Source: Enchytraeus crypticus
Taxonomy: Eukaryota; Annelida; Clitellata; Enchytraeida; Enchytraeidae
Direction of reading: 5' to 3'
DNA: 64,000 nt
Assembly: GCA_905160935.1 (NCBI GenBank)
Contig: CAJHZI010000415.1
Location: forward strand, 1,107,001-1,171,000
Shown: one piece after another, positions 1-64,000 of the stretch
How positions within the stretch are numbered: position 1 is the first letter of the stretch
Layout: every line of letters starts with the position of its first letter
The notes under the pieces: generated by a model
Seen by the model: only the letters and a program-made list of their open reading frames with translations
What the model was told of the DNA's origin: nothing
The model's database searches: none
Position numbers and translations under genes: made by a program

Positions 1-1270
1 TGGGCGTTTAGGATCTTCGAATAGTTGATTAACTTTAAACTTTATAAACCCAAACATAAGTTTCTTCGCTTCTTTCTGTGTTCGTGCGTAAAACTAAATG
101 ATGCGTAGGCCTATTATTTATCTTTAACTTATAATTATTACATTTAATTAAATTAATTTAATTAATGCTTTCGCAGTATTGTTGTCGTTGCTGACATGAT
201 GACATTTAGGGCACCATCTCAAAACAGCGTGCCGAAAAAACACCTGTAAACACTGCATTGTCACACACTGCACCGTACTTAATGTTTTCAGGGATATTCA
301 GTAATTATTCATGTGTACGCTTACATTTGTATCTGCACATGTATTGTGTATTTGTTGTATCTGCACATGTATTGTGCATTTATTGTATCTGCATATGTAT
401 TGTAGTTGGCCCTATTTATGCGTAAGTACAATGAATTTTCCTACAGAGTAAGCTTATTACAATTTTGTAGGCATAGTAATTCAAGTGCCATTATATGTTG
501 TGTAGCTTCGCAGAGCAATACTCAATATAAACCATGCAGCAGCATATGCACGCAGTTGCAGACAATATTTGATTTGCGGCTAAAACTGCAACACCATTGT
601 GTGAACTTTACTCCAAGACAAGTCAGTGTTTGTATGGATTATAGTTACAGGAGATTACGATTTTCTAGTACGATATGTTGATATCATCTATTCAACTGGG
701 TTCAATCGGAAACATCGATGGTGAGGTGGTGTAGATGCTAGGCTTCAGATTATGGGTTCGGGGTTCAATTCTGGATCGAGTCACTTTTATTTTTTTAAGT
801 TTAACTCAATTTTCTTAGTTTCATATGAATTCAGTTAGGGTTAGAGTAAGGGGTTAGGGTTCGTGATAGTTAATTTTTTAGAAATAATTGGTTAGGATTA
901 AAACCCTGCCATCTGGGGAAATAGCACAAACCCGGTATTGCGGTTTTAACGGCAAGTTTGAAATATTTGTAGGAGCAGGGAATCAGACCAGGCACGTGAC
1001 TCTCACTGACTTGTCATCTTCCTTTAATGCTAGAAAACTTCGTTTTGATTTTTATCAGTGTCGATCATATTCCGATAGAGTATGGTGATATATTTGACTC
1101 GATTTAGATTAGAATTGATATAATTTGATAGCGCTCATTTTGTCAAGTTTAGTATGATAGAAGAGTCTTATTAGAGTAATTTAGAAATTTACGAAAATCG
1201 CTTTTTCTCTTATTTAAGCTGCTCAATTCTGAATTATTTTTTAGCGTTCGATTCTTCACCGAGGCAGTTC
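1..1270. other. AT-rich non-coding stretch, no gene recognised
   Basis: No convincing coding exon is seen; the short open frames have no recognisable motif and look random. Positions 316-405 hold about three diverged copies of a 30-bp unit containing TGTATCTGCACATGTATTG. A tRNA-like segment lies at about 716-785. Confidence 0.6.
716..785 (+). repeat. tRNA-like SINE head (degenerate)
   Basis: A box-A-like stretch (GGTGGTGTAGATGC) is followed about 30 bases later by a box-B-like GGTTCAATTCT. The spacing fits an RNA polymerase III promoter of tRNA origin. The acceptor stem does not pair convincingly, so this is more likely a SINE head than a working tRNA gene. Confidence 0.35.
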
Positions 1271-1275
1271 AGCAC

Positions 1276-1853
1276 TGGGCAATGTTATCAGAGGTGCAAT
1301 GTAATCAGGGGTGCAATGTCATCAGGGGTGCAATGTTATCAGAGTGCAATGTTATCAGGGGTGCAATGTAATCAGGGGTGCAATGTCATCAGGGGTGCAA
1401 TGTTATCAGAGTGCAATGTTATCAGGGGTGCAATGTTATCAGAGGTGCAATGTTATCAGGGGTGCAATGTTATCAGAGGTGCAATGTTATCAGGGGGCAA
1501 TGTTATCAGGGGTGCAATGTTATCAGGGGGCAATGTTATCAGGGGTGCAATGTTATCAGGGGTGCAATGTTATCAGAGGTGCAATGTTATCAGAGGTGCA
1601 ATGTTATCAGAGGTGCAATGTTTTCAGAGGTGCAATGTTATCATGAAGGCAATGTTATCATGAAGGCAATGTTATTACGGAAGCAATGTTATCAGAGGTG
1701 CAATGTTATCAGAGGTGCAATGTTATCAGAGGTGCAATGTTATCAGGGGTGCAATGTTATCAGGGGTGCAATGTTATCAGGGGTGCAATGTTATCAGGGG
1801 TGCAATGTTATCAGAGGTGCAATGTTATCAGAGGGCAATGTCACCATATAGCA
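1276..1853. repeat. 17-bp minisatellite, about 34 copies
   Basis: The unit is GGGGTGCAATGTTATCA with small variants: AGAGG for GGGG, and units of 15-16 bp. Because the unit lacks stop codons in several frames, long spurious reading frames run through it. The array begins and ends abruptly in unique sequence. Confidence 0.95.
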
Positions 1854-2198
1854 AGTTTACATAGTGCTGCATTTGTGTACCTGTTGCTTCCATAGAACGT
1901 TTTCATTAATAACAATAGAGTCATTCATCATTTGTCATTGCCAATGAATAAGTAAACTGACGTTTTATGAATGAAGTAGAGCCCACGGTATCTTTGCTCG
2001 CAGTGTTACGAGTTTTCTCGTTTGATAAATTACTGTAAACATATTTAATCATTTTCTATCCAGCATATCTCACTATTCTATAGAGAGTAACTAAAGGTTA
2101 ACATCTTGTCCAGGAATCTAAAGATTATGTTTTAATTAGAGCACCGTTCATTGAGTTCACTGGTTCCGTGAGTTGAACCCCATTAAATAAGATTTAAT
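1854..2198. other. unique non-coding stretch
   Basis: AT-rich sequence between a minisatellite and a LINE fragment. I see no exon, promoter or repeat in it. Confidence 0.5.
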
Positions 2199-2480
2199 CA
2201 TCATCTTCATCATCATCCCCCGAATCTCAGTTTAACCAGGGTCGGGATACGAATAGACTGTCTCAAATCCTCTCTGTCCTACATCTTGTCATCAGTCAAT
2301 CCCCTACTTGAGACTTTCACATTCGTTTCAAGTGTTTGTAGCTACTTCTGGAGCCTAGGTGCTCACCAACCGAATGCCCTTTCGGACGTTGGTATGGATC
2401 TTAGTGCTTTAGTCGCCTTCTACGACAGTCACCGGTTGGTCAATTCTTCAAACAACCCGGACAAAACATGGGGATAAGAT
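2199..2480 (-). mobile_element. LINE-B 3' end fragment with (GAT)n tail
   Basis: On the minus strand this ends in GGGATTCAAGGG-like sequence followed by (GAT)n, the 3' tail. At least nine further copies of this 5'-truncated element occur here, at 9.5, 25.5, 25.7, 46.97, 51.6, 53.0, 59.1 and 60.5 kb among others. All share the block that reads GGGTCGGGATACGAATAGAC on the opposite strand. Truncation at variable 5' points with a constant 3' end is typical of non-LTR retrotransposons. Confidence 0.7.
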
Positions 2481-2605
2481 AAGATTTAATAGATAAGAAC
2501 AAATTTCTCGGCAGCTTTGTAACTTTTACACACTTAGTCCAATCATGGCACTCAGACTTACACACAAAACCTGCGTCAAATGTGTGGGTGACGTCCGTCC
2601 ACTCG

Positions 2606-2606
2606 T

Positions 2607-2639
<33 letters not shown>

Positions 2640-2691
2640 GGTTTAACGTCCGTTTCCTCATACAAGGATGATGTCAGGGACGTCATAACTT
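2606..2691 (-). repeat. SINE-2 3' module with (ATT)n tail
   Basis: On the minus strand this reads GACGTCCCTGACATCATCC, then TGAGGAAACGGACGTTAAAC, then (ATT)n. The same module occurs at 29.8, 30.95 and 60.8 kb. It lies in the 3' flank or 3' UTR of DARS2. Confidence 0.65.
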
Positions 2692-2771
2692 AATCACTCA
2701 CACACTCACTCACACTAACATAAACATACATGTCATACACTGTAAGCAGCAGCTACTAGCAGACTGACCCT

Positions 2772-5700
2772 TCATCTGCACACTTTTATCCCATAGTACT
2801 CCAGGTCAGCTGTGCTCACAGGTGCTGGAGAACCCGACATCAAACATTTCCCTTCAGAGGTTTTAGGAAACGCTATCACGTCTCTCACAGTATCACGCCC
2901 GCACAGCTGCGATATAAGTCGATCTAGTCCGAGGGCAATGCCGCCATGAGGTGGGCACCCAGAATCCAGCGCGGTCAACAGATGGAGCAGCTGTGCATCA
3001 TCCTCGCGCAGTATCTCGCGCAGGACGTATCGCTGAAGCTCTGCGTCGTGGATTCTAATAGACCCGCCCCCCACCTCCGAGCCGTTGAGAACGAGATCAT
3101 AGTGCTGGCTCCTCACCCTGCCTGGGGCGGTCTTTAGCAGGTGCGCGTCATCGGGGTGGGCGGCGGTGAACGGGTGGTGAGCTGATTCCCACTGAGATCC
3201 TCCATCACAGGCAGAGTGTTCCAACTCTGAGGGCAGGAAGAGAGGAAAGTTTTCAACCCAGAGAAAATTCATCCGACGAGGTGTGGTTGAGTCTCCGACG
3301 TCACGCGGGTGAGTCTTGGCACGCGTTTCAGTTCGGAATCGACCAGCGGTTAGACAGGCCTCGACCGTTTGACCGGCTACCACAGCAAAGACCTTCCCAG
3401 GAGAGAGCTGCAGTAGTCTAGTAATCTCAGAAACAGTTGAACTATCTAAGTGTTTCCTAAGACCTCCCGTCCAGCTGTTATCTTCTTTCACCTTACATAC
3501 CGCAACAAGGTTCACTGCAGTGCTGCCATTTCTCTTACTGAAAGTTCTCACAGTGTTACCGATTACCTCTAAATCGCTGCGACTTAAAGCTGCCACGTCG
3601 CTAGCAGGAAAAACCACAGCGTGAACACTCTGCGAGCACGACAGCGGCTCAAAGCTGCAGCCACGCAGCGCCTGAGTTACGTCAACTAGCCTTGACTCAA
3701 ATCTGGTATCTGGTTTGTCGCTGCCGTAGCATTTCAAAGCGTCCTCGTAGTTGATGCGAGGAAATGGAACCTCTAGGGGAGGTAAATTCAGTCTAGAACC
3801 CTGAAGCATGTATTCCTCATCTTCCTCTTTCTTCCACCCCTGCGTCGTACCTCTGTTTATATTATCAAGAGTGCCGACTACGCCGGAAGTTTTTGGCCAA
3901 TCAAGTGTTGCGTTGTCTTGATTGACAGCTGCTGAAGTCCTGCCCATACTGCTGTGAGAGCCAATGACAGGCCAGCAGTGGGCCAGCAGTTGTTCAATGA
4001 GATTCATTATTTGTGGCTGAGTGATGAAGGACATTTCTATATCTAGTTGAGTGAATTCAGGCTGTCGATCCGGCTTAGAACTCTCGTCCCTATAGCAGCG
4101 AGCAATCTGTCACATCAATCAATCAATCAATCATACAATCAGTCAGTCATCCAATCAGTCGTCAAATCATCCCTGTAGCAGCGAGCAATCTGTCACATCA
4201 ATCAATCTATCAATTAATCAATAAATTATACAATCAGTCATCAATCAGGTAACAATCAATCACTCAATAATATGATCATTCAATCAAAAAACATTTCTAT
4301 ATCAAGTATTGTAGGGCCATAGGACTTGGCTTTCCTTTCAGAGTTTGATAACAAAGATCATGTTTAAAATCAAAATGTGAAGCCTTGCGACTATTAAACA
4401 TTCCTACAGACATTACTATTGTCATTATTGTAGAATTTGTGCTATCCTTTACTGCTTTGTTGTTCGTTTAGATTCAGTAGATATACAAGCTAAGATCTCT
4501 CTCTAGCCTGCATGTATCAATCAGATATAACCATAGATCTCTCTCTATCCTGTATCAATCAGATATAACCATAGATCTCTCTCTATCCTGTATCAATCAG
4601 ATATAACCATAGATCTCTCTCTATCCTGTATCAATCAGATATAACCATAGATCTCTCTCTATCCTGTATCAATCAGATATAACCATAGATCTCTCTCTAT
4701 CCTGTATCAATCAGATATAACCATAGATCTCTCTCTATCCTGTATCAATCAGATATAACCATAGATCTCTCTCTATCCTGTATCAATCAGATATAACCAT
4801 AGATCTCTCTCTATCCTGTATCAATCAGATATAACCATAGATCTCTCTCTATCCTGTATCAATCAGATATAACCATAGATCTCTCTCTATCCTGTATCAA
4901 TCAGATATAACCATAGATCTCTCTCTAACCTGTATCAATCAGATATAACCATAGATCTCTCTCTATCAATCCAGATATCAATCAGATATAACCAGAGATC
5001 TCTCTCTAACATGTATCTATTAGATACAACCAGAATTCTCTCTCTAACCTGCATGTACCTATCAATCGCTCCGACCATCAGAAGCTGTTTAAACTGCTGA
5101 GGACTCTGAGGAAGAGAATAGAACAATCCTCTTCCATCTTCCCCCTCCCCTTCTTTCCTACTCCCCTCCTCCTGCCCCCCTAGTCTCTCCCCACCCTCCT
5201 CCCCCGCCCTGGACCCACAAGTGGTCGGCACAATGAACTCCCTGGCACCTCCGGGTGTCCTGCGGAACAGAGTGGGTGTCTCCACATCGACGAATGCGTG
5301 CCGTTGAACGAGGAAGCTCCGCATGCGATGTATTAGCTGTGAGCGGAAGCGCAGATCTGACTGCAACTGTCGTCCTCTCATCTCGATGTAGCGGTGACGA
5401 AGTCGCAGAGATTCCTTGATCTTGTGGTGGTCGTGGACCTGAACAATCAATCAAAAAATCAAACAATCAATCAATCAACTAGATTGGCATGTACAAATAT
5501 CATATATACCAGGACCAGGTATATACTAGATTTACACTAGATAATTATATACTAGACATATACTAGATATATACCAGACATATGTTGGTGTCCTGCTCGA
5601 TGACCTTAGGGCTCCTCAGGAAGACACAAATGATTGTTCACTGTCACAGTTTATTGTATACTGTTGTGCCATTTAGTAAAGTGTAGTGGTTTGAAATAAA

Positions 5701-6787
5701 TAAATCAATAATACAAAAAGTAAAATAAATAATAATAATAATTAATAATAAGAAAAAATTATATAAAATACCTATATCTTACTTTGACTAGATTAAATGA
5801 CATGTTATGCCTATATACGCTTATCTATAGAGACAGTTCATTTAATCATTTAACAGTCAATTAAAATGTTTTGCCTCTTAATTCTTAATAAAAAAATTAA
5901 AAGCTTTGCAGATCATTATTTAAAAAAAATATGCCCTTATAATTGTCTGTATGGAAATATATATTAGTCAAAATATTCAATATTTCACAAATAATAAGAT
6001 GATACCGCAAGTATAGTTTCAAAGTTTATCAAATATTTTTATAAACCTGGAATGGTAAACTGGGCATGCATTCATTAAGAACTTCTAGAGTCTCCACCAC
6101 CACTTCCACATCTCCTGTCACCATATTTTTGTTCTCTTGTCCTTCTGGTCGCTGCCTTACCAAACCCTCCACCCTGATAACAGATTCTAGCGGAATACTG
6201 CCAAGTTTTTCCAGCAGGCCTGATTTATTCGGAGGAACTACAACTTGCACGCTGCCTATAGCGTCTCGCAATATCACAAACTGTCCACTCATACGCAGAT
6301 GCTGAATCCATCCAGACAATATAACCCTGCTGCCTACATCATTGACACACAGCTCTCCACACATATGAGTCCTTTCTGTGAAGCTTGTTCTTCTTTTAGC
6401 ATTATTATCATCAGATGTTGAATGGGAAATGAAATCATTGCTTGCCACTGAAACAGAAGACCTTAGTTTTGGCGCCCCTACCTTCCCATCACTGAAGCGC
6501 CTGGAGTTAAAGACAGAACTTATACCTTTCATTGCGCTCACACCTGTACTTTTGTCATTAGATATCGCAGCTGATGAAATTGACTTACAGCTATAAAACC
6601 TAATACAAACAGTGTCCCAAAAACTTGTTGCCCTGCATTTAAACGACTTGTCAAGCACATGACTTGCCGAAGTTGATACTACTGATCGATAATTAGGAAT
6701 ATTTGAACACCACGCAGACAGAATGTCAATGTTTTTATTAAATTTCGTCACGGTTTGTCGGTATCTCAGCAACATGGGCGCCGCCAT
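2772..6787 (-). CDS. DARS2: mitochondrial aspartyl-tRNA synthetase, three exons
   Basis: The enzyme charges tRNA-Asp (and tRNA-Asn in bacterial-type enzymes) in mitochondria. Exons on the minus strand are 6787-6047, 5438-5049 and 4106-2772. All junctions are in phase 0 with GT-AG borders, giving about 821 aa (human about 645). Residues 1 to about 145 form a basic, Ser-rich presequence and extension. Residues about 150-245 are the OB-fold anticodon-binding domain. Class II motif 1 ([17 protein letters not shown]) is near 300, [10 protein letters not shown] near 358, motif 2 (IARCYRDE...[11 protein letters not shown]) at about 378-401, and motif 3 ([10 protein letters not shown]) at 765-774. 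The DRQPEF and AFPK signatures fit bacterial/mitochondrial AspRS. Two insertions are odd: an acidic Gly/Glu loop (about 321-350) before FYSLPQ, and a low-complexity insert (about 428-490) before [11 protein letters not shown]. The first ATG lies in AATGGCGGC. Confidence 0.95.
4107..4300 (-). repeat. DARS2 intron 2: duplicated exon 3 acceptor and (CAAT)n
   Basis: The exon 3 start and acceptor (TGACAG/ATTGCTCGCTGCTA on the minus strand) occur at 4091-4113. They recur almost unchanged at 4170-4192, each followed in plus orientation by ATCAATCAATC and then ATACAATCAGTCA. This is a tandem duplication of about 80 bp covering the splice acceptor and the first codons of the exon. Confidence 0.8.
4490..5048 (-). 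repeat. 38-bp minisatellite seeded on the DARS2 exon 2 splice donor
   Basis: There are about 14 copies; the plus-strand unit covers ATCTCTCTCTATCCTGTATC and the 18 bases after it. On the minus strand each unit carries GATTGATACAGGATAGAGAG. The exon 2 end and donor read GATTGATAGGTACATGCAG/GTTAGAGAG, a close relative. The unit near 4930 keeps CAG/GTTAGAG. The outermost copy near 4505 reads ACATGCAGGCTAGAGAG, closest to the exon edge. Most internal copies have CAG/GATAGAG, with the GT lost. Confidence 0.85.
5439..6046 (-). other. DARS2 intron 1
   Basis: AT-rich intron sequence with a GT donor at 6046 and AG acceptor at 5439. It holds a short (TATACTAGA)-like repeat near 5516-5580 and (TAA)-rich runs near 5700-5760. 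No further exon is seen. Confidence 0.75.
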
Positions 6788-6799
6788 TGTACAGGAAGT
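6777..6799 (-). promoter_or_regulatory. DARS2 start region: ETS-like site and TISU/YY1-like initiator
   Basis: On the minus strand ACTTCCTG (ETS core GGAA on the other strand, 6792-6799) lies just upstream of ACAATGGCGGC (6780-6790), which contains the start codon. ATGGCGGC is the core shared by YY1 sites and the TISU element of very short 5' UTR mRNAs. The bases before ATG match TISU only partly. Confidence 0.4.
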
Positions 6800-6829
6800 A
6801 CTAAATCAATAACAATGTGTAAAAGGTAA

Positions 6830-7780
6830 ATAACCTAAAATTTATTAATGTAAACTAGTAATAATAATAACTACAATTAGAGTGCTAGCGTCTTTATTAG
6901 GCCAACAACGTACGTGCGATATGTAGCTAAAAATTAATTTGCCTGAATATAGATAACGCATTATCTGACACATAATTAGAAAAGAATGAAGATTTAGACT
7001 AGGACCTGATCTATATGGGGTCAGGGGCCCGTGACCCCAATTGCTAGGCCTGTCCATATAAACTGCAATCTGTAGGTTTCTGTCTCCAAGAAGCCGTGTT
7101 CTTGGATGCTTGTATGTGTGAATATGTGCGTTGTGTCTAAGAGTAGGAAAGGGTGTGAGTAAAAAGCTTTGAACTCGAGATCGGCTCTGTCAAGTCTGTC
7201 AAGGTGAAGGCGTGGGTGTAAGTAGCAAATGTGGACGTTGCTGCTGTTGGACCACTTGTCAGCAGTAAATAACACTTAATTCCGATGTATTTAGAAAATA
7301 GCAATTAGATAAGAAAGATCTAGTATTATACACTGTACTCTGATTGAAAGAATTACCAATTGTCTAATTGATTTACTAACAGAAATATGAATTGATTTAC
7401 GGACGGATTAATTGACTGATTTCTCGTTTAATTGATTGACTGATTGCTGGTAAACATGCGCAAACATTATGGACTGATTGTTGGTTAAATTGATTGGCTG
7501 AAAGCTTGTTAAATTAATTGACTGATTGATGATTTAATTGACTGACTGATTGCTGGTTTGATTGTTTGACTGATTGATAAACTAATTACAGTAATTGATT
7601 GATCGAAGTGGTAACGTCCAAGGCGCTAAGCTATCCCGATTAGAGCGTGTATTTAGCATAGACGACGAGGATGTTTAAACAGGAAGTCTTCAAGCGGAAT
7701 TAGGATCGACTGGATCGATACACTGAAGGTTTTTACCAGAGAATCGAGTTAAGCAGACAGCGCCGAGAATATAAGTCGAT
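6830..7780. other. 5' flank of DARS2, no gene recognised
   Basis: The open frames here carry no recognisable motif. Positions about 7340-7610 are rich in diverged ATTGATTGACTGATTG units, the same simple motif found beside several splice sites elsewhere in the window. Confidence 0.5.
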
Positions 7781-7784
7781 TCAC

Positions 7785-8095
7785 GTGGGTTTAGGTTCAC
7801 GTAAGTTTAGATTCACGTAGGTTTAGGATCACATGGGTTTAGGTTCACGTGGGGTTTGGTTCACATGAGTTTAGGATCACATGGGTTTATGTTCGTGTGG
7901 GTTTAGGTTCACATGGGTTTATGTTCATGTGGGTTTAGGTACACCTGGGTTTAGGTTCAGGTGTGTTTAGGTTCACTTTGGTTTAGGTTCCTGTGGGTTT
8001 AGGTTCACATGGTTTATGTTCACACACGGGTATAGGTTCACTTTGGTTTAGATTTACATGGGTTTTGGTTCACGTGGATCTAGAGGTTCACATGG
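7785..8095. repeat. 16-bp minisatellite, GGTTTAGGTTCACATG type
   Basis: About 19 diverged copies of a unit close to GGGTTTAGGTTCACAT. Divergence between copies is high, so the array looks old. Confidence 0.85.
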
Positions 8096-8990
8096 GTTCG
8101 ATTCCTATATTAACAGATATCTGAGAGATAGCTAGCGAAGACAGACGGATGAGTAATTGTTTAATCTGCCGCATGATATCGCAAATGTAAGGATAGGTTA
8201 ATATAAGTTGAAGGAATGAGATGACTATGATACGATTAGAGAATAAACACGAAATAAACAAACAACACAAAATAAACACAAATAAACGAATATAAACACA
8301 ATAAACGAATATCAACACAAATAAACGAATATAAACACAAATGTTAACCCCTGTATAAAGAAGTCTTTCTTGGCAAGCTTACATATACATTTGTTTACTA
8401 GAAAACCATTTATAAATACATCAATGTTCATGGTAAATAAGTAAACTGTATGTGAGATACTTCTACACCAATAGTCTCATGCTACACACTTCCTACAGTC
8501 CTACTTAATCACGAGACACACCTAAATACACGTACAGTTGTTCACACACACCCTCACGGTCTCACCGCCGTTACTGCCACGGTGATGGTTACTAGAAACC
8601 GAACGTGTTATATGTTTTACTTAGCGCAGAATTCGGTGATTTACAAAATTGGGACAAGATTCAGGCAATATTGCTACTTCCGGTTGAAGGCTTCCGGTTA
8701 AAAGAGGACCGACTAAAACTATCGTCGAGCTGATCAGGATTTCCGTTTAGAGTAGCGAGGATTTAGTGTGTTTAGAGCACCGGGCTACTTTTAAGTTATA
8801 GGAGAACACTTCGGCGAGTCAAATCTTCGATCAGGTTCTAGTAAATCGCCTTACAGGCAGTTGACGGAGAGTTTCGTCGACTCTCCTTTCATTTCTTTAT
8901 CCGAGCCAGTGATTAAGCCATTGAGCAGAGCATGGTAGGATTCAATCAGCTAGGATATGGCGTGATTTAAGATCTAGTAGCAACACGAGA
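8096..8990. other. unique stretch, no gene recognised
   Basis: Positions 8240-8345 hold about four copies of an AATAAACGAATATAAACACA unit. The rest shows no recognisable exon or mobile element. Confidence 0.5.
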
Positions 8991-8994
8991 TCAG

Positions 8995-9272
8995 CTGATT
9001 AGAGCTTGTGACAGCTGTTAACAACTGATACGAGTTTGTGACAGCTGTTAACAGCTGATAAGAACTTGTGACAGCTGCTAATAGCTGATAAGAACTCGTG
9101 ACAACTGTTAACAGCTGATAATAACACGTTATAGCTGTTAACAGCTGATAAGAACTTGTGGCAGCTGTGGTCAGCTGCTGTGAACAGCTGCTGTGAACAG
9201 CTGCTGTGAACAGCTGCTGTGAACAGCTGCTGTGAACAGTTGCTGTGAACAGCTGCTGTGAACAGTTGCTGT
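8995..9272. repeat. CAGCTG-rich tandem repeats, two adjacent arrays
   Basis: The first part (about 8995-9170) repeats a 30-bp unit containing GACAGCTGTTAACAGCTGAT. The second (about 9171-9270) repeats the 12-bp unit GAACAGCTGCTGT about eight times. The palindrome CAGCTG, an E-box core, occurs in most units. Confidence 0.85.
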
Positions 9273-9534
9273 GACACAGATCGATAGAGCTAAACTACAT
9301 GTACGAATAGATGTAGTATTATAGTATTAAAGGAAGACATTTGATAAATATATGTAGTATTATAGTATTAAAGGAAGCCATTTGATGGTATAGCAATGAC
9401 GTTAAGCTCTCAGGAATGAAGCTCTTGTGAGGATTACATGACGAATCCTATTACGAGTCTTACAGTTAAAATATTACATTTAGCACGAACGATGCCAGTG
9501 TAGCAGTGTAATTTAATCGAATGGAAAAGTCTCA
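9273..9534. other. short direct duplication in unique sequence
   Basis: ATGTAGTATTATAGTATTAAAGGAAG occurs twice in a row, near 9308 and 9352, spaced about 44 bp. Nothing else is recognised. Confidence 0.55.
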
Positions 9535-9665
9535 AATAGGGGATTGGCTGGTGGTGTGGTGAAGGACAGAGAGAAATTGAGACAGTCTGTTTGTATCCCG
9601 ACCCTGGTTAAACTGGGATTCAAGGGAGGATGAAGATGATGATGATGACGATGATGATGATGATG
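9535..9665 (+). mobile_element. LINE-B 3' end fragment with (GAT)n tail
   Basis: Sense copy ending in AACTGGGATTCAAGGGAGGA followed by (GATGAT)n. It matches the 3' end of the 2.2-kb copy in reverse. Confidence 0.7.
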
Positions 9666-10245
9666 TCAGTGTAGCAGTCTATCGCCTAGAATTTATTAGC
9701 TACCAGCCCAAAACCTCAAGTGAAAAATCAAGGCTCTAGAATTAACAGAAATTTCAAAAAAATATTATTTAAATTTCAGAATTATCAGATATTTCTTTTC
9801 TGCAAAAAAGATTTACATTTAAGAGAAGCCATGAGATGGACCCAATTGAATCAATACATTTCCTAATTTAAAATCCGTGTCGTCGGCTAGAATAGATGTT
9901 TCCGTTTCACATAACTGACTGTGTCTAAAGGAGTTTACTGAAGATGATTTCGGTAATTTGGATGAATCCTCAGCAACGTTTCAAAGAACTCTAGAGGTTT
10001 CTAGATTTCTCTGTCACACTTGGTCTATTACTATTCTGTAGAAGCAGTTTAATCATGATTCATATACTCGCTCTTCATCTCTAAATTTTGAACAGTTAAA
10101 ATTTTTAAATATCTCAGGTGCTAGAAATATTTATCAGATAAATAATTGTAGTCAGTCGTCTTTGATTTTAAAGGCTTCTTAATTAACTTATCTTGTTTTT
10201 TGTTGTAATTTTATTTATTGCTCGTAATTTTCTTGTGTATAGAGA
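9666..10245. other. unique stretch, no gene recognised
   Basis: AT-rich sequence without a recognisable exon or repeat, ending at a 36-bp minisatellite. Confidence 0.5.
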
Positions 10246-10249
10246 TGCC

Positions 10250-11033
10250 ATATCACGGTATATAATGCCGTATTGGTTTTGTATTATATCACGGTATATA
10301 ATGCCGTATTGGTTTTGTATTATATCACGGTATATAATGCCGTATTGGTTTTGTATTATATCACGGTATATAATGCCGTATTGGTTTTGTATTATATCAC
10401 GGTATATAATGCTGTATTGGTTTTGTATTATATCACGGTATATAATGCTGTATTGGTTTTGTATTATATCACGGTATATAATGCTGTATTGGTTTTGTAT
10501 TATATCACGGTATATAATGCTGTATTGGTTTTGTATTATATCACGGTATATAATGCTGTATTGGTTTGGTATTATATCACGGTATATAATGCTGTATTGG
10601 TTTGGTATTATATCACGGTATATAATGCTGTATTGGTTTGGTATTATATCACGGTATATAATGCTGTATTGGTTTGGTATTATATCACGGTATATAATGC
10701 TGTATTGGTTTGGTATTATATCACGGTATATAATGCTGTATTGGTTTGGTATTATATCACGGTATATAATGCTGTATTGGTTTGGTATTATATCACGGTA
10801 TATAATGCTGTATTGGTTTGGTATTATATCACGGTATATAATGCTGTATTGGTTTGGTATTATATCACGGTATATAATGCTGTATTGGTTTGGTATATTA
10901 TATCACGGTATAATAATATAATATAATGCTGGTATTGGTATATAATGCTGTATATATCACGGTATATAATGCTGTATTGGTTTGGTGTATTATATCACGG
11001 TATATAATGCTGTATTGGTTTGGTATCTGTATC
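10250..11033. repeat. 36-bp minisatellite with ordered variant blocks, about 21 copies
   Basis: The unit is TATCACGGTATATAATGCYG followed by TATTGGTTTKGTATTA. The period of 36 is divisible by 3, so spurious frames stay open throughout. Variants are ordered: the first four units have GCCG and TTTTG, the next five GCTG and TTTTG, and the remainder GCTG and TTTGG. Irregular units occur near 10895-10985. Confidence 0.95.
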
Positions 11034-11093
11034 GGTCAAATTAAATATAAGCTTGAAATGCTATCACATCACTCGTAGCGCTCTCTCTTAGCT

Positions 11094-11100
11094 CTTTCTT

Positions 11101-11140
<40 letters not shown>
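11094..11140. repeat. (CT)n microsatellite
   Basis: CTTTCTTTC runs into an uninterrupted CT dinucleotide run of about 40 bases. Confidence 0.95.
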
Positions 11141-11142
<2 letters not shown>

Positions 11143-11464
11143 ATATTTTACCAATTTCTATTTTAGTCAAAATCGTCGTCAACGTAAGTCAAATAAGGCA
11201 AATATTGACTTATGCTGACTTAAACAAAACCTGCCGCTGACTTAAAAATGGACTTAAACTTAAACATTGCATCTGTGAGTTTTGGTAATATTCTTGTGTC
11301 TCATCAAAGAACAATCCAGATCTGCTGGGTGGAACTGTAAGAACAGGAAACAAGATGACGGTTATGTCTAAAAAGACATTTTGATATTGAGATGTTGATC
11401 CGTTGATCTGTTGCTTAATTAAAGTAACTATAGTGTGGAGTACAGAGCTATGAGGTTTTCCTTC
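11141..11464. other. unique stretch, no gene recognised
   Basis: AT-rich spacer between two microsatellites. Contains the imperfect unit GACTTAAAC a few times; otherwise nothing seen. Confidence 0.5.
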
Positions 11465-11770
11465 TCACTCACTCACTCACTCACTCACTCACTCACTCAC
11501 TCACTCACTCACTCACTCACTCACTCACTCACTCACTCACTCACTCACTCACTCACTCACTCACTCACGCACTCACTCACTCACTCACTCACTCACTCAC
11601 TCACTCACTCACTCCCTCACTCACTCACTCACTCACTCACTCACTCACTCACTCACTCACTCACTCACTCACTCACTCACTCACTCACTCACTCACTCAC
11701 TCACTCACTCACTCACTCACGCACTCACTCACTCACTCACTCACTCACGCAATCACTCACTCACTCACAT
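11465..11770. repeat. (CACT)n microsatellite, about 75 units
   Basis: A nearly perfect ACTC/CACT tetranucleotide array with a few single-base interruptions (CACG, CCCT). Confidence 0.97.
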
Positions 11771-11779
11771 ATATTAGTA

Positions 11780-12032
11780 TTTTTTATGTATTATTAATAT
11801 TATTATTATCGTTATTATTATTCTTATTATTCTTATTCTTCTTCTTACTATTATTATTATTATTACTATTATTATTCTTATTCTTCTTCTTACTATTATT
11901 ATTATTACTATTATTACTATTATTACTATTATTACTATTATTACTATTATTACTATTATTACTATTATTACTATTATTACTATTATTACTATTATTACTA
12001 TTATTACTATTATTACTATTATTATTAAATCA
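11780..12032. repeat. (TTA)n and (TTACTA)n microsatellite
   Basis: Triplet array ATT/TTA that shifts into a regular 9-bp unit ATTATTACT for the last 100 bases or so. Confidence 0.95.
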
Positions 12033-12901
12033 ATAAATTCTTTTACTGGCCTTGACCTGGGGCCCTAAAATGACTCCGTGTTACCGGAAAAACTTAAAAA
12101 AATAATATAAGAACTATGTGCTGGGTTCAAATACTCGTTAACATCAGCTTTACCAGTTTTAGGATGTTGAACAAACACTAATGAGATCACCTGGGATAAT
12201 TTTATTTTAAATCGAAAATACGATCGTAAAAAGCATTTTATTCTGCATGGGATAGGACATTATGTGATGTCTATATGGTAAGTCTGATGCTTGATTTCCA
12301 CTGTTTGGCAGACGTATATTAATATTAATTGCAGGATTAGCTGTTGACATTATTCGCTATCTGTTCTCTGAAGGGATAATTTCATTGCATGGGAATGTCG
12401 TCAGCTATAAACCACTACCCGGGCTGCCATGAAGATAATTGTTCTATTGAACGGTAGAGTGAAATCATACAACTTAATATCTGCGTAATATTTTATTAAA
12501 AAATTGGGAAGAGATTTTGATATGGTATGGGAAAAAGAGGAGTGGAGAAGGTTTATTCGCACCCCGAATCTAGTTAAACTGGGATTAAAGGGGAGATTAC
12601 GATGATTTTATTTAAAAAATAAATATTCTAAAGTTTGACTACTTTCTGGATGACAGGACTGATTAGATCCTGTCTTCAGTAATGTACTTCTGATAATGTT
12701 TCATTCAATGAGTGTGTGATGAAGGAACTTTGTGCTAGTGATTTCTATTTTTTGTTAATATACCAAGTTGTTCATAGTACTTAAGCATACAGCCGATACT
12801 ACCGATAGTTTACTTATTAAGTTATCCAATAGCCAACTACTTTCCGAAAATAATAACTATGGAATTTTGACACGAGCAGCATTGCTTGTTTAGTCGATGA
12901 A
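12033..12901. other. unique stretch with a LINE-B scrap
   Basis: No exon is recognised. Positions about 12545-12610 resemble the LINE-B 3' end on the plus strand (ATTCGCACCCCGAATCTAGT, then TTAAACTGGGATTAAAGGGG). Confidence 0.45.
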
Positions 12902-13589
12902 ATCATGATTATGCATACTTAGCCAAATACATTTGTATAACTTCACGCTTTTCTAATGTAATTCTGCCAATTTTTAATAAGTCAAAGTCACATGAAACTT
13001 GATAGCAATTTGATAATGATTTGATAGTAACGTCATAGTCATATTCTGATTTTGATTGTGTTAAATACTTTTTAGCTATTGGAGAAAAAACGTAGTCAGC
13101 AACTTCAGTTATTTTTAAATGAAGTTTGTCCAAGGACTTATGCTTAGTTGCAAGTGCGACATCAAAGGTTGTTGCAATCTGTATAAAACGAATGTAATTA
13201 ATGTATATTGCGTAATACGACGAGTGTTGTCTTTTCCAACTGAAATTTGTCATCTTTAAATACCCTTTCTGAACGAAATATCTTGATGAAACTCCAATTT
13301 TCATTTTGCAAACGAAAACTTCTAACTGCGGATAATAAAGATTATCGTAGAGGGAAGCCTTCATTGTAGGTAATTTGTAACACCTTCCATTAGCAGATTA
13401 TTTTATGCCCCATTAGCGAGTTGCACAGAAGAGAACTGAAAACCTAACAACCTAGATTCATTATCACCAGTGATATATCAAATTGCTATCAAGTTTCATG
13501 TGACTTTGACTTATTAAAAATTGGCAGAATTACATTAGAAAAGCGTGAAGTTATACAAATGTATTTGGCTAAGTATGCATAATCATGAT
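12902..13589. repeat. perfect 114-bp inverted repeat with a 460-bp spacer
   Basis: The left arm 12902-13015 and right arm 13476-13589 are exact reverse complements by eye. The outer ends carry the small palindrome ATCATGAT. I see no clear target-site duplication at the flanks. Perfect arms in otherwise diverged surroundings suggest recent origin. Confidence 0.9.
12909..13364 (-). CDS. unrecognised 151-aa open reading frame inside the inverted repeat
   Basis: ATG-to-stop frame encoding a Lys/Tyr/Ile-rich protein without a domain I recognise; it ends in the residues MYLAKYA. Its last 35 or so codons lie in the left arm of a perfect inverted repeat, so the same codons recur reversed at 13476-13579. 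A CAG preceded by TTTT lies upstream on the minus strand near 13437 and could be an acceptor. It may be a host exon, a decayed mobile-element gene, or chance in AT-rich DNA. There is no signal peptide or membrane segment. Confidence 0.25.
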   Translation of the reverse strand: MKASLYDNLYYPQLEVFVCKMKIGVSSRYFVQKGYLKMTNFSWKRQHSSYYAIYINYIRFIQIATTFDVALATKHKSLDKLHLKITEVADYVFSPIAKKYLTQSKSEYDYDVTIKSLSNCYQVSCDFDLLKIGRITLEKREVIQMYLAKYA

Positions 13590-13684
13590 AATGCTGCCGT
13601 TGTTGCTGTTGTTGTGGTTATCGAGAACCGTGATACTGATGTTCTATGCCAAGTGCAAAATATATAGATGTACTGTGTCTGTAA

Positions 13685-13895
13685 TTTCGTATTCTCTCTC
13701 TGTCTCAGTGCACTGCCTACTGGCAGGTCCATGGTATATAACACCTCCACTCTTCTCTGTATTCCGCTTTCCTCATCATTTCCACATATGAGTGGGTCTT
13801 TAAATCATCTAACATACCTAATCTCTGCTGCCACTGCCTCCTTTTCCTTCCATTCTACCTTCGATGACCTCTTTTAATAAACCTTCCCCCGTTAG
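13685..13895 (-). mobile_element. LINE-A 3' end fragment
   Basis: On the minus strand this contains the reverse-transcriptase C-terminal tail and the terminal block TATATACCATGGACCTGCCA, then GTAGGCAGTGCACTGAGAC and (GA)n. It matches the end of the LINE at 38.0-38.8 kb. Confidence 0.75.
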
Positions 13896-14486
13896 AATGT
13901 GAATTTCGTATTATGCTTATTAAAATATTGAAATACACATAATTAAGTAAAATACTCAATTCTTCATATCAGGGTTCTTAGTCCAACATCAGCGCCCGTG
14001 ATGCGCGAAATATACTACTATAAAATTCCAGGACTTACATTTAAACGATTTATTAAAAAACCATTATCATGAAATTTCTTCTCGGTTCGGCAAAGGCAAT
14101 TTCATTATAACTGCAGTAACATTGTTGACGGCTGTAATATCTTAAAAGCTGTCAGGCACTTTTAGTTCGTCGGCTTCAAACTGTGTTTTATAACAGAACG
14201 CGGGATTTCGCTACAGATTGGAACAAAACTGGACTAATGTAAGCAGCACTAGCTCCAGTAGTTCAGGGTGGAGTGGGGCAGCGTCAGCCCTATCCTAGAA
14301 GGGATAGGCAGGTAGGTAGTAGTGTGTTTAACGTCGAGGTTCAAAAGCACAAGGCTTCTTTTCAAGACGACTCGACACACTCGAGCTACCGTCACAAAGA
14401 TTAATGTAACAGCAAAATTACTGGTAAGTTGCTGGTTATCAAAAGCAGCGGAACAACTTCTTACATGGCCTAGAAGAGATAAGTGG
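13896..14486. other. unique stretch, no gene recognised
   Basis: No exon or repeat is recognised with confidence. Positions 14287-14310 contain a small AGGGATAGGCAGGTAGGTAG run. Confidence 0.45.
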
Positions 14487-14745
14487 GGTATGGATGAAGA
14501 CTATGATATCAGTGGGGTATGGATAACCACTATGAGATCAGTGGGGTATGGATGAAGACTACACTTCTATGGGCTGGAGCCAGTGGCGAAGTCGGTAAGA
14601 TGCTCGACCGCGGATCAGTATGTCCCGGATTCAAATCCTGGGCTCTCCCGTCACTGACATAGCATTCGAGTGAGGAAACTGACGTTAACCTTAGCTTTTT
14701 TATCAGTGGGGTATTGATAAGAGCTCAGTGGAGTATGAATGAAGT
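14487..14745 (+). mobile_element. tRNA-derived SINE-1 inserted in a GTGGGGTATGGAT tandem repeat
   Basis: The SINE spans about 14571-14701. It has box A within GGCGAAGTCGGTAAGATGCTC, box B as GGATTCAAATCC, then the tail TGAGGAAACTGACGTTAACC and CTTAGCTTT. On both sides lie copies of an ATCAGTGGGGTATGGAT unit (14487-14560 and 14702-14745), so the SINE probably landed within that array. Confidence 0.75.
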
Positions 14746-14853
14746 AGAATAGGCTGTATTCTCGAGTGGTTTGTCTCTGTTGTTTTGGCATCATTGTACA
14801 AATGCGCATAATTAGTATCAAACTAGATGTCTTAAGATGTAAAAGCTTAAAAA

Positions 14854-14985
14854 TCTAAGGTTAACGTCGGTTTCCTCACTCGAAAGCCATGTCTGTGACG
14901 GATGAGCCCAGTATTTGAACCCCACACCTACTAATCCGCGGTCGAGTATCTTACCGACTTCGACACTGGCTCCAGCCAGTGCGAT
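14854..14985 (-). mobile_element. tRNA-derived SINE-1
   Basis: Reverse-oriented copy. The minus strand shows GGCTGGAGCCAGTGTCGAAG, then GGTTCAAATACTGGGCTC-like sequence, then GAGGAAACCGACGTTAACC. Together with the copy at 14.57 kb it forms a widely spaced inverted pair. Confidence 0.75.
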
Positions 14986-15337
14986 GAAGATGTGATCAAA
15001 ACGATAGAAATCTTCTGTAAAATTCTACAAGACGATCAAACTCTTTATTTCTCTCCTGTGACTGAGATAATTGTCTCCACTCTACACGTGCACTGAGTGG
15101 TAATGTAATATTAGAATGTCCAGGATTAAGCTGGGATTTAGTTAATCCACCCTCGTTTCATCTGCAGCAGCCTAACTAGTGGGTAAGTATTACATCTCAG
15201 CTGGAAGCCCATGATTGCTCTAGGTACGCATGGACGACACCTGATGACAGATTTCATAAATCATTGCGATTTAGACCGTTTTCTATATTTACCTTGTCAC
15301 ATTAGATTTTTTCTCGTCAGAGATTTAAAATCAACAA
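14986..15337. other. unique stretch, no gene recognised
   Basis: Short frames only, without recognisable motifs. Confidence 0.45.
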
Positions 15338-15421
15338 CACAGGTGACAATAATGGTGACAACACTGGTGACAACACTGGTGATAACACTGGTGACAACAC
15401 TGGTGACAACACTGGTGTGAC
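15338..15421. repeat. 12-bp tandem repeat ACACTGGTGACA
   Basis: Six to seven units of CACTGGTGACAA with one ATAACA variant. Confidence 0.9.
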
Positions 15422-15484
15422 AAAACTACAACACATTTAAGATTATGTGCTAAATCAGATTATTAATAACTAATCAATTTTTTA

Positions 15485-15521
<37 letters not shown>

Positions 15522-15527
15522 AAAGTC
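15485..15527. repeat. (GA)n microsatellite
   Basis: GAGAGA run with one AAAG interruption. Confidence 0.95.
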
Positions 15528-16160
15528 TTTGGTTGAGGCTGAAATCATGGCTGAAGTAAGCAGCTCGCGCAGCTAGTTGCTATAAACTCTCTTGCTCAAA
15601 ATCTTTACAAAAAACTGTACATACATGTTATTTGTCGCTTTGACACAGGCAGGCTTGTCGCTGCTCAGGAATGAGCGAATCTATAAATTTTGTCAGAAAT
15701 TTGTGCCCACAATTTAACTGAGAACTGCAGCAACTTGTAGCTTGGGATCAGCAAGAGCACCCATAGTAAATGCTTAGGTCGTCCATGACAATATTGAGTA
15801 CTGTTAGAGTACTCACAGAGCCGAATCGACAAATAAATAGTATAACCGCAACTGTTAAACAACAAAACTATAAACAATTCACAGTAAATGACCGAAGATT
15901 TTGTTCACTGCATCGTTGACAACAACAACATCAAATGAAATTGTTTATTTCTGTATCCAATGCAAGGCCAGTGCACAGTTCTCGCCTCAAGAACTCGAAC
16001 AAGAGCGAGTAATAACCAGAGATGTGAAATAACATCTGTACGTGTTGTTGCTGTTATCTCACATCGATTTCTCCTCCACACTCCCACGTTACACATAGTA
16101 ATTTGAAGACGATTCATAAACGTGCTTAAACAATATAAGTAACATTATACATGTATAAGC
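15528..16160. other. unique stretch, no gene recognised
   Basis: Several open frames of about 70 codons are present on the minus strand, but none has a recognisable motif or splice-compatible neighbour. Confidence 0.45.
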
Positions 16161-16164
16161 ATCT

Positions 16165-16234
16165 GGAGGGGATATGGCGTAGCGATTATAGTGTTCGCCT
16201 CGGATACAAGTGGCCTGGGTTCAAAGCCCTGGTC

Positions 16235-16282
<48 letters not shown>

Positions 16283-16304
16283 GACGTAATACACGTAATA
16301 CATG

Positions 16305-16368
<64 letters not shown>

Positions 16369-16370
16369 CA
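16165..16370 (+). repeat. tRNA-like SINE head followed by two (AT)n runs
   Basis: GATATGGCGTAGCGATTATA (box A-like) and GGGTTCAAAGCCC (box B-like) at 16174-16218 form a tRNA-like head that runs into (AT)n at 16226-16280. A second (AT)n at 16307-16365 is flanked by the inverted words ACACGTAATACATGTAAATA and TATTTACATGTATTACGTGT, so the whole AT tract can fold back. Confidence 0.6.
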
Positions 16371-16494
16371 TGTATTACGTGTTGTTGTTTTTATCTCACA
16401 TCGATTATATTAATTGGTGTTAGTGCTTTAAAATGATATTTCTATTTGCTATTGGCTGGTTCAATTCCGAGCCTAACTCAATCGACTCTTACTA

Positions 16495-16655
16495 GAGCGA
16501 TAAAGAATTGGATTTCAATTAAATTACATTAGACTTCAATTAAATTACATTAGACTTCAATTAAATTACATTGGACTTCAATTAAATTACATTAGACTTC
16601 AATTAAATTACATTAGACTTCAATTAAATTACATTAGACTTCAATTAGGTTAGGA
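16495..16655. repeat. 21-bp tandem repeat, seven copies
   Basis: Unit ACTTCAATTAAATTACATTAG, almost identical between copies. Confidence 0.95.
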
Positions 16656-16769
16656 TCTGAATCTATCAGCAAAGTTACGTCCTCAATATGAGAAAATCTC
16701 ATGGTTGTCATAATCTCTAAATGATGATCTAGCAGGCCACTCTATTAGAGCTTTATCGACAATCTGATC

Positions 16770-16795
16770 ATCTCTCTCTCTCTCTCTCTCTTTCT

Positions 16796-16893
<98 letters not shown>
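16770..16893. repeat. (CT)n(AT)n compound microsatellite
   Basis: CT run with a few CTTT units that switches to (AT)n of about 50 bases. Confidence 0.97.
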
Positions 16894-17199
16894 GATATCA
16901 CACAAACAATAACAACACAATGTAAATCATATTACGAATTTCAATATGAATTTTCCAGCAACTTGTCAGGTCCATGCAATGACGCCTCGCGTAAAGCGAC
17001 AATCAATCATAACTCGTTTGTTAGCGATTCCGCGGCGTCATAATGGAGGAAATAAAACCATCGGGTTCAACCAAAGCGCTAAACCACTGAACCTGTGAAC
17101 CACTGTATCACTGGTCAACAAGAAGTCTAGGCCACTGCAGCCTACATGACCTATCAACAATTTTATCTGCTTGATCGCCAGGTATGCGACGATAATTAA

Positions 17200-17475
17200 G
17201 TAGGGGAGGCAGATATATAGAGTTGACTTTGTTAGGGGCCTCAAATATTCGGAGATGATTTGATATGGGCATAAAATATGTAGATTTGACTTAATAGGGG
17301 CGTCAGATTTGAAAAAGTGATTTAATATGGAGGTCAGATATGAAAAGATGATTTGATAGGGGCGTAATATAGGCAGAGATGATTTAATATGGGGGTCAGA
17401 TATGTAAAGATGATTTAATATGGGCGTCATATATGCAGAGATGCTTTAATAGGGGCGTCAGGTATGTCGAGATGA
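17200..17475. repeat. diverged tandem repeat of about 31 bp
   Basis: Eight or so copies built on GGGGCGTCAGATATG..AGATGATTTAATA. Divergence is high, including at conserved GATGATTT and GGGCGTCA words. Confidence 0.8.
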
Positions 17476-17819
17476 TTACCATTTTAATGCCTGTAAGTTC
17501 ATCTAAAGTCCGTTTGGTTATCATCCGCTGTGATGTCATGGAAATTGGATCGTCGCTCCAGAATAGAAAACTTGAGAGACATGGACTTGGAAACTGGACT
17601 GAAGTTTTATAGAGGGTCTTCGCGGATGTCCAGGTTCTTCTGGCGGTTATAGATCCCATTTGAAATATAGTTGGACGGATTCAATCATTCCCTCCATAAA
17701 TTGCGAATCTCTCCAATTTTAAAGGCAAATCTAGAAGCGAGATTGCCCCAAATCTGAATTACTTATCAACTCCGAAAGTTCTGAGAATTATACTGAATGC
17801 GCATCGATTCAAATATGTG
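17476..17819. other. unique stretch, no gene recognised
   Basis: No exon or mobile element recognised. Bounded by a tandem repeat and a SINE. Confidence 0.45.
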
Positions 17820-17947
17820 GCTGGACAGTGGCGATGTCGGTAAGATATTCGACCGCGGATCAGTATGTACAGGGCTCAAATCTTGGGCTCTCACGTCACT
17901 GACATCGCTTTCGAGTGAGGAAACTGACGTTAACACTAGCTTTACTT
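17820..17947 (+). mobile_element. tRNA-derived SINE-1
   Basis: Full-length-looking copy: CAGTGGCGATGTCGGTAAGA, then GGCTCAAATCTTGGGCTCTC (box B), TCACTGACATCGCTTTCGAG and GAGGAAACTGACGTTAACAC. Confidence 0.8.
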
Positions 17948-18159
17948 TTAGCTTTATGGGGTAAACATTCGGGGGTTTTCAATCCCACGTCAATCCTCTC
18001 TCTAGAATATCAAAGAGTGCCAAAGATCTGTAAACAAGAATGCGGGGCGAGGTTCAAAGTTAGGCTACATTACATTCTCGTCTCAGAATCAAATCCTCTG
18101 AGACAAATCTTACGCGTCATTGCGTCCCGTTCATATCACGAATAGGAGAAAATGGCGGT
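17948..18159. other. unique spacer
   Basis: No recognisable feature between the SINE and the 10-bp array. Confidence 0.4.
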
Positions 18160-18795
18160 CGATATGAGAAGAGATGAGAAGAGATGAGAAGAGATGAGAA
18201 GAGATGAGAAGAGATGAGAAGAGATGAGAAGAGATGAGAAGAGATGAGAAGAGATGAGAAGAGATGAGAAGAGATGAGAAGAGATGAGAAGAGATGAGAA
18301 GAGATGAGAAGAGATGAGAAGAGATGAGAAGAGATGAGAAGAGATGAGAAGAGATGAGAAGAGATGAGAAGAGATGAGAAGAGATGAAGAAGAGAGGAGA
18401 AGAGATGAGAAGAGATGAGAGAGAGAAGAGATGAGAAGGATGAGAAGAGATGAGAAGAGATGAGAAGAGATGAGAAGAGATGAGAAGAGATGAGAAGAGA
18501 TGAGAAGAGATGAGAAGAGATGAGAAGAGATGAGAAGAGATGAGAAGAGATGAGAAGAGATGAGAAGAGATGAGAAGAGATGAGAAGAGATGAGAAGAGA
18601 TGAGAAGAGAGGAGAAAAGATGAGAAGAGATGAGCAGAGATGAGAAGAAATGAGAAGATAGGAGAAGAGATGAGAATATAAGGAGAAGAGATGAGCAGGG
18701 ATTAGAAGAGATGAGCAGAACGGAGAAGGGATGAGAAGGGATGAGAAGAGATGAGAAGAGATGAGTAGAGATGAGCAGGGATTAGAAAAGATGAG
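18160..18795. repeat. 10-bp minisatellite GAGAAGAGAT, about 62 copies
   Basis: A nearly perfect decamer array in the first 450 bases that decays towards 18795 (GAGCAGGGAT, GAGAAGGGAT). The minus strand translates as a spurious Ser/Leu-rich frame. Confidence 0.97.
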
Positions 18796-19949
18796 AAGAG
18801 AAACCGATGAAAGAAATTCAGATAAGTTGTGATAACGAAGCACTAAGCACTAAGATGAAGTACCTGAACAGTGAACGAATACCATGCAGATGACAAATTA
18901 TATTTATATTTTTTAAATTTTATTCTACCTTATTTTACTTCAACTAAAAACAGTTACGAAGCTACCCACTGTTGGTCGTTGTGTGGGTTTGAAATCGAAC
19001 CCCCTGTTACGAAGGCGCGGCTAGGAGGGCCAACAACTGAGCTATGGTACTTTTCTGAATTGAACTGATGCGAATATAATCAATTTCTGGTTAATATTGA
19101 TGAGTCGATGAGCAAACAACAGGTGGCGCCATTAGCGTCTGAGGATTGAGATTAAAAGCGGATCTGTGAAAACCTGTATCAAAGTTCTATTAGTGCAGTA
19201 ATTTTATTTAAATCTAAACTCTTAATAAAGGTTATCTTCAATTCCCTGTTTAGAAGACGTTTCAGAAAAGGGAGAGAGCTGGATTTGAACGATACTCCTA
19301 CTGATCATTAGTAGGAATCTTTACTCCATGCTAGCGGCTTAGCCTAAACTACAAAGAAAGAGATATCGAAGCTTTAAACCGTGAAGTTCTGAACTTCAAT
19401 TTCTCCTCTCAACCCCTCATCTATAAAATTCAATAATTTGTACCCTGGACGCAATTTGAGACGACACAAATGCATACATATAGGTTGATGAGCTCCTACA
19501 TTATTTAACGCAGGATTCATTCGGACGTTTTAACTGTGTCTCGAGTCCAGATGATTCATATTAAGGACACTTCTGAAACTAGACGGAAATTTTGTGGGCC
19601 GTTTCATCTATTTCAAATGTTCGTACAAGTAGGTTACAACGCTATATAGGTTGGTACATTTATAGACTTGAATTTTGACTAAATGCTTGACTTATTTATA
19701 ATATTCATTTAATATTAAAGTAGAGTTGTGTTTAGATTTTTGATTTAGATTTTTGAAAGACTACATGCTTCATTGTAATAACAATAGACTGTTCTCTTTT
19801 ATTACCCATAAAAAGTATTTTTTATTATTATGTTGTAATATCATTGTTTATCGTGATGTATAAATTTTATGTGGTATTCATCAAGTATATTATAAATTCA
19901 GTTCAATTGAAAAAGAAATAATATATTTTGAATTCAAGAATATTCTGCT
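18796..19949. other. unique stretch with tRNA-like pieces
   Basis: No gene recognised. On the minus strand 18980-19045 reads TAGCTCAGTTGTTGGCCCTC (box A) and GGGGGTTCGATTTC (box B), a tRNA-like SINE head. Positions 19265-19345 contain a second, weaker tRNA-like segment with GGATTTGAACG. Confidence 0.45.
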
Positions 19950-20165
19950 ATATAGGCTATATAAGGTACGGATAAGGCTACATAAGGTATGGATAAGGCA
20001 TAGACTTTGTGACGGGATTAACTTGTTGATTTAAGGAGTGCTCTTATGGAGCGAGAAAACCTCTAAGGAGTGCTCTTATGGAGCGAGAAAACAGACTTTG
20101 AGTATGAATATGTACCTTGAACCTGCCACTTGGTAGTGCACTGAAGAGTGAAGGAAAATATTCTA
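19950..20165 (+). mobile_element. LINE-C 3' end fragment
   Basis: Contains GGATAAGGCATAGACTTTGT, AGTGCTCTTATGGAGCGAGA (tandemly duplicated at 20036-20090), TATGTACCTTGAACCTGCCA and CTTGGTAGTGCACTGAAGAG. It shares this end with copies at 21.3, 23.4 and 58.1 kb. Confidence 0.75.
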
Positions 20166-21284
20166 AATAAATAAATACAAATACAAATGCAATGTTATGC
20201 GGACAACCGGACATAATGCCTCCTTTGATAAGAAAGCAGACGTCAAACAATTATCAATACTTTAATGTTATCATAGATTAGTAGGGTGAAGTTCATTGCC
20301 TATACGTTTATAGCGAGTCTTTCTACAGGTACTGACTATAATTTAATACTTTAAATCTTTTAATTATTTTAATTCTTCTGATCTTTTAAATCTCGAAATC
20401 TTTGAAAAAGGCCTAATAATTTAAATTATTTAAAGGTAGGCCTATATTTATCCCCATTAACTTTCACCATCTGCATGTATAACCGTCCCCCATTTCGCTC
20501 TTTTGATAATGCCGTCATTCTCCGGTCTCTCAACCCTCTCCTCTCGCTTAGTCCTGAAATGTTTCTTGAAGTTCTTCCCCTGGAAGCGGTTGAATGGAAA
20601 CGTAATCCGCCGTGGTCTCAACGACATATCGTTATAAAGTTGTTTACAAGATGAGTCGTATCATGGCTCGTTGCTCGTATAAACTGAGTAGACACTGGTG
20701 CAAAGATGTGAAGAACCGTAAAGGCAATGTCCATTAGAAAACAGCAGTATCTATACAGTACATACACTCTTGTGAAAATATTTCATGACGAGGTGGGTCC
20801 CCTCTTGCCATCCTCAGCTCCTGCCTTAGTCGCCTCTTAAGTACACGCAGCAGATTGTTTGCGGTTTCCCTATTCTGCAGTGGTCCAACCACACCCGAGC
20901 ACAACACGGGGAGCTATATATTATTATGTATATGTATTACTAGTGCAAATACTAGTAATTATTAATTACCTGTTAATTACTAATTTTTCAATAGAATTTA
21001 TAATAGTAGTAAATTAGCATTGATAAATAATCAATACGTATTTATTATTTGTTATTAGTTAAGAGATCATTTAAAATGTATGTTAAGTGTGTCTATTGAA
21101 GCTAAAATAATAAAATAGAATTTGACAAAGTTTGCTAATGTTTCACTACAGTGCTTCTGTCGTTCTACTGATTCTAGTTTGCAATTTATTAAATAATTTA
21201 AGAAATTGTGATATATATTTGTCACTAATATATTTGATATATATTTCCGAGGTAGGTAACGGGAAACCACCTCAGAAGCCATAC
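20166..21284. other. unique AT-rich stretch, no gene recognised
   Basis: No exon recognised. Positions about 20800-20920 read like a decayed repeat (TCTTAAGTACACGCAGCAG, then GTGGTCCAACCACACCCGAG) but I have no second copy here. Confidence 0.45.
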
Positions 21285-21480
21285 TTATCCCAAGCTAAAG
21301 GCTACATAAGGTATGGTTAAGGCATAGACTTTGTGAAGGGATTAACTTGTTGATCTAAGGAGTGCTCTTATGAAGCGAGAAAGCAGACTTTGAGTATGAA
21401 TATGTACCTTGAACCTGCCACTTGACAGTGCACTGAAGAAGAAGAAGAAGAAGAAGAAGAAGAAGAAGAAGAAGAAGACG
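21285..21480 (+). mobile_element. LINE-C 3' end with (GAA)n tail
   Basis: Good copy of the LINE-C end: AAGGCATAGACTTTGTGAAG, CTTATGAAGCGAGAAAGCAG, CCTGCCACTTGACAGTGCAC, then TGAAGAAGAAG run of about 45 bases. Confidence 0.8.
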
Positions 21481-22034
21481 ATTGGTCAGTTTGATTCTTC
21501 TAAGATTTCTGAATCGAGATTTTTATACATGATTTGAGCAAGCACTACGCATTAGTAGTTCTGCAATACATTGACACCTATGAGACTTATTCCTCGCCTA
21601 AACGCTTGCAGTGAGTTGTCTTTTGCGTAGTTCTCAATAATCATTTTTCATTCGGTATAACTTTAAAAAATTTAACGGAAATTTATTTGTCAATTTCGTA
21701 ACGTGAAATGAAGAAACGATTTGGAAGTCGATGTGAGAAAACAACTTGATGTAGATGAAAACAGATCGGATTAATTTATATGGAAATCCCATGTAACTGA
21801 AAACCAATTCAATTACCTCTCAGACAGAGACTGTGTTTTAATTTCATGCCGCGAGGTTAATTTTATGTTAAATTACAACCAATTTATAAAAACAATTAAC
21901 CTATACAAATGTTTCATATAAAAAAGTTAAATTTAGGCTGGCATTACTATAGTAAATCGCTAATTAATTTAATTTACTTCCAAAGTGAATGTTCGGGATT
22001 TTAGATCTACTACTTGAGAATCAAACCAACGGAC
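21481..22034. other. unique AT-rich stretch
   Basis: No exon, promoter or repeat recognised. Confidence 0.45.
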
Positions 22035-22200
22035 TTCTGTCCTCTCTTAGTGCACTGCCTACTGGCAGGTCCTTGATTTATAACTCATCCACTCTTCTTT
22101 GTCCTCCGCTTTCATCTTCCTGTCCACGTGCAAGTGGGTCTTTAAATCATCTAACATACCTAATCTCGGCCTGCCTCTGCCTCTTTTTCCTTAAGTAGTA
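22035..22200 (-). mobile_element. LINE-A 3' end fragment
   Basis: Minus-strand copy of the LINE-A end, including the reverse complement of TAGTGCACTGCCTACTGGCA and of GAGTGGGTCTTTAAATCATC, which codes for the tail of the reverse transcriptase. Confidence 0.75.
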
Positions 22201-22667
22201 TTTAATTCTTATACTCGCTGTACTATAGAGCCAAGAGATACTGTGCGCCATGATGCCCTGACATTGCCTAATGGCGAGTAACCGGGCGTTAAATTCTTAT
22301 TATTGATTGATGCACGTATATCACATTTCGCATGCATTATACTGGTTGGCGTGCTGTTGCCTGTAATGCGTATTCATTCTAAATGAATATAGCGCTAATT
22401 TCCTCACAAATGGTCGACAGTCGCCTAAGATTCGTGAACGTGAAAATTAAACATATATGAACTCTTGAAGTCGACATTATATGTCGCCCTTTTCTAAAAT
22501 CATAAGAAAACGTGCGCTTATCAATTTGAAAAGAAAACTAAAAACTTAAATTAGAAATTCATTTTATTTCCGCCAATAAGTGGTAGTCTAGGTAATATAT
22601 TTGGCTTAGAATATAAGTTGTTAACTTTGTCGCCCAGATGTTGGACAATTCTAGGTGTCGCTCCTAC

Positions 22668-22669
<2 letters not shown>
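22201..22669. other. unique AT-rich stretch
   Basis: No exon or repeat recognised. Confidence 0.45.
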
Positions 22670-22737
<68 letters not shown>

Positions 22738-22756
22738 CATACATACATACATACTG
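22670..22756. repeat. (AT)n(CATA)n microsatellite
   Basis: About 62 bases of AT followed by CATACATACATA. Confidence 0.97.
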
Positions 22757-23037
22757 TATATATAAAGATACAGAGCAAGAAAAGGGAAGGGAGAGAAAGA
22801 GAGAAAAGGAGAGGGACGTATTAGTCGGTATTTTTCTCATCAAATGGAACTAATTATATGTGAAATGATTTCAACGTTTCCTCGGGAACGACACGTAACT
22901 CAGGTAACTATATTAGGAGGAGGTATCAGAGATAAATCAGAACTCTTAGAGAACCTACAGCAGACGCTAATTCATCGCCCGCTTAATCTTATCTCTGTGA
23001 TTTATCGATTTCTGCGCAGAGAGTCAGTCTCGTTACA

Positions 23038-23125
23038 AAAAAGCTAATGTTAACGTCAGTTTCCTCACTCGAAAGTGATGTCAGTGACGGGAGTCTGGAG
23101 AGCACAGGATTTGAACCCCCCCCCC
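23038..23125 (-). mobile_element. SINE-1 fragment
   Basis: Minus-strand tail GAGGAAACTGACGTTAACAT, core CGTCACTGACATCACTTTCG and box B GGTTCAAATCC-like GGGGTTCAAATCCTG. The head is replaced by a C-rich run and (CA)n. Confidence 0.7.
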
Positions 23126-23429
23126 ACACACACACACATAAGCTTACAAGTCCTAAACGCTTTAAATCAGACGATAGCTTCACGTGGTGTGGGAGAGCAG
23201 TTGTCATTATTTGAGGAAGTATTTTCGCTGAATTAAATGATGAAACGCGTGGCCTTTATTCACAACACTGAAGGTCTTCAGCTGGACATTTTGAGATCTT
23301 TAATTTATCTACAGTTATCGCCACATGTCTTTGAAAATCATAAAAATGTCAATTTTTTAGAGCTGTCTGCTGTTTCTATGCATTCTATATTTGTTTAGTT
23401 TTAATTTAATAAATTAAATTAAAATAAGT
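23126..23429. other. unique stretch
   Basis: No exon or repeat recognised. Confidence 0.4.
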
Positions 23430-23600
23430 TAAGCTATAGGCTACATAAGGTATGGATAAAACATAGACTTCGTGAAGGGATTAACGTGTTGATCTAAGGA
23501 GGTTCTAAGGTGCTCTTATGGAGCGAGAAAGCTGACTTTGCGGATGAATATGTACCTTGAACCTGCCACTTGACAGTGCACTGAAGAAGAAGAAGTTAGC
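23430..23600 (+). mobile_element. LINE-C 3' end with short (GAA)n tail
   Basis: Contains GGCTACATAAGGTATGGATA, CTTATGGAGCGAGAAAGCTG and CCTGCCACTTGACAGTGCAC followed by TGAAGAAGAAG. Confidence 0.8.
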
Positions 23601-24035
23601 ATATCAAATTTAATGTGAATTTCTACGGAACGTAAAAGATCAAAAGCATCTCTAGACATCTTGCCTGGAGGCAACATCAGCGCCGGTGCAAGCCTGAGAT
23701 GAGATTCCAATCAGCTGCAGGCTACCCCAGCTCTTCCAATATATCTCATTAGCGTAGGGGTAACGTCATGAAGTTTAAAATAACAGATCCTGAGGTGAAT
23801 TGAACTCTCGTGGTTTCGAATTCCAGCCGCGCTGATCTGAGAGTAAAATCTCGGACATTCACTGGACTGTATATACGAAAAATGGACTAAATTGCTAAAC
23901 GGTATAAATATGTGGTATTATAAGTGATAGATAACATCATGGTTGATCATTTCACTGTAAAGCTTGTTATTATTACTTCCTTGGATCTTGTCAGATCCTC
24001 AGCTTTTGGGCAGTGTTTGAAGGTTAACAATGAAG
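23601..24035. other. unique stretch, no gene recognised
   Basis: Positions 23790-23865 contain GTGGTTTCGAATTCCAGCCG, a box-B-like word of a possible tRNA-like SINE. Nothing else recognised. Confidence 0.4.
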
Positions 24036-24155
24036 CCAAATTTAACGTCTGTTTCATGGCTCCATGTCAGTGACGGGGAGAGTACTGGATGTGAACCCTG
24101 CTGGGAGGCATTTTAACAACCTACCGACATGATATTGGTTCAGCCCAGTGGGATA
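24036..24155 (-). mobile_element. degenerate SINE-1
   Basis: Minus strand: GGCTGAACCAATATCATGTC, GGTTCACATCCAGTACTCTC, CCGTCACTGACATGGAGCCA, TGAAACAGACGTTAAATTTG. The order of elements matches SINE-1 with many substitutions. Confidence 0.55.
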
Positions 24156-25489
24156 CGTCCATATTGCAGAAGATAAAAAAAGAATCGACTCGCTTGATCT
24201 AAACTTTTCTACTCTAAATTAATTTTACGATGGCCGGAACAAGAAATTATTGGCTTTTATGTTTCCCTATAAAAATTAAATAATTGAATAAAGTTTGACA
24301 AGTTCAGCTCAAGATCAAACCAAGGACGCATTAGCGCTTTCGATTTTAGATGAAAACGTGTAATGTGCGAGAGTATTATCTTGGGCATACGCCGCTTCAC
24401 ACGTGCTGTATAACACGATTAACCAGACGCCGTACTAGAGGCTCTTTGTGTAACACGATTAGCAAGCTCTCATCGTCAACTTCGACACATTCTATGAATT
24501 TTCAGACCTTCGTTGAAGCCAATTAAGTGTCAAAGCGCCTGTCATTAAATGTCAGAGCGCTTGTCATTAAATGTCATATGATCAGCAGCCATTGCTCGAA
24601 GAATTTATTATTTATAGACGAGATAGACGAGATAGGTGTCATGACAAGGAAAGTTGAGAATAGATCAAAGAAGGTGTAGCTGTTTGTTAAGTGTCGCCTA
24701 ATAGACTACGTAGACTAATAATAAGATACCTCTGCAGGTATCTTATATCGATGGTTGCTCATTATTAGGTGAGCTCTATCTTATTTAGGCTTTTGCTTCA
24801 TGAACCCACAATCTTATAGAGCGCAGGATGAATGGACAATCTATCCCACTAATTATGAGTTTTAGAAGGTGACTAACCTATAAATGAGAATATATATTTT
24901 GTCATTGCAGTCAGTCTTTGAGTGTTCTAATACACGCTGTTTTAGATAAATACCTCGCTATCCCTGACTGTGTTTAATTATCTTTATATAACGATGTCTT
25001 TGTTTTATAGTACATATTATGTGAGAGAAGAGATAGCTGTATGCATTCAGAACAGAAGATATGATGGCTTACTGCGGAGATAATTTAACTAAATTCCGTG
25101 TAGTTATTATTGAGTTCGCAGTCCGCTAAAGCACTTTGATTGTGAGCGTCTTGACATTATTAGCGACTTTAATACAAAGTGAGTGACTCGTCTACTTCTT
25201 TGCCTTTATAGAATACTATTCCTAATGTGAAAAATATATTCAACCGTATCATTGTATGGCTGACAACGGCTTTATTGTAATTGGTAATGTTATAGAAATT
25301 TGTTGTATTTCAGACTCAGGTAGATTCTGCTAGAGCTACTTATAATGGTATTATCGAACAGAACTATGGCTCATTTATGATATCCTCTTTTGTGTTGTTA
25401 TTTGTTTGTTGTTATTTGTTTCGTATTGAAATATACATGTGGAACTATACATCCAGTTACATGTATATAGGCTAGGATGTAAATTTCCC
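24156..25489. other. unique stretch, no gene recognised
   Basis: About 1.3 kb without a recognisable exon. Small features only: a 23-bp palindrome-like word AAGATACCTCTGCAGGTATCTT at 24724-24745 and a duplicated GCGCTTGTCATTAAATGTCA near 24537-24575. Confidence 0.45.
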
Positions 25490-25695
25490 TTGAATATCAG
25501 CTTAACCAGAGTCGGGATACACATGGACCTTCTTTTCCATTCGGTTTATAAAATTTCATAGCAATTCTTTAACCTAGCGGTCGCCAATAGAGTACCATTT
25601 CTGACGTTGGTGTGGTTTTAGTGCTTTATCGCCTTTACGACACGTGCAGTACACGGTTGGTCGATTCTTCAGCAACCCAGACACAACAGTGGTAA
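25490..25695 (-). mobile_element. LINE-B 3' end fragment
   Basis: Minus-orientation copy, including GAGTCGGGATACACATGGAC and CAGTACACGGTTGGTCGATT on the plus strand. A second copy follows directly. Confidence 0.65.
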
Positions 25696-25990
25696 TGTAT
25701 CATCATAATCATCATCATCTTCCCTTGAATTCCAGTATGACAAGGGTCGGGATACGAATAGACTGTCTCAAATCCTCTCTGTCCTATATCATATCATCCA
25801 TAAGCCAATCCCCTTTTTGAGACTCTTCCATTCTTTGAAATATTTGAAGCAATTTCTGGCGCCTTGGCGATCGCCAACCGAATTCTCTTTCTGACGTGGT
25901 GTGAATCTTAGTGCTTTATACGCCTCCTACGACACGTGCAGTCACCGGTTGGTCAATTCTTCAAACAACCGAGACACAACACGGGGAAAC
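25696..25990 (-). mobile_element. LINE-B 3' end fragment with (GAT)n tail
   Basis: Nearly the longest copy of this end in the window. On the plus strand: (CATCAT)n, GGGTCGGGATACGAATAGAC, AATCCCCTTTTTGAGACTCT, GTCACCGGTTGGTCAATTCT and GACACAACACGGGGAAA. Confidence 0.75.
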
Positions 25991-26014
25991 AGTGATAATA
26001 CTAAAATATATAGG

Positions 26015-26097
<83 letters not shown>
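26015..26097. repeat. (TA)n microsatellite
   Basis: Uninterrupted AT/TA run that ends exactly at a mariner terminal repeat. Confidence 0.97.
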
Positions 26098-26100
<3 letters not shown>

Positions 26101-26838
26101 GGTGAGTAAAAACAGATAACACCTGCAAAAAGTTTGAATATCTCAGGCTATTGTTAATATTTACAATAAAACTTTTACCAATTACTAAAGGACTAATTTT
26201 TGATGGGGTGGCCAATTTTCATCCATTTTGGTACATAGACAGGCCAGTTATGCAAGTTTCAGCAGAGCAACCCCCCTATTTTTACCTAAAAATGGCGTAA
26301 AGCACCTCCTGCAGTTCTGTCTTGTTTTTAAGCTTCGGCTGGTGTTTCTGATAGAGATGCAGCATGGTTCCCCAGATATGGTAATTTAGAGGATTATGAT
26401 CGGGTGAGTTTGGAGGCCATTCATTCTTCTTGATGTAATCCGGGTTTCTCTCGCTGATCCTTTCCTGTGCATGACGAGATGCATCAGCCGGAGCACCATT
26501 CTGCTGAAAGATGAAACCATTTGGTAGAAGAGCATGGCAATCATCAAACAGCTCCGGAAGCAAAGTACTGACGTAATACTGAGAGTTCAACCTTACCTTC
26601 TCGTCAATGAAGGTCAATCTGCCCTTACTGTTGTAGCAAACGCCATTTTAAGGTAAAAATGGGGGGTTGCTCTGCTGAAACTTGCATAACTGGACAATCT
26701 ATGCACCAAAATGTATGAAAATTGGCCACCCCACCAGAAATTAGTCCCTTATTAATTGGTAAAAGTTTAATTTACAAATATTAACAATAGCCTGAGATAT
26801 TCAAACTTTTTGCAGGTGTTATCTTTTTTTTACTCACC

Positions 26839-26841
<3 letters not shown>
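26098..26841 (-). mobile_element. internally deleted Tc1/mariner element with 200-bp terminal inverted repeats
   Basis: The left arm 26098-26298 starts CAGGGTGAGTAAAAACAGAT. The right arm 26640-26841 ends, on the minus strand, in the related CATGGTGAGTAAAAAAAAGA. Arms are about 200 bp with scattered mismatches. Both flanks are TA, the mariner target duplication, but the element sits inside a long (TA)n run. The roughly 340-bp centre keeps only the C-terminal part of a transposase. Confidence 0.9.
26282..26617 (-). pseudogene. Tc1/mariner transposase, C-terminal fragment
   Basis: The frame carries the end of a DDE transposase: FIFQQNGAPADASRHAQ resembles the FQQDNAPxHxSRxxQ block around the second catalytic Asp. 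EWPPNSPDHNPLNYHIWG resembles the WPPxSPDLNPxDxxIWG block around the third. Here the Asp of QQDN is Asn, the His of APxH is Asp, and NPLN replaces NPLD. With the N-terminal helix-turn-helix and first Asp missing and these changes, the fragment should be inactive. It ends inside the left terminal repeat. Confidence 0.9.

Positions 26842-26912
<71 letters not shown>
26842..26912. repeat. (TA)n microsatellite
   Basis: Continuation of the TA run on the other side of the mariner element. Confidence 0.97.
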
Positions 26913-27395
26913 TACATATGGGTATCTACATGTATATAACTGAACCTGCAGTTCTTTATATAGTACTAAAGCGATAGTGTTAATTAGACGCCAGACACTT
27001 ATAATATCTTGATGTGGTTAACGTTACTAAGAGCTCGTGGTTAATTGGCTGATTGCATTGTGACATTTCCTGTGACAAAAAATAACTTTAAAAATTTTAC
27101 TGTAAGCAGATCGTGTCAATCTAATATAAAGCATCATGATGCGCACTTATTTGACTCTATAGTGTAAAATAAATTAACAGGTTCAAGGTGCACATTCCTA
27201 ACTTTAGTATGTTCGTTAATGAGCACTCCATTGATCAACATGATATTTTTAAAGCAAACACTTTGAATTACTAATATTACTAAAATCTAAATACTAATAA
27301 TAATATAACTAATGGTCATATAAATATTTTCTCGCTACCGCTACATTTGTTTCCAAGAGCTTCAATATCACAGGTGCATTGGAAAATTATCATCA
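26913..27395. other. unique AT-rich stretch
   Basis: No exon or repeat recognised. Confidence 0.45.
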
Positions 27396-27635
27396 AATTA
27401 GTCACTATTAAAATAGTCTTCTCATTATTAAAATAGTCTTCTCATTATTAAAATAGTCTTCTCATTATTAAAATAGTCTTCTCATTATTAAAATAGTCTT
27501 CTCATTATTAAAATAGTCTTCTCATTATTAAAATAGTCTTCTCATTATTAAAATAGTCTTCTCATTATTAAAATAGTCTTCTCATTATTAAAATAGTTTT
27601 GATATTATTTAAATAGCCTTGTTATTATTAAAATG
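27396..27635. repeat. 20-bp tandem repeat, about 10 copies
   Basis: Unit ATTATTAAAATAGTCTTCTC, nearly identical across copies, with decayed copies after 27600. Confidence 0.95.
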
Positions 27636-27649
27636 TGGAATTGGTTCTG

Positions 27650-27750
27650 TTATGCACAAATGAAGAGGAAAGAGGAAGACTGAGAAGAGTGGGGGCGTTA
27701 TATACCATGGACTTGCCAGTAGGCAGTGCACTAAGAGATAGAGAGAAATT
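27650..27750 (+). mobile_element. LINE-A 3' end fragment
   Basis: Sense copy: GAAGAGGAAAGAGGAAGACT, TATATACCATGGACTTGCCA, GTAGGCAGTGCACTAAGAGA. Confidence 0.75.
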
Positions 27751-28281
27751 ATTAAAATTTCCTGTTATTATGAAAATTGCCTGCTATGATTAAAATAGCC
27801 TTTTCTGGGTGAAAGTATATGCTAGAAGAAAGATTATACTAGAGAACGAAAAGCACTACTTTGTATATACACGATTGATCGAATTTAATGTTTAGATTTT
27901 TGTGATATGGTTATCAACTTTAGATTTCTCCCTCATCTCTCCCCTCACTCCCCAAACACCTCCCTGATCCGAGGTCAACTGTGTCCCCCTCCCTCTTCCC
28001 CTCCCCTCCCCTCCCACTAGCTGAGCCTTTGCTTCAACGTTATTCTAAAACACAAATAATATTGTGATAGAGTTAGTGGCGCAGTTAATTACTTTATGAC
28101 AATTAACTGACGGAATGTAATTATTGTATAGAGCGACGCGATGTGCGCGACAGTCATTTAATAATTGTTGATGATATACATGTCGAATCCTAAATCCTTC
28201 CACTAATGGACTTCCGTCAAATAGAATAGACTTCCGCAGATATTTTAAAACTGTTTTATAGGTTAGCGGAGCATATTATAG
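27751..28281. other. unique stretch, no gene recognised
   Basis: Pyrimidine-rich patch with CTCCCCTCCCCTCCC near 27990-28015; no exon seen. Confidence 0.45.
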
Positions 28282-28439
28282 CAGTGGAGTAGCGTGGGGG
28301 GGCAGGAGGGGGTATGTGCCCCCTCAATATGTCAAGTAAAATCTCTATTAGGCCAAAAAATTTAAGTGCATAAATTGCATTAAGTTGTATGCCTCCCAAA
28401 GTACCCCCCCCCCAAGATTAAATCCTTACTACGCCACTG
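28282..28439. mobile_element. short hAT-like MITE (158 bp)
   Basis: The ends are imperfect inverted repeats: CAGTGGAGTAGCGTGG at the left and, reverse-complemented, CAGTGGCGTAGTAAGG at the right. Flanking 8-mers TATTATAG (28274-28281) and CATTATAG (28440-28447) match at 7 of 8 positions, the size of a hAT target-site duplication. The interior is C/G-rich and has no coding capacity. Confidence 0.75.
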
Positions 28440-28654
28440 CATTATAGAGACTTCTTTGTTGAAATGATCAATAGATCATTTGATTTTTATAAAGCCAAAA
28501 GAGTGTCGGTCATAAAAGATATGGTGAAGTTCATTAGCTGTTGTCATATTTTAACGAAATTTAAATGCATTTAATTGACAGAGAGTGCAACAGCTGACTT
28601 TAGTTTCATTTCTTGGCCAATGATTTCAAAGATCAGTGAGACGTAAATCTGAAT

Positions 28655-28725
28655 CTTGAACCTACAGCTTTCTTGTCTATGGCTCTGACCATTGTACCAC
28701 TAGGTGTCTCTCCTCAAATGAGTGT
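28655..28725 (-). repeat. tRNA-like SINE head
   Basis: Minus strand: CCTAGTGGTACAATGGTCAG (box A region) and GTAGGTTCAAGATTCAG (box B). The arrangement resembles a tRNA but the arms do not pair well. Confidence 0.5.
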
Positions 28726-28919
28726 TTTGTCCTTACTGTACTTGGATTGTTAATTGTTAACTACTACGTTGAAGCCCGGAGATAAGTTGATGCCTACTTA
28801 CCTTTTCATAAGTGCAAAGTGCCAGCGAGTCACACAACTTATATTTTCTCGGTCTTCCTCTACGCTTCTCGGTCAATGTTTCAGTGAAACAAACTGTGCT
28901 GAGTGGCATTTAGCATCTG
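28726..28919. other. unique spacer
   Basis: No recognisable feature. Confidence 0.4.
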
Positions 28920-29262
28920 ATAATATTAGATAACATCATTAATGACGTAATTAGATGACATCATTAGATGGCATCATCAGATAACGTCATTAGATGACAT
29001 CATCAGATGACGTCATTAGAGGACATTATCATATGACAGTATAAGATTACATTATCTCAGATTACATCATCAGATGACGTCATTAGATGACATCATCAGA
29101 TGACATCATTAGATTGCATCATCAGATTACGTCATGAGATGACATCATCAGATTACATCATCAGATTACATCGTCAGATTACATCGTCAGATTGCATCAT
29201 CAGACTACTTCATAAGATGACAAAATCCGATGACATCATCAGATGACGTCATCAGAAGCAGA
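28920..29262. repeat. diverged 13-26 bp repeat with TGACGTCA palindromes
   Basis: About 25 diverged copies of GATGACATCATCA / GATGACGTCATTA. At least three copies contain the CRE palindrome TGACGTCA (near 29010, 29075 and 29245); others have one-base variants such as AACGTCA and TGACATCA. Confidence 0.85.
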
Positions 29263-30948
29263 CATTGACTAAGCAGGTCTAGGGAAGCATGTAGAGTACT
29301 CACTATATGCAGAAGTAATTTATTCCAGTAAGATCTCACGAGTAATTATCGTAGATTGGACAGAGGGTCCGGGGCTGATTTAAATATCTGGCGTGCGCGG
29401 ACGTCAGTCGCTCGTCGTCCATGTTTGAAGCGTTTAGAGAGTCGAACAATTAGAGATCTGAGAGAAATCCAGATGTCACCTCATAACATGCTGTCCTACT
29501 CCACAGCTTTTACAATAATTTAACAATACTTTAATATTATTTCATTGGAAACTGATTCCGTCGTTATTGATGGTAAAGATAAATAAATAAATATATTATG
29601 AATAAAACGTACTAAAACTAAAACTAAAACCGATACTGATGCTGATACTGATAGAGATAACGGTAATGAAAATAATGATAATAACAATAATAGTAACAAT
29701 CATCATCATCATAAATGCCTACTACTATCAGTAATCATAACAAAAAGTGACAAGAACAATAATGTTAACATTACTGATAACAAATAAAGTTTAAGTCCGT
29801 TTCTTCATCATCAGGTGATGTCAGTATGCTCGCTGAACTGGTCAGAATCAGCGAAATAGAAAAAAAGAAATAATTTTGACAGGAGGTTGAGCTAAGGAGC
29901 TCTAGTCGAAAAACTTCAAAATAGATTCTCTGTGTAACAATGTTCATGCTCACAGAGATTTGTGAAGATATATTGATTCTTGTGGACCTGCCGTGTGGTT
30001 AAGAGTTAAAGTACTGGAATCTGAAATTGACACTCTTGGAAGTTTTTCTATTTTTGTTCATTTTAAATAACCTAAAGTATTTTCGATGGAAGTGGCATAC
30101 TGAGAAGACCTTGAATGGTGAGTTTCGTTACGGCCTTATTGCTAATTAAATTTAAATTTTCTCCGGGGTGGAGTTACGTTAGGACTTTTAATGGAAAAAT
30201 TCTAGTCCCATCGGTATGGCTAAAAGCAACCCTATTATATTAGGACATTTTTGCATCCTTGATTTAATCTCCGGAGACTCTGAATGAGCCACGTGTAGAG
30301 TCCTACGTCCACATAGCGACCATGACTGCGCCACTAGATGTCAGAGCTCATTTGTGGGACAGACATATGCTAGGCGCTGTAGTAGAGAACAGCTTCAGTG
30401 CTGCAGTCTGGGTGACAGCGATGTAACGGTAAACCTAGATCAGTTCTACTGTAAAACGAAAGCTTTTAATAGCATGTTAGCTAATAAATACGTTAACATT
30501 ACTTTAGTATTTAAATTTTTTACTAGACTATCCAACATAAATATAAATTGTAGGACTATTAAATCGATTTAGGAATAACAGTACGTAAATTTAGTTGGTT
30601 GTTTAAAATTTTATTTAAATATTATTATTGTAGATATGCTGAATTGCGATAGTATTGGCCAAGAACTATTTACCCCTCGGTTATAAATCTAAAATCTTCG
30701 TTCTGGGGACGTACCAGGCAATACTTTCTGCCGGCACATTTGAACGTCAAGAGCTCTAGCTTTGTACTACGGATTAGAGGAGTCTCATATAATGTAATAA
30801 AGAAGCAGTGCATCTTTCAGCAAGCCCGTGTTAATGGGAGTGATATCACCCTGACTAGCATTGCATGACAAATATAAATAAAATATAGCAATAGAACTGA
30901 CGATTGAATAACTAGTTTCTAATTTTAAAGTTTGCCTAGTCAGTTTGA
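29263..30948. other. unique stretch, no gene recognised
   Basis: About 1.7 kb without a recognisable exon. Positions 29780-29832 carry a decayed SINE-2 module (minus strand CTGACATCACCTGATGATGA, then GAAACGGACTTAAAC). Positions 29620-29720 are simple AAT/GAT-rich sequence. Confidence 0.45.
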
Positions 30949-31012
30949 TATAATAATAATAAAGGTTTAACATCCGTTTCCTCATACAAGGATGATGTCA
31001 GGGACGTCCCCC
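30949..31012 (-). repeat. SINE-2 3' module with (ATT)n tail
   Basis: Minus strand: GGGACGTCCCTGACATCATC, CTTGTATGAGGAAACGGATG, TTAAACC then (TTA)n. Closely matches 2606-2691. Confidence 0.7.
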
Positions 31013-31774
31013 CATCTCATGTCACTACAAATCGATTCACCCCAAACGATCTGAAAAAACATGTGCTGAATAGAAAGGAAAAGATCCCAAACGGTGCCGG
31101 TCCGGTGATAAAAAAAACAGGCAGGCAAGATGAAAAAGTCTATGATGGGAGGAGATGTGTTTCAACCTATAACGGAAAGTGAAAGTAGTAGAACATCATG
31201 ATTGAAGATATAATGTCATATATGGTGTCAATTTATATCAAAACTGCTCGAATTCCATTCAAGATCTTCACGTGGAGATTGGATTTCTACGTTTAGAATT
31301 TCACCGCATGAAAATCTCAGATTCTGGAAAGATCTTCAGCAAACAATTTTAGAGAATACAGATAGGCTACTATTGCGACAAATTTAGGAGACAGCTATGC
31401 TAATTTAATGTATTAAATATTTTTACATTTCACTAAACAGAAGAATTGCGCATGAAACTTGGAGCTTAAATCTTAAAAATGTACTTTGCAATTATTTGGC
31501 TGCTTTTACACGCATCAACAATTTATGAGGAAATGTCATCGATATCAGTGAGGTTAAGTAAGCAAAAGCTAGGTGTTAAATAGATAAGTTAAATATTAGA
31601 AAGTTTTAGGACCTACAACATTATTTAATTAATTCAAACTTGCACAATTTAACCCTAGCGACAGGAGCGTGTGCACGTTTTTACAACATCTCATAAATTT
31701 CGTGTAATTTGTCAAGTAGCAAAAGAGAGTTGACTTCATACAGAGTTTTATTCTGCTAGAGATCAGCAAACATT
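31013..31774. other. unique stretch, no gene recognised
   Basis: No exon or repeat recognised. Confidence 0.45.
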
Positions 31775-31862
31775 GGCCGGAGCCAGTGGCGATGTCGGTA
31801 ATTACATCGCGTATATTCGACCGCGGATCAGTATGTGCGGGGTTCAAATCCTGGGCTCTGGG
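31775..31862 (+). mobile_element. SINE-1 head fragment
   Basis: GGCCGGAGCCAGTGGCGATG, box A interrupted by a 12-bp insert ATTACATCGCGT after GTCGGTA, then CGACCGCGGATCAGTATGTG and box B GGGTTCAAATCCTGGGCTC. The conserved 3' module is missing. Confidence 0.75.
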
Positions 31863-32050
31863 ATTTAAGGGATCACAATGATGATGCTTGATGATGATGG
31901 TGATGATGATGATGATGACGATTGGTAACTTGACATAAAAGAATGACTTGGAAGCAAAGAATTTGTTATGCGAATAATTTTTGAATCGATCCATGGTTTT
32001 CTCAATAAACTTTTAAACTAAACTGGCATTTTTGAGTAAGAATTTGACCT

Positions 32051-32172
32051 GGCCGGAGCCACTGGCGACGTCAGTAACACACTCGACCGCGGTACAGTAT
32101 GTGCGGGATTCAAATCCTAGGCTCTGACATCGCTTTCCAGTGAAGAAACTGACGTTAACCTTAACTTTACTA
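32051..32172 (+). mobile_element. tRNA-derived SINE-1
   Basis: GGCCGGAGCCACTGGCGACG, GGATTCAAATCCTAGGCTCT, GACATCGCTTTCCAGTGAAG, AAACTGACGTTAACCTTAAC. Confidence 0.8.
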
Positions 32173-32324
32173 GCATTTATAACCCACACAGCGGGGGCTG
32201 ATAGAGAGATGATGCGGTAAACAGAGGTCTAACCTAGATGCACAGTGGCTCCACCAGCACTGATAGCGACGAGTTATTTATTTACTCATTGTCGAGGCCG
32301 ACTGTTTGTTCCTAGAAGAAAACA

Positions 32325-32495
32325 ATGACTGTACACAGTTGTGTACAGTCTTGTACACAGTTGTGTACAGTCTTGTACATAGTGGTGTACAGTCTTGTGT
32401 ACAGTTGTGTACAATCTTGTACAGTTTTGTACACAGCTGCGTACATTCTTGTACTCTTGTATACAGTTGTGTACAGTATTGTGCACAATTAACAT
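32325..32495. repeat. diverged TGTGTACAGTCTTGTACA repeat
   Basis: About nine copies of a 19-22 bp unit rich in the palindrome TGTACA, giving spurious frames on both strands. Confidence 0.85.
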
Positions 32496-32654
32496 GGAAT
32501 CTAAAATGTTAGAATACCTCACATAAATATTACAGAATTCTGAAACTGATGAGCGGTTATGCATGTAAAATATAAATACAAATATTATATATTTGTATTA
32601 TAATACATATTTACTGTGGTAGAGAAGAAGAGCTAAAACGAATGGATTAAAAGT

Positions 32655-32722
32655 CTATTCGTATCCCGACCCTGGTTAAACTGGGTTTTAGGGGAAGATG
32701 ATGATGATGATGATGATGATGA
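32655..32722 (+). mobile_element. LINE-B 3' terminus with (GAT)n tail
   Basis: TCTATTCGTATCCCGACCCT, GGTTAAACTGGGTTTTAGGG, then (GATGAT)n. Confidence 0.7.
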
Positions 32723-33879
32723 TTTACTATGTGGGAGGGGTTCATTTTCTCAACATTTCTATGTGTAGGGTAGCAATCATAAATTCTCGCTGTTTTGACA
32801 GTTTTGGACCCTCCATCCTTCTCCTCTCCATCGATACGTCATTGAATCGTCTGACCCGACACTGATTTGAACTTTGGTCCAGTGACGTAGATAGATAACT
32901 GTAAGGCTTCTCTTAAGAACACATCCTGTGTTACATATTCAAGCAGAAATGTCAGCAATGAAACTGCAACTTGCGGTGTGCAATAAATAGCATAAAATAT
33001 TCGAACAATGTCAAAAAATAGATTCTTAGTGGATTGTTTAAAATATGCGTTGAGAAATATGTAGAAATTTTTTGCAAACCTTCTAAATTAGACTAATTCT
33101 TTTACGAAATTTAAGTGCATTCCGTAATTTAATAAAGGAAGTCTTCGTCCAATTTTACAGAAAAATGTATGTATGCAAAAATATATAATGAGACTAATGT
33201 AAAAAGTTTACAATACTTCGGTAAAAATAAAAAAATAAAAAATTAATTTCTACGGGGGCGAGGGGCATGAGAGCAATTGTCCCTTAATGGGGGGTCTGCC
33301 CACAACTTCCCCTCGCAAAGGATATTACCAGTGCATGACACCCCCTCTGTACGACTCTGATATTCTCAAATACCTCTTGAATTAGCCCCTCTCCCCGCTC
33401 CTGTATACATGGAAATCCTGATGATATTTATATGGATATCAAAGTTTCTTTCGGATAATTAAAATAATTACAAACATTGCAGAAATTAAATGCTGACTTA
33501 AAATAATTTCGGTATCGTAAATAGTCCATTTCTTTTCAATGAAATCTAAACGTATTCACTGCATTACCTTCACGTTTGCTATTTAACTGTAGTCCAGACG
33601 CTGGGAAATTATTCCAGTTGATTGGATCGTTGTTGAAGGAAGCCTGGAAGAACGCTATCATTCTTGCTAGCAACTGTCCAAATTTTTCCATCCTTCAAAT
33701 GAATCTACCTATAATGAATTGGATAGACTACAAACAGCACGGATATATCCACAGGGTTTCCGTATCAGGATTTACTGGAGAGTTGCTTGCTCCAGCGGTC
33801 AGAGTTAATCCTGTTCTTAGTCACGATCTTGTTCAAGTGCTTAGTATTGGATTCCGGTCGGCCTAGAATAGAGTAGTTT
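32723..33879. other. unique stretch with one unassigned open frame
   Basis: A 96-codon plus-strand frame at 33576-33866 encodes residues such as NWIDYKQHGYIHRVSVSGFTG, which look less random than most frames here but match nothing I recognise. No flanking splice sites force an exon call. Other parts are AT-rich with C/G homopolymer patches near 33245-33360. Confidence 0.35.
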
Positions 33880-34342
33880 ATCTAGATTAGACTAGTCCAA
33901 ATATATTGTACTAGTCTAAATGGACTACAATAGTCTATCTATATTAGACTAGTGTAAATAGGTTATACTAGTCTATCTATATTAGACTAGTGTAAATAGA
34001 TTATACTAGCCTATCTAAATTAGACTAATCTAAATAGATTAGACTTGTCTAAATAGTTTATACCAGTCTTCTTCATATCTAGATTAGACAAGTCTATCTA
34101 GATTAGACTAGTCTCTCTAGATTAGATTAGTCTCTCTAGATTAGACTAGTCTCTCTAGATTAGACTAGTCTCTCTAGATTAGACTAGTCTCTCTAGATTA
34201 GACTAGTCTCTCTAGATTAGACTAGTCTCTCTAGATTAGACTAGTCTCTCAAGATTAGACTAGTCTCTCTAGATTAGACTAGTCTCTCTAGATTATACTA
34301 GTCTCTCTAGATTATACTAGTCTGCCTAGATTGCTGCAGTAG
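33880..34342. repeat. 19-bp minisatellite of CTAG/AGACTAGTCT palindromes
   Basis: Unit TCTCTCTAGATTAGACTAG, about 12 near-identical copies at 34090-34330, with an older diverged half (33880-34090). Every unit holds AGACTAGTCT, a perfect 10-bp palindrome. Confidence 0.9.
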
Positions 34343-35200
34343 TTTAATTTTAAGCATAGAGTAATAGTAAAAGATGTGGGAGTAAGTTTGCTTTAAATAT
34401 TCGTCTGGTATTCACTGTTTAGTCAGGTACGTTGAGGTTTCGAACTGGTGACTCGAGCGGATCAGTTAAGCGTGTTATTAACTAGACCAGCACGTATATA
34501 TGAGTACTAATGAAGCGTGCATTAGTACGAAATAGTTAAAAGCACAGGAGACTATCATTTCTTCTGAAGAATTGCGTCTATTTTTTTTCTTTCTCCCTCT
34601 TTCTCTCTCTCTCTCTCTCTCTCTCTACTTAATGCACAATCAGAGCCAAACGTAGCGCTAAATCCAGCATCGACTATTATAACAAATACTGTCTTGTTTT
34701 ATCATTTTAATCCATCCATTAATTTTATCCATGTCTATCATTAAGTCACGTGCGCCACTCTGAGAACATTCACGTTTACCAGTAATTCTTATCTCTAGCA
34801 TGGAATCATAAAACCTTTACCACTTATAACAACAACAACAATGACAACAACAACGACATTGGCAGGCCAACCATAAGGGTTGATTTAAACGTCTTTAACA
34901 ATAATTGTTTGTAAAGACTAATCTTGAGCATAATAACAACAGCATTGACTATACTGATTTTTCTCATAACGCGCAGGTTGAGAAGCTTTTATGTTTTGCA
35001 GAAATTAAACAAGTTTTTGTGCTTTGTAGGAACGAAACTCGTAAAACGATTCTACGGATTAGTTGTAAGCTTATCAGTAAGTGTTCAGTTTACTCTTAAG
35101 AACAAAAGAGCTGCTCTTCTCAGGGTCGTGTGCTGCTGTTGAGATATTGAACGAGACAATAAAGGAATTACAGAAACGAAGTTTTAAAATTTTAATACTT
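34343..35200. other. upstream region of the GPCR gene
   Basis: Minus strand 34432-34490 holds a tRNA-like segment (CTGGTCTAGTTAATAACACG, then CAGTTCGAAACC). A (CT)n run lies at 34590-34626. An AATAAA is at about 35157. No coding exon is certain; a promoter could not be placed. Confidence 0.4.
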
Positions 35201-35358
35201 GACGTTCTCAAATAGACACAACTTTCATAAATAAATTATTGAATAAATGCTTCTAATATTACTGTCAGATAATGTATAGCATTGTGCCATTAAAACGCCA
35301 AGAACTTAAGTAAAACTGGAAGTTTTATTAAGTAAATTGAGATAATAACTACAGTACC

Positions 35359-38300
35359 ATGTCCAACTTTTCAACACTTACATTTATCCCTGCCTCCTTA
35401 AATCTAACCCCCGCCCCTAACAAATGCCTCGGCCCTGACTCAGTAGTCCCCGCCTACTACTACACCCGCCTAGACTCCGCCTACTTCTACACTATGGGCG
35501 TTGTTATCCCCGCTGGGTTGCTATGTAACCTATTCTCTCTACTCATCTTCTCTCTATCGCGCAGTCTCCGCCGTACGACCACCGCTCAGTATCTCGCCGC
35601 ACTCGCCTGCGCCGACTCTCTCTTCCTCATAGGAGATCTCGTCAGGTGGCTAAGCACTCCCGATGTAGGATTGGGATTGGAGCTGATGCATCGGAGCGGG
35701 ACTGTTTGCAGGATGTCCTATACACTGCGATACAGCGGCAAGCTCGTGTCTGCCTGGATCACAGTGGCTATCGTTCTAGAGAGGTTACTGACCGTCACAC
35801 TGCCTCTCAGGGTTAGTGTTGAACTAATTGAACGCTGAGAGCTAATCATTCATTTTATTTATTGTAAATTATATCAAAATAATTAATTAATAGTAAATCT
35901 AGTCATTGCTATTATTGATTGGAAATTGTATATAAATAAGTAATTAATAGTAAACCCAATAATTAATATTAGTGCAAATTGTATATAAATAATTAATTAA
36001 TGGTAAATCCAATCATTTAATTTCATTTTCTGTATATTTTACAATAATAATTAACTAAAATTAAATAACTAATCATACAAACTCGCTCACAGTGAACCAG
36101 AATGAGGTTAAATGAGAACATATTGAATGAATGAACAGGTTTTAAAATCACAAAAAATATGATTTCTTATATAAACAGACCTTGTTGAATTAATTATATC
36201 TGATCCAGTCAAAAATGGAGGTTATTTTAGAGTAATTACTGAACGTTGAATCTGTGAGACTGTTGAGACCATTAAGCATTTGCCGATCTTACGAATGTCC
36301 CAGATGTTATAATTTTAAAAATTAAGTTCAGACTCAAAATATACGTACTTTATATTGCCTCTCGGGTTTCCGAGTGATGTGAAAATACAGTGGCTTGATT
36401 GATTGAATGATTAATTGAATGATTGAATGACTGATTGATTGTGTCAGTGAATGATTGGTGGAATGATTGAATGACTGACTGATTGATTGAATGATTGATT
36501 GAATGCTTGATTGACTGATTGATTAATTGATTGATCGCAGGTGGCTCGTATATCTACAGCTGTCAGGGCTCGTTGTCTAATAGTCATCATATATTTGTCT
36601 GGATCGACTCTCGGCCTCTATCCGATATGGACAGTGAACGTGAGGAAGCACGAGACTAAGAACATCTACAGGTTGATTGATTGATGGAATTGTTAATTGA
36701 TTGACGTGAGGAAGCACGATACAAATGTTGAGAATTTTAAATTATTTCTATATAATTAGACTATTATTAATTATTATTATAATTAATTGTTAATTAATTA
36801 TATATAATTTATGTTACAATCATGCATTTATGCTATTGACCAGGCAGTGGTCAAGCTACAATATAATTGAATCGGATTGCAATAATTGAATCGGATTGGT
36901 CAGTTACCATATGACCAAGCGTCACCTACGGTAGAATACTTTCAGATTTATGTAAAAGAGTCATTCAATTTGTGGCGGCCGGACGAGCAAGTCCTCACGG
37001 CGTAGGACGAGGGACGAAACCGGAGTAGAAGCCGGAGTATTGATATTTTAGTGATTGTTTGTTGAGATATTATATTCAGTTTTAAGTCGTAGTGTTCGTA
37101 CATATTGAGTTGTAGTGCTGTTTCTATTGACAATTAAATTGTGAGACGCTATAAAAATATCTCCGCCTTGACTTCGATATTTAAATCAGTAAGGATTAAT
37201 CACAGAGATCCTCACAACTTCTGCTGATTGAAATCCTTCGCACCTCTGATAAATACAATCTCTGGTGTACCAGAGCAGGCCAAGGCATTCAATTACAGTC
37301 ACGAACCGAACGAACGTCCTATGCTGTGCTCCAACGGCGAGTTGCGAGAGGCAGAAGGCAGCATAAGTGATGCGAGTTCCTTATAAATGGTGCCCAGACC
37401 CGGGACTTGTAATTAGGAGATTGCCCACGTCATATTTCCGTGCCATTGAGTGGTCATGTTCTAAGCAAGAGGACATCTTCGATCCGAGCTTCAAAACTAC
37501 ATCCTCGTCGAGAAAGATCATTATGGAGAGGGAGGAATTCTACTACAGTTATTATCTACGAAGAGTCACAATTAAATGTATTTATAGAAACTATTATCTG
37601 ACGATGAACATCTCATCCGAATGAGAATGTGTACTGGCTGTAATAGTCGTCGCCGTGGTTATATTGTAATAGTGCAAAATGCTGTAATAATAAGACAATC
37701 TCTCAACGAGAATTTAGTGTTCCACTCTATTTACACAGCAAATTAGCTCTGTTTTACTCTATTTGTACATCCTCCTCAAAATCACATCAATGAATCATCT
37801 TGATGTGATTTTGAGGAGGATGTATAAATAGAGTAAAACAGAGCTAATTTGCTGTGTAAATAGAGTGGAACACTAAATTCTCGTTGAGAGATTGTCTTAT
37901 TATTGCTGCAGTACTTTCTTATTGTGAGTCAGATAGAGGTGAGAATATGTGTGCAAACAATTAGCTGCATACCTCGGGGATTCTGACTGCATTGAACGCT
38001 AAGTAAACAGTAAAGTTGACTTCCGGTCGACTTAGTCGGATGTTAGTTACCTGTGAAGTTAATACTCAAGGACTGCAGAAGATAATGGATAGGCTGAATA
38101 TTACGGCATTGAGATATAGCATGAAGATTAATATAAAAAAGACCAAGGTTATGAGAGTGTCCAGTGATAAAGGTGAAGTTAATATCACAATAAATGGTAC
38201 GAAATTTAAACAGGTAAGGAGTGTCAAATATTTGGGTCTTACTCTAACCGATGACAGGAAATGTGAGACTAAAAAATGCAGTAAGGTTGCGCAAGCAAAA

Positions 38301-41300
38301 GCGGCTTATGGTAATAGGAAAGGACTATTAACAAAAAGTCTGAAGAAAGACACAAAGATAAAGATAGTGAAAACTTTGGTTTGGACCACATTATTGTATG
38401 GATGTGAAACATGGACCTTAATTAAGGAAGGAAAACATTAGGAAACTGGAGGCATTGGAAATGTGGATTTGGAGAAGAATGGAGTGCATTAGCTGGACTC
38501 AAAAGGCTACAAATGAGGAAGTTCAGGAGAGAGTTGGTACAGAATGACAGTTGATATATGTATTAAGAAATGCGAAGAAGAGTTAGATAGGACACATTCT
38601 AAGGGGGGAAGGTCTATTAAAAGAGGTCATAGAAGGTAGAATGGAAGGAAAAAGAGGCAGGGGCAGGCCGAGATTAGGTATGTTAGATGGTTTAAAGACC
38701 CACTCATATGTGAAAATGAAGAGAAACGCGGAAGACAGAGAAGAGTGGATGCGTTATATACCATGGACCTGCCAGTAGGCAGTGCACTAAGAGAGAGAGA
38801 GAGAGAGAGAGAGAGAGCTGGCTGGTTTAGTTATCAGATAATAGAAAAAATTAATCTCGTAGTAAATATCTATCCGTCTCTACAGAATACATATAGGACG
38901 ATTTCTTCTAGAAGCTATAACGCCGCTAGATGGAAATTTCCATATCCACTTATTCCACCGCATTATTCATATTCATAAATCATATCACTCTAAAACTGTC
39001 AGGCCAACTCTTTACTCAGATTTTTATGGCCTGAGAGAGATCCAAACATTTTCAATAAACGCCATTTAATTGATTAATAATGATCTTAAACGATTTATTA
39101 CGTACATGCATTTCAATTGACAGCAGTGATGGATACTAAAGAACTGTAACATTTTAATATTGCAAATTGAGCAATGTACATATTGTAACTATTGTAATGT
39201 GAATATTTGCGCAGGCAATGAATATAAAACGTACCTTGGACTTGCCATTTGGCAGAACACTAAAGAACGAAAGAGAGTAACGATATTGTATTGTAATGTT
39301 AATGTAGATGTGCAATCAACAAGGGAAGCGAGAGATGCTATGCCATTTGGACCACTGCAGTGCTACGCATCGGAACCCTTGGAGTGCCTGGCTTCATCAT
39401 AACAACCATCACCATCATCATCGTCATCACTTTATTCAGGGCCGCCCAAACCAGGCGACAACATTTACAGGGCCAGAACGCTCGCATGCCCTCTCTATTG
39501 GGCCATCAAGCCCAGTCCGTGGCCTCATCCTATGAAGTTCTGGACCAAAGCATTCCTCTCATATCCACGTCTAACCAGACAGCCTCTCGAATCATATCCG
39601 ATGACGCTAGATTTGAAAACAATAGCTTTTCATCCGATAGAAACCACGGAGACGGTCAACAAGGCGGGAACAGCTTAAAGAAGAGTGTCAGTATATCGTC
39701 TGGAAAAACCAATCTTTGTTCTGGGAACAATTTTCAACCAAGTTCCGTGAAAAACGTAAGTCCATGCTCGTTGAAGAACATCAGTTTGAAGAGAGACGTT
39801 AGTCAGAGTCTAGAGCACAGATGTTCTTCATTAGATGCCAGCAAAAATCTCAAATCATCAAGCAGCATAGGTTCCATATTGAGAAATAAAAACGGCTTAA
39901 ACTCGAATGTTAACGGAAACGCCGTTGGTGGAAACGGTGATGCATTTTATCCGACAACAAATAAACCTTTTGCCACTAAAACTTTCTCTCCATCCAACAA
40001 TCGCAATGGCTACACCAAGCTAAGTGAACCAAGCGCAAGACACTCAGGTTCTTCTGAGGTAAACCTCTATCTGTCTGCGGCAGTGGATTCCAGAAGTCTG
40101 GAGCAGCAGGTGACTACTGAAGTGAACGCTGATCAGGAATTGATCATGAGGGACAAAACTCTAACAGGAAGTGGTGAGGCAGATCATAGAGGGTCCAAGG
40201 AAGCTTTTGAGAGTAAACTGGGCGGAGGACTTTTCTGTGAGACTGAATCAGATGAATCCGAATCTTCTTTATTGATATCCCTCAGTCTTGCTGATCATCA
40301 AACCTCCTGCACAAACAATAACAATGCTGACAATTTAAAGTTCATTTCCTCAACTAAAGATGATATTAGAGATGTAACCATTGATCAGAACTCAGAAATA
40401 TTTGTAAACGATAATAAAAAAACAGTGACAGAATCTGGTATGACGAAATTATCTCAGCCTGAAAGCGCAACAAGCGACGGGATAACCAGAGATGACGATT
40501 CAATGAAGTGTACTGAACGTAGTCGGGTTACCAGTTCTGAACCTAAAGTAGGAAATGAGAAAATAAAATCACTAGAAGAAACCCCAGCGGTCACAAATTC
40601 TGAAGCAGATTTTAGTAAGATTAGCTCTTTTGAAAGATTTAGATCAACTCGGCCTCAAGTCTCAAGGAGATTTTCACGGGGAAATTGGACTCTCGATTTG
40701 GGGGCCAGCAGAGTTGAGGGGGTTGGACAGACCCGGCCGGGCAAGGTTCAGGTGCAGGGAGGAGGGGGGTACCCTAGCAGGGCGGCCCAGGCGGAGAGGC
40801 AGCTGAGCATGATGTTAATAGGGGTCTGTCTCGCATTCGTGCTGCTTAGACTTCCCTACACCATAACCTACTATGTCCAGGTATGCAATCAATCAATAGC
40901 TTGTGAGTGATATCCGATTGAAAGTTTGTCTTTATTAACGTGCTTGAATCGTCAAGTCATTATATTAAACTCTACATATATGTAGTTTAATTTAACATTA
41001 ATTAAATATTAAATTCATTCTTTGTACGTTAATTTAACGAAACATTTTATTCAATGTATAAGATAGGGGGGATTTAGCGCACTCAGTTAAGCTGCGCGTC
41101 AGTTGAACGAAGTAAAGCTACGCTGCACGCGGTTAGTAAATTGTGGGCGACCACTTTGGAAGACCGCGTGTAGACAGCTTTGAAAGTAAACAATCCCCAG
41201 GGTGTTGGAGGTTATTCTTAAATCCGCGCCGGCTGCTATTGGAGCGCCAACAAAAGGCAACGATTACTAATAACCATGGAAAGGAATGAATGAAATAACG

Positions 41301-42517
41301 AAAAAACTACAAAAAACAGAAACTTAAGAAAGGAAATATTGTAAACACATGCGGTATGTCATGTGTGTAACTATACGGAATAATAAAAGAAAATGAATAA
41401 GATGTTTCGTTTTGATTTTGAATGATTGATGAGATGAGAAGTGTCTGGTGCATTTATGTTCATTGATATGATTTTTGCATGATGTGTCTGCATGCTGTGA
41501 TTGCTCTTATAGTTTTACTTTGGTTCTAATAAGCAGACATTTGCATTTAAATTGATTCCAGCTGTGTAATTATTGCTCTACTGACTTTTCACAATAATCT
41601 GCACCAATGCTTTCAGTTTTAAATGTGATTTAGTATTTTAGTTATCTTGTAAATGAACAGTTGTGATTTATTTATAACCAACAGTGATTGATATACTAAT
41701 TTGTTATATGTTATTTATCATAACCATATTGACCAACTTCAACTGAGATATGATAAGCATGATATCGATGAACTGTCGTTGATTGACTTGAATGAAGCTA
41801 TTGATTGATTTGGAACAAAAGGAATTGAGGAATTAATTGACTTGAATGAAGCTATTGATTGATTTGGAACAGCAGGAGTTGAGGAATTGATTGACTTGAA
41901 TGAAGCTATTGATTGATTTGGAACAGCAGGAACTGAGGAATTGATTGACTTGAATGAAGCTATTGATTAATTTGGAACAGCAGGAGTTGCGGAGTCCCGG
42001 TGGTTCCTGCCTCATCACCTACACGTGGAGTAACTTTCTCCTCATTCTCACCCTCAAGGTCACTGACTGCATCGCCTCCAGTAACTACCTCGCCAACTTC
42101 TTCCTCTACTGCCTCTGCGGCTCCTACTTCAGGCAGCAAATCGTCGCGGTGTTCAGGGGACAGCGCAGGCGCAGCTCTACCGCCTGCAGCGCCACACGGT
42201 CACCTGGCCGGCCTGGAGATAGGTTTAGAACGACCGTGGACGGGAGGACCAGGGAAAGTCGGGCATCGTCGATTCTGGGCTCGTTGAGTCGGCTGAGCGG
42301 AGGGGATTTAGGAGCGGAGATGAGGTCAGGGAGTGAGGAGAGGTGGAAGAGGTGGAGTTTAGTGGACGGGAGATTGAGGGGATGCAGTCCTAAGGTCGTT
42401 ACTAGAGGTCATTGCATTGCAGGTGTTACAGCGAGATCAAGTTCATCGGATTGCGCTCGGTCCAGTTTATCTACAGCTAGATCTAGTCTATCCACAGCTA
42501 GATCTAGTCTAGCTTAA
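35359..42517 (+). CDS. class A (rhodopsin-like) G protein-coupled receptor with giant intracellular loop 3, four exons
   Basis: Exons 35359-35811, 36541-36671, 39308-40880 and 41984-42517 join in phases 0, 2 and 0 with GT-AG borders to about 896 aa. TM1 has GLLCN, TM2 LAALACAD, the extracellular Cys precedes TM3, and TM3 ends in LERLL in place of DRY. TM4 (exon 2) lacks the usual Trp. Exon 3 begins with loop 2 Cys residues (RCAINKGSERCYAIW) and TM5 (about 218-237). Loop 3 runs from about 238 to 690: Ser/Asn/Asp-rich, without a known domain. TM6 has AFVLLRLPYT in place of CWxP. TM7 ends NYLANFFLYCLCGSYFR, where NPxxY has lost its Pro. These traits occur in FMRFamide/myosuppressin-type peptide receptors, so a neuropeptide ligand is an inference. 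The last 18 residues are encoded by a tandem repeat. The start ATG is the first in frame before a short Asn-glycosylatable N-terminus (NFS, NLT). Confidence 0.85.
35812..36540 (+). other. GPCR intron 1
   Basis: AT-rich intron. Its last 150 bases consist of (ATTG)n-like GATTGATTGAATGATTGA sequence that runs up to the acceptor GATCGCAG. Confidence 0.8.
36672..36964 (+). other. GPCR intron 2, first part
   Basis: Begins GTTGATTGATTGATGG at the donor and repeats AGGAAGCACGA of exon 2 at about 36707-36718 (GACGTGAGGAAGCACGATAC resembles the exon words GAACGTGAGGAAGCACGAGAC). This suggests a small duplication of exon edge into the intron. Confidence 0.6.
36965..37410 (+). mobile_element. possible LTR remnant with primer-binding-site-like end
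   Basis: TGTGGCGGCCGGACGAGCAA at 36971 could start an LTR, CTATAAAAAT at 37149 a TATA box, and TGGTGCCCAGACCCGGGA at 37387 resembles a tRNA-primer binding site directly downstream of an LTR, as in BEL/Pao and Gypsy elements. No CA end or second LTR was found. The frame after the site (37410-37620) shows no clear Gag motif. Confidence 0.4.
37685..37905. repeat. near-perfect palindrome, two 104-bp arms and an 11-bp loop
   Basis: Arm 37686-37789 and arm 37801-37904 are reverse complements with a single mismatch (GTACAAAT against GTATAAAT). The loop is ATGAATCATCT, shrinking to 9 bp if the A/T next to it pairs. It lies in GPCR intron 2, so the pre-mRNA would fold into a long hairpin. Confidence 0.95.
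38010..38815 (+). mobile_element. 5'-truncated LINE-A with reverse-transcriptase C-terminus
   Basis: The 141-codon frame at 38016-38441 carries RT thumb and connection motifs: IMDRLNITALRYSMKINIKK, VKYLGLTLTDD and TLVWTTLLYGCETWTL. Beyond a frameshift near 38435 the rest of the protein continues in other frames: KLEALEMWIWRRME-like, GRMEGKRGRGRPRLG, and EDREEWMRYIPWTC at 38733-38770. It ends CAGTAGGCAGTGCACTAAGA and (GA)n. The YADD catalytic part is missing, so it is dead. It sits in sense orientation in GPCR intron 2 and defines the 3' end found in at least six shorter copies. Confidence 0.85.
38816..39307 (+). other. GPCR intron 2, last part
   Basis: AT-rich. A LINE-A/C-like 3' terminus lies at 39222-39272 (ACGTACCTTGGACTTGCCAT, TTGGCAGAACACTAAAGAAC), ending only 35 bases before the exon 3 acceptor TGTTAATGTAG. 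Confidence 0.65.
40881..41770 (+). other. GPCR intron 3 with a dispersed repeat
   Basis: About 41165-41290 resembles 57150-57250: both contain GGAGGTTATTCTTAAATC/GGAAGGTTATTCTTAAATC followed by CAAAAGGCAACGATTACTAA and TAACCATGGA. The preceding 41065-41165 is GC-richer and tRNA-like in places. The rest is AT-rich intron. Confidence 0.6.
41776..41990 (+). repeat. 54-bp tandem repeat carrying the GPCR exon 4 acceptor
   Basis: Four units, each TTGATTGACTTGAATGAAGC, TATTGATTGATTTGGAACAG, CAGGAGTTGAGGAA. The last unit's CAG is the acceptor used (CAG/GAGTTGCGGAGTCCC). The two before it end in CAGGAGTTGAGGAAT and CAGGAACTGAGGAAT, equally good AG sites that would run into a stop or frameshift. Confidence 0.9.
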
Positions 42518-42785
42518 TCTAGTCTAGCGTAGTCTAGTTAAGCTAGATCTAGTCTAGCTTAAGCTAGTCTAGCTTAAGCTAGTCTAGCCAAATCTAGTCT
42601 AGTTTAATCTAGTCTAGCTTAATCTAGTCTGGCTTAGTCTAGTCTAGCTTAGTCTAGTCTAGCTTAAGCAAGCCTTGCTTAATCTAGTCTAGCTTAATCT
42701 AGTCTAGCTTAGTCTACTCTAGCTTAATCTAGTCTAGCTTAAGCTAGTCTAGCTTAAGCTAGTCTAGCTTAAGCTAGGCTGTCAA
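42455..42785. repeat. TCTAGTCTAGCTTAA tandem repeat overlapping the GPCR C-terminus
   Basis: Units of 10-15 bp rich in CTAG. The first two units (AGCTAGATCTAGTCTATCC) encode the last residues of the receptor; the stop TAA is created within the repeat. Confidence 0.9.
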
Positions 42786-42786
42786 C

Positions 42787-42789
<3 letters not shown>

Positions 42790-42848
<59 letters not shown>

Positions 42849-42856
42849 ATACATGG

Positions 42857-42920
<64 letters not shown>

Positions 42921-42973
42921 AAATAAATATACATTAAGTATTTGTATATATCTATATATAGATCTAATATACA

Positions 42974-43026
<53 letters not shown>
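42790..43026. repeat. (AT)n, (GT)n, (AT)n compound microsatellite
   Basis: Three AT blocks separated by a GT block (42882-42918) and short unique words. Confidence 0.97.
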
Positions 43027-43027
<1 letters not shown>

Positions 43028-44340
43028 TATAAGAGGATCTTTTGCTGAAAAGTAAAAGAATTGATATAGATGAAAGTAGTAGAAAGAATACAAGGAAAAA
43101 TAATTAGTGTCAAATCAAGACTGTTGAGGTGTTGATTGATTTGATACAAATTCCTATAGAGATCTCAAAGAAAAGATCATGCTAGAATTGGTTGGAAGAG
43201 TTATATGCCATGGAAATGCCTTTAGGTAGTGCACTAAGAGAGTGATTTATTATATTGTGTATACTTGTATTTATTTATTTATTCATGCATCTATACATGT
43301 TCATGGATATTTCTGGAGATAAGATATAAGTCCCTATAGTATCTCTCAATGTATAATCAACTGATGTCACGGAATACTGACTCCTCTGAAAAATCTAAAT
43401 TGTTAACATTTTTATTTTATACAAGATTTAAAAGATGTTAACATTTTATCTGGTTTCTATCTGGTCTAATGAAGTTTCGCGCAGAGCTACAATGATGATG
43501 AGGATTTTGTTGTTGTTGTTATTATTGAGTTTTCTTGCCAATCGACAGGGGCGGATAATGGATTTTTTTTAAGAGGAAGGGGGATAGTTTGATAGTGTCC
43601 ATATTTCTTACTTTAAACCATAAACTTTTCTCAAATTTTACCCTGAGAAATAAAGTGACGACATAAGTGACGGCTTGTAGAGTACTATAAGTCATACATA
43701 TGGAACTCTACAAGCAAAACTTTCTAAGCCTTCGTGACTTTAGTATTTCAACAGAGAGCTTGAGCAGTCGTTGACTTTCACGGTCTATGCATACTTTAAA
43801 TCACATACTTTGATCACAGCTACTTTACGAGAGGATAAAAATTAAAATAATTGATGTTAAAACAAGAAAAGAAACAAGCTCAAATAGAATTTAGTTTTCA
43901 AGTTTATTGCCTAAATACGATAACTATAAAGTACTTATCAAAACAGACTATTAACAATACATACATATATATTGAGAGTCAAAGGCGCCACCAGCAAACG
44001 GCCAAGCTGGGATAAGTGTCGATCGAATCATAGTGAAACGGTCTAAATGCTGGCTAATTATCCAATCAATCAATTAAAATAGGACACAGACGCTAAAGTT
44101 AAAGATCAGGTCAACCGTAGTCGAGATTAATTTAAATATAATCTTTTAATCATAAATCCGATGGATTAAAACAAAAGTTAAAAGAAAATACACTGAACTC
44201 AAGATTCAGCGTCGTTGGCGAATCTGATGGAGACGTCAATGGCTTATCAGTGCAGTTACGCTTAGAATTAGATAATTATGAGTGTCATGATAAATACTGT
44301 GCATAATGTCTACTGCAAATAAAATTTAAAAGCTGGTAAA
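43027..44340. other. intergenic stretch with a LINE-A scrap
   Basis: About 43185-43242 carries a LINE-A 3' end (TTATATGCCATGGAAATGCC, TTTAGGTAGTGCACTAAGAG). At 43549 CAGGGGCGGATAATGGATTT resembles a hAT end but no partner end was found. No exon recognised. Confidence 0.5.
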
Positions 44341-44465
44341 GCTAAGGCTAACGTTAGTTTCCTCACTCGAACGTGATGTCAAGGACGGGCGAGCCCAGAA
44401 TGTGAACCCCGCACATACTGATCCGCAGTCGAGTATCTTACCGACATTGCCACTGGCTCCAGCCG
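44341..44465 (-). mobile_element. tRNA-derived SINE-1
   Basis: Minus strand: CGGCTGGAGCCAGTGGCAAT, GTCGGTAAGATACTCGACTG, GGGTTCACATTCTGGGCTCG, GAGGAAACTAACGTTAGCCT, and the extended tail TTAGCTTTACCAGC. Confidence 0.8.
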
Positions 44466-46284
44466 AACAAAAACCACAACAAACAGATGTGATTTACTTA
44501 TATACAACTTAATTGGTCAACCATTTATTAATAGGCCTACACATACCATGCACATATGGGTTTAACTGTTTAACCGGAAATGCGAATCATCGAACAAGAA
44601 ATCAAATACAGAGAGGTACAGAATTAGAACTGAAGTCTTAGGCTTGGAGATACCTTCCTTGACTTAATTCACTCGGTCAACGTTTATGCCTGCTATTTGC
44701 TTAAACTAAAACCATAGAATATTATATAAGTTTTTATTCTGATTCTGTTCTCACTTTATGATTTCGCATTCTTCTCGTCATATAGTATATTAATAATTTG
44801 AGAAGAAATTAGAGTTGTACAAAAATTTTAGGCAACAACAAAGACTATAATGCGAGAGTATATAAGAAATGAGAATAGTTGAGGGAAGATAGAAATATCT
44901 GAATATTATATTTATAATAGCCACGTGTTCTCACAACAATTAGAACCTGGAGAATTAATCATCAATACAAAAATAAGACAATAAACTATTTTCATCATAT
45001 TACATATATATCATCATCATGTCACCATATTATCACCCTATTATCAATATTTTCTGATGACTGCAAACATCTAGAAATGATAGGCCATAAATGAGTGAAA
45101 CCTTACTGCGATTTCTCTCAAGATTTAAATTTAAAAATAAATAACAATTAAAGTGATACCGTCATCAATGACGATATCGAGCTCTGTTGATTTATAGCAA
45201 ACATTCAGCAGTAGGACTTCAGCAGTTACATATCAGCAGAATTTTGTTATATCACAATATTAAATATCACGATGTAAGAAAATACAAAATCTTAAATTTA
45301 CAAATTAACTTAGAAAATAGCAACAGTAAAATTACCTCGTCGAATTAGAGATAGAGAATTCTGTAACAAATCTACTATGAAAGGACGGCTTCACAAAGAA
45401 AATTAAAAAATCTGATTTGAATTAGCTTCAATGTTTAATTATATAACAATTATAATTATTATAACGTAAATATAAATAGTTTCGATACAAAAGAGAGTAT
45501 TTAGTCGTTGGCAGAATGGAACAATATAACATAGCGTATTAAAAACACTATAAAATGCAGACATTAAAGTTCTAATAAGAATCCTCCTGCAGAATTGTAC
45601 TAATAGAATATAATTGCAGATTTAGAAGTTACGATGTTTATTCACAGAGCCATTTACGAGAAGCCCGTATGTCTTAACTTATACACTTTATATTATATTT
45701 ATATTTATGTTTAAATTACATTAATAATTAGTTTTATATTATATTTATTTTGACATTTACATATATATTTAGTGTATATTTATATTCGTATTAATATGTA
45801 TATTTAAGCTGATGTTTACATTTATATTATGTCTTATTCTTATATACTCCATATGTTTTACTGATCAGCGCGGCCGAGAATCGAACCCACGGGAGAGCAA
45901 TTAACCTCAGGATCAATCATGACTTGTTGCTCTGCACATTGAGTTTATTGAGCCACTGACTGAAGCTTGCTTTAAGTATAATCTAGGAGTGAAGCAGCCA
46001 ATGTATCAAGAGAAGTACTCAATTACAAGCAACACACACTCTATGCTACAAATATCACATTAAGGAAAACAACGGAAAAGTATCTCAGCTCTAAATATAA
46101 ATGAGACAGCTCGTTAATTGAGGGGCACTAATCGTTCATGTACTCAATACAAAAAAAATAGATAATTGAATCTATAAATAGTTAGAACGAATTAATTAAA
46201 CTAAAAATAATTATTCACAATAAATTTGCAGTTTAATTAATTAAACTTCAAATAACTAGTCATTGTGAATTAATCAACAAATAA
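44466..46284. other. AT-rich intergenic stretch, no gene recognised
   Basis: About 1.8 kb without a recognisable exon. On the minus strand 45868-45960 has box-A-like TGGCTCAATAAACTC and box-B-like GGGTTCGATTCTCGG, too far apart for a tRNA but fitting a SINE head with an insertion. Confidence 0.45.
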
Positions 46285-46465
46285 ATCTATATCTTCTACA
46301 TTCCCCTATAACCCCTACATCCCCATATATCCTCTATATCCCCTAAATCCCAATATATCCCCATATTTTCCCTACATTCCCATATATCCCCTACATTCCC
46401 ATATATCCCTTACATCCCCATATAGCCCTGATATATTCATATATCCCCTACATTCTAAATCGATG
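46285..46465. repeat. diverged TCCCCATATATCCCCTACAT repeat
   Basis: About eight to nine copies of a 19-20 bp unit in the 3' flank of the minus-strand coiled-coil gene. Confidence 0.8.
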
Positions 46466-46716
46466 AAACATTTAATCGTTCAGTGGGACTAAAATCCTGT
46501 AATAGTTTGTTGTACAGGCAAAGTCTCGAGTAATTGCTTGTTTGATTTCTGAGATTACAAATGATTTACTCTAAAAACTTCTATAACTCTACACGAAGCC
46601 GATAGACTTCACGAAATGCAAATCATTTGATTGTCGTTTAAACTGGATTGTATTGGATTGAACTGAACCGGCTGGAACTTGATTAAACCGGATTTAAAAC
46701 TGGTTTACACTGGTGT

Positions 46717-49700
46717 TTAGAAGAGACCAGCTGATGATTCATTACCTTCAGGTTCATTTTCAATTGACGGCCGTTGATTTTCAACATTGGGGGACGGATC
46801 AGTTTGAGGGGCGTGTAAGCCCCCAGGTTCATGCTTCTCCTCGAATGTTTTGATGTCCTCAGTGAATGTGACTCTCTTGCTACTGCGTCTCAAGGTCGCT
46901 GCAGAGCTGTGACAACAATAACAACAATTTCATTTCATTTTTATATCATTTCATTTCATTTTTGTGATGATATGATGTAGGAGAGAGTAGATTTGAGACA
47001 GTCTATTTGTATCCCGACCCCAGCTCAACTGGAATTCAAGGGAGGATGATGATGACGATGAATAAAGAATTAATTTCATCTGAACTATTGATGTTTAGTG
47101 ACTCATACAATACTCATAAATACATTTATTTTAGCTCTAAGTTTGTGATTACCTTTGCACTTGTACGTAGTATACTTTAATTGCATTAATAATCCTTTTA
47201 TTTTAATTTTCTACTTTTAATGAACTAAATCCGGAATATGTAAGCGCTTCCATAGCCTGTATCCTCCGTTCATACAAACATTTCCATAGTTGGTTTTTCT
47301 ATTTGCTTTACCTGCGTTTTTAAATGTTTGATGTGATAAATAAATAAATAATTGATAAATACCTATCATTGGCATTGAGTCCTGTCAGAGAATCATTACT
47401 TGCGTCGTCTGGATTGAGATCACCTTCCTCTACTTGCTGTGATCTCTTCACAATGCTCTTCAACCCCATAGAGTCACCTGGGCTCAGAAACGCCAGGTCT
47501 TCTTCATGAGGAACTGCTCCAATGGGTGCTCTACTGGGTGCTCCACTGGGTGCTCCACTGTGTGCTCCAATGGGTGCTTCACTGGGTGCTCCAGTGGGTG
47601 CTCCACTGTGTGCTCCAGTGGGTGCTCCACTGGGTGCTCCACTGGGTGCTCCAGTGGGTGCTCCAGTGGGTGCTCCAGTGGGTGCTCCACTGTGTGCTCC
47701 ACTGGGTGCTCCAGTGGGTGCTACACTGGGTGCTCCAGTGGGTGCTCCACTGGGTGCTCCACTGTGTGCTCCACTGGGTGACTGATGCTCTGGTAATTGT
47801 TGGGTTGGTTTAACGGCGGCTACTCTTCCTGTCCTCTTCCCACTGAAAGCATTAAACGAAGGATTATATCCGGAATTTCCTTTGGAAAAAATGTCGCCGG
47901 TAAATAAATCATCCTCTGCAGACTTTGGATCGGGATTTGCTGAAGTATTTTTGGTTGGTTCTGATGCCTCGAGGGTTGAAGTTTCAAATCCAGCATTATT
48001 CATCCAAGATGATGACTGTTTGTTTACCGCAAGTGGGCTTGGATTGTCAAAGTTAAAAGAGTCACCAGAACCACTGAAAGGCATTACTACCCGACCCCGG
48101 GCCCTGCTCGTCTTGGGTCGACCAAATATTGGGTCCTCCTCCGCTGATAAATCTTTTTGTTCTTCTTTTGATGCTAAGACATTCTTTGGTTTATTTTCCA
48201 CTTCCGTCACCGTTTTCATGGGATTCGTTTTGAATTTATCGACAGGACTTCGGGGGCTTGCCAGCTTTGGTTCTGGAGTAACCTGACGAGTGGACCATGG
48301 AAACACTTCCTCCTTTCCAACATCCTGCGTGGAATTGTTCTGACCAAAATCTGAGCTACCGCTTACGAACAAAGCGTCTTTGGTACCAGTGTTCAGCTTG
48401 ATGTTGAAGGTTTCGATGATATCGCTTCTATTTCTCGGCGATGTTCTACCAAAGTCTGTCTCCATAGAGCGTTTGTCGTCACCTCTCGAATAGCCCAATC
48501 TCTGGTCTCTCTCGCTCGTCTCGGCCAGTCCAAAGTCAAAATTCTGAACTTTGACTGGCTCAAAGAAACTTTCTTTTCTAGGAGAAGCAGGTGGACTGTC
48601 AGACACTCGCGGTGACTTCGGTCTGTCAGCAAAGTTTTGATCAGGTTTTTGTGGCAGCGAACTCCCAGGAATCTTATACTCTACAGTGGTCGTCTTTCTT
48701 CTTTGCCTTGCAGCACTTGGTGGTCGAGGTTTTGCATTAAGAGGTTTGGTTCTGTCTTTGTCACCTCCATCATTCGTTGACGGCTGTCGTTCAAATCCGT
48801 CATAAGCTGTCACTGTTGTGTGCTTCATTGTGTTAGATCTCGAGCGAGTGAGTGACTTCTGAACGCTACCGTTCCTAGTTGGAAATGTAACGTTTGGTTT
48901 GGGTATATGTTCAGGTTTATAAGAGACCTTCAATGTGTTGGTAGGTTTTGATTGAAGTTTCTTAGCAGGATTTTGATGGGGTTCTGTTATGACGTCCTTT
49001 GGAGAGTGAGATATCTTTTGTTCTACTGATATTCTTCTTTTTCTAGCCTCTACGCTGCTATTTACATTTTCATTTGTTCTTTCTTTTTCCACAGAATTCT
49101 GCGATAAATTTGTACCACTTCTATGTATGCCATTGGTTGGCAGACCACGAGTTAAACGGTCCCATAATGATAGATTGGTATCTTCGGTGTCGACACTGGG
49201 TTTATCAACCGGTTTTTCCGACACTATTCTTTGATTACCTGCATCTGCTGAGTGCCCCCTTTGAGATTTCTTTTCTGAAAGCTTTCTAGTTTTGACGACC
49301 TCATACTTAACTTTTACTCCCTTAGGGTCAGCCATTGTGTAGGACTGATTCAACCAATTTTCCACATCCTTGCGCTTCGATGAAGGCAAATTCACGCCCG
49401 TTTTGTCGACTCTTTCATACTTCACCTGGACAGGTTCCTCTCTTGCAAGAGACTGAAAAGTGTTCTCACGAGTGGGTTTTCTGCTTCTTGGCACTTTCAC
49501 GGGTTCATAGTGAATCCCAGTTTCCAGTGACCTGGAAAGAGGTGGAGCAGATCTTCCCCTTCGACGCTGACTGGGCTCCTCAGAGAACGAATGTCTTCTT
49601 CCAACATTTTGCACAGCTTCCTTCTCTTCTTTCTTCTTCATCGCTTCTTCTCGCTTCTTCTGTTCCAGCCAATGCTGCACCTGTTCCCTCGACTCCTGTC

Positions 49701-52700
49701 TTCTCTTTTCCCTCTCCTTTTCCATCCTCTCTTGCTCTTGGCGCTCACGTCTTTCCACCTTCGCCTGCTCCCTGCGCTTCTGCCGCAACATCCGGTTCTT
49801 CCTGCGCAGCCACTTCCGGAGATCATCCCGATGATCTGGATCAGCGTCCACTGGTCTGAGGTGGTAGTCAGAAGAGCGGTGTCTCGGACTCGATCCCGGA
49901 GATGCCGACTTGCTTCTCTTCTTCTTTCCAGAACTACTGCCGCTACTACTAGAAGAACTTGAGCGAGATTTAGAACCGTCAGATGATGATGAGGAGGATG
50001 AAGATGATGATGATGATCTTGATCGACTTCGTGATTTATCAGATGCAGAACTTTTCTTGGAATGACTGCTGCCTTTATCCGACTCGGAATCTGTTCCGGA
50101 TTTATTTGATTTCCTGGTTTCATCATCAGATCCTTTCCCACTGGAATTCTTATCAGTTTCATTATCATTCTTTGACTTACGAGGGCTACTCTTCTTTTTA
50201 TTCATTCTCTTCTTCTTATTCTTCTTATTCTTTCTTTTCACTAAGTTATCATCGAGTTTTTGGAGTCTAATTTTATCTCTCGCTTCGTTTGTCTTCTTCT
50301 TTCTTCTTCTTTCCTCTTCTCTCTCTTCCCTTCGCTTCATCAGCTCTTGTTCCTCATTCTTCCTCCGCAGACGCTCGACAAGCTGAGCCACTGTCTCTTC
50401 GCCCTTGACCGCTGTCTTGTGGTACTTGACGCCCTCAGTAGAGCCATTGAACGTCACGTGCTTAGAGGCTTTACCAGTCCTTCCAGCTACACTCTCATCA
50501 TCTACAACAACAACAACAACAACTAGTGTGACAGCAACAACAACAACTAGTGTGACAACAACAACAACTAGTGTGACAACAACAACAACTAGTTTGACAA
50601 CAACAACAACTAGTGTGACAACAACAACAACTAGTGTGTGCGGCGACGACCATGTCAACATCGAAGACTTTGCAAAGCAATGGCAATTTGCTGTGCATCA
50701 ATTTTTAAAAAAGCTTAAAATTGATAAGTGAAACAAATACAATACTTAAGACTATACACAATACTAAATACAATACAATACGTTGCAATGCTTTAGACAA
50801 TACTATATGCAATGCTATATCTAATACAATATGTTACAATACTTCAGGCAATACTATATGCAATACTATTTCCAATACAATACGTTACAATACCTTAGAC
50901 AATACTATATGCAATACTACATCCAATACAATACGTTACAATGCTTTAGACAATACTATATACCATACTAAATCCAATACAATACGTTACAATGCTTTAG
51001 ACATAAAAGATATTATCAAAAATGTGTTACAAGTTTCAGCTGTTAATATAAAGAAATGTTAGATGTTTCTTCATCTAAATGATAAAGACATGGAAAATGC
51101 ACATAGTGACAAATCAACTACACTACATCGAGTATCTCAGTATCTCAGTATCTCAGTATCTCGACTATCAAATCGGTAAGATACTCGACGCAGATCAGTA
51201 TGTGCGGGGTTCAAATCCTGTGCTCGTCTGTCACTGACATCATTTTTGAGTGAGGAAACTGAGGCTAACCTTAGCTTTAACAGAAATATCTTTCATAACC
51301 CAGTTATAAATAATGCTATCTTTTTTATGTAAACAATGCTACTAATTCCTCCTAGAGGCCAAAGAGGTAGATCGAGACTTATTTGATTAGACAGACGGAA
51401 CTGCAATAGACATTTATCTAACATTTAAATTCACAATGTTAATCAATCACTACAAGCTGTGCTAAATGTATATTTATATAAAATTATATATGTTTAAATA
51501 GCCGGCCTATAGAGTGTCATAATACTTTAGCCAATACTATATGCAATACTAGTACAATACTATATGCAAGTCATCATCGTCATCATCTTCCCTTGAATCC
51601 AAGTTTAACTAGGGACGGGATACAAATAAACCTTCTCCATTCCACTCTGCCCCACATCATATCATCCATCTGTTTACCTCCATTTGAGACAATTCCATTC
51701 GTTTAAATTTTTATAGCAATTTCTGAAGCCTAGGCGCTCACCAACTGAATGCCCTTTCTGACGTTGGTATGGATCTTAGTGCTTAACTCGCCTTCTACGA
51801 CACGTGCAGTCACCCGTTGGTCAATTATTCAAACAACCCGGACACAACAAGGGGAAAAGAGTAGAGTGTAGAGTGTCAAGTAGCGCCATAAAATATAAAA
51901 TTGCCTTTCTGAGTCATAGGTTCAATTATTGGGCGAGATTATTCTAGAATTAAATCAATGGTTTCCACAGGACAAGTGAAATGTAAAATTGATAAACTAC
52001 GCAATAAATTAAACACGAGGCATTAAAACTGATCGATTTCACAATGGATAATTATTTATTAATAGAGGTCATAGAAGGTAGAATGGAAGGCAAAAAGAGG
52101 CAGAGCAGGCCGAGATTAGGTATGTTAGATGTTTGAAGATTAAAGACCCACTCATATGTGGAAGAGGAATGAATGAAGAGGAATGAAGAGTAATGTGGAA
52201 GGCAGAGAAGAGTGGAGGCGTAATATACCATGGACCTGCCGGTAGGCAGTTCACTAAGAGAGAGAGAGAATTATTTCACTGCAAGTATATAAGACTTACA
52301 CTCGAGTATCTCGACAGATGGAGCCACTGACCAGGAATCCTCGCTCAACACTTTCACACTCTCTTCATCCACCCCTCCCCCACCACTCTCCCAGTCACTG
52401 CCACTCTTCTCTAGCCCCGCCCTATTGGCGCTTGCGCTCCTCCCCCTGCGTCTAGGCAGCGCGTGTCGTGGCAGAGACCCGTTAACTGACGCCCACGCCA
52501 GGATTCTACGCTTTTCTATAGCGGTTCTTGTCAGGGGGGAGCCCGTCCCCACCCAGGCAAGTTTAGCGGGAGGAGGGGGGCGGGGGGCTCTGAGAGTAAG
52601 GTCAAGATCTAAGATTTCTTTAAGTTCTCGGTATTTCCTGGCAAGCTTTTTAGAATAGATGTTCGAGATGTCGTTAGATGTCTGCTTGGCACCATTCCAA

Positions 52701-54812
52701 CCGCCATCTTTGATCTTCACGTCTTTCCAGATGCTGCCGGAGTTAGAGTAGGCGGATCTGACTCTGGCCCTATGCACAGCGGCAGCATTGTAGTAGTGGT
52801 TCTCAATGCCTCCGCCATAGCATAGCGAGCTGTTGAGATCACCAAGCTCTCTGATTGGTCCGCTGAGAGAGTGGGTGGAGCTAGAGGGTGGTCTTACGCT
52901 GTCGTCTGTCCTTGTTGAAGGCATCGTGACAGAAAGAACACCGCGAGGAAATCTAGCAATAAGATAATATAGCTATAAAATAATAAACACATCATCATCA
53001 TCACCTTCCCTTAAATCCCAGTTGATTTAGGGTCGGGATACAAATAGACTTAATCCATTCATTTAAGTTTTGTAGCAATTTCTGGAGCCTAGGCACTCAC
53101 CAACCGAATGCCCTTTCTGACACTGGTTTGGATCTTGCTTTTATATCGCCTTCTAAGACACTGTATATTTAAACGGTTAACCTATTCTTCAAACAACCCG
53201 GCTACAACAAGAGGAAATAAAGCAAACACATATGCATAGTAAATAGTGATGTCGCAAATTAAACGACTAAATAGTCTAAGTCCACTCATGCTTGAGTTAT
53301 GCGTGATATTATAAAGACAACTAGAAGTACTCCGAGATATGTGTCAGTTGTTAATGCAGTATTTGTAAAATCGGTAAATTCTAATAACATATTGATTTAA
53401 GCATATTCACATTCAATTTGGTTTACATTATAAGTCACTGTCTGGTTCTTTTAATGGTATTTCTGGTTTTTGACATTTCTCACAGTTTCTCAATATAATA
53501 TACTTCATAAATTCTGATTCCATTTCAGGAATTGGACAGTAAACTATGAATTCATATTGTTTTATAATTCAAAATGATTTCAAAATACCTCTGTCATTCT
53601 CAGAGCATTGCCTATGGCAGGTCCACGGCAAATAACTCATCCGCATAGTTCTATACTCTGCCTTTATCTTCAAATAACCGCAGAATAGGTCAATATACTC
53701 AAGTTTATTTAACTGTTGAAATCTTACCTGCGACGTTCTGATTCCTGATTGGCCGAAACTGATCGACTGGCAGCTGAACTAACTGGCCCAGCTCTTACAA
53801 TACGAGTCACTCGATCAGCTGACCAGCTAAGCTGCTGCTGCCCCGAGCTAACCAGCTGCTCTCTTTGCTGCTCTTTCTCCGAGCTTCTCTTATGATTCTC
53901 ACCTTTATAAAGATTCTCCTTATCTTCAAAATCACTTTCTGCAAATCTATGAGATTTATTACTACTATAGCTGCGTGAATTCTGTTGATCTCTTGCGTAA
54001 CTCTCAATGAGTTTATCAGTTCTAGCGTATGTCTTAGTGTTACTGGTGTCTCGACCCACAACGTTTACTCTGCTCTCTCTCTCATCAGTGCTGTAGCCGT
54101 ACGACGGAGTATCATAGTCAGAAAGCCTCGAATCTTTTCTCCTCGTGTGACTCCCTGCTTCGCTGGGCAACGACGAGCTCTTCGAGATGGAACTTGATCT
54201 CCTGATTGGTTGATTCGCTGGAGTAGCTCTACCACCAGATGGCAATAGTTTACCTAGAGATGAATCAGAACTCTGAGCTACGGTACTTGGACTTGTTCTT
54301 AGTTTGGTTGGAGTTAGTGTTCTCGGTGGTTGAGTAGAGCTTCTTCTGCTAGTCCTGGAGTTAGTGGAACTGCTACGAGTGGAGTTTCTGCGCGTTCTAC
54401 TTTCACCGCTGCTCGATGAACGATTTCTGCTTCTTTCTTTACTATTAGTACTACTTCTACTTCTTGAATCACTTCTCGAACTGCTTCTTGATTCAGTTCT
54501 TGATCTATTACGTCTTCCTGACTTCTTATTGGATGTTCTGTTGCTTATTGAACTACTGCTCTCACTCAACTTTCTCTCTCTCTGACTGCTGCTGCTGTTT
54601 GAACTGCTTCTTGTTCTATTTTCCCTTGGCTTCACTTCACCGTTGTTGCTCTTCTTCAAGCCCTCTCCACTCAGGGATGGCCCCGTTATGGAACTTGATC
54701 TACTGGACACGGGCGACTTTGTTCGTTTACTCGTCGTTCTCTTTTTCGGTGTGCTTGATCTTGAATGCGATGAATTTGAATTTCTTTCTCTGGGACTGTT
54801 GGATCGGCTCAT
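46717..54812 (-). CDS. large Ser/Arg-rich coiled-coil protein, four coding exons
   Basis: Exons on the minus strand are 54820-53728, 52952-52300, 50501-47363 and 46906-46717, with junction phases 2, 1 and 2 and GT-AG borders. From the ATG at 54812 this gives about 1688 aa. Residues 1-361 are Ser/Arg/Thr-rich. Exon 2 (about 362-579) has a short helix (KKLARKYRELKEIL) and a Pro-rich patch. Exon 3 starts with GKASKHVTF, then Lys/Ser-rich disorder and a charged coiled coil of about 110 residues (WLRRKNRMLRQKRREQ, HWLEQKKREEAMKKK). Next come conserved-looking short motifs, a GAPS/GAPT repeat (about 1487-1574) and a tail. Exon 4 carries SKRVTFTEDIKTFEEK and ends in SAGLF. KHVTF and KRVTF fit the RVxF PP1-docking pattern. 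The WLxxK coiled-coil layout resembles cytoskeletal proteins such as CCDC181, but I cannot confirm orthology. Exon 1 could also be joined to an upstream coding exon. Confidence 0.75.
46907..47362 (-). other. intron 3 of the coiled-coil gene, with LINE-B fragment
   Basis: Donor AG/GTATTTATC at 47362 and acceptor TTGTCACAG at 46907. A sense (plus-strand) LINE-B terminus lies at 46972-47062 (GACAGTCTATTTGTATCCCG, GGAATTCAAGGGAGGATGAT). Confidence 0.7.
47515..47785. repeat. 12-bp coding minisatellite (GAPS/GAPT repeat)
   Basis: Plus-strand unit TGGGTGCTCCAC/AG, about 22 copies, in frame in the coiled-coil gene. It encodes Gly-Ala-Pro-Ser/Thr with occasional His, Val, Glu, Arg or Ile. A period divisible by three keeps the frame whatever the copy number, so length polymorphism is expected. 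Confidence 0.95.
50502..50645 (-). repeat. (GTT)n-based minisatellite forming the exon 3 acceptor tract
   Basis: Minus-strand unit ACTAGTTGTTGTTGTTGTCAC, about seven copies of 18-24 bp. It runs directly into the acceptor GTTGTTGTTGTAG/ATGATGAG at 50501 and serves as its poly-U/G tract. Read through, it gives a spurious Val-rich extension of the exon. Confidence 0.9.
50646..52299 (-). other. intron 2 of the coiled-coil gene with nested repeats
   Basis: 50745-51005: about five copies of a roughly 57-bp unit built on CAATACAATACGTTACAATG and CTTTAGACAATACTATATGC. 51163-51282: plus-strand SINE-1 (AATCGGTAAGATACTCGACG, GGGTTCAAATCCTGTGCTCG, GAGGAAACTGAGGCTAACCT). 51568-51860: LINE-B end in minus orientation. 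52060-52270: plus-strand LINE-A end with (GA)n. No further exon recognised. Confidence 0.75.
52953..53727 (-). other. intron 1 of the coding part of the coiled-coil gene
   Basis: Donor CGTCGCAG/GTAAG at 53727 and acceptor TTGCTAG/ATTTCC at 52953. Contains a minus-strand LINE-B end at 52992-53218 and a minus-strand LINE-A end at 53605-53692. Confidence 0.75.
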
Positions 54813-54820
54813 ACCATTCA

Positions 54821-55932
54821 CTGTCAATTAATCAAACAATATTTCTAGAAATTAAATAATACAATCCATTACTTCTCACATCGGGGAAAAACCACTGAGT
54901 AAAACCATCCAGTTATCTGTAAACCACTAAAACGATAAACAATGAGATAATAAATTAAACATGCTTCTGTAAGTTTAATCAAGCATAAAATTTAATTAAT
55001 TCCTCTTTTGCCTAGCTCTTAAACAAATGGCTCACAACCATCTACCTGGTGGTGAACAAATACTATTCTGTCAATAAATAACTGGTGGTAAACAAACATT
55101 AGCCTGGTGATGAATGAATAACAGGTGGTAGACAAACATTAGCTGGTGATGAATGAATAACTGTCTGGTAGTGAACAAACATGAGTTTCCTTGGCGTTGA
55201 ATAAATTTCTGCCTGGTAGTACACAAAAACTGTTTGGTGATCTATAAACACTTGCTTGAATTATCAGTCCAAAGATAAAGTGATTAAAGAAAAGGAGATT
55301 TAGGCGCTGTTCGATATGCAACTTGTATAGATTTGCAACAAAAACAACGGTAATATCACATTAGCTCTGCTATTCAAAAGTACTAGTTTACTAAAAGCAC
55401 AAATAAAAGCACTAATATCACATTACTCTGTTATTAAAAAGCACTAGTTTACTAAAAGCTCAAGCAAAAGTTCTAATACTGGTACTAGTATTGAATATCT
55501 GACATCAGCCTATAATTCAATTTGATTATGCTTACAACCTCACGTTTAAAATTCCAGCGAGTATAGTTACATTAATATGTGTGCATGGCTAGACGTCTAG
55601 ATCAACTAATAGAAGTAATTTAGCACTATACTTGTAGCGACATATATTCTGCTCATATGTATTCATACACTAAATTATTCTAAGCACAAACCTTCAGTCT
55701 CGACTTGTTAATCTCTGCTTCAATCCAACTAATTCTTGTTCAATTTGCTAATCCAGATGTCAATATCCAAATTTCTTATCACAGTCTCACACATTTATCT
55801 TATGACACAGTATATGTTACTTAAATCTTAGTGTCTAGCGTTCTAAGTGCTATAGAAATGTAAGTATAACGTCGATTAGGCAGAGTTGTGAGTAGAATAC
55901 AGCCTAGCAGCGTGGCTTGATTATTGTTTACC
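54821..55932 (-). other. probable 5' intron of the coiled-coil gene
   Basis: Acceptor AATTGACAG at 54821 and a candidate donor CTGGACAG/GTAAACAA at 55932. Positions 55035-55260 hold diverged copies of CTGGTGGTGAACAAACATTA; 55370-55475 has a duplicated TACTAGTTTACTAAAAGCAC. Confidence 0.5.
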
Positions 55933-56010
55933 TGTCCAGGTGAGCGTGCTTTCTCCACGGCAACGGTAAACAAACTGCCGAGCTACCATCGATCGACGTC
56001 GTTCTTTTAT
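55933..56010 (-). promoter_or_regulatory. candidate non-coding first exon and promoter region of the coiled-coil gene
   Basis: Locally GC-richer sequence ending in a good donor (CAG/GTAAAC). The minus strand contains GTTTACCGTTGCCGTGGAGA; GTTGCC is half of an RFX X-box, the other half being poor. No TATA box is evident. Assignment rests only on the donor and the open acceptor at 54821. Confidence 0.35.
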
Positions 56011-57839
56011 TCTCTGAACAAAAGCAGAATTCAACATCGAAATGCTTAAAATAATCAGGTGCTGAGAAGTTAGCCTAACTGTCATAGTTCTTTTTGGCGC
56101 ATTAAGCTAGATTCATAATATATAGATTATTGATCATCTGAAATGGCATATTACACCTTTAAACCATGCAATGAACATTTTTCATGTTGATAGTCTAATC
56201 ACAATGGCCTACTTTATTACTCTACCTTTGCGTTTCAGAATTAAATATTAAACCGCAAATAATGCCGAATATGTGATGACAGTCTAATTGCTAGTACCAT
56301 TTCACATGCTTTCAGGCTCACTATAAATTCCACAGACATATAGCTGTTATTAAACATACAGTAAGTTAGCAAATATTAGATACTATATTGTTGACTAAGT
56401 AATATAAAGAAATGAAATGAGTTTCACCTACATGAGCGATCATCCTAAAGAAAGGTCAAGAAAGACAAAGAAAGCGCATAAAATATGCGCAATTTTTAAA
56501 TAAAACAAGAAATAAAGAGATTCAAATGCCATAGTAACATATTTGTAAACAAACACAAATTATACCGGCAATAATTTTTAATTCAAACTTTATACTTTTT
56601 CAAGAAATTTAAAAATTTGCATGACTTTTAAAAATCCGGCAAAATAAATATTTCAATTTTTTAACTGTATATTAATCCTTATTGTAATAGTAAATCTGTA
56701 AAACTAATTACATATTGAGAAAAGTATTAAGAATTAGGCCTCAACAAGGGCATATGATTTTCCTTTTCTTACAGACACGCCCTAATTATACATGAACAGC
56801 AATTCGTCACTTGGTAGAGGCTTTCTTACCTTTAAAAATAAAATTTAACTATGTATGGTTATAAATGTATCCCATTCTGTCATTAGTTGTATTTGTTCAG
56901 ACGCTACCAGATTAAAATGTGCTTTAATAATAAAGTAAGTGAACAAGAGGAGAAAAGAGATTCTGAAAGTAAAGGTGGCGTAGAAGAGAAAGCGGCAGGA
57001 AAGAGTAAAGAGAAGAAAGAAGGAAGGAGACTTGAGTATGTTAAAGCTAGGTAAAGTATTCAGTGGCTATTGATTACTACTTTATTTCTTTCAGAGCTGA
57101 TTAAACGTGTTTTACTAACATGTTATTAAGAATTCATTTCTAAAGTTGAGTTCAGATCCCAGGGTGGTGGAAGGTTATTCTTAAATCTGACCCAGCTGCA
57201 ATTAATGCATCATCAAAAGGCAACGATTACTAATAACCATGGAGAGGAAAGAGGAAATGGGCCTTCAACAAGCATCTGTGCTTCCTGACCCAGTGTGCCG
57301 TTATGTTATGTTAAATAAATACTATTAAATTGACATAAAACATTGATATATAAACGTGTTTGAGATATCCACTTAAATTTTTATGATGGCTTATGACGTG
57401 GTTCATGTAAGTATGGTATATGACTTCATTACTGCTTGACTTATAAGTTACAGTGGTATTCTAATCAGTAGTCTAAAATGAAGCTACAATATGATTTGAT
57501 GTATTAGATTTCAAAATTGCTGAGAATCTGCTGTACATATGGTTGTGTAATGCGTAACATGCTTATTATGTTGTAAAAATAGCAAGATGACTTTAATTAT
57601 GTAAGTATTGGGACTATTACTAAAGTTGTCAACCTGCGAATCTATCTTTCACATCTCTTTTCATACATTGAGGATATGATATATTAGCTGAGTAAATGAA
57701 CAATGTGTCAGTATGGTATTGTAATGCAAGAAAATAACATGTAAATACATGCATGCTAATGCATGCGATTACTTGACTAAAAATCATGCAAAATTAAGTT
57801 AAATATACATGCATGCATGCATGTATATTTAATTTTCGC
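56011..57839. other. intergenic stretch between divergent genes
   Basis: AT-rich. 57150-57252 repeats the dispersed element seen at 41.2 kb (GGTTATTCTTAAATCTGACC, AAAAGGCAACGATTACTAAT). 57799-57832 is a perfect 34-bp palindrome centred on ATGCATGCATGCAT. The missing 5' exons of the plus-strand gene at 58.5 kb may lie here, but I found none convincing. Confidence 0.45.
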
Positions 57840-57962
57840 TCACTGAGCACTTGCATTACAGCAGACACAGTAGTAATATGGAGCTGCTCTACAGCAGACA
57901 CAGTAGTAATATAGAGCTGCTCTACAGCAGACACAGTAGTAATATAGAGCTGCTCTTAAGGG
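57840..57962. repeat. 33-bp tandem repeat, three copies
   Basis: Unit TACAGCAGACACAGTAGTAA followed by TATAGAGCTGCTC, nearly identical. Confidence 0.9.
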
Positions 57963-57994
57963 CTCCTTATAAATATTTGCTTATACATATTACA

Positions 57995-58030
<36 letters not shown>

Positions 58031-58065
58031 TATATATATAGTAATATATATATATATATATTACT
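57995..58065. repeat. (TA)n microsatellite with interruptions
   Basis: AT runs broken by TTAATA and GTAATA. Confidence 0.95.
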
Positions 58066-58084
58066 GAATATAAAATGTCATATT

Positions 58085-58250
58085 CACACATAAGGTATAA
58101 GGTATGGAATATGGATAAGTCATAGACTTTGTGAAGGGATTAACTTGTTGATCTAAGGAGTGCTGTTATGGAGCGAGAAAACGGACTTTGAGTATGAATA
58201 TGTACCTTGAACCTGCCACTTGGCAGTGCACTGAGGAGGGAAGGATTCAC
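58085..58250 (+). mobile_element. LINE-C 3' end fragment
   Basis: GGATAAGTCATAGACTTTGT, TTATGGAGCGAGAAAACGGA, CCTGCCACTTGGCAGTGCAC, TGAGGAGGGAAGG. Confidence 0.8.
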
Positions 58251-58300
58251 ACATATCAAAAAGGTATGTAGTATTGAAACTTATAGACATTGTAATTGAT

Positions 58301-58420
58301 GGAGAGAGGCGGAGCAGATCTTCCTCTTCGAGGCTGACTGGGTTCCTCAGAGAACGAATGTCTTCTTCCAACATTTCGTACAGCTTCCTTCTCTTCTTTC
58401 TTCATCATTGCTTCTTCGCA
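58301..58420 (-). pseudogene. displaced fragment of the coiled-coil gene exon 3
   Basis: These 120 bases match 49534-49655 in the same orientation with about ten differences and one lost triplet. Shared words include CTCAGAGAACGAATGTCTTC and TTCCAACATTTYGYACAGCT. The source encodes the NVGRRHSFSEEPSQRRRGRS part of the minus-strand protein. The fragment starts and stops within the exon, is not at splice sites, and abuts a duplicated splice acceptor of the next gene. Confidence 0.9.
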
Positions 58421-58553
58421 CGTATTTGTTATTATTTAGATACACTAAGTCAGACATAGACTATGATAGAGTTTAATTTTTGTATCTCTAAGCCAACTGA
58501 TAATTGATAATTTCTATAAAGTTCTACTCCAAAAATTATTTGTTATTACTTAG
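58421..58553 (+). repeat. duplicated splice acceptor and exon start
   Basis: TATTTGTTATTATTTAGATA at 58422-58441 and on to CACTAAGTCAGACATAGACTA at 58463 recurs as TTATTTGTTATTACTTAGAT at 58537 and on to CACTAAGTCAGACATAGACTA at 58577. The second copy continues into a long open exon; the first soon meets a stop (TATGATAGAGTTTAA). Confidence 0.9.
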
Positions 58554-59648
58554 ATACACTAAGTCAGACATAGACTACGACCAATATCTCAGGGGATCCA
58601 ATGAGAGGACATACAGACTGTGTGGACCACCGCCCCCACGTGTGCCCTACCTGCTGTGGCTGGAGGCAGGCCGGCTAGACCCTCTGCTGCTGGCTCACTC
58701 AGCCACTGAGGATGGTTTGTTTTCAGTAAAAATTAAAATAAAATAATAAATATATTTGTTTTCAGTTAAAACATCAAAGTTTAACTACTTTGTGTTTTCA
58801 GTAAAAACATCAAAGTTTAACTACTTTGTGTTTTCAGTAAAAACATCAAAGTTTAACTACTTTGTGTTTTTAGTAAAAATATCAAAGTTTAACTGAGCAG
58901 TTTTTCTCTCAGTAAAAAACATCAAAGTTTAACTACTTTGTGTTTCCAATAAAAATATGAAAGTTAAACTACTGTCTTCTAAAGTTGTCCTCATCATTTG
59001 CTGGATTCGTTTTTATGTTGATATATTTTTATATTACTAAAAATTGTGCCACAATAAAATAAAATTCTTGCAATATTCTGTATAAACTACCAACGTCAGA
59101 AGGGGCATTCAGTTGGAGAGTGCCTAGGCTCCAGAAATTGCTAAAACAATGTAAGCGAATGTAAAAGTCTCAAATAGGGGATTGGCTGATGATATGATGT
59201 AGGAACAGAGAGGATTTGAGACAGTCTATTCTTATCCTGACTCTAGTTAAACTGGGATTCAAGGGAAGATGATGATGATGATTGTGAATATTCTGTATAA
59301 ACTATGTGGCACATTGTTGCTTGTTCTCCACAGCTCCTGGCCCAGATAGAGACTACAACAGCACTCTGTGGCGCAGCTTCAGGCATCAGTACGGAGTTGT
59401 GACGCGTCAGGCGAAGGACGCCGTGTCTGAGGCATTTGCTAACATGTATCCCGTCAGAGTGCCGCCACCTAGCAGGGTTGAGTGTGTCGTTGTTGTTGTA
59501 GTGCCAATGTATCAGCTAATTTAGCATTCAATTAGTAAATAATTCAATTATTATAAGTGAGGCGAGATCCCTCGTGAAGCATGAGCTGTAAAAGTGATGT
59601 CTAAAATATTTAAAATATATGAAAGTTTACTATATATATATATATATG

Positions 59649-59705
<57 letters not shown>

Positions 59706-62700
59706 GTTTGACTACTTATATCATTTAGTATCAATCTTGATATAACCTGTTTACTATTCTTGTTATTAATACTAAGTTATTGATATTCAGTTATTGATAT
59801 TCAGTTATTGATATTCAGTTATTGATATTCAGTTATTGATATTCAGTTATTGATATTCAGTCATTGATATTCAGTTATTGATATTCAGTTATTGATATTC
59901 AGTTATTGATATTCAGTTATTGGTATTCAGTTATTGATATTCAGTTATTGATACTGTAAATTATGCAAGTTTTAAGCAGTGCTATAAATTACATATTATA
60001 TTCATAAGTATAATAGAATAAGTTTTTAAACGTATAATGGTTACTATTTTTTTATAAAGTTTAAAAGTGTATTGATAATTTAATTCAGAAGATATTGATA
60101 CTATCATGCACACACAGGTGGGTGAGGGCAGCCTCACTCAGTACCTGGAGCAGACAGCGCGTATCAAGGGGGCTGATCACCGCTATCACACCGTGCGACG
60201 CAACGAACACATTGACAGCGAGTTTGCTCGACTCAGAACAAAGAGTCAGAGCAGAGTGTCGACGCCGTTTGCAGCACCTGTCAGATCCAGAGAGAGTGTG
60301 GGTGCGTGTGCTCAGTTACTGAGCATTTACTAGTATTTAATTCTACTTTGGACTGATTTTCTGAATATTGGAATTTGCACCACTTGTAGACCTTTCATTT
60401 TGGTCGCCGGCTTGATTTTGACTCAAGAGTGCTCGATGTTTTCATTGACAACTGTAGCACTATAATTATTGTTATGTTATGTTATTTACTATTAGTTCAT
60501 CGTCATCATCTTCCTTTGAATCTCAGTTTAACTAGGGTCGGGATACGAATAGACTGTCTCCAATCCTCTCTGTTTCACACTATATGATCAGTCAATCCCC
60601 TATTTTCATGTGCTTCTTAATCACCGCTTCCCACGTCAGTTTTGGGCAGTAGTATTTACTATTACTTATTATATAATAAACACTGCCGTGGTACTCAGTT
60701 TGATGATCCAGTGCATGGTAGATGATAATCTCTGGTAGATATTTTTACATAGCAATGAGCTGTTTGCTGTTATATATCTTATGTAGTGACGTGTGCTGTG
60801 GGGACGTCCCTGAGATAACCCTTTAATGAGGAAACGGACGGTAAACGTTTATTATTATTATTATTATATTTTTGTTAAATTGCATTGAATTGCGGTTCTA
60901 CTGTAAATGTTTAATGTAAATGTACTTGTCTATAAAACCGGTAGAGGATGGACACAATGGTATATACTAGAGCGGTAGTGCTAAATGTTTTATTGTAGTA
61001 TTTAGTTGTCTTATTTGACAGAGATCTCTTCTTTGATCTGTATATGAGTGTGGTGGTGAGTAGATCTCTAATTATTTGCCTGAGATCTCTGTATTATACA
61101 CTGTTTCACCTTTCATATTGAAGATTTGCTGAGATCCAGTTTGATCTGCTGGGTTCAAATTTTCACTTCTTGACTACTTAGCTTTCTGTCTTATCAGGCT
61201 GCTGTGACATCAGAATAGAGAGCTGCTCAAGAAATGTAGATATTGGTTGGTCTCTACTTTGATACTGTTTGCACTGTGCTCTGTGGTTTATAATTGCAGT
61301 CTGTTTCATGAGTAGCGCTGAGTTTCGGAAGCTCTCTGGAGGATTACAATAGACGTAGCACGACGATGGGTGACCCGTTTTCTAGATATTCCCGGTTCTC
61401 CACCATGCAGCGTACTTCCAAACACTCACCAGATGTCGACTCTAGCTCAGAGTCATCAACCAGCTGCAAGAGGTTGTAACTTCTTAAAGCTGGTAAAGCT
61501 AAGGTTAACGTCAGTTTCTTCACTCGAAAGCGATGTCAGTGACGGGCGAGCCCAGGATTAAGTTATCCCTTAGTAAGACTTTAATTTCAGATGATACCAG
61601 GGTTGCCTTCTCGCAACCGATTGCTGCACATTCAAACTTCTATTGCATGTGTTATTTGCATGTCTTCTAAAAGTCAAGCTCTTGTTCCTTGCTTCGCAAT
61701 CTTCGTTGGCTTCCTGTAAATTAGCGCATAATGTATAAAATAGCTCTGATAACTTTCTAAACTCTGTACTTTGTCTAGACATTTTACATATATGTAAATT
61801 TTGTCTTCCATATCTTCTCTAACATGTGCTTCATTCCACTGATGCCAGTCTTCTCTCTGTTCCAAAAATAAATACTTTGTTCTAGAAAGTAGAACTTGTT
61901 AGAACATTAGGCCTACAGAAATTTTTCGGATAGTCTATTAGCCACAGACAATAAGAATCTTATGGAATGATATCTAATAAGTGCAGAGCAGGGCGTTCAT
62001 CTACCGTTCCTGAATGGGCCGATCAGAGTCGTTGCAGTAAACTGTTTGAATTAAAACATACGTTGATAATATGAGTATAATTTTTAAGTTCCAGAATCGT
62101 TTAATATGATGTGGGCCTGTCGAATAGTTCTACCTTTGTAAAAGAAAGAAAAGTTTTGTGAATAATGAAAGTCTTAAAGTCGAGCATAAAGTTACTAGTT
62201 AGCACTGCTCTAGTCAGAAGAATGCTAGCAGCATGTTATCTCTCACATTGAACACTGGTACTAATTACCAGTCGCTCCCATCGATCTTCATTAAATTGAT
62301 TAATTTGAATTTATTCCGAGTCTTTACCAGTGATGCAAGCCTCTCGTGTTATTTGATAGCTTTCACGTAGACTTTGTTTGTTCATTGACAAATTGATTGG
62401 TGTATTTCAGAAAAGGCTACTCCTATCAACCTATTCTTTCGCCAGACGGCGACGGCTCTAATACGAGGATAGACGTATTCGGCAGGAAGGTGAGGCAGGC
62501 TTCGACCAGCCTGGTCGCAGCCTGGCAGCAGCGTCTCATCGACAGGGTCAAAGAGTCCCAATACAAATGGCGCGACGAATCAAAATGGCCGTTCGGGGGC
62601 GATCCGGATATAGTACCTCGTGTGGAAAAACCCCGTCGTTGGAAACTCCCGCAGACTGAGAAGATGCGGCATGGAACGGCTGTGAGAAAACAGAGGCAGA

Positions 62701-62765
62701 GGATGGAGAGGAAACAGAGAGGGGTTGAGAGTTGTGAGGAGGAAGTGGTAGCGTGTAGTTGCTGA
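58554..62765 (+). CDS. unidentified protein, last four exons (5' part not found)
   Basis: Exons 58554-58714, 59334-59476, 60118-60305 and 62411-62765 join in phases 1, 0 and 2 (the first codon is split, phase 2 upstream), giving about 281 residues to the stop. The third donor (GGTGC/GTGTGC) is weak and an extra exon in the 2-kb last intron is possible. Visible blocks are GPPPPRVPYLLWLEAGRLDP, YNSTLWRSFRHQYGVVTRQA, GSLTQYLEQTARI, GYSYQPILSPDGDGSNTRID and KWPFGGDPDIVPRVEKPRRW. The C-terminus is Arg/Lys-rich and ends in Cys-Ser-Cys. There is no membrane segment or catalytic motif I know. The codon-like pattern and in-phase splices argue for a real conserved gene. A cilia or sperm microtubule-associated role is only a guess from its layout. 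Confidence 0.65.
58715..58975 (+). repeat. 36-bp repeat starting at the splice donor
   Basis: The intron begins G/GTTTGTTTTCAGTAAAAAT; the repeat units that follow read TTTGTGTTTTCAGTAAAAAC then ATCAAAGTTTAACTAC, about six copies. Each unit carries a TTTTCAG word that looks like an acceptor. Confidence 0.85.
58976..59333 (+). other. rest of intron, with LINE-B 3' end
   Basis: A sense LINE-B end occupies about 59090-59282 (CAGAAGGGGCATTCAGTTGG, GATTTGAGACAGTCTATTCT, GGGATTCAAGGGAAGATGAT) and its (GAT)n tail ends about 50 bases before the acceptor TTCTCCACAG. Confidence 0.75.
59477..60117 (+). repeat. intron with (TA)n and a 14-bp minisatellite
   Basis: (AT)n at 59630-59702; 59765-59955 is ATTGATATTCAGTT repeated about 13 times. 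The acceptor is CATGCACACACAG. Confidence 0.85.
60306..62410 (+). other. last intron, with three mobile-element fragments
   Basis: 60495-60650: LINE-B end in minus orientation (TAACTAGGGTCGGGATACGA). 60800-60870: plus-strand SINE-2 module (GGGACGTCCCTGAGATAACC, GAGGAAACGGACGGTAAACG, (TTA)n). 61488-61562: minus-strand SINE-1 tail (GAAACTGACGTTAACCTTAG on the minus strand). I see no additional exon, but cannot exclude one. Confidence 0.55.
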
Positions 62766-63045
62766 GTTATTGATTGACAGGTCGTTCTAATTGATTGACA
62801 AGTGGTTTTAATTTATTAACAGGTGGTTTTAGTAGCGTTTAGTAGCTGAGTCATTGATTGACAGGTGGTTTTAATTGATTGACAGGTGGTTTTAATTGAT
62901 TGACATGTAGTTTTAATTGATTTACAAGTGGTTTTTAATTAATTGTCAGCAGGTTTAATTGATTGACAGGTGGTTTAAATTGATTGACAGGTGGTTTTAC
63001 TTTATTGACAGGTGGTTTTAATTGATTGACAGGTGTTTTTTCTCT
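62766..63045 (+). repeat. ATTGATTGACAGGTGGTTTTA tandem repeat in the 3' UTR or flank
   Basis: About 12 copies of a 21-bp unit. The first unit overlaps the end of the coding exon: TAGCGTGTAGTTGCTGAGTT is echoed 85 bases later as TAGCGTTTAGTAGCTGAGTC. Confidence 0.85.
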
Positions 63046-64000
63046 CGTAGCCTGTAGCGATCGTAGAGCTTAAATATAGAAGTTGAAATATCAACTGGAG
63101 ATATTTTCAGGCAGTATTGCCTGTGTTTGAGACGTCTCTGAGTGTACCTTCTAGAGACAAAACTGACGCTAACTACTCATTTAAGTGTGATACTATTTAC
63201 TGATCCTAATTTGTATCTAGTCATGTGCTGTTTAAAACGTTTTTGATAACTGTTTAAATTTTGAGATGGAACATGAAATTCTTTATGTGTTCTCTTCTGT
63301 TTCACTTGTTTACACCCGTTGGTTGTTTGACTCGTTTTTGATCTATTAATAGTTAACTATTGATCTATTAATAGTTTATTAATAGTTAACTATTGATCTA
63401 TTAATAGTTAACTATTGATCTATTAATAGTTAACTATTGATCTATTAAAATTTGACTATTGATCTATTAATTGTTAACTATTGATCTATTCAGATAGTTA
63501 TCTAACTATCTGAACAATTACCAAACAAATGTTGCATGCTAACGTCTGCAGTTGTTTATTCTAACAATCCTATGTAAGATATTGTTGAGTTTGATACGCT
63601 GTTTATTCTTGATTTGTTGAAATTGAAACTGAAATATATATGACATGATTGCAGTTAGCCGTTGTACAGGTTCCTTGTAGTTTGGTGCTTGGTGCTATAC
63701 TTGTTTAGTACACTTGAGAGGAGATCATTGTCTGTAACTTCTTATTGATTGATTGACACATTGCAACAGTACATTAGATATGACGGTACATTAGATAAGA
63801 AATATGGAAAAGAAATCATACAGTAATATCTGATTTATTTGACTATCTATTTGATTAATCATTTTAAAGACTACTAACTGAAGCTGTGGACTTTAACTAT
63901 GAACATTTCTGTGCATACACAGCTTCCTGAACAACATACACCATATTTCATCAAACTATTCATCTGACTATACCCGCTAATACTAAACCTTATTGCTAGA
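63046..64000. other. 3' flank with an 18-22 bp repeat, no gene recognised
   Basis: 63340-63500 holds about seven copies of ATTGATCTATTAATAGTTAACT, a unit containing nested palindromes (TTAATTAA-like and GTTAAC). The remainder is AT-rich without a recognised exon. Confidence 0.55.

Follow-up and report, generated by a model that had tools for sequence, protein, structure and literature searches.

Frequent local duplication of exon starts into neighbouring introns in sampled genes of Enchytraeus crypticus

In the genes sampled here, the start of an exon has frequently been duplicated into the neighbouring intron, and this looks like ordinary local DNA duplication tolerated by splicing. Repeats built from exon edges, as proposed in a first-pass annotation of this DNA, occur at independent introns both in the window (the whole 64-kb stretch analysed) and in a wider genome sample. 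The account that we consider reasonably probable is frequent local head-to-tail duplication, mostly in the outermost 200 nt or so of introns and at the acceptor end above all, with splicing tolerating the products. A unit straddling an exon edge would be duplicated head-to-tail and would survive because splicing would continue at the copy nearest the exon, the outer copies turning into intron and the protein staying unchanged. Duplications deep in an exon would be purged by selection, and further rounds at the edge would lengthen the intron and multiply decoy splice sites into a minisatellite.

Junction copies in the window

The features on which the window analysis rests are the following.

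4087..4114, minus strand: DARS2 exon 3 acceptor, exon to 4106; the intron, which holds a TGAT-rich tract, from 4107
4167..4214, minus strand: exon 3 acceptor copy that retains the AG and lies 83 bp away from its original; 23 exon bases, score 42
4483..4523, minus strand: copy of the DARS2 exon 2 donor region at the exon-distal end of the 38-bp array, alignment score 25, 16 exon bases
4513..5051, minus strand: 38-bp minisatellite in DARS2 intron 2, 14.1 copies (TRF and reading of the sequence)
5042..5063, minus strand: DARS2 exon 2 donor, junction after 5048, exon from 5049 upward and intron from 5048 downward, placement unique
41779..41993, plus strand: 54-bp array whose end includes the GPCR exon 4 acceptor (junction after 41980), TRF, score 34, 13 exon bases
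58300..58430, plus strand: copy of 49533-49664 abutting the 58.4-kb acceptor copy, blastn 89.4% over 132 bp
58423..58466, plus strand: 44-bp copy of the 58.55-kb acceptor with the 27 first exon bases (original 58537-58580, junction after 58553)
58757..58973, plus strand: 36-bp array near the 58.7-kb donor, TRF, donor-region match without an exon base
62753..62874, plus strand: stop-codon region and its 3'UTR copy (62832-62874)

With part of the window's exons placed, local alignment found a copy spanning the exon edge at four of 14 junctions. The flank searched was 400 bp, extended to 700 bp for both exon 2 donors; the copy of the DARS2 exon 2 donor lies more than 400 bp away and would have been missed by a strict 400-bp rule. 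The splice-junction repeats claimed by the first-pass annotation were retained for the DARS2 exon 2 donor, the DARS2 exon 3 acceptor, the GPCR exon 4 acceptor and the 58.55-kb acceptor. Three further cases fell away. At the 58.7-kb donor (junction after 58714) the repeat starts within the intron and includes no exon base; at 62.76 kb the stop codon is duplicated into the 3'UTR and no splice site is involved; and the supposed echo of the GPCR exon 2 donor is nothing special, with a best score of 11 where the remaining junctions without a hit range from 6 to 15. Two of the four real cases are the two ends of a single DARS2 intron, so the four do not represent as many unrelated genes.

DARS2 exon 2 matches tRNA-synt_2. 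Read at the level of its letters, the 38-bp unit is evidently a descendant of the end of this exon and the start of the following intron. The 58.55-kb acceptor copy is not a simple tandem, as its spacing is 114 bp and its homology only 44 bp, and its adjacency to the copy of 49533-49664 suggests template switching. Arrays with minisatellite-sized units (about 10-100 bp in tandem) comprise the 38- and 54-bp arrays of the window and, in the genome sample, six copies of 41 bp at the L029 donor.

Rates and position of copies in the genome sample

Beyond the window, Pfam-anchored exons with predicted splice edges were sampled. The mollusc haemocyanin family matched nothing here, nor in any of the control genomes, which makes this absence uninformative about the phylum. 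Copies spanning the junction were found at 20 of 117 acceptors (17%) and 7 of 81 donors (8.6%), 27 of 198 junctions in total, and the window with its four of 14 is therefore in line with its genome. These headline figures come from a uniform test without complexity filter, which followed an unfiltered test (no excess) and a complexity-filtered one (excess near exons) and gave an intermediate result. It omits one of the 20 nAChR loci, whose edge lies 77 nt from the match, as well as an acceptor whose flank is short. Loci L069 and L070 overlap L073 and L071, and exons in L075 and L076 that were already included were counted once. Doubtful hits of low complexity or with few matching exon bases (the L054 and L006 donors and the L075_61568 acceptor) were retained in the count.

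That chance could not explain the shared exon words had been asserted from the window. When 50-bp positions were taken at even intervals through the window, 15-17% of them had a local copy with a score of 20-24 or above no more than 1200 bp away on either side; the window alone could thus not dismiss chance placement. Minisatellites are also abundant in this genome (103 TRF rows in 64 kb, some for the same array). In the genome sample the assertion stands: mismatched loci gave matches in 5 of 2944 pairs in the same uniform test, against the 27 of 198 real junctions, and the homologies hold 8-79 exon bases at an overall identity of 72-98% (list of 17 acceptors and 7 donors). Coincidental words, or minisatellites that adjoin exons without being related to them, are refuted for the sample as a whole and extremely unlikely as its explanation, while single weak matches may remain chance.

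The earlier proposal of a process directed at exon-intron borders fared less well. Intron 100-200 nt from acceptors was duplicated in 92 of 462 windows (19.9%), level with the junction itself; farther in on the acceptor side the rate was 8.7% between 200 and 400 nt and 6.4% between 400 and 600 nt, so that acceptor junctions, at 17%, exceed deep intron (uniform test). Donor junctions had no clear excess, with 8.6% against 5.9-6.6% in the comparison windows of the uniform test and 3 of 81 in a masked, complexity-filtered test. Because nearby intron is duplicated as often as the acceptor junction, and donors lack a junction excess, the evidence speaks against the border as the specific target of duplication. 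In these profiles the windows overlap and are not independent. The masked acceptor profile gave 15/97 at the junction, 79/384 at 8-60 nt and 35/612 at 300-400 nt, with deep-intron rates climbing again at 600-800 nt; at 60-105 nt inside the exon, none of 291 windows was duplicated.

The excess near exons may in part be a detection effect, since the exon halves of pairs are constrained and exon-containing pairs stay recognisable longer. Taken to its end, this becomes blind uniform duplication in which detection and selection produce the whole excess, conserved-anchored pairs remaining visible longer and deep introns being diluted by mobile elements. Dispersed repeats are indeed abundant, and the first test, without complexity filter, was flat (10/88 at junctions, 12.9% of 1760 interior windows). 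We nevertheless regard such blindness as quite unlikely: many copies are young, with 92% identity in the exon part and 93% in the intron part over 53 copies (20 of 23 junctions), and the intron 100-200 nt from acceptors is rich in duplications without any exon anchor.

Alternatively, a germline process coupled to transcription or splicing, such as one acting at R-loops, could duplicate 3' splice sites specifically and most in germline-active genes. The acceptor-side excess would suit it, as would the rate at CCT and aaRS acceptors, 13/39 against 7/78 at the others (p = 0.0016, post hoc, uniform test). It is unlikely, however, given that duplication is just as frequent in adjoining intron as at the junction and that acceptor and donor rates did not differ significantly in the uniform test (p = 0.097). 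Proteasome acceptors, predicted beforehand to have copies at about 30%, had them at one of nine, in just 290 nt of intron apiece. Of the 12 loci of this set, one had no edge that could be called and in two the edge lay more than 25 nt from the match, leaving nine. One of them, L109, passes the score mechanically, but its reading frame leaves about three true exon bases copied; it was left uncounted and would make the result 2/9. A housekeeping-gene rule, strong post hoc, was rejected after this result.

Simple-repeat tracts lie at 3' splice sites in this genome. Of 127 acceptors, 22 have a sense (TGAT)n tract, TGATTGAT, compared with 42 of 1453 windows farther into the intron. Under the favoured account of local head-to-tail duplication, the molecular step would be staggered-break fill-in or replication slippage starting in simple-repeat tracts at 3' splice sites, (TGAT)n above all. 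Copies were present at 6 of 20 TGAT and 14 of 97 non-TGAT acceptors, and the uniform test gave no significant difference (p = 0.11). A model in which donor ATCA repeats pair with acceptor TGAT was dropped because ATCAATCA was too rare, being found in the first 50 nt of 3/81 introns against 8/1102 deeper windows. It is conceivable, though rather doubtful, that the 3' splice sites of this lineage are germline duplication hot spots, in which a strand-polar (TGAT)n module would supply branch point, tract and acceptor alike and would provoke repeated tandem duplication of the acceptor and exon head, introns growing by accreting decoy acceptors.

Structure and decay of the copies

Many junction copies form arrays of candidate decoy acceptors: 15 of the 23 acceptor junctions with copies have at least two, and the AG is kept in 52 of 59 copies. 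The earlier suggestion that such repeats lengthen introns and leave decoy sites is borne out to this extent. The nearest AG-keeping copy lies at a spacing of 36-114 nt at 19 of 21 junctions. In the clearest cases (L027, L031, L072_1146052, L072_1151579, L073_1227029 and L073_1232512) intron end and exon start are repeated head-to-tail as a full unit, with the homology equal to the spacing within 1-9 nt. Where homology is well under the spacing (40 of 140 at L013, 40 of 93 at L073_1229230, 44 of 114 at 58.55 kb), the pairs have decayed or are not simple tandems. In 7 of 18 cases inspected by eye, the sequence that follows the copied exon part resumes in a simple repeat.

In keeping with the first-pass annotation, the repeats derive from the exon, which is the conserved partner. 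Differences between the exon and all of its copies (18 of 23 junctions) fall on 9 of 143 third codon positions and on none of 284 first and second positions, a restriction that identifies the exon as the constrained partner. The copies decay as non-coding sequence, private changes affecting 52 of 935 first and second positions and 49 of 472 third positions; this third-position lean (p = 0.0014) exceeds the prediction of plain neutral decay.

The retained AGs could be taken to mean that copies are kept as useful back-up or regulated alternative acceptors. Among the 53 copies compared, the two AG positions are kept in 52 and 51, and their surroundings are 92-93% identical anyway, so conservation of AG well beyond its surroundings was rejected. 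Selection for in-frame copies was likewise rejected, the nearest AG-keeping copies being in frame at 9 of 21 junctions (p = 0.36) and both in frame and open at two. Retention for usefulness is very unlikely in view of these figures, and the spliceosome would, on the account of tolerated local duplication, continue to use the exon-proximal site.

Origin of the copies and known systems

Introns can be born by duplication of exonic sequence, a known route of intron gain in the passages cited (PMC3443670, PMC2891723), and the copies could be relics of such births. This is most unlikely: the copied unit already contains the intron end and acceptor, so the intron predates the duplication, and in the cases inspected the introns reach beyond the arrays. 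AGGT-type intron gain resembles the present cases in short tandem duplication within genes and re-use of splice signals. It differs in that an exonic AGGT segment gives rise to the two ends of a new intron, which was not seen here; the copies carry intron-end sequence plus acceptor rather than an exonic segment alone. Gao and Lynch are said to have reported in 2009 that duplicated intronic and exonic segments within eukaryotic genes are common, and the present copies are alike in being intronic and exonic segments duplicated within genes.

In the potato RdRp gene, a tandem duplication across an intron-exon boundary created a new intron, as described in the passages cited (PMC4974935). The duplicated segment there likewise crosses intron and exon and brings 3' splice signals. 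That report describes one duplication giving a new intron, whereas here the intron is pre-existing and the copies lie inside it, often in arrays and at many genes; no new intron of the potato type was found among the inspected cases, in which the unit contains the pre-existing acceptor and the intron extends past the copies. The first-pass annotation knew of no named system of this kind; boundary duplication had already been published in that report.

Daphnia neointrons have 4-12 bp repeats at the opposite end of the new intron, for which staggered breaks were proposed in the cited passages (PMC4202315). Repetition of terminal exon bases in the intron, and breaks as the proposed cause, are shared; here, by contrast, 8-79 exon bases are copied at the same end, and no Daphnia-type short repeat at the opposite end was found among the copies. 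With regard to introners, near-identical introns that recur across many genes, junction windows, the part of the intron compared, matched the flanks of other loci in the same 5 of 2944 pairs. Fill-in by CST and Pol alpha-primase is known to produce short tandem duplications at breaks, as described for Cas9 nickases in cultured cells, with one overhang of 49 bp (PMC8355091, passages cited); breaks in the present case are a proposal from sequence. The titles and abstracts listed by searches of an open-licence library described neither junction-copy arrays at such density nor TGAT tracts at acceptors, TGAT not being used as a term, which is weak evidence of absence.

If the sampled rate is true genome-wide, about one in six acceptors would be accompanied by decoy copies of itself and of the first bases of its exon. 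The genome would then offer a natural test bed for spliceosome choice among near-identical acceptors and for intron growth, and would allow a test of whether simple-repeat splice signals raise the mutation rate of the genes that they serve.

Junction copies in the window and in a genome sample

Minisatellites are abundant in the window (103 TRF rows in 64 kb; the genome, that of an animal judging from its genes, comprises 524 Mb in 802 contigs). At four of the 14 junctions placed there, the exon edge recurs as a copy within the intron beside it:

DARS2 exon 2 donor, minus strand: exon edge copied into the next intron
DARS2 exon 3 acceptor, minus strand: exon edge copied into the preceding intron
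GPCR exon 4 acceptor, plus strand: exon edge copied into the preceding intron
58.55-kb exon acceptor, plus strand: acceptor copy with exon edge

The DARS2 exon 2 donor match depends on the 700-bp flank searched at exon 2 donors, versus 400 bp otherwise. The first-pass annotation had placed such repeats at several independent introns; two of these four junctions are opposite ends of a single DARS2 intron. Its remaining cases fall away: at the donor of the 58.55-kb exon (58.7 kb) the repeat begins within the intron, the repeat at 62.76 kb is a copy of the stop codon placed in the 3'UTR, and the echo at GPCR exon 2 scores 11, inside the 6–15 range of the remaining non-hit junctions.

Exons outside the window were anchored by Pfam families (tRNA-synt_2, Myosin_head, SNF, Cpn60/CCT, the nicotinic-receptor ligand-binding domain and proteasome), with splice edges predicted by a generic splice matrix. 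The first 109 exons provided 99 acceptors and 81 donors; 19 nAChR acceptors (20 fetched) and nine proteasome acceptors (12 fetched) were added later. With at least 150 matching places genome-wide, the nicotinic-receptor domain is greatly expanded; nothing in the genome matched the mollusc haemocyanin family.

The uniform test used a 50-bp junction window, a score of at least 20, a copy no more than 400 bp away on the intron side, a minimum of 8 bases each from exon and intron, and exon identity of at least 75%. Copies were found at 20/117 acceptors (CCT 12/34, aaRS 1/5, myosin 6/34, SNF 0/25, nAChR 1/19) and 7/81 donors (CCT 3/28, aaRS 1/2, myosin 2/26, SNF 1/25). The resulting 17% for acceptors is a sample figure rather than a genome-wide rate, because the families were hand-picked and genes supply several exons each. 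These junctions, compared with introns of other loci, gave only 5/2944 hits, some of which paired genes of a single family, so the copies are real and local, and exceed chance as first proposed. Junction duplication is frequent among the sampled genes.

In the same test, CCT and aaRS acceptors (13/39) exceeded the remaining acceptors (7/78; p = 0.0016), suggesting that duplication is tied to germline expression. However, proteasome acceptors, for which the prediction was fixed beforehand and the flank was shorter, gave 1/9 (2/9 with sampled locus L109 counted mechanically). The contrast did not hold up, and germline expression is retained as a rival only.

Position and anatomy of the duplications

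In the masked profiles, whose windows overlap and are hence non-independent, the acceptor side had copies at 15/97 junctions, at 79/384 (8–60 nt), 64/383 (60–120 nt) and 81/566 (120–200 nt) near-intron positions, at 35/612 (300–400 nt), 30/596 (400–500 nt) and 91/1195 (600–800 nt) deep-intron positions, and at 0/291 positions 60–105 nt within the exon. The donor side had 3/81 at the junction, 43/321 (60–120 nt), 23/503 (300–400 nt) and 85/986 (600–800 nt). Interior positions under the uniform test gave 92/462 (100–200 nt), 66/763 (200–400 nt) and 47/733 (400–600 nt) for acceptors, and 35/324, 37/632 and 40/603 for donors at the same distances, again from overlapping, non-independent windows. 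An earlier test lacking a complexity filter found junctions (10/88) equal to interior positions (12.9% of 1760). The pattern is a broad excess around intron ends, clearest at acceptors and stopping inside the exon, with no peak at the border, contrary to the proposed border-directed process. In the uniform test, acceptors and donors did not differ significantly (p = 0.097).

Head-to-tail duplications or arrays that hold the intron end and the first exon bases are clearest in the first seven loci below; the eighth locus has an array at a donor:

CCT L073_1232512: acceptor copy, 47 exon bases
CCT L078_1375154: four copies, 58 exon bases
CCT L074_926232: four copies
CCT L072_1150187: at least eight copies
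Myosin L031: four copies, 37 exon bases
Myosin L027: 54 bp, 40 exon bases
nAChR L093: three copies, 53 exon bases
Myosin L029: 41-bp array across the donor, resembling DARS2 exon 2

Acceptor-to-acceptor spacing, measured to the nearest AG-keeping copy, is 36–114 nt in 19/21 junctions. Homology equals spacing within 1–9 nt at L027, L031, L072_1146052, L072_1151579, L073_1227029 and L073_1232512, and is far below it at L013, L073_1229230 and 58.55 kb. Past the copied exon end, the sequence continues in a simple repeat in 7/18 cases, judged by eye (for example ATTGATTG, TTG, TGA or TGTG).

At 18 junctions, bases where all of at least two copies agree mutually and differ from the exon comprised 9/143 third codon positions versus 0/284 first and second positions. 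Private copy changes affect 52/935 first and second positions and 49/472 third positions (p = 0.0014); this lean exceeds the plain decay expectation, and part of it may be exon changes common to some copies only. Shared differences confined to third positions, together with private first- and second-position changes, show coding-type evolution of the exon and non-coding decay of its copies. In 9/21 cases the nearest AG-keeping copy is in frame, and in two of these it is also open, with no sign of retention for coding use.

Small tandem duplications can result when breaks that leave complementary 3' overhangs are filled in (PMC8355091), and staggered breaks are a proposed source of repeats in new Daphnia introns (PMC4202315). 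Either break fill-in or slippage would produce the observed anatomy. The 58.55-kb case stands apart: the acceptor copy, 44 bp long, adjoins 132 bp copied from within a long reading frame that lies 8.8 kb away, an arrangement that points to template switching there.

Other repeats in the window are as follows:

58013–58430: composite insertion of a dispersed repeat (recurring near 20, 21.3 and 23.5 kb), a copy of 49533–49664, then the 58.55-kb acceptor copy
47515–47780: 12-bp array within a long minus-strand reading frame (47323–50697), encoding a GAPS/GAPT-type repeat; Pfam matches weak (CCDC34, PT repeat)
2182–2495, 9510–9655, 25693–26012, 46965–47066, 51571–51865, 59088–59287, 60497–60606: dispersed repeat family, about 100–320 bp, both orientations, 70–86% identity

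TGAT tracts at acceptors

Sense-strand TGATTGAT occurs within the last 50 nt of 22/127 introns versus 42/1453 deeper windows (p = 6.5e-10), and its reverse complement at 0/127 intron ends versus 12/1453. Tracts of the ATTG unit are present at 24/127 acceptors versus 57/1453 deeper windows; the next-ranking units, AATT and GTT, reach 5/127 each. GTT, AG and GT units are also about four- to six-fold enriched at acceptors, in small numbers. The TGAT tract frequently extends up to the AG itself. Acceptors in the window that carry such a tract are those of DARS2 exon 2 (about 5446) and exon 3 (about 4106). A 3'UTR array at 62769–63040, with units TTGATTGACAGG, is similar to TGAT-type acceptors.

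The general branch-point consensus is YTNAY. Since TTGAT fits it, a single simple repeat could supply both branch point and tract, and sense (TGAT)n is possibly a simple-repeat 3' splice signal. Tandem UACUAAC repeats in Gomafu RNA bind SF1 (PMC3116199) and offer an analogy only. Duplications occurred at 6/20 acceptors with a tract versus 14/97 without (p = 0.11).

The first-pass annotation knew of no named system of this sort, but tandem duplication across an intron–exon boundary is already published as a kind (PMC4974935). What seems new is the density, at a rate known from this one animal genome, the decoy-acceptor arrays and the polar TGAT tract, and this last side finding may equal the duplications in importance.
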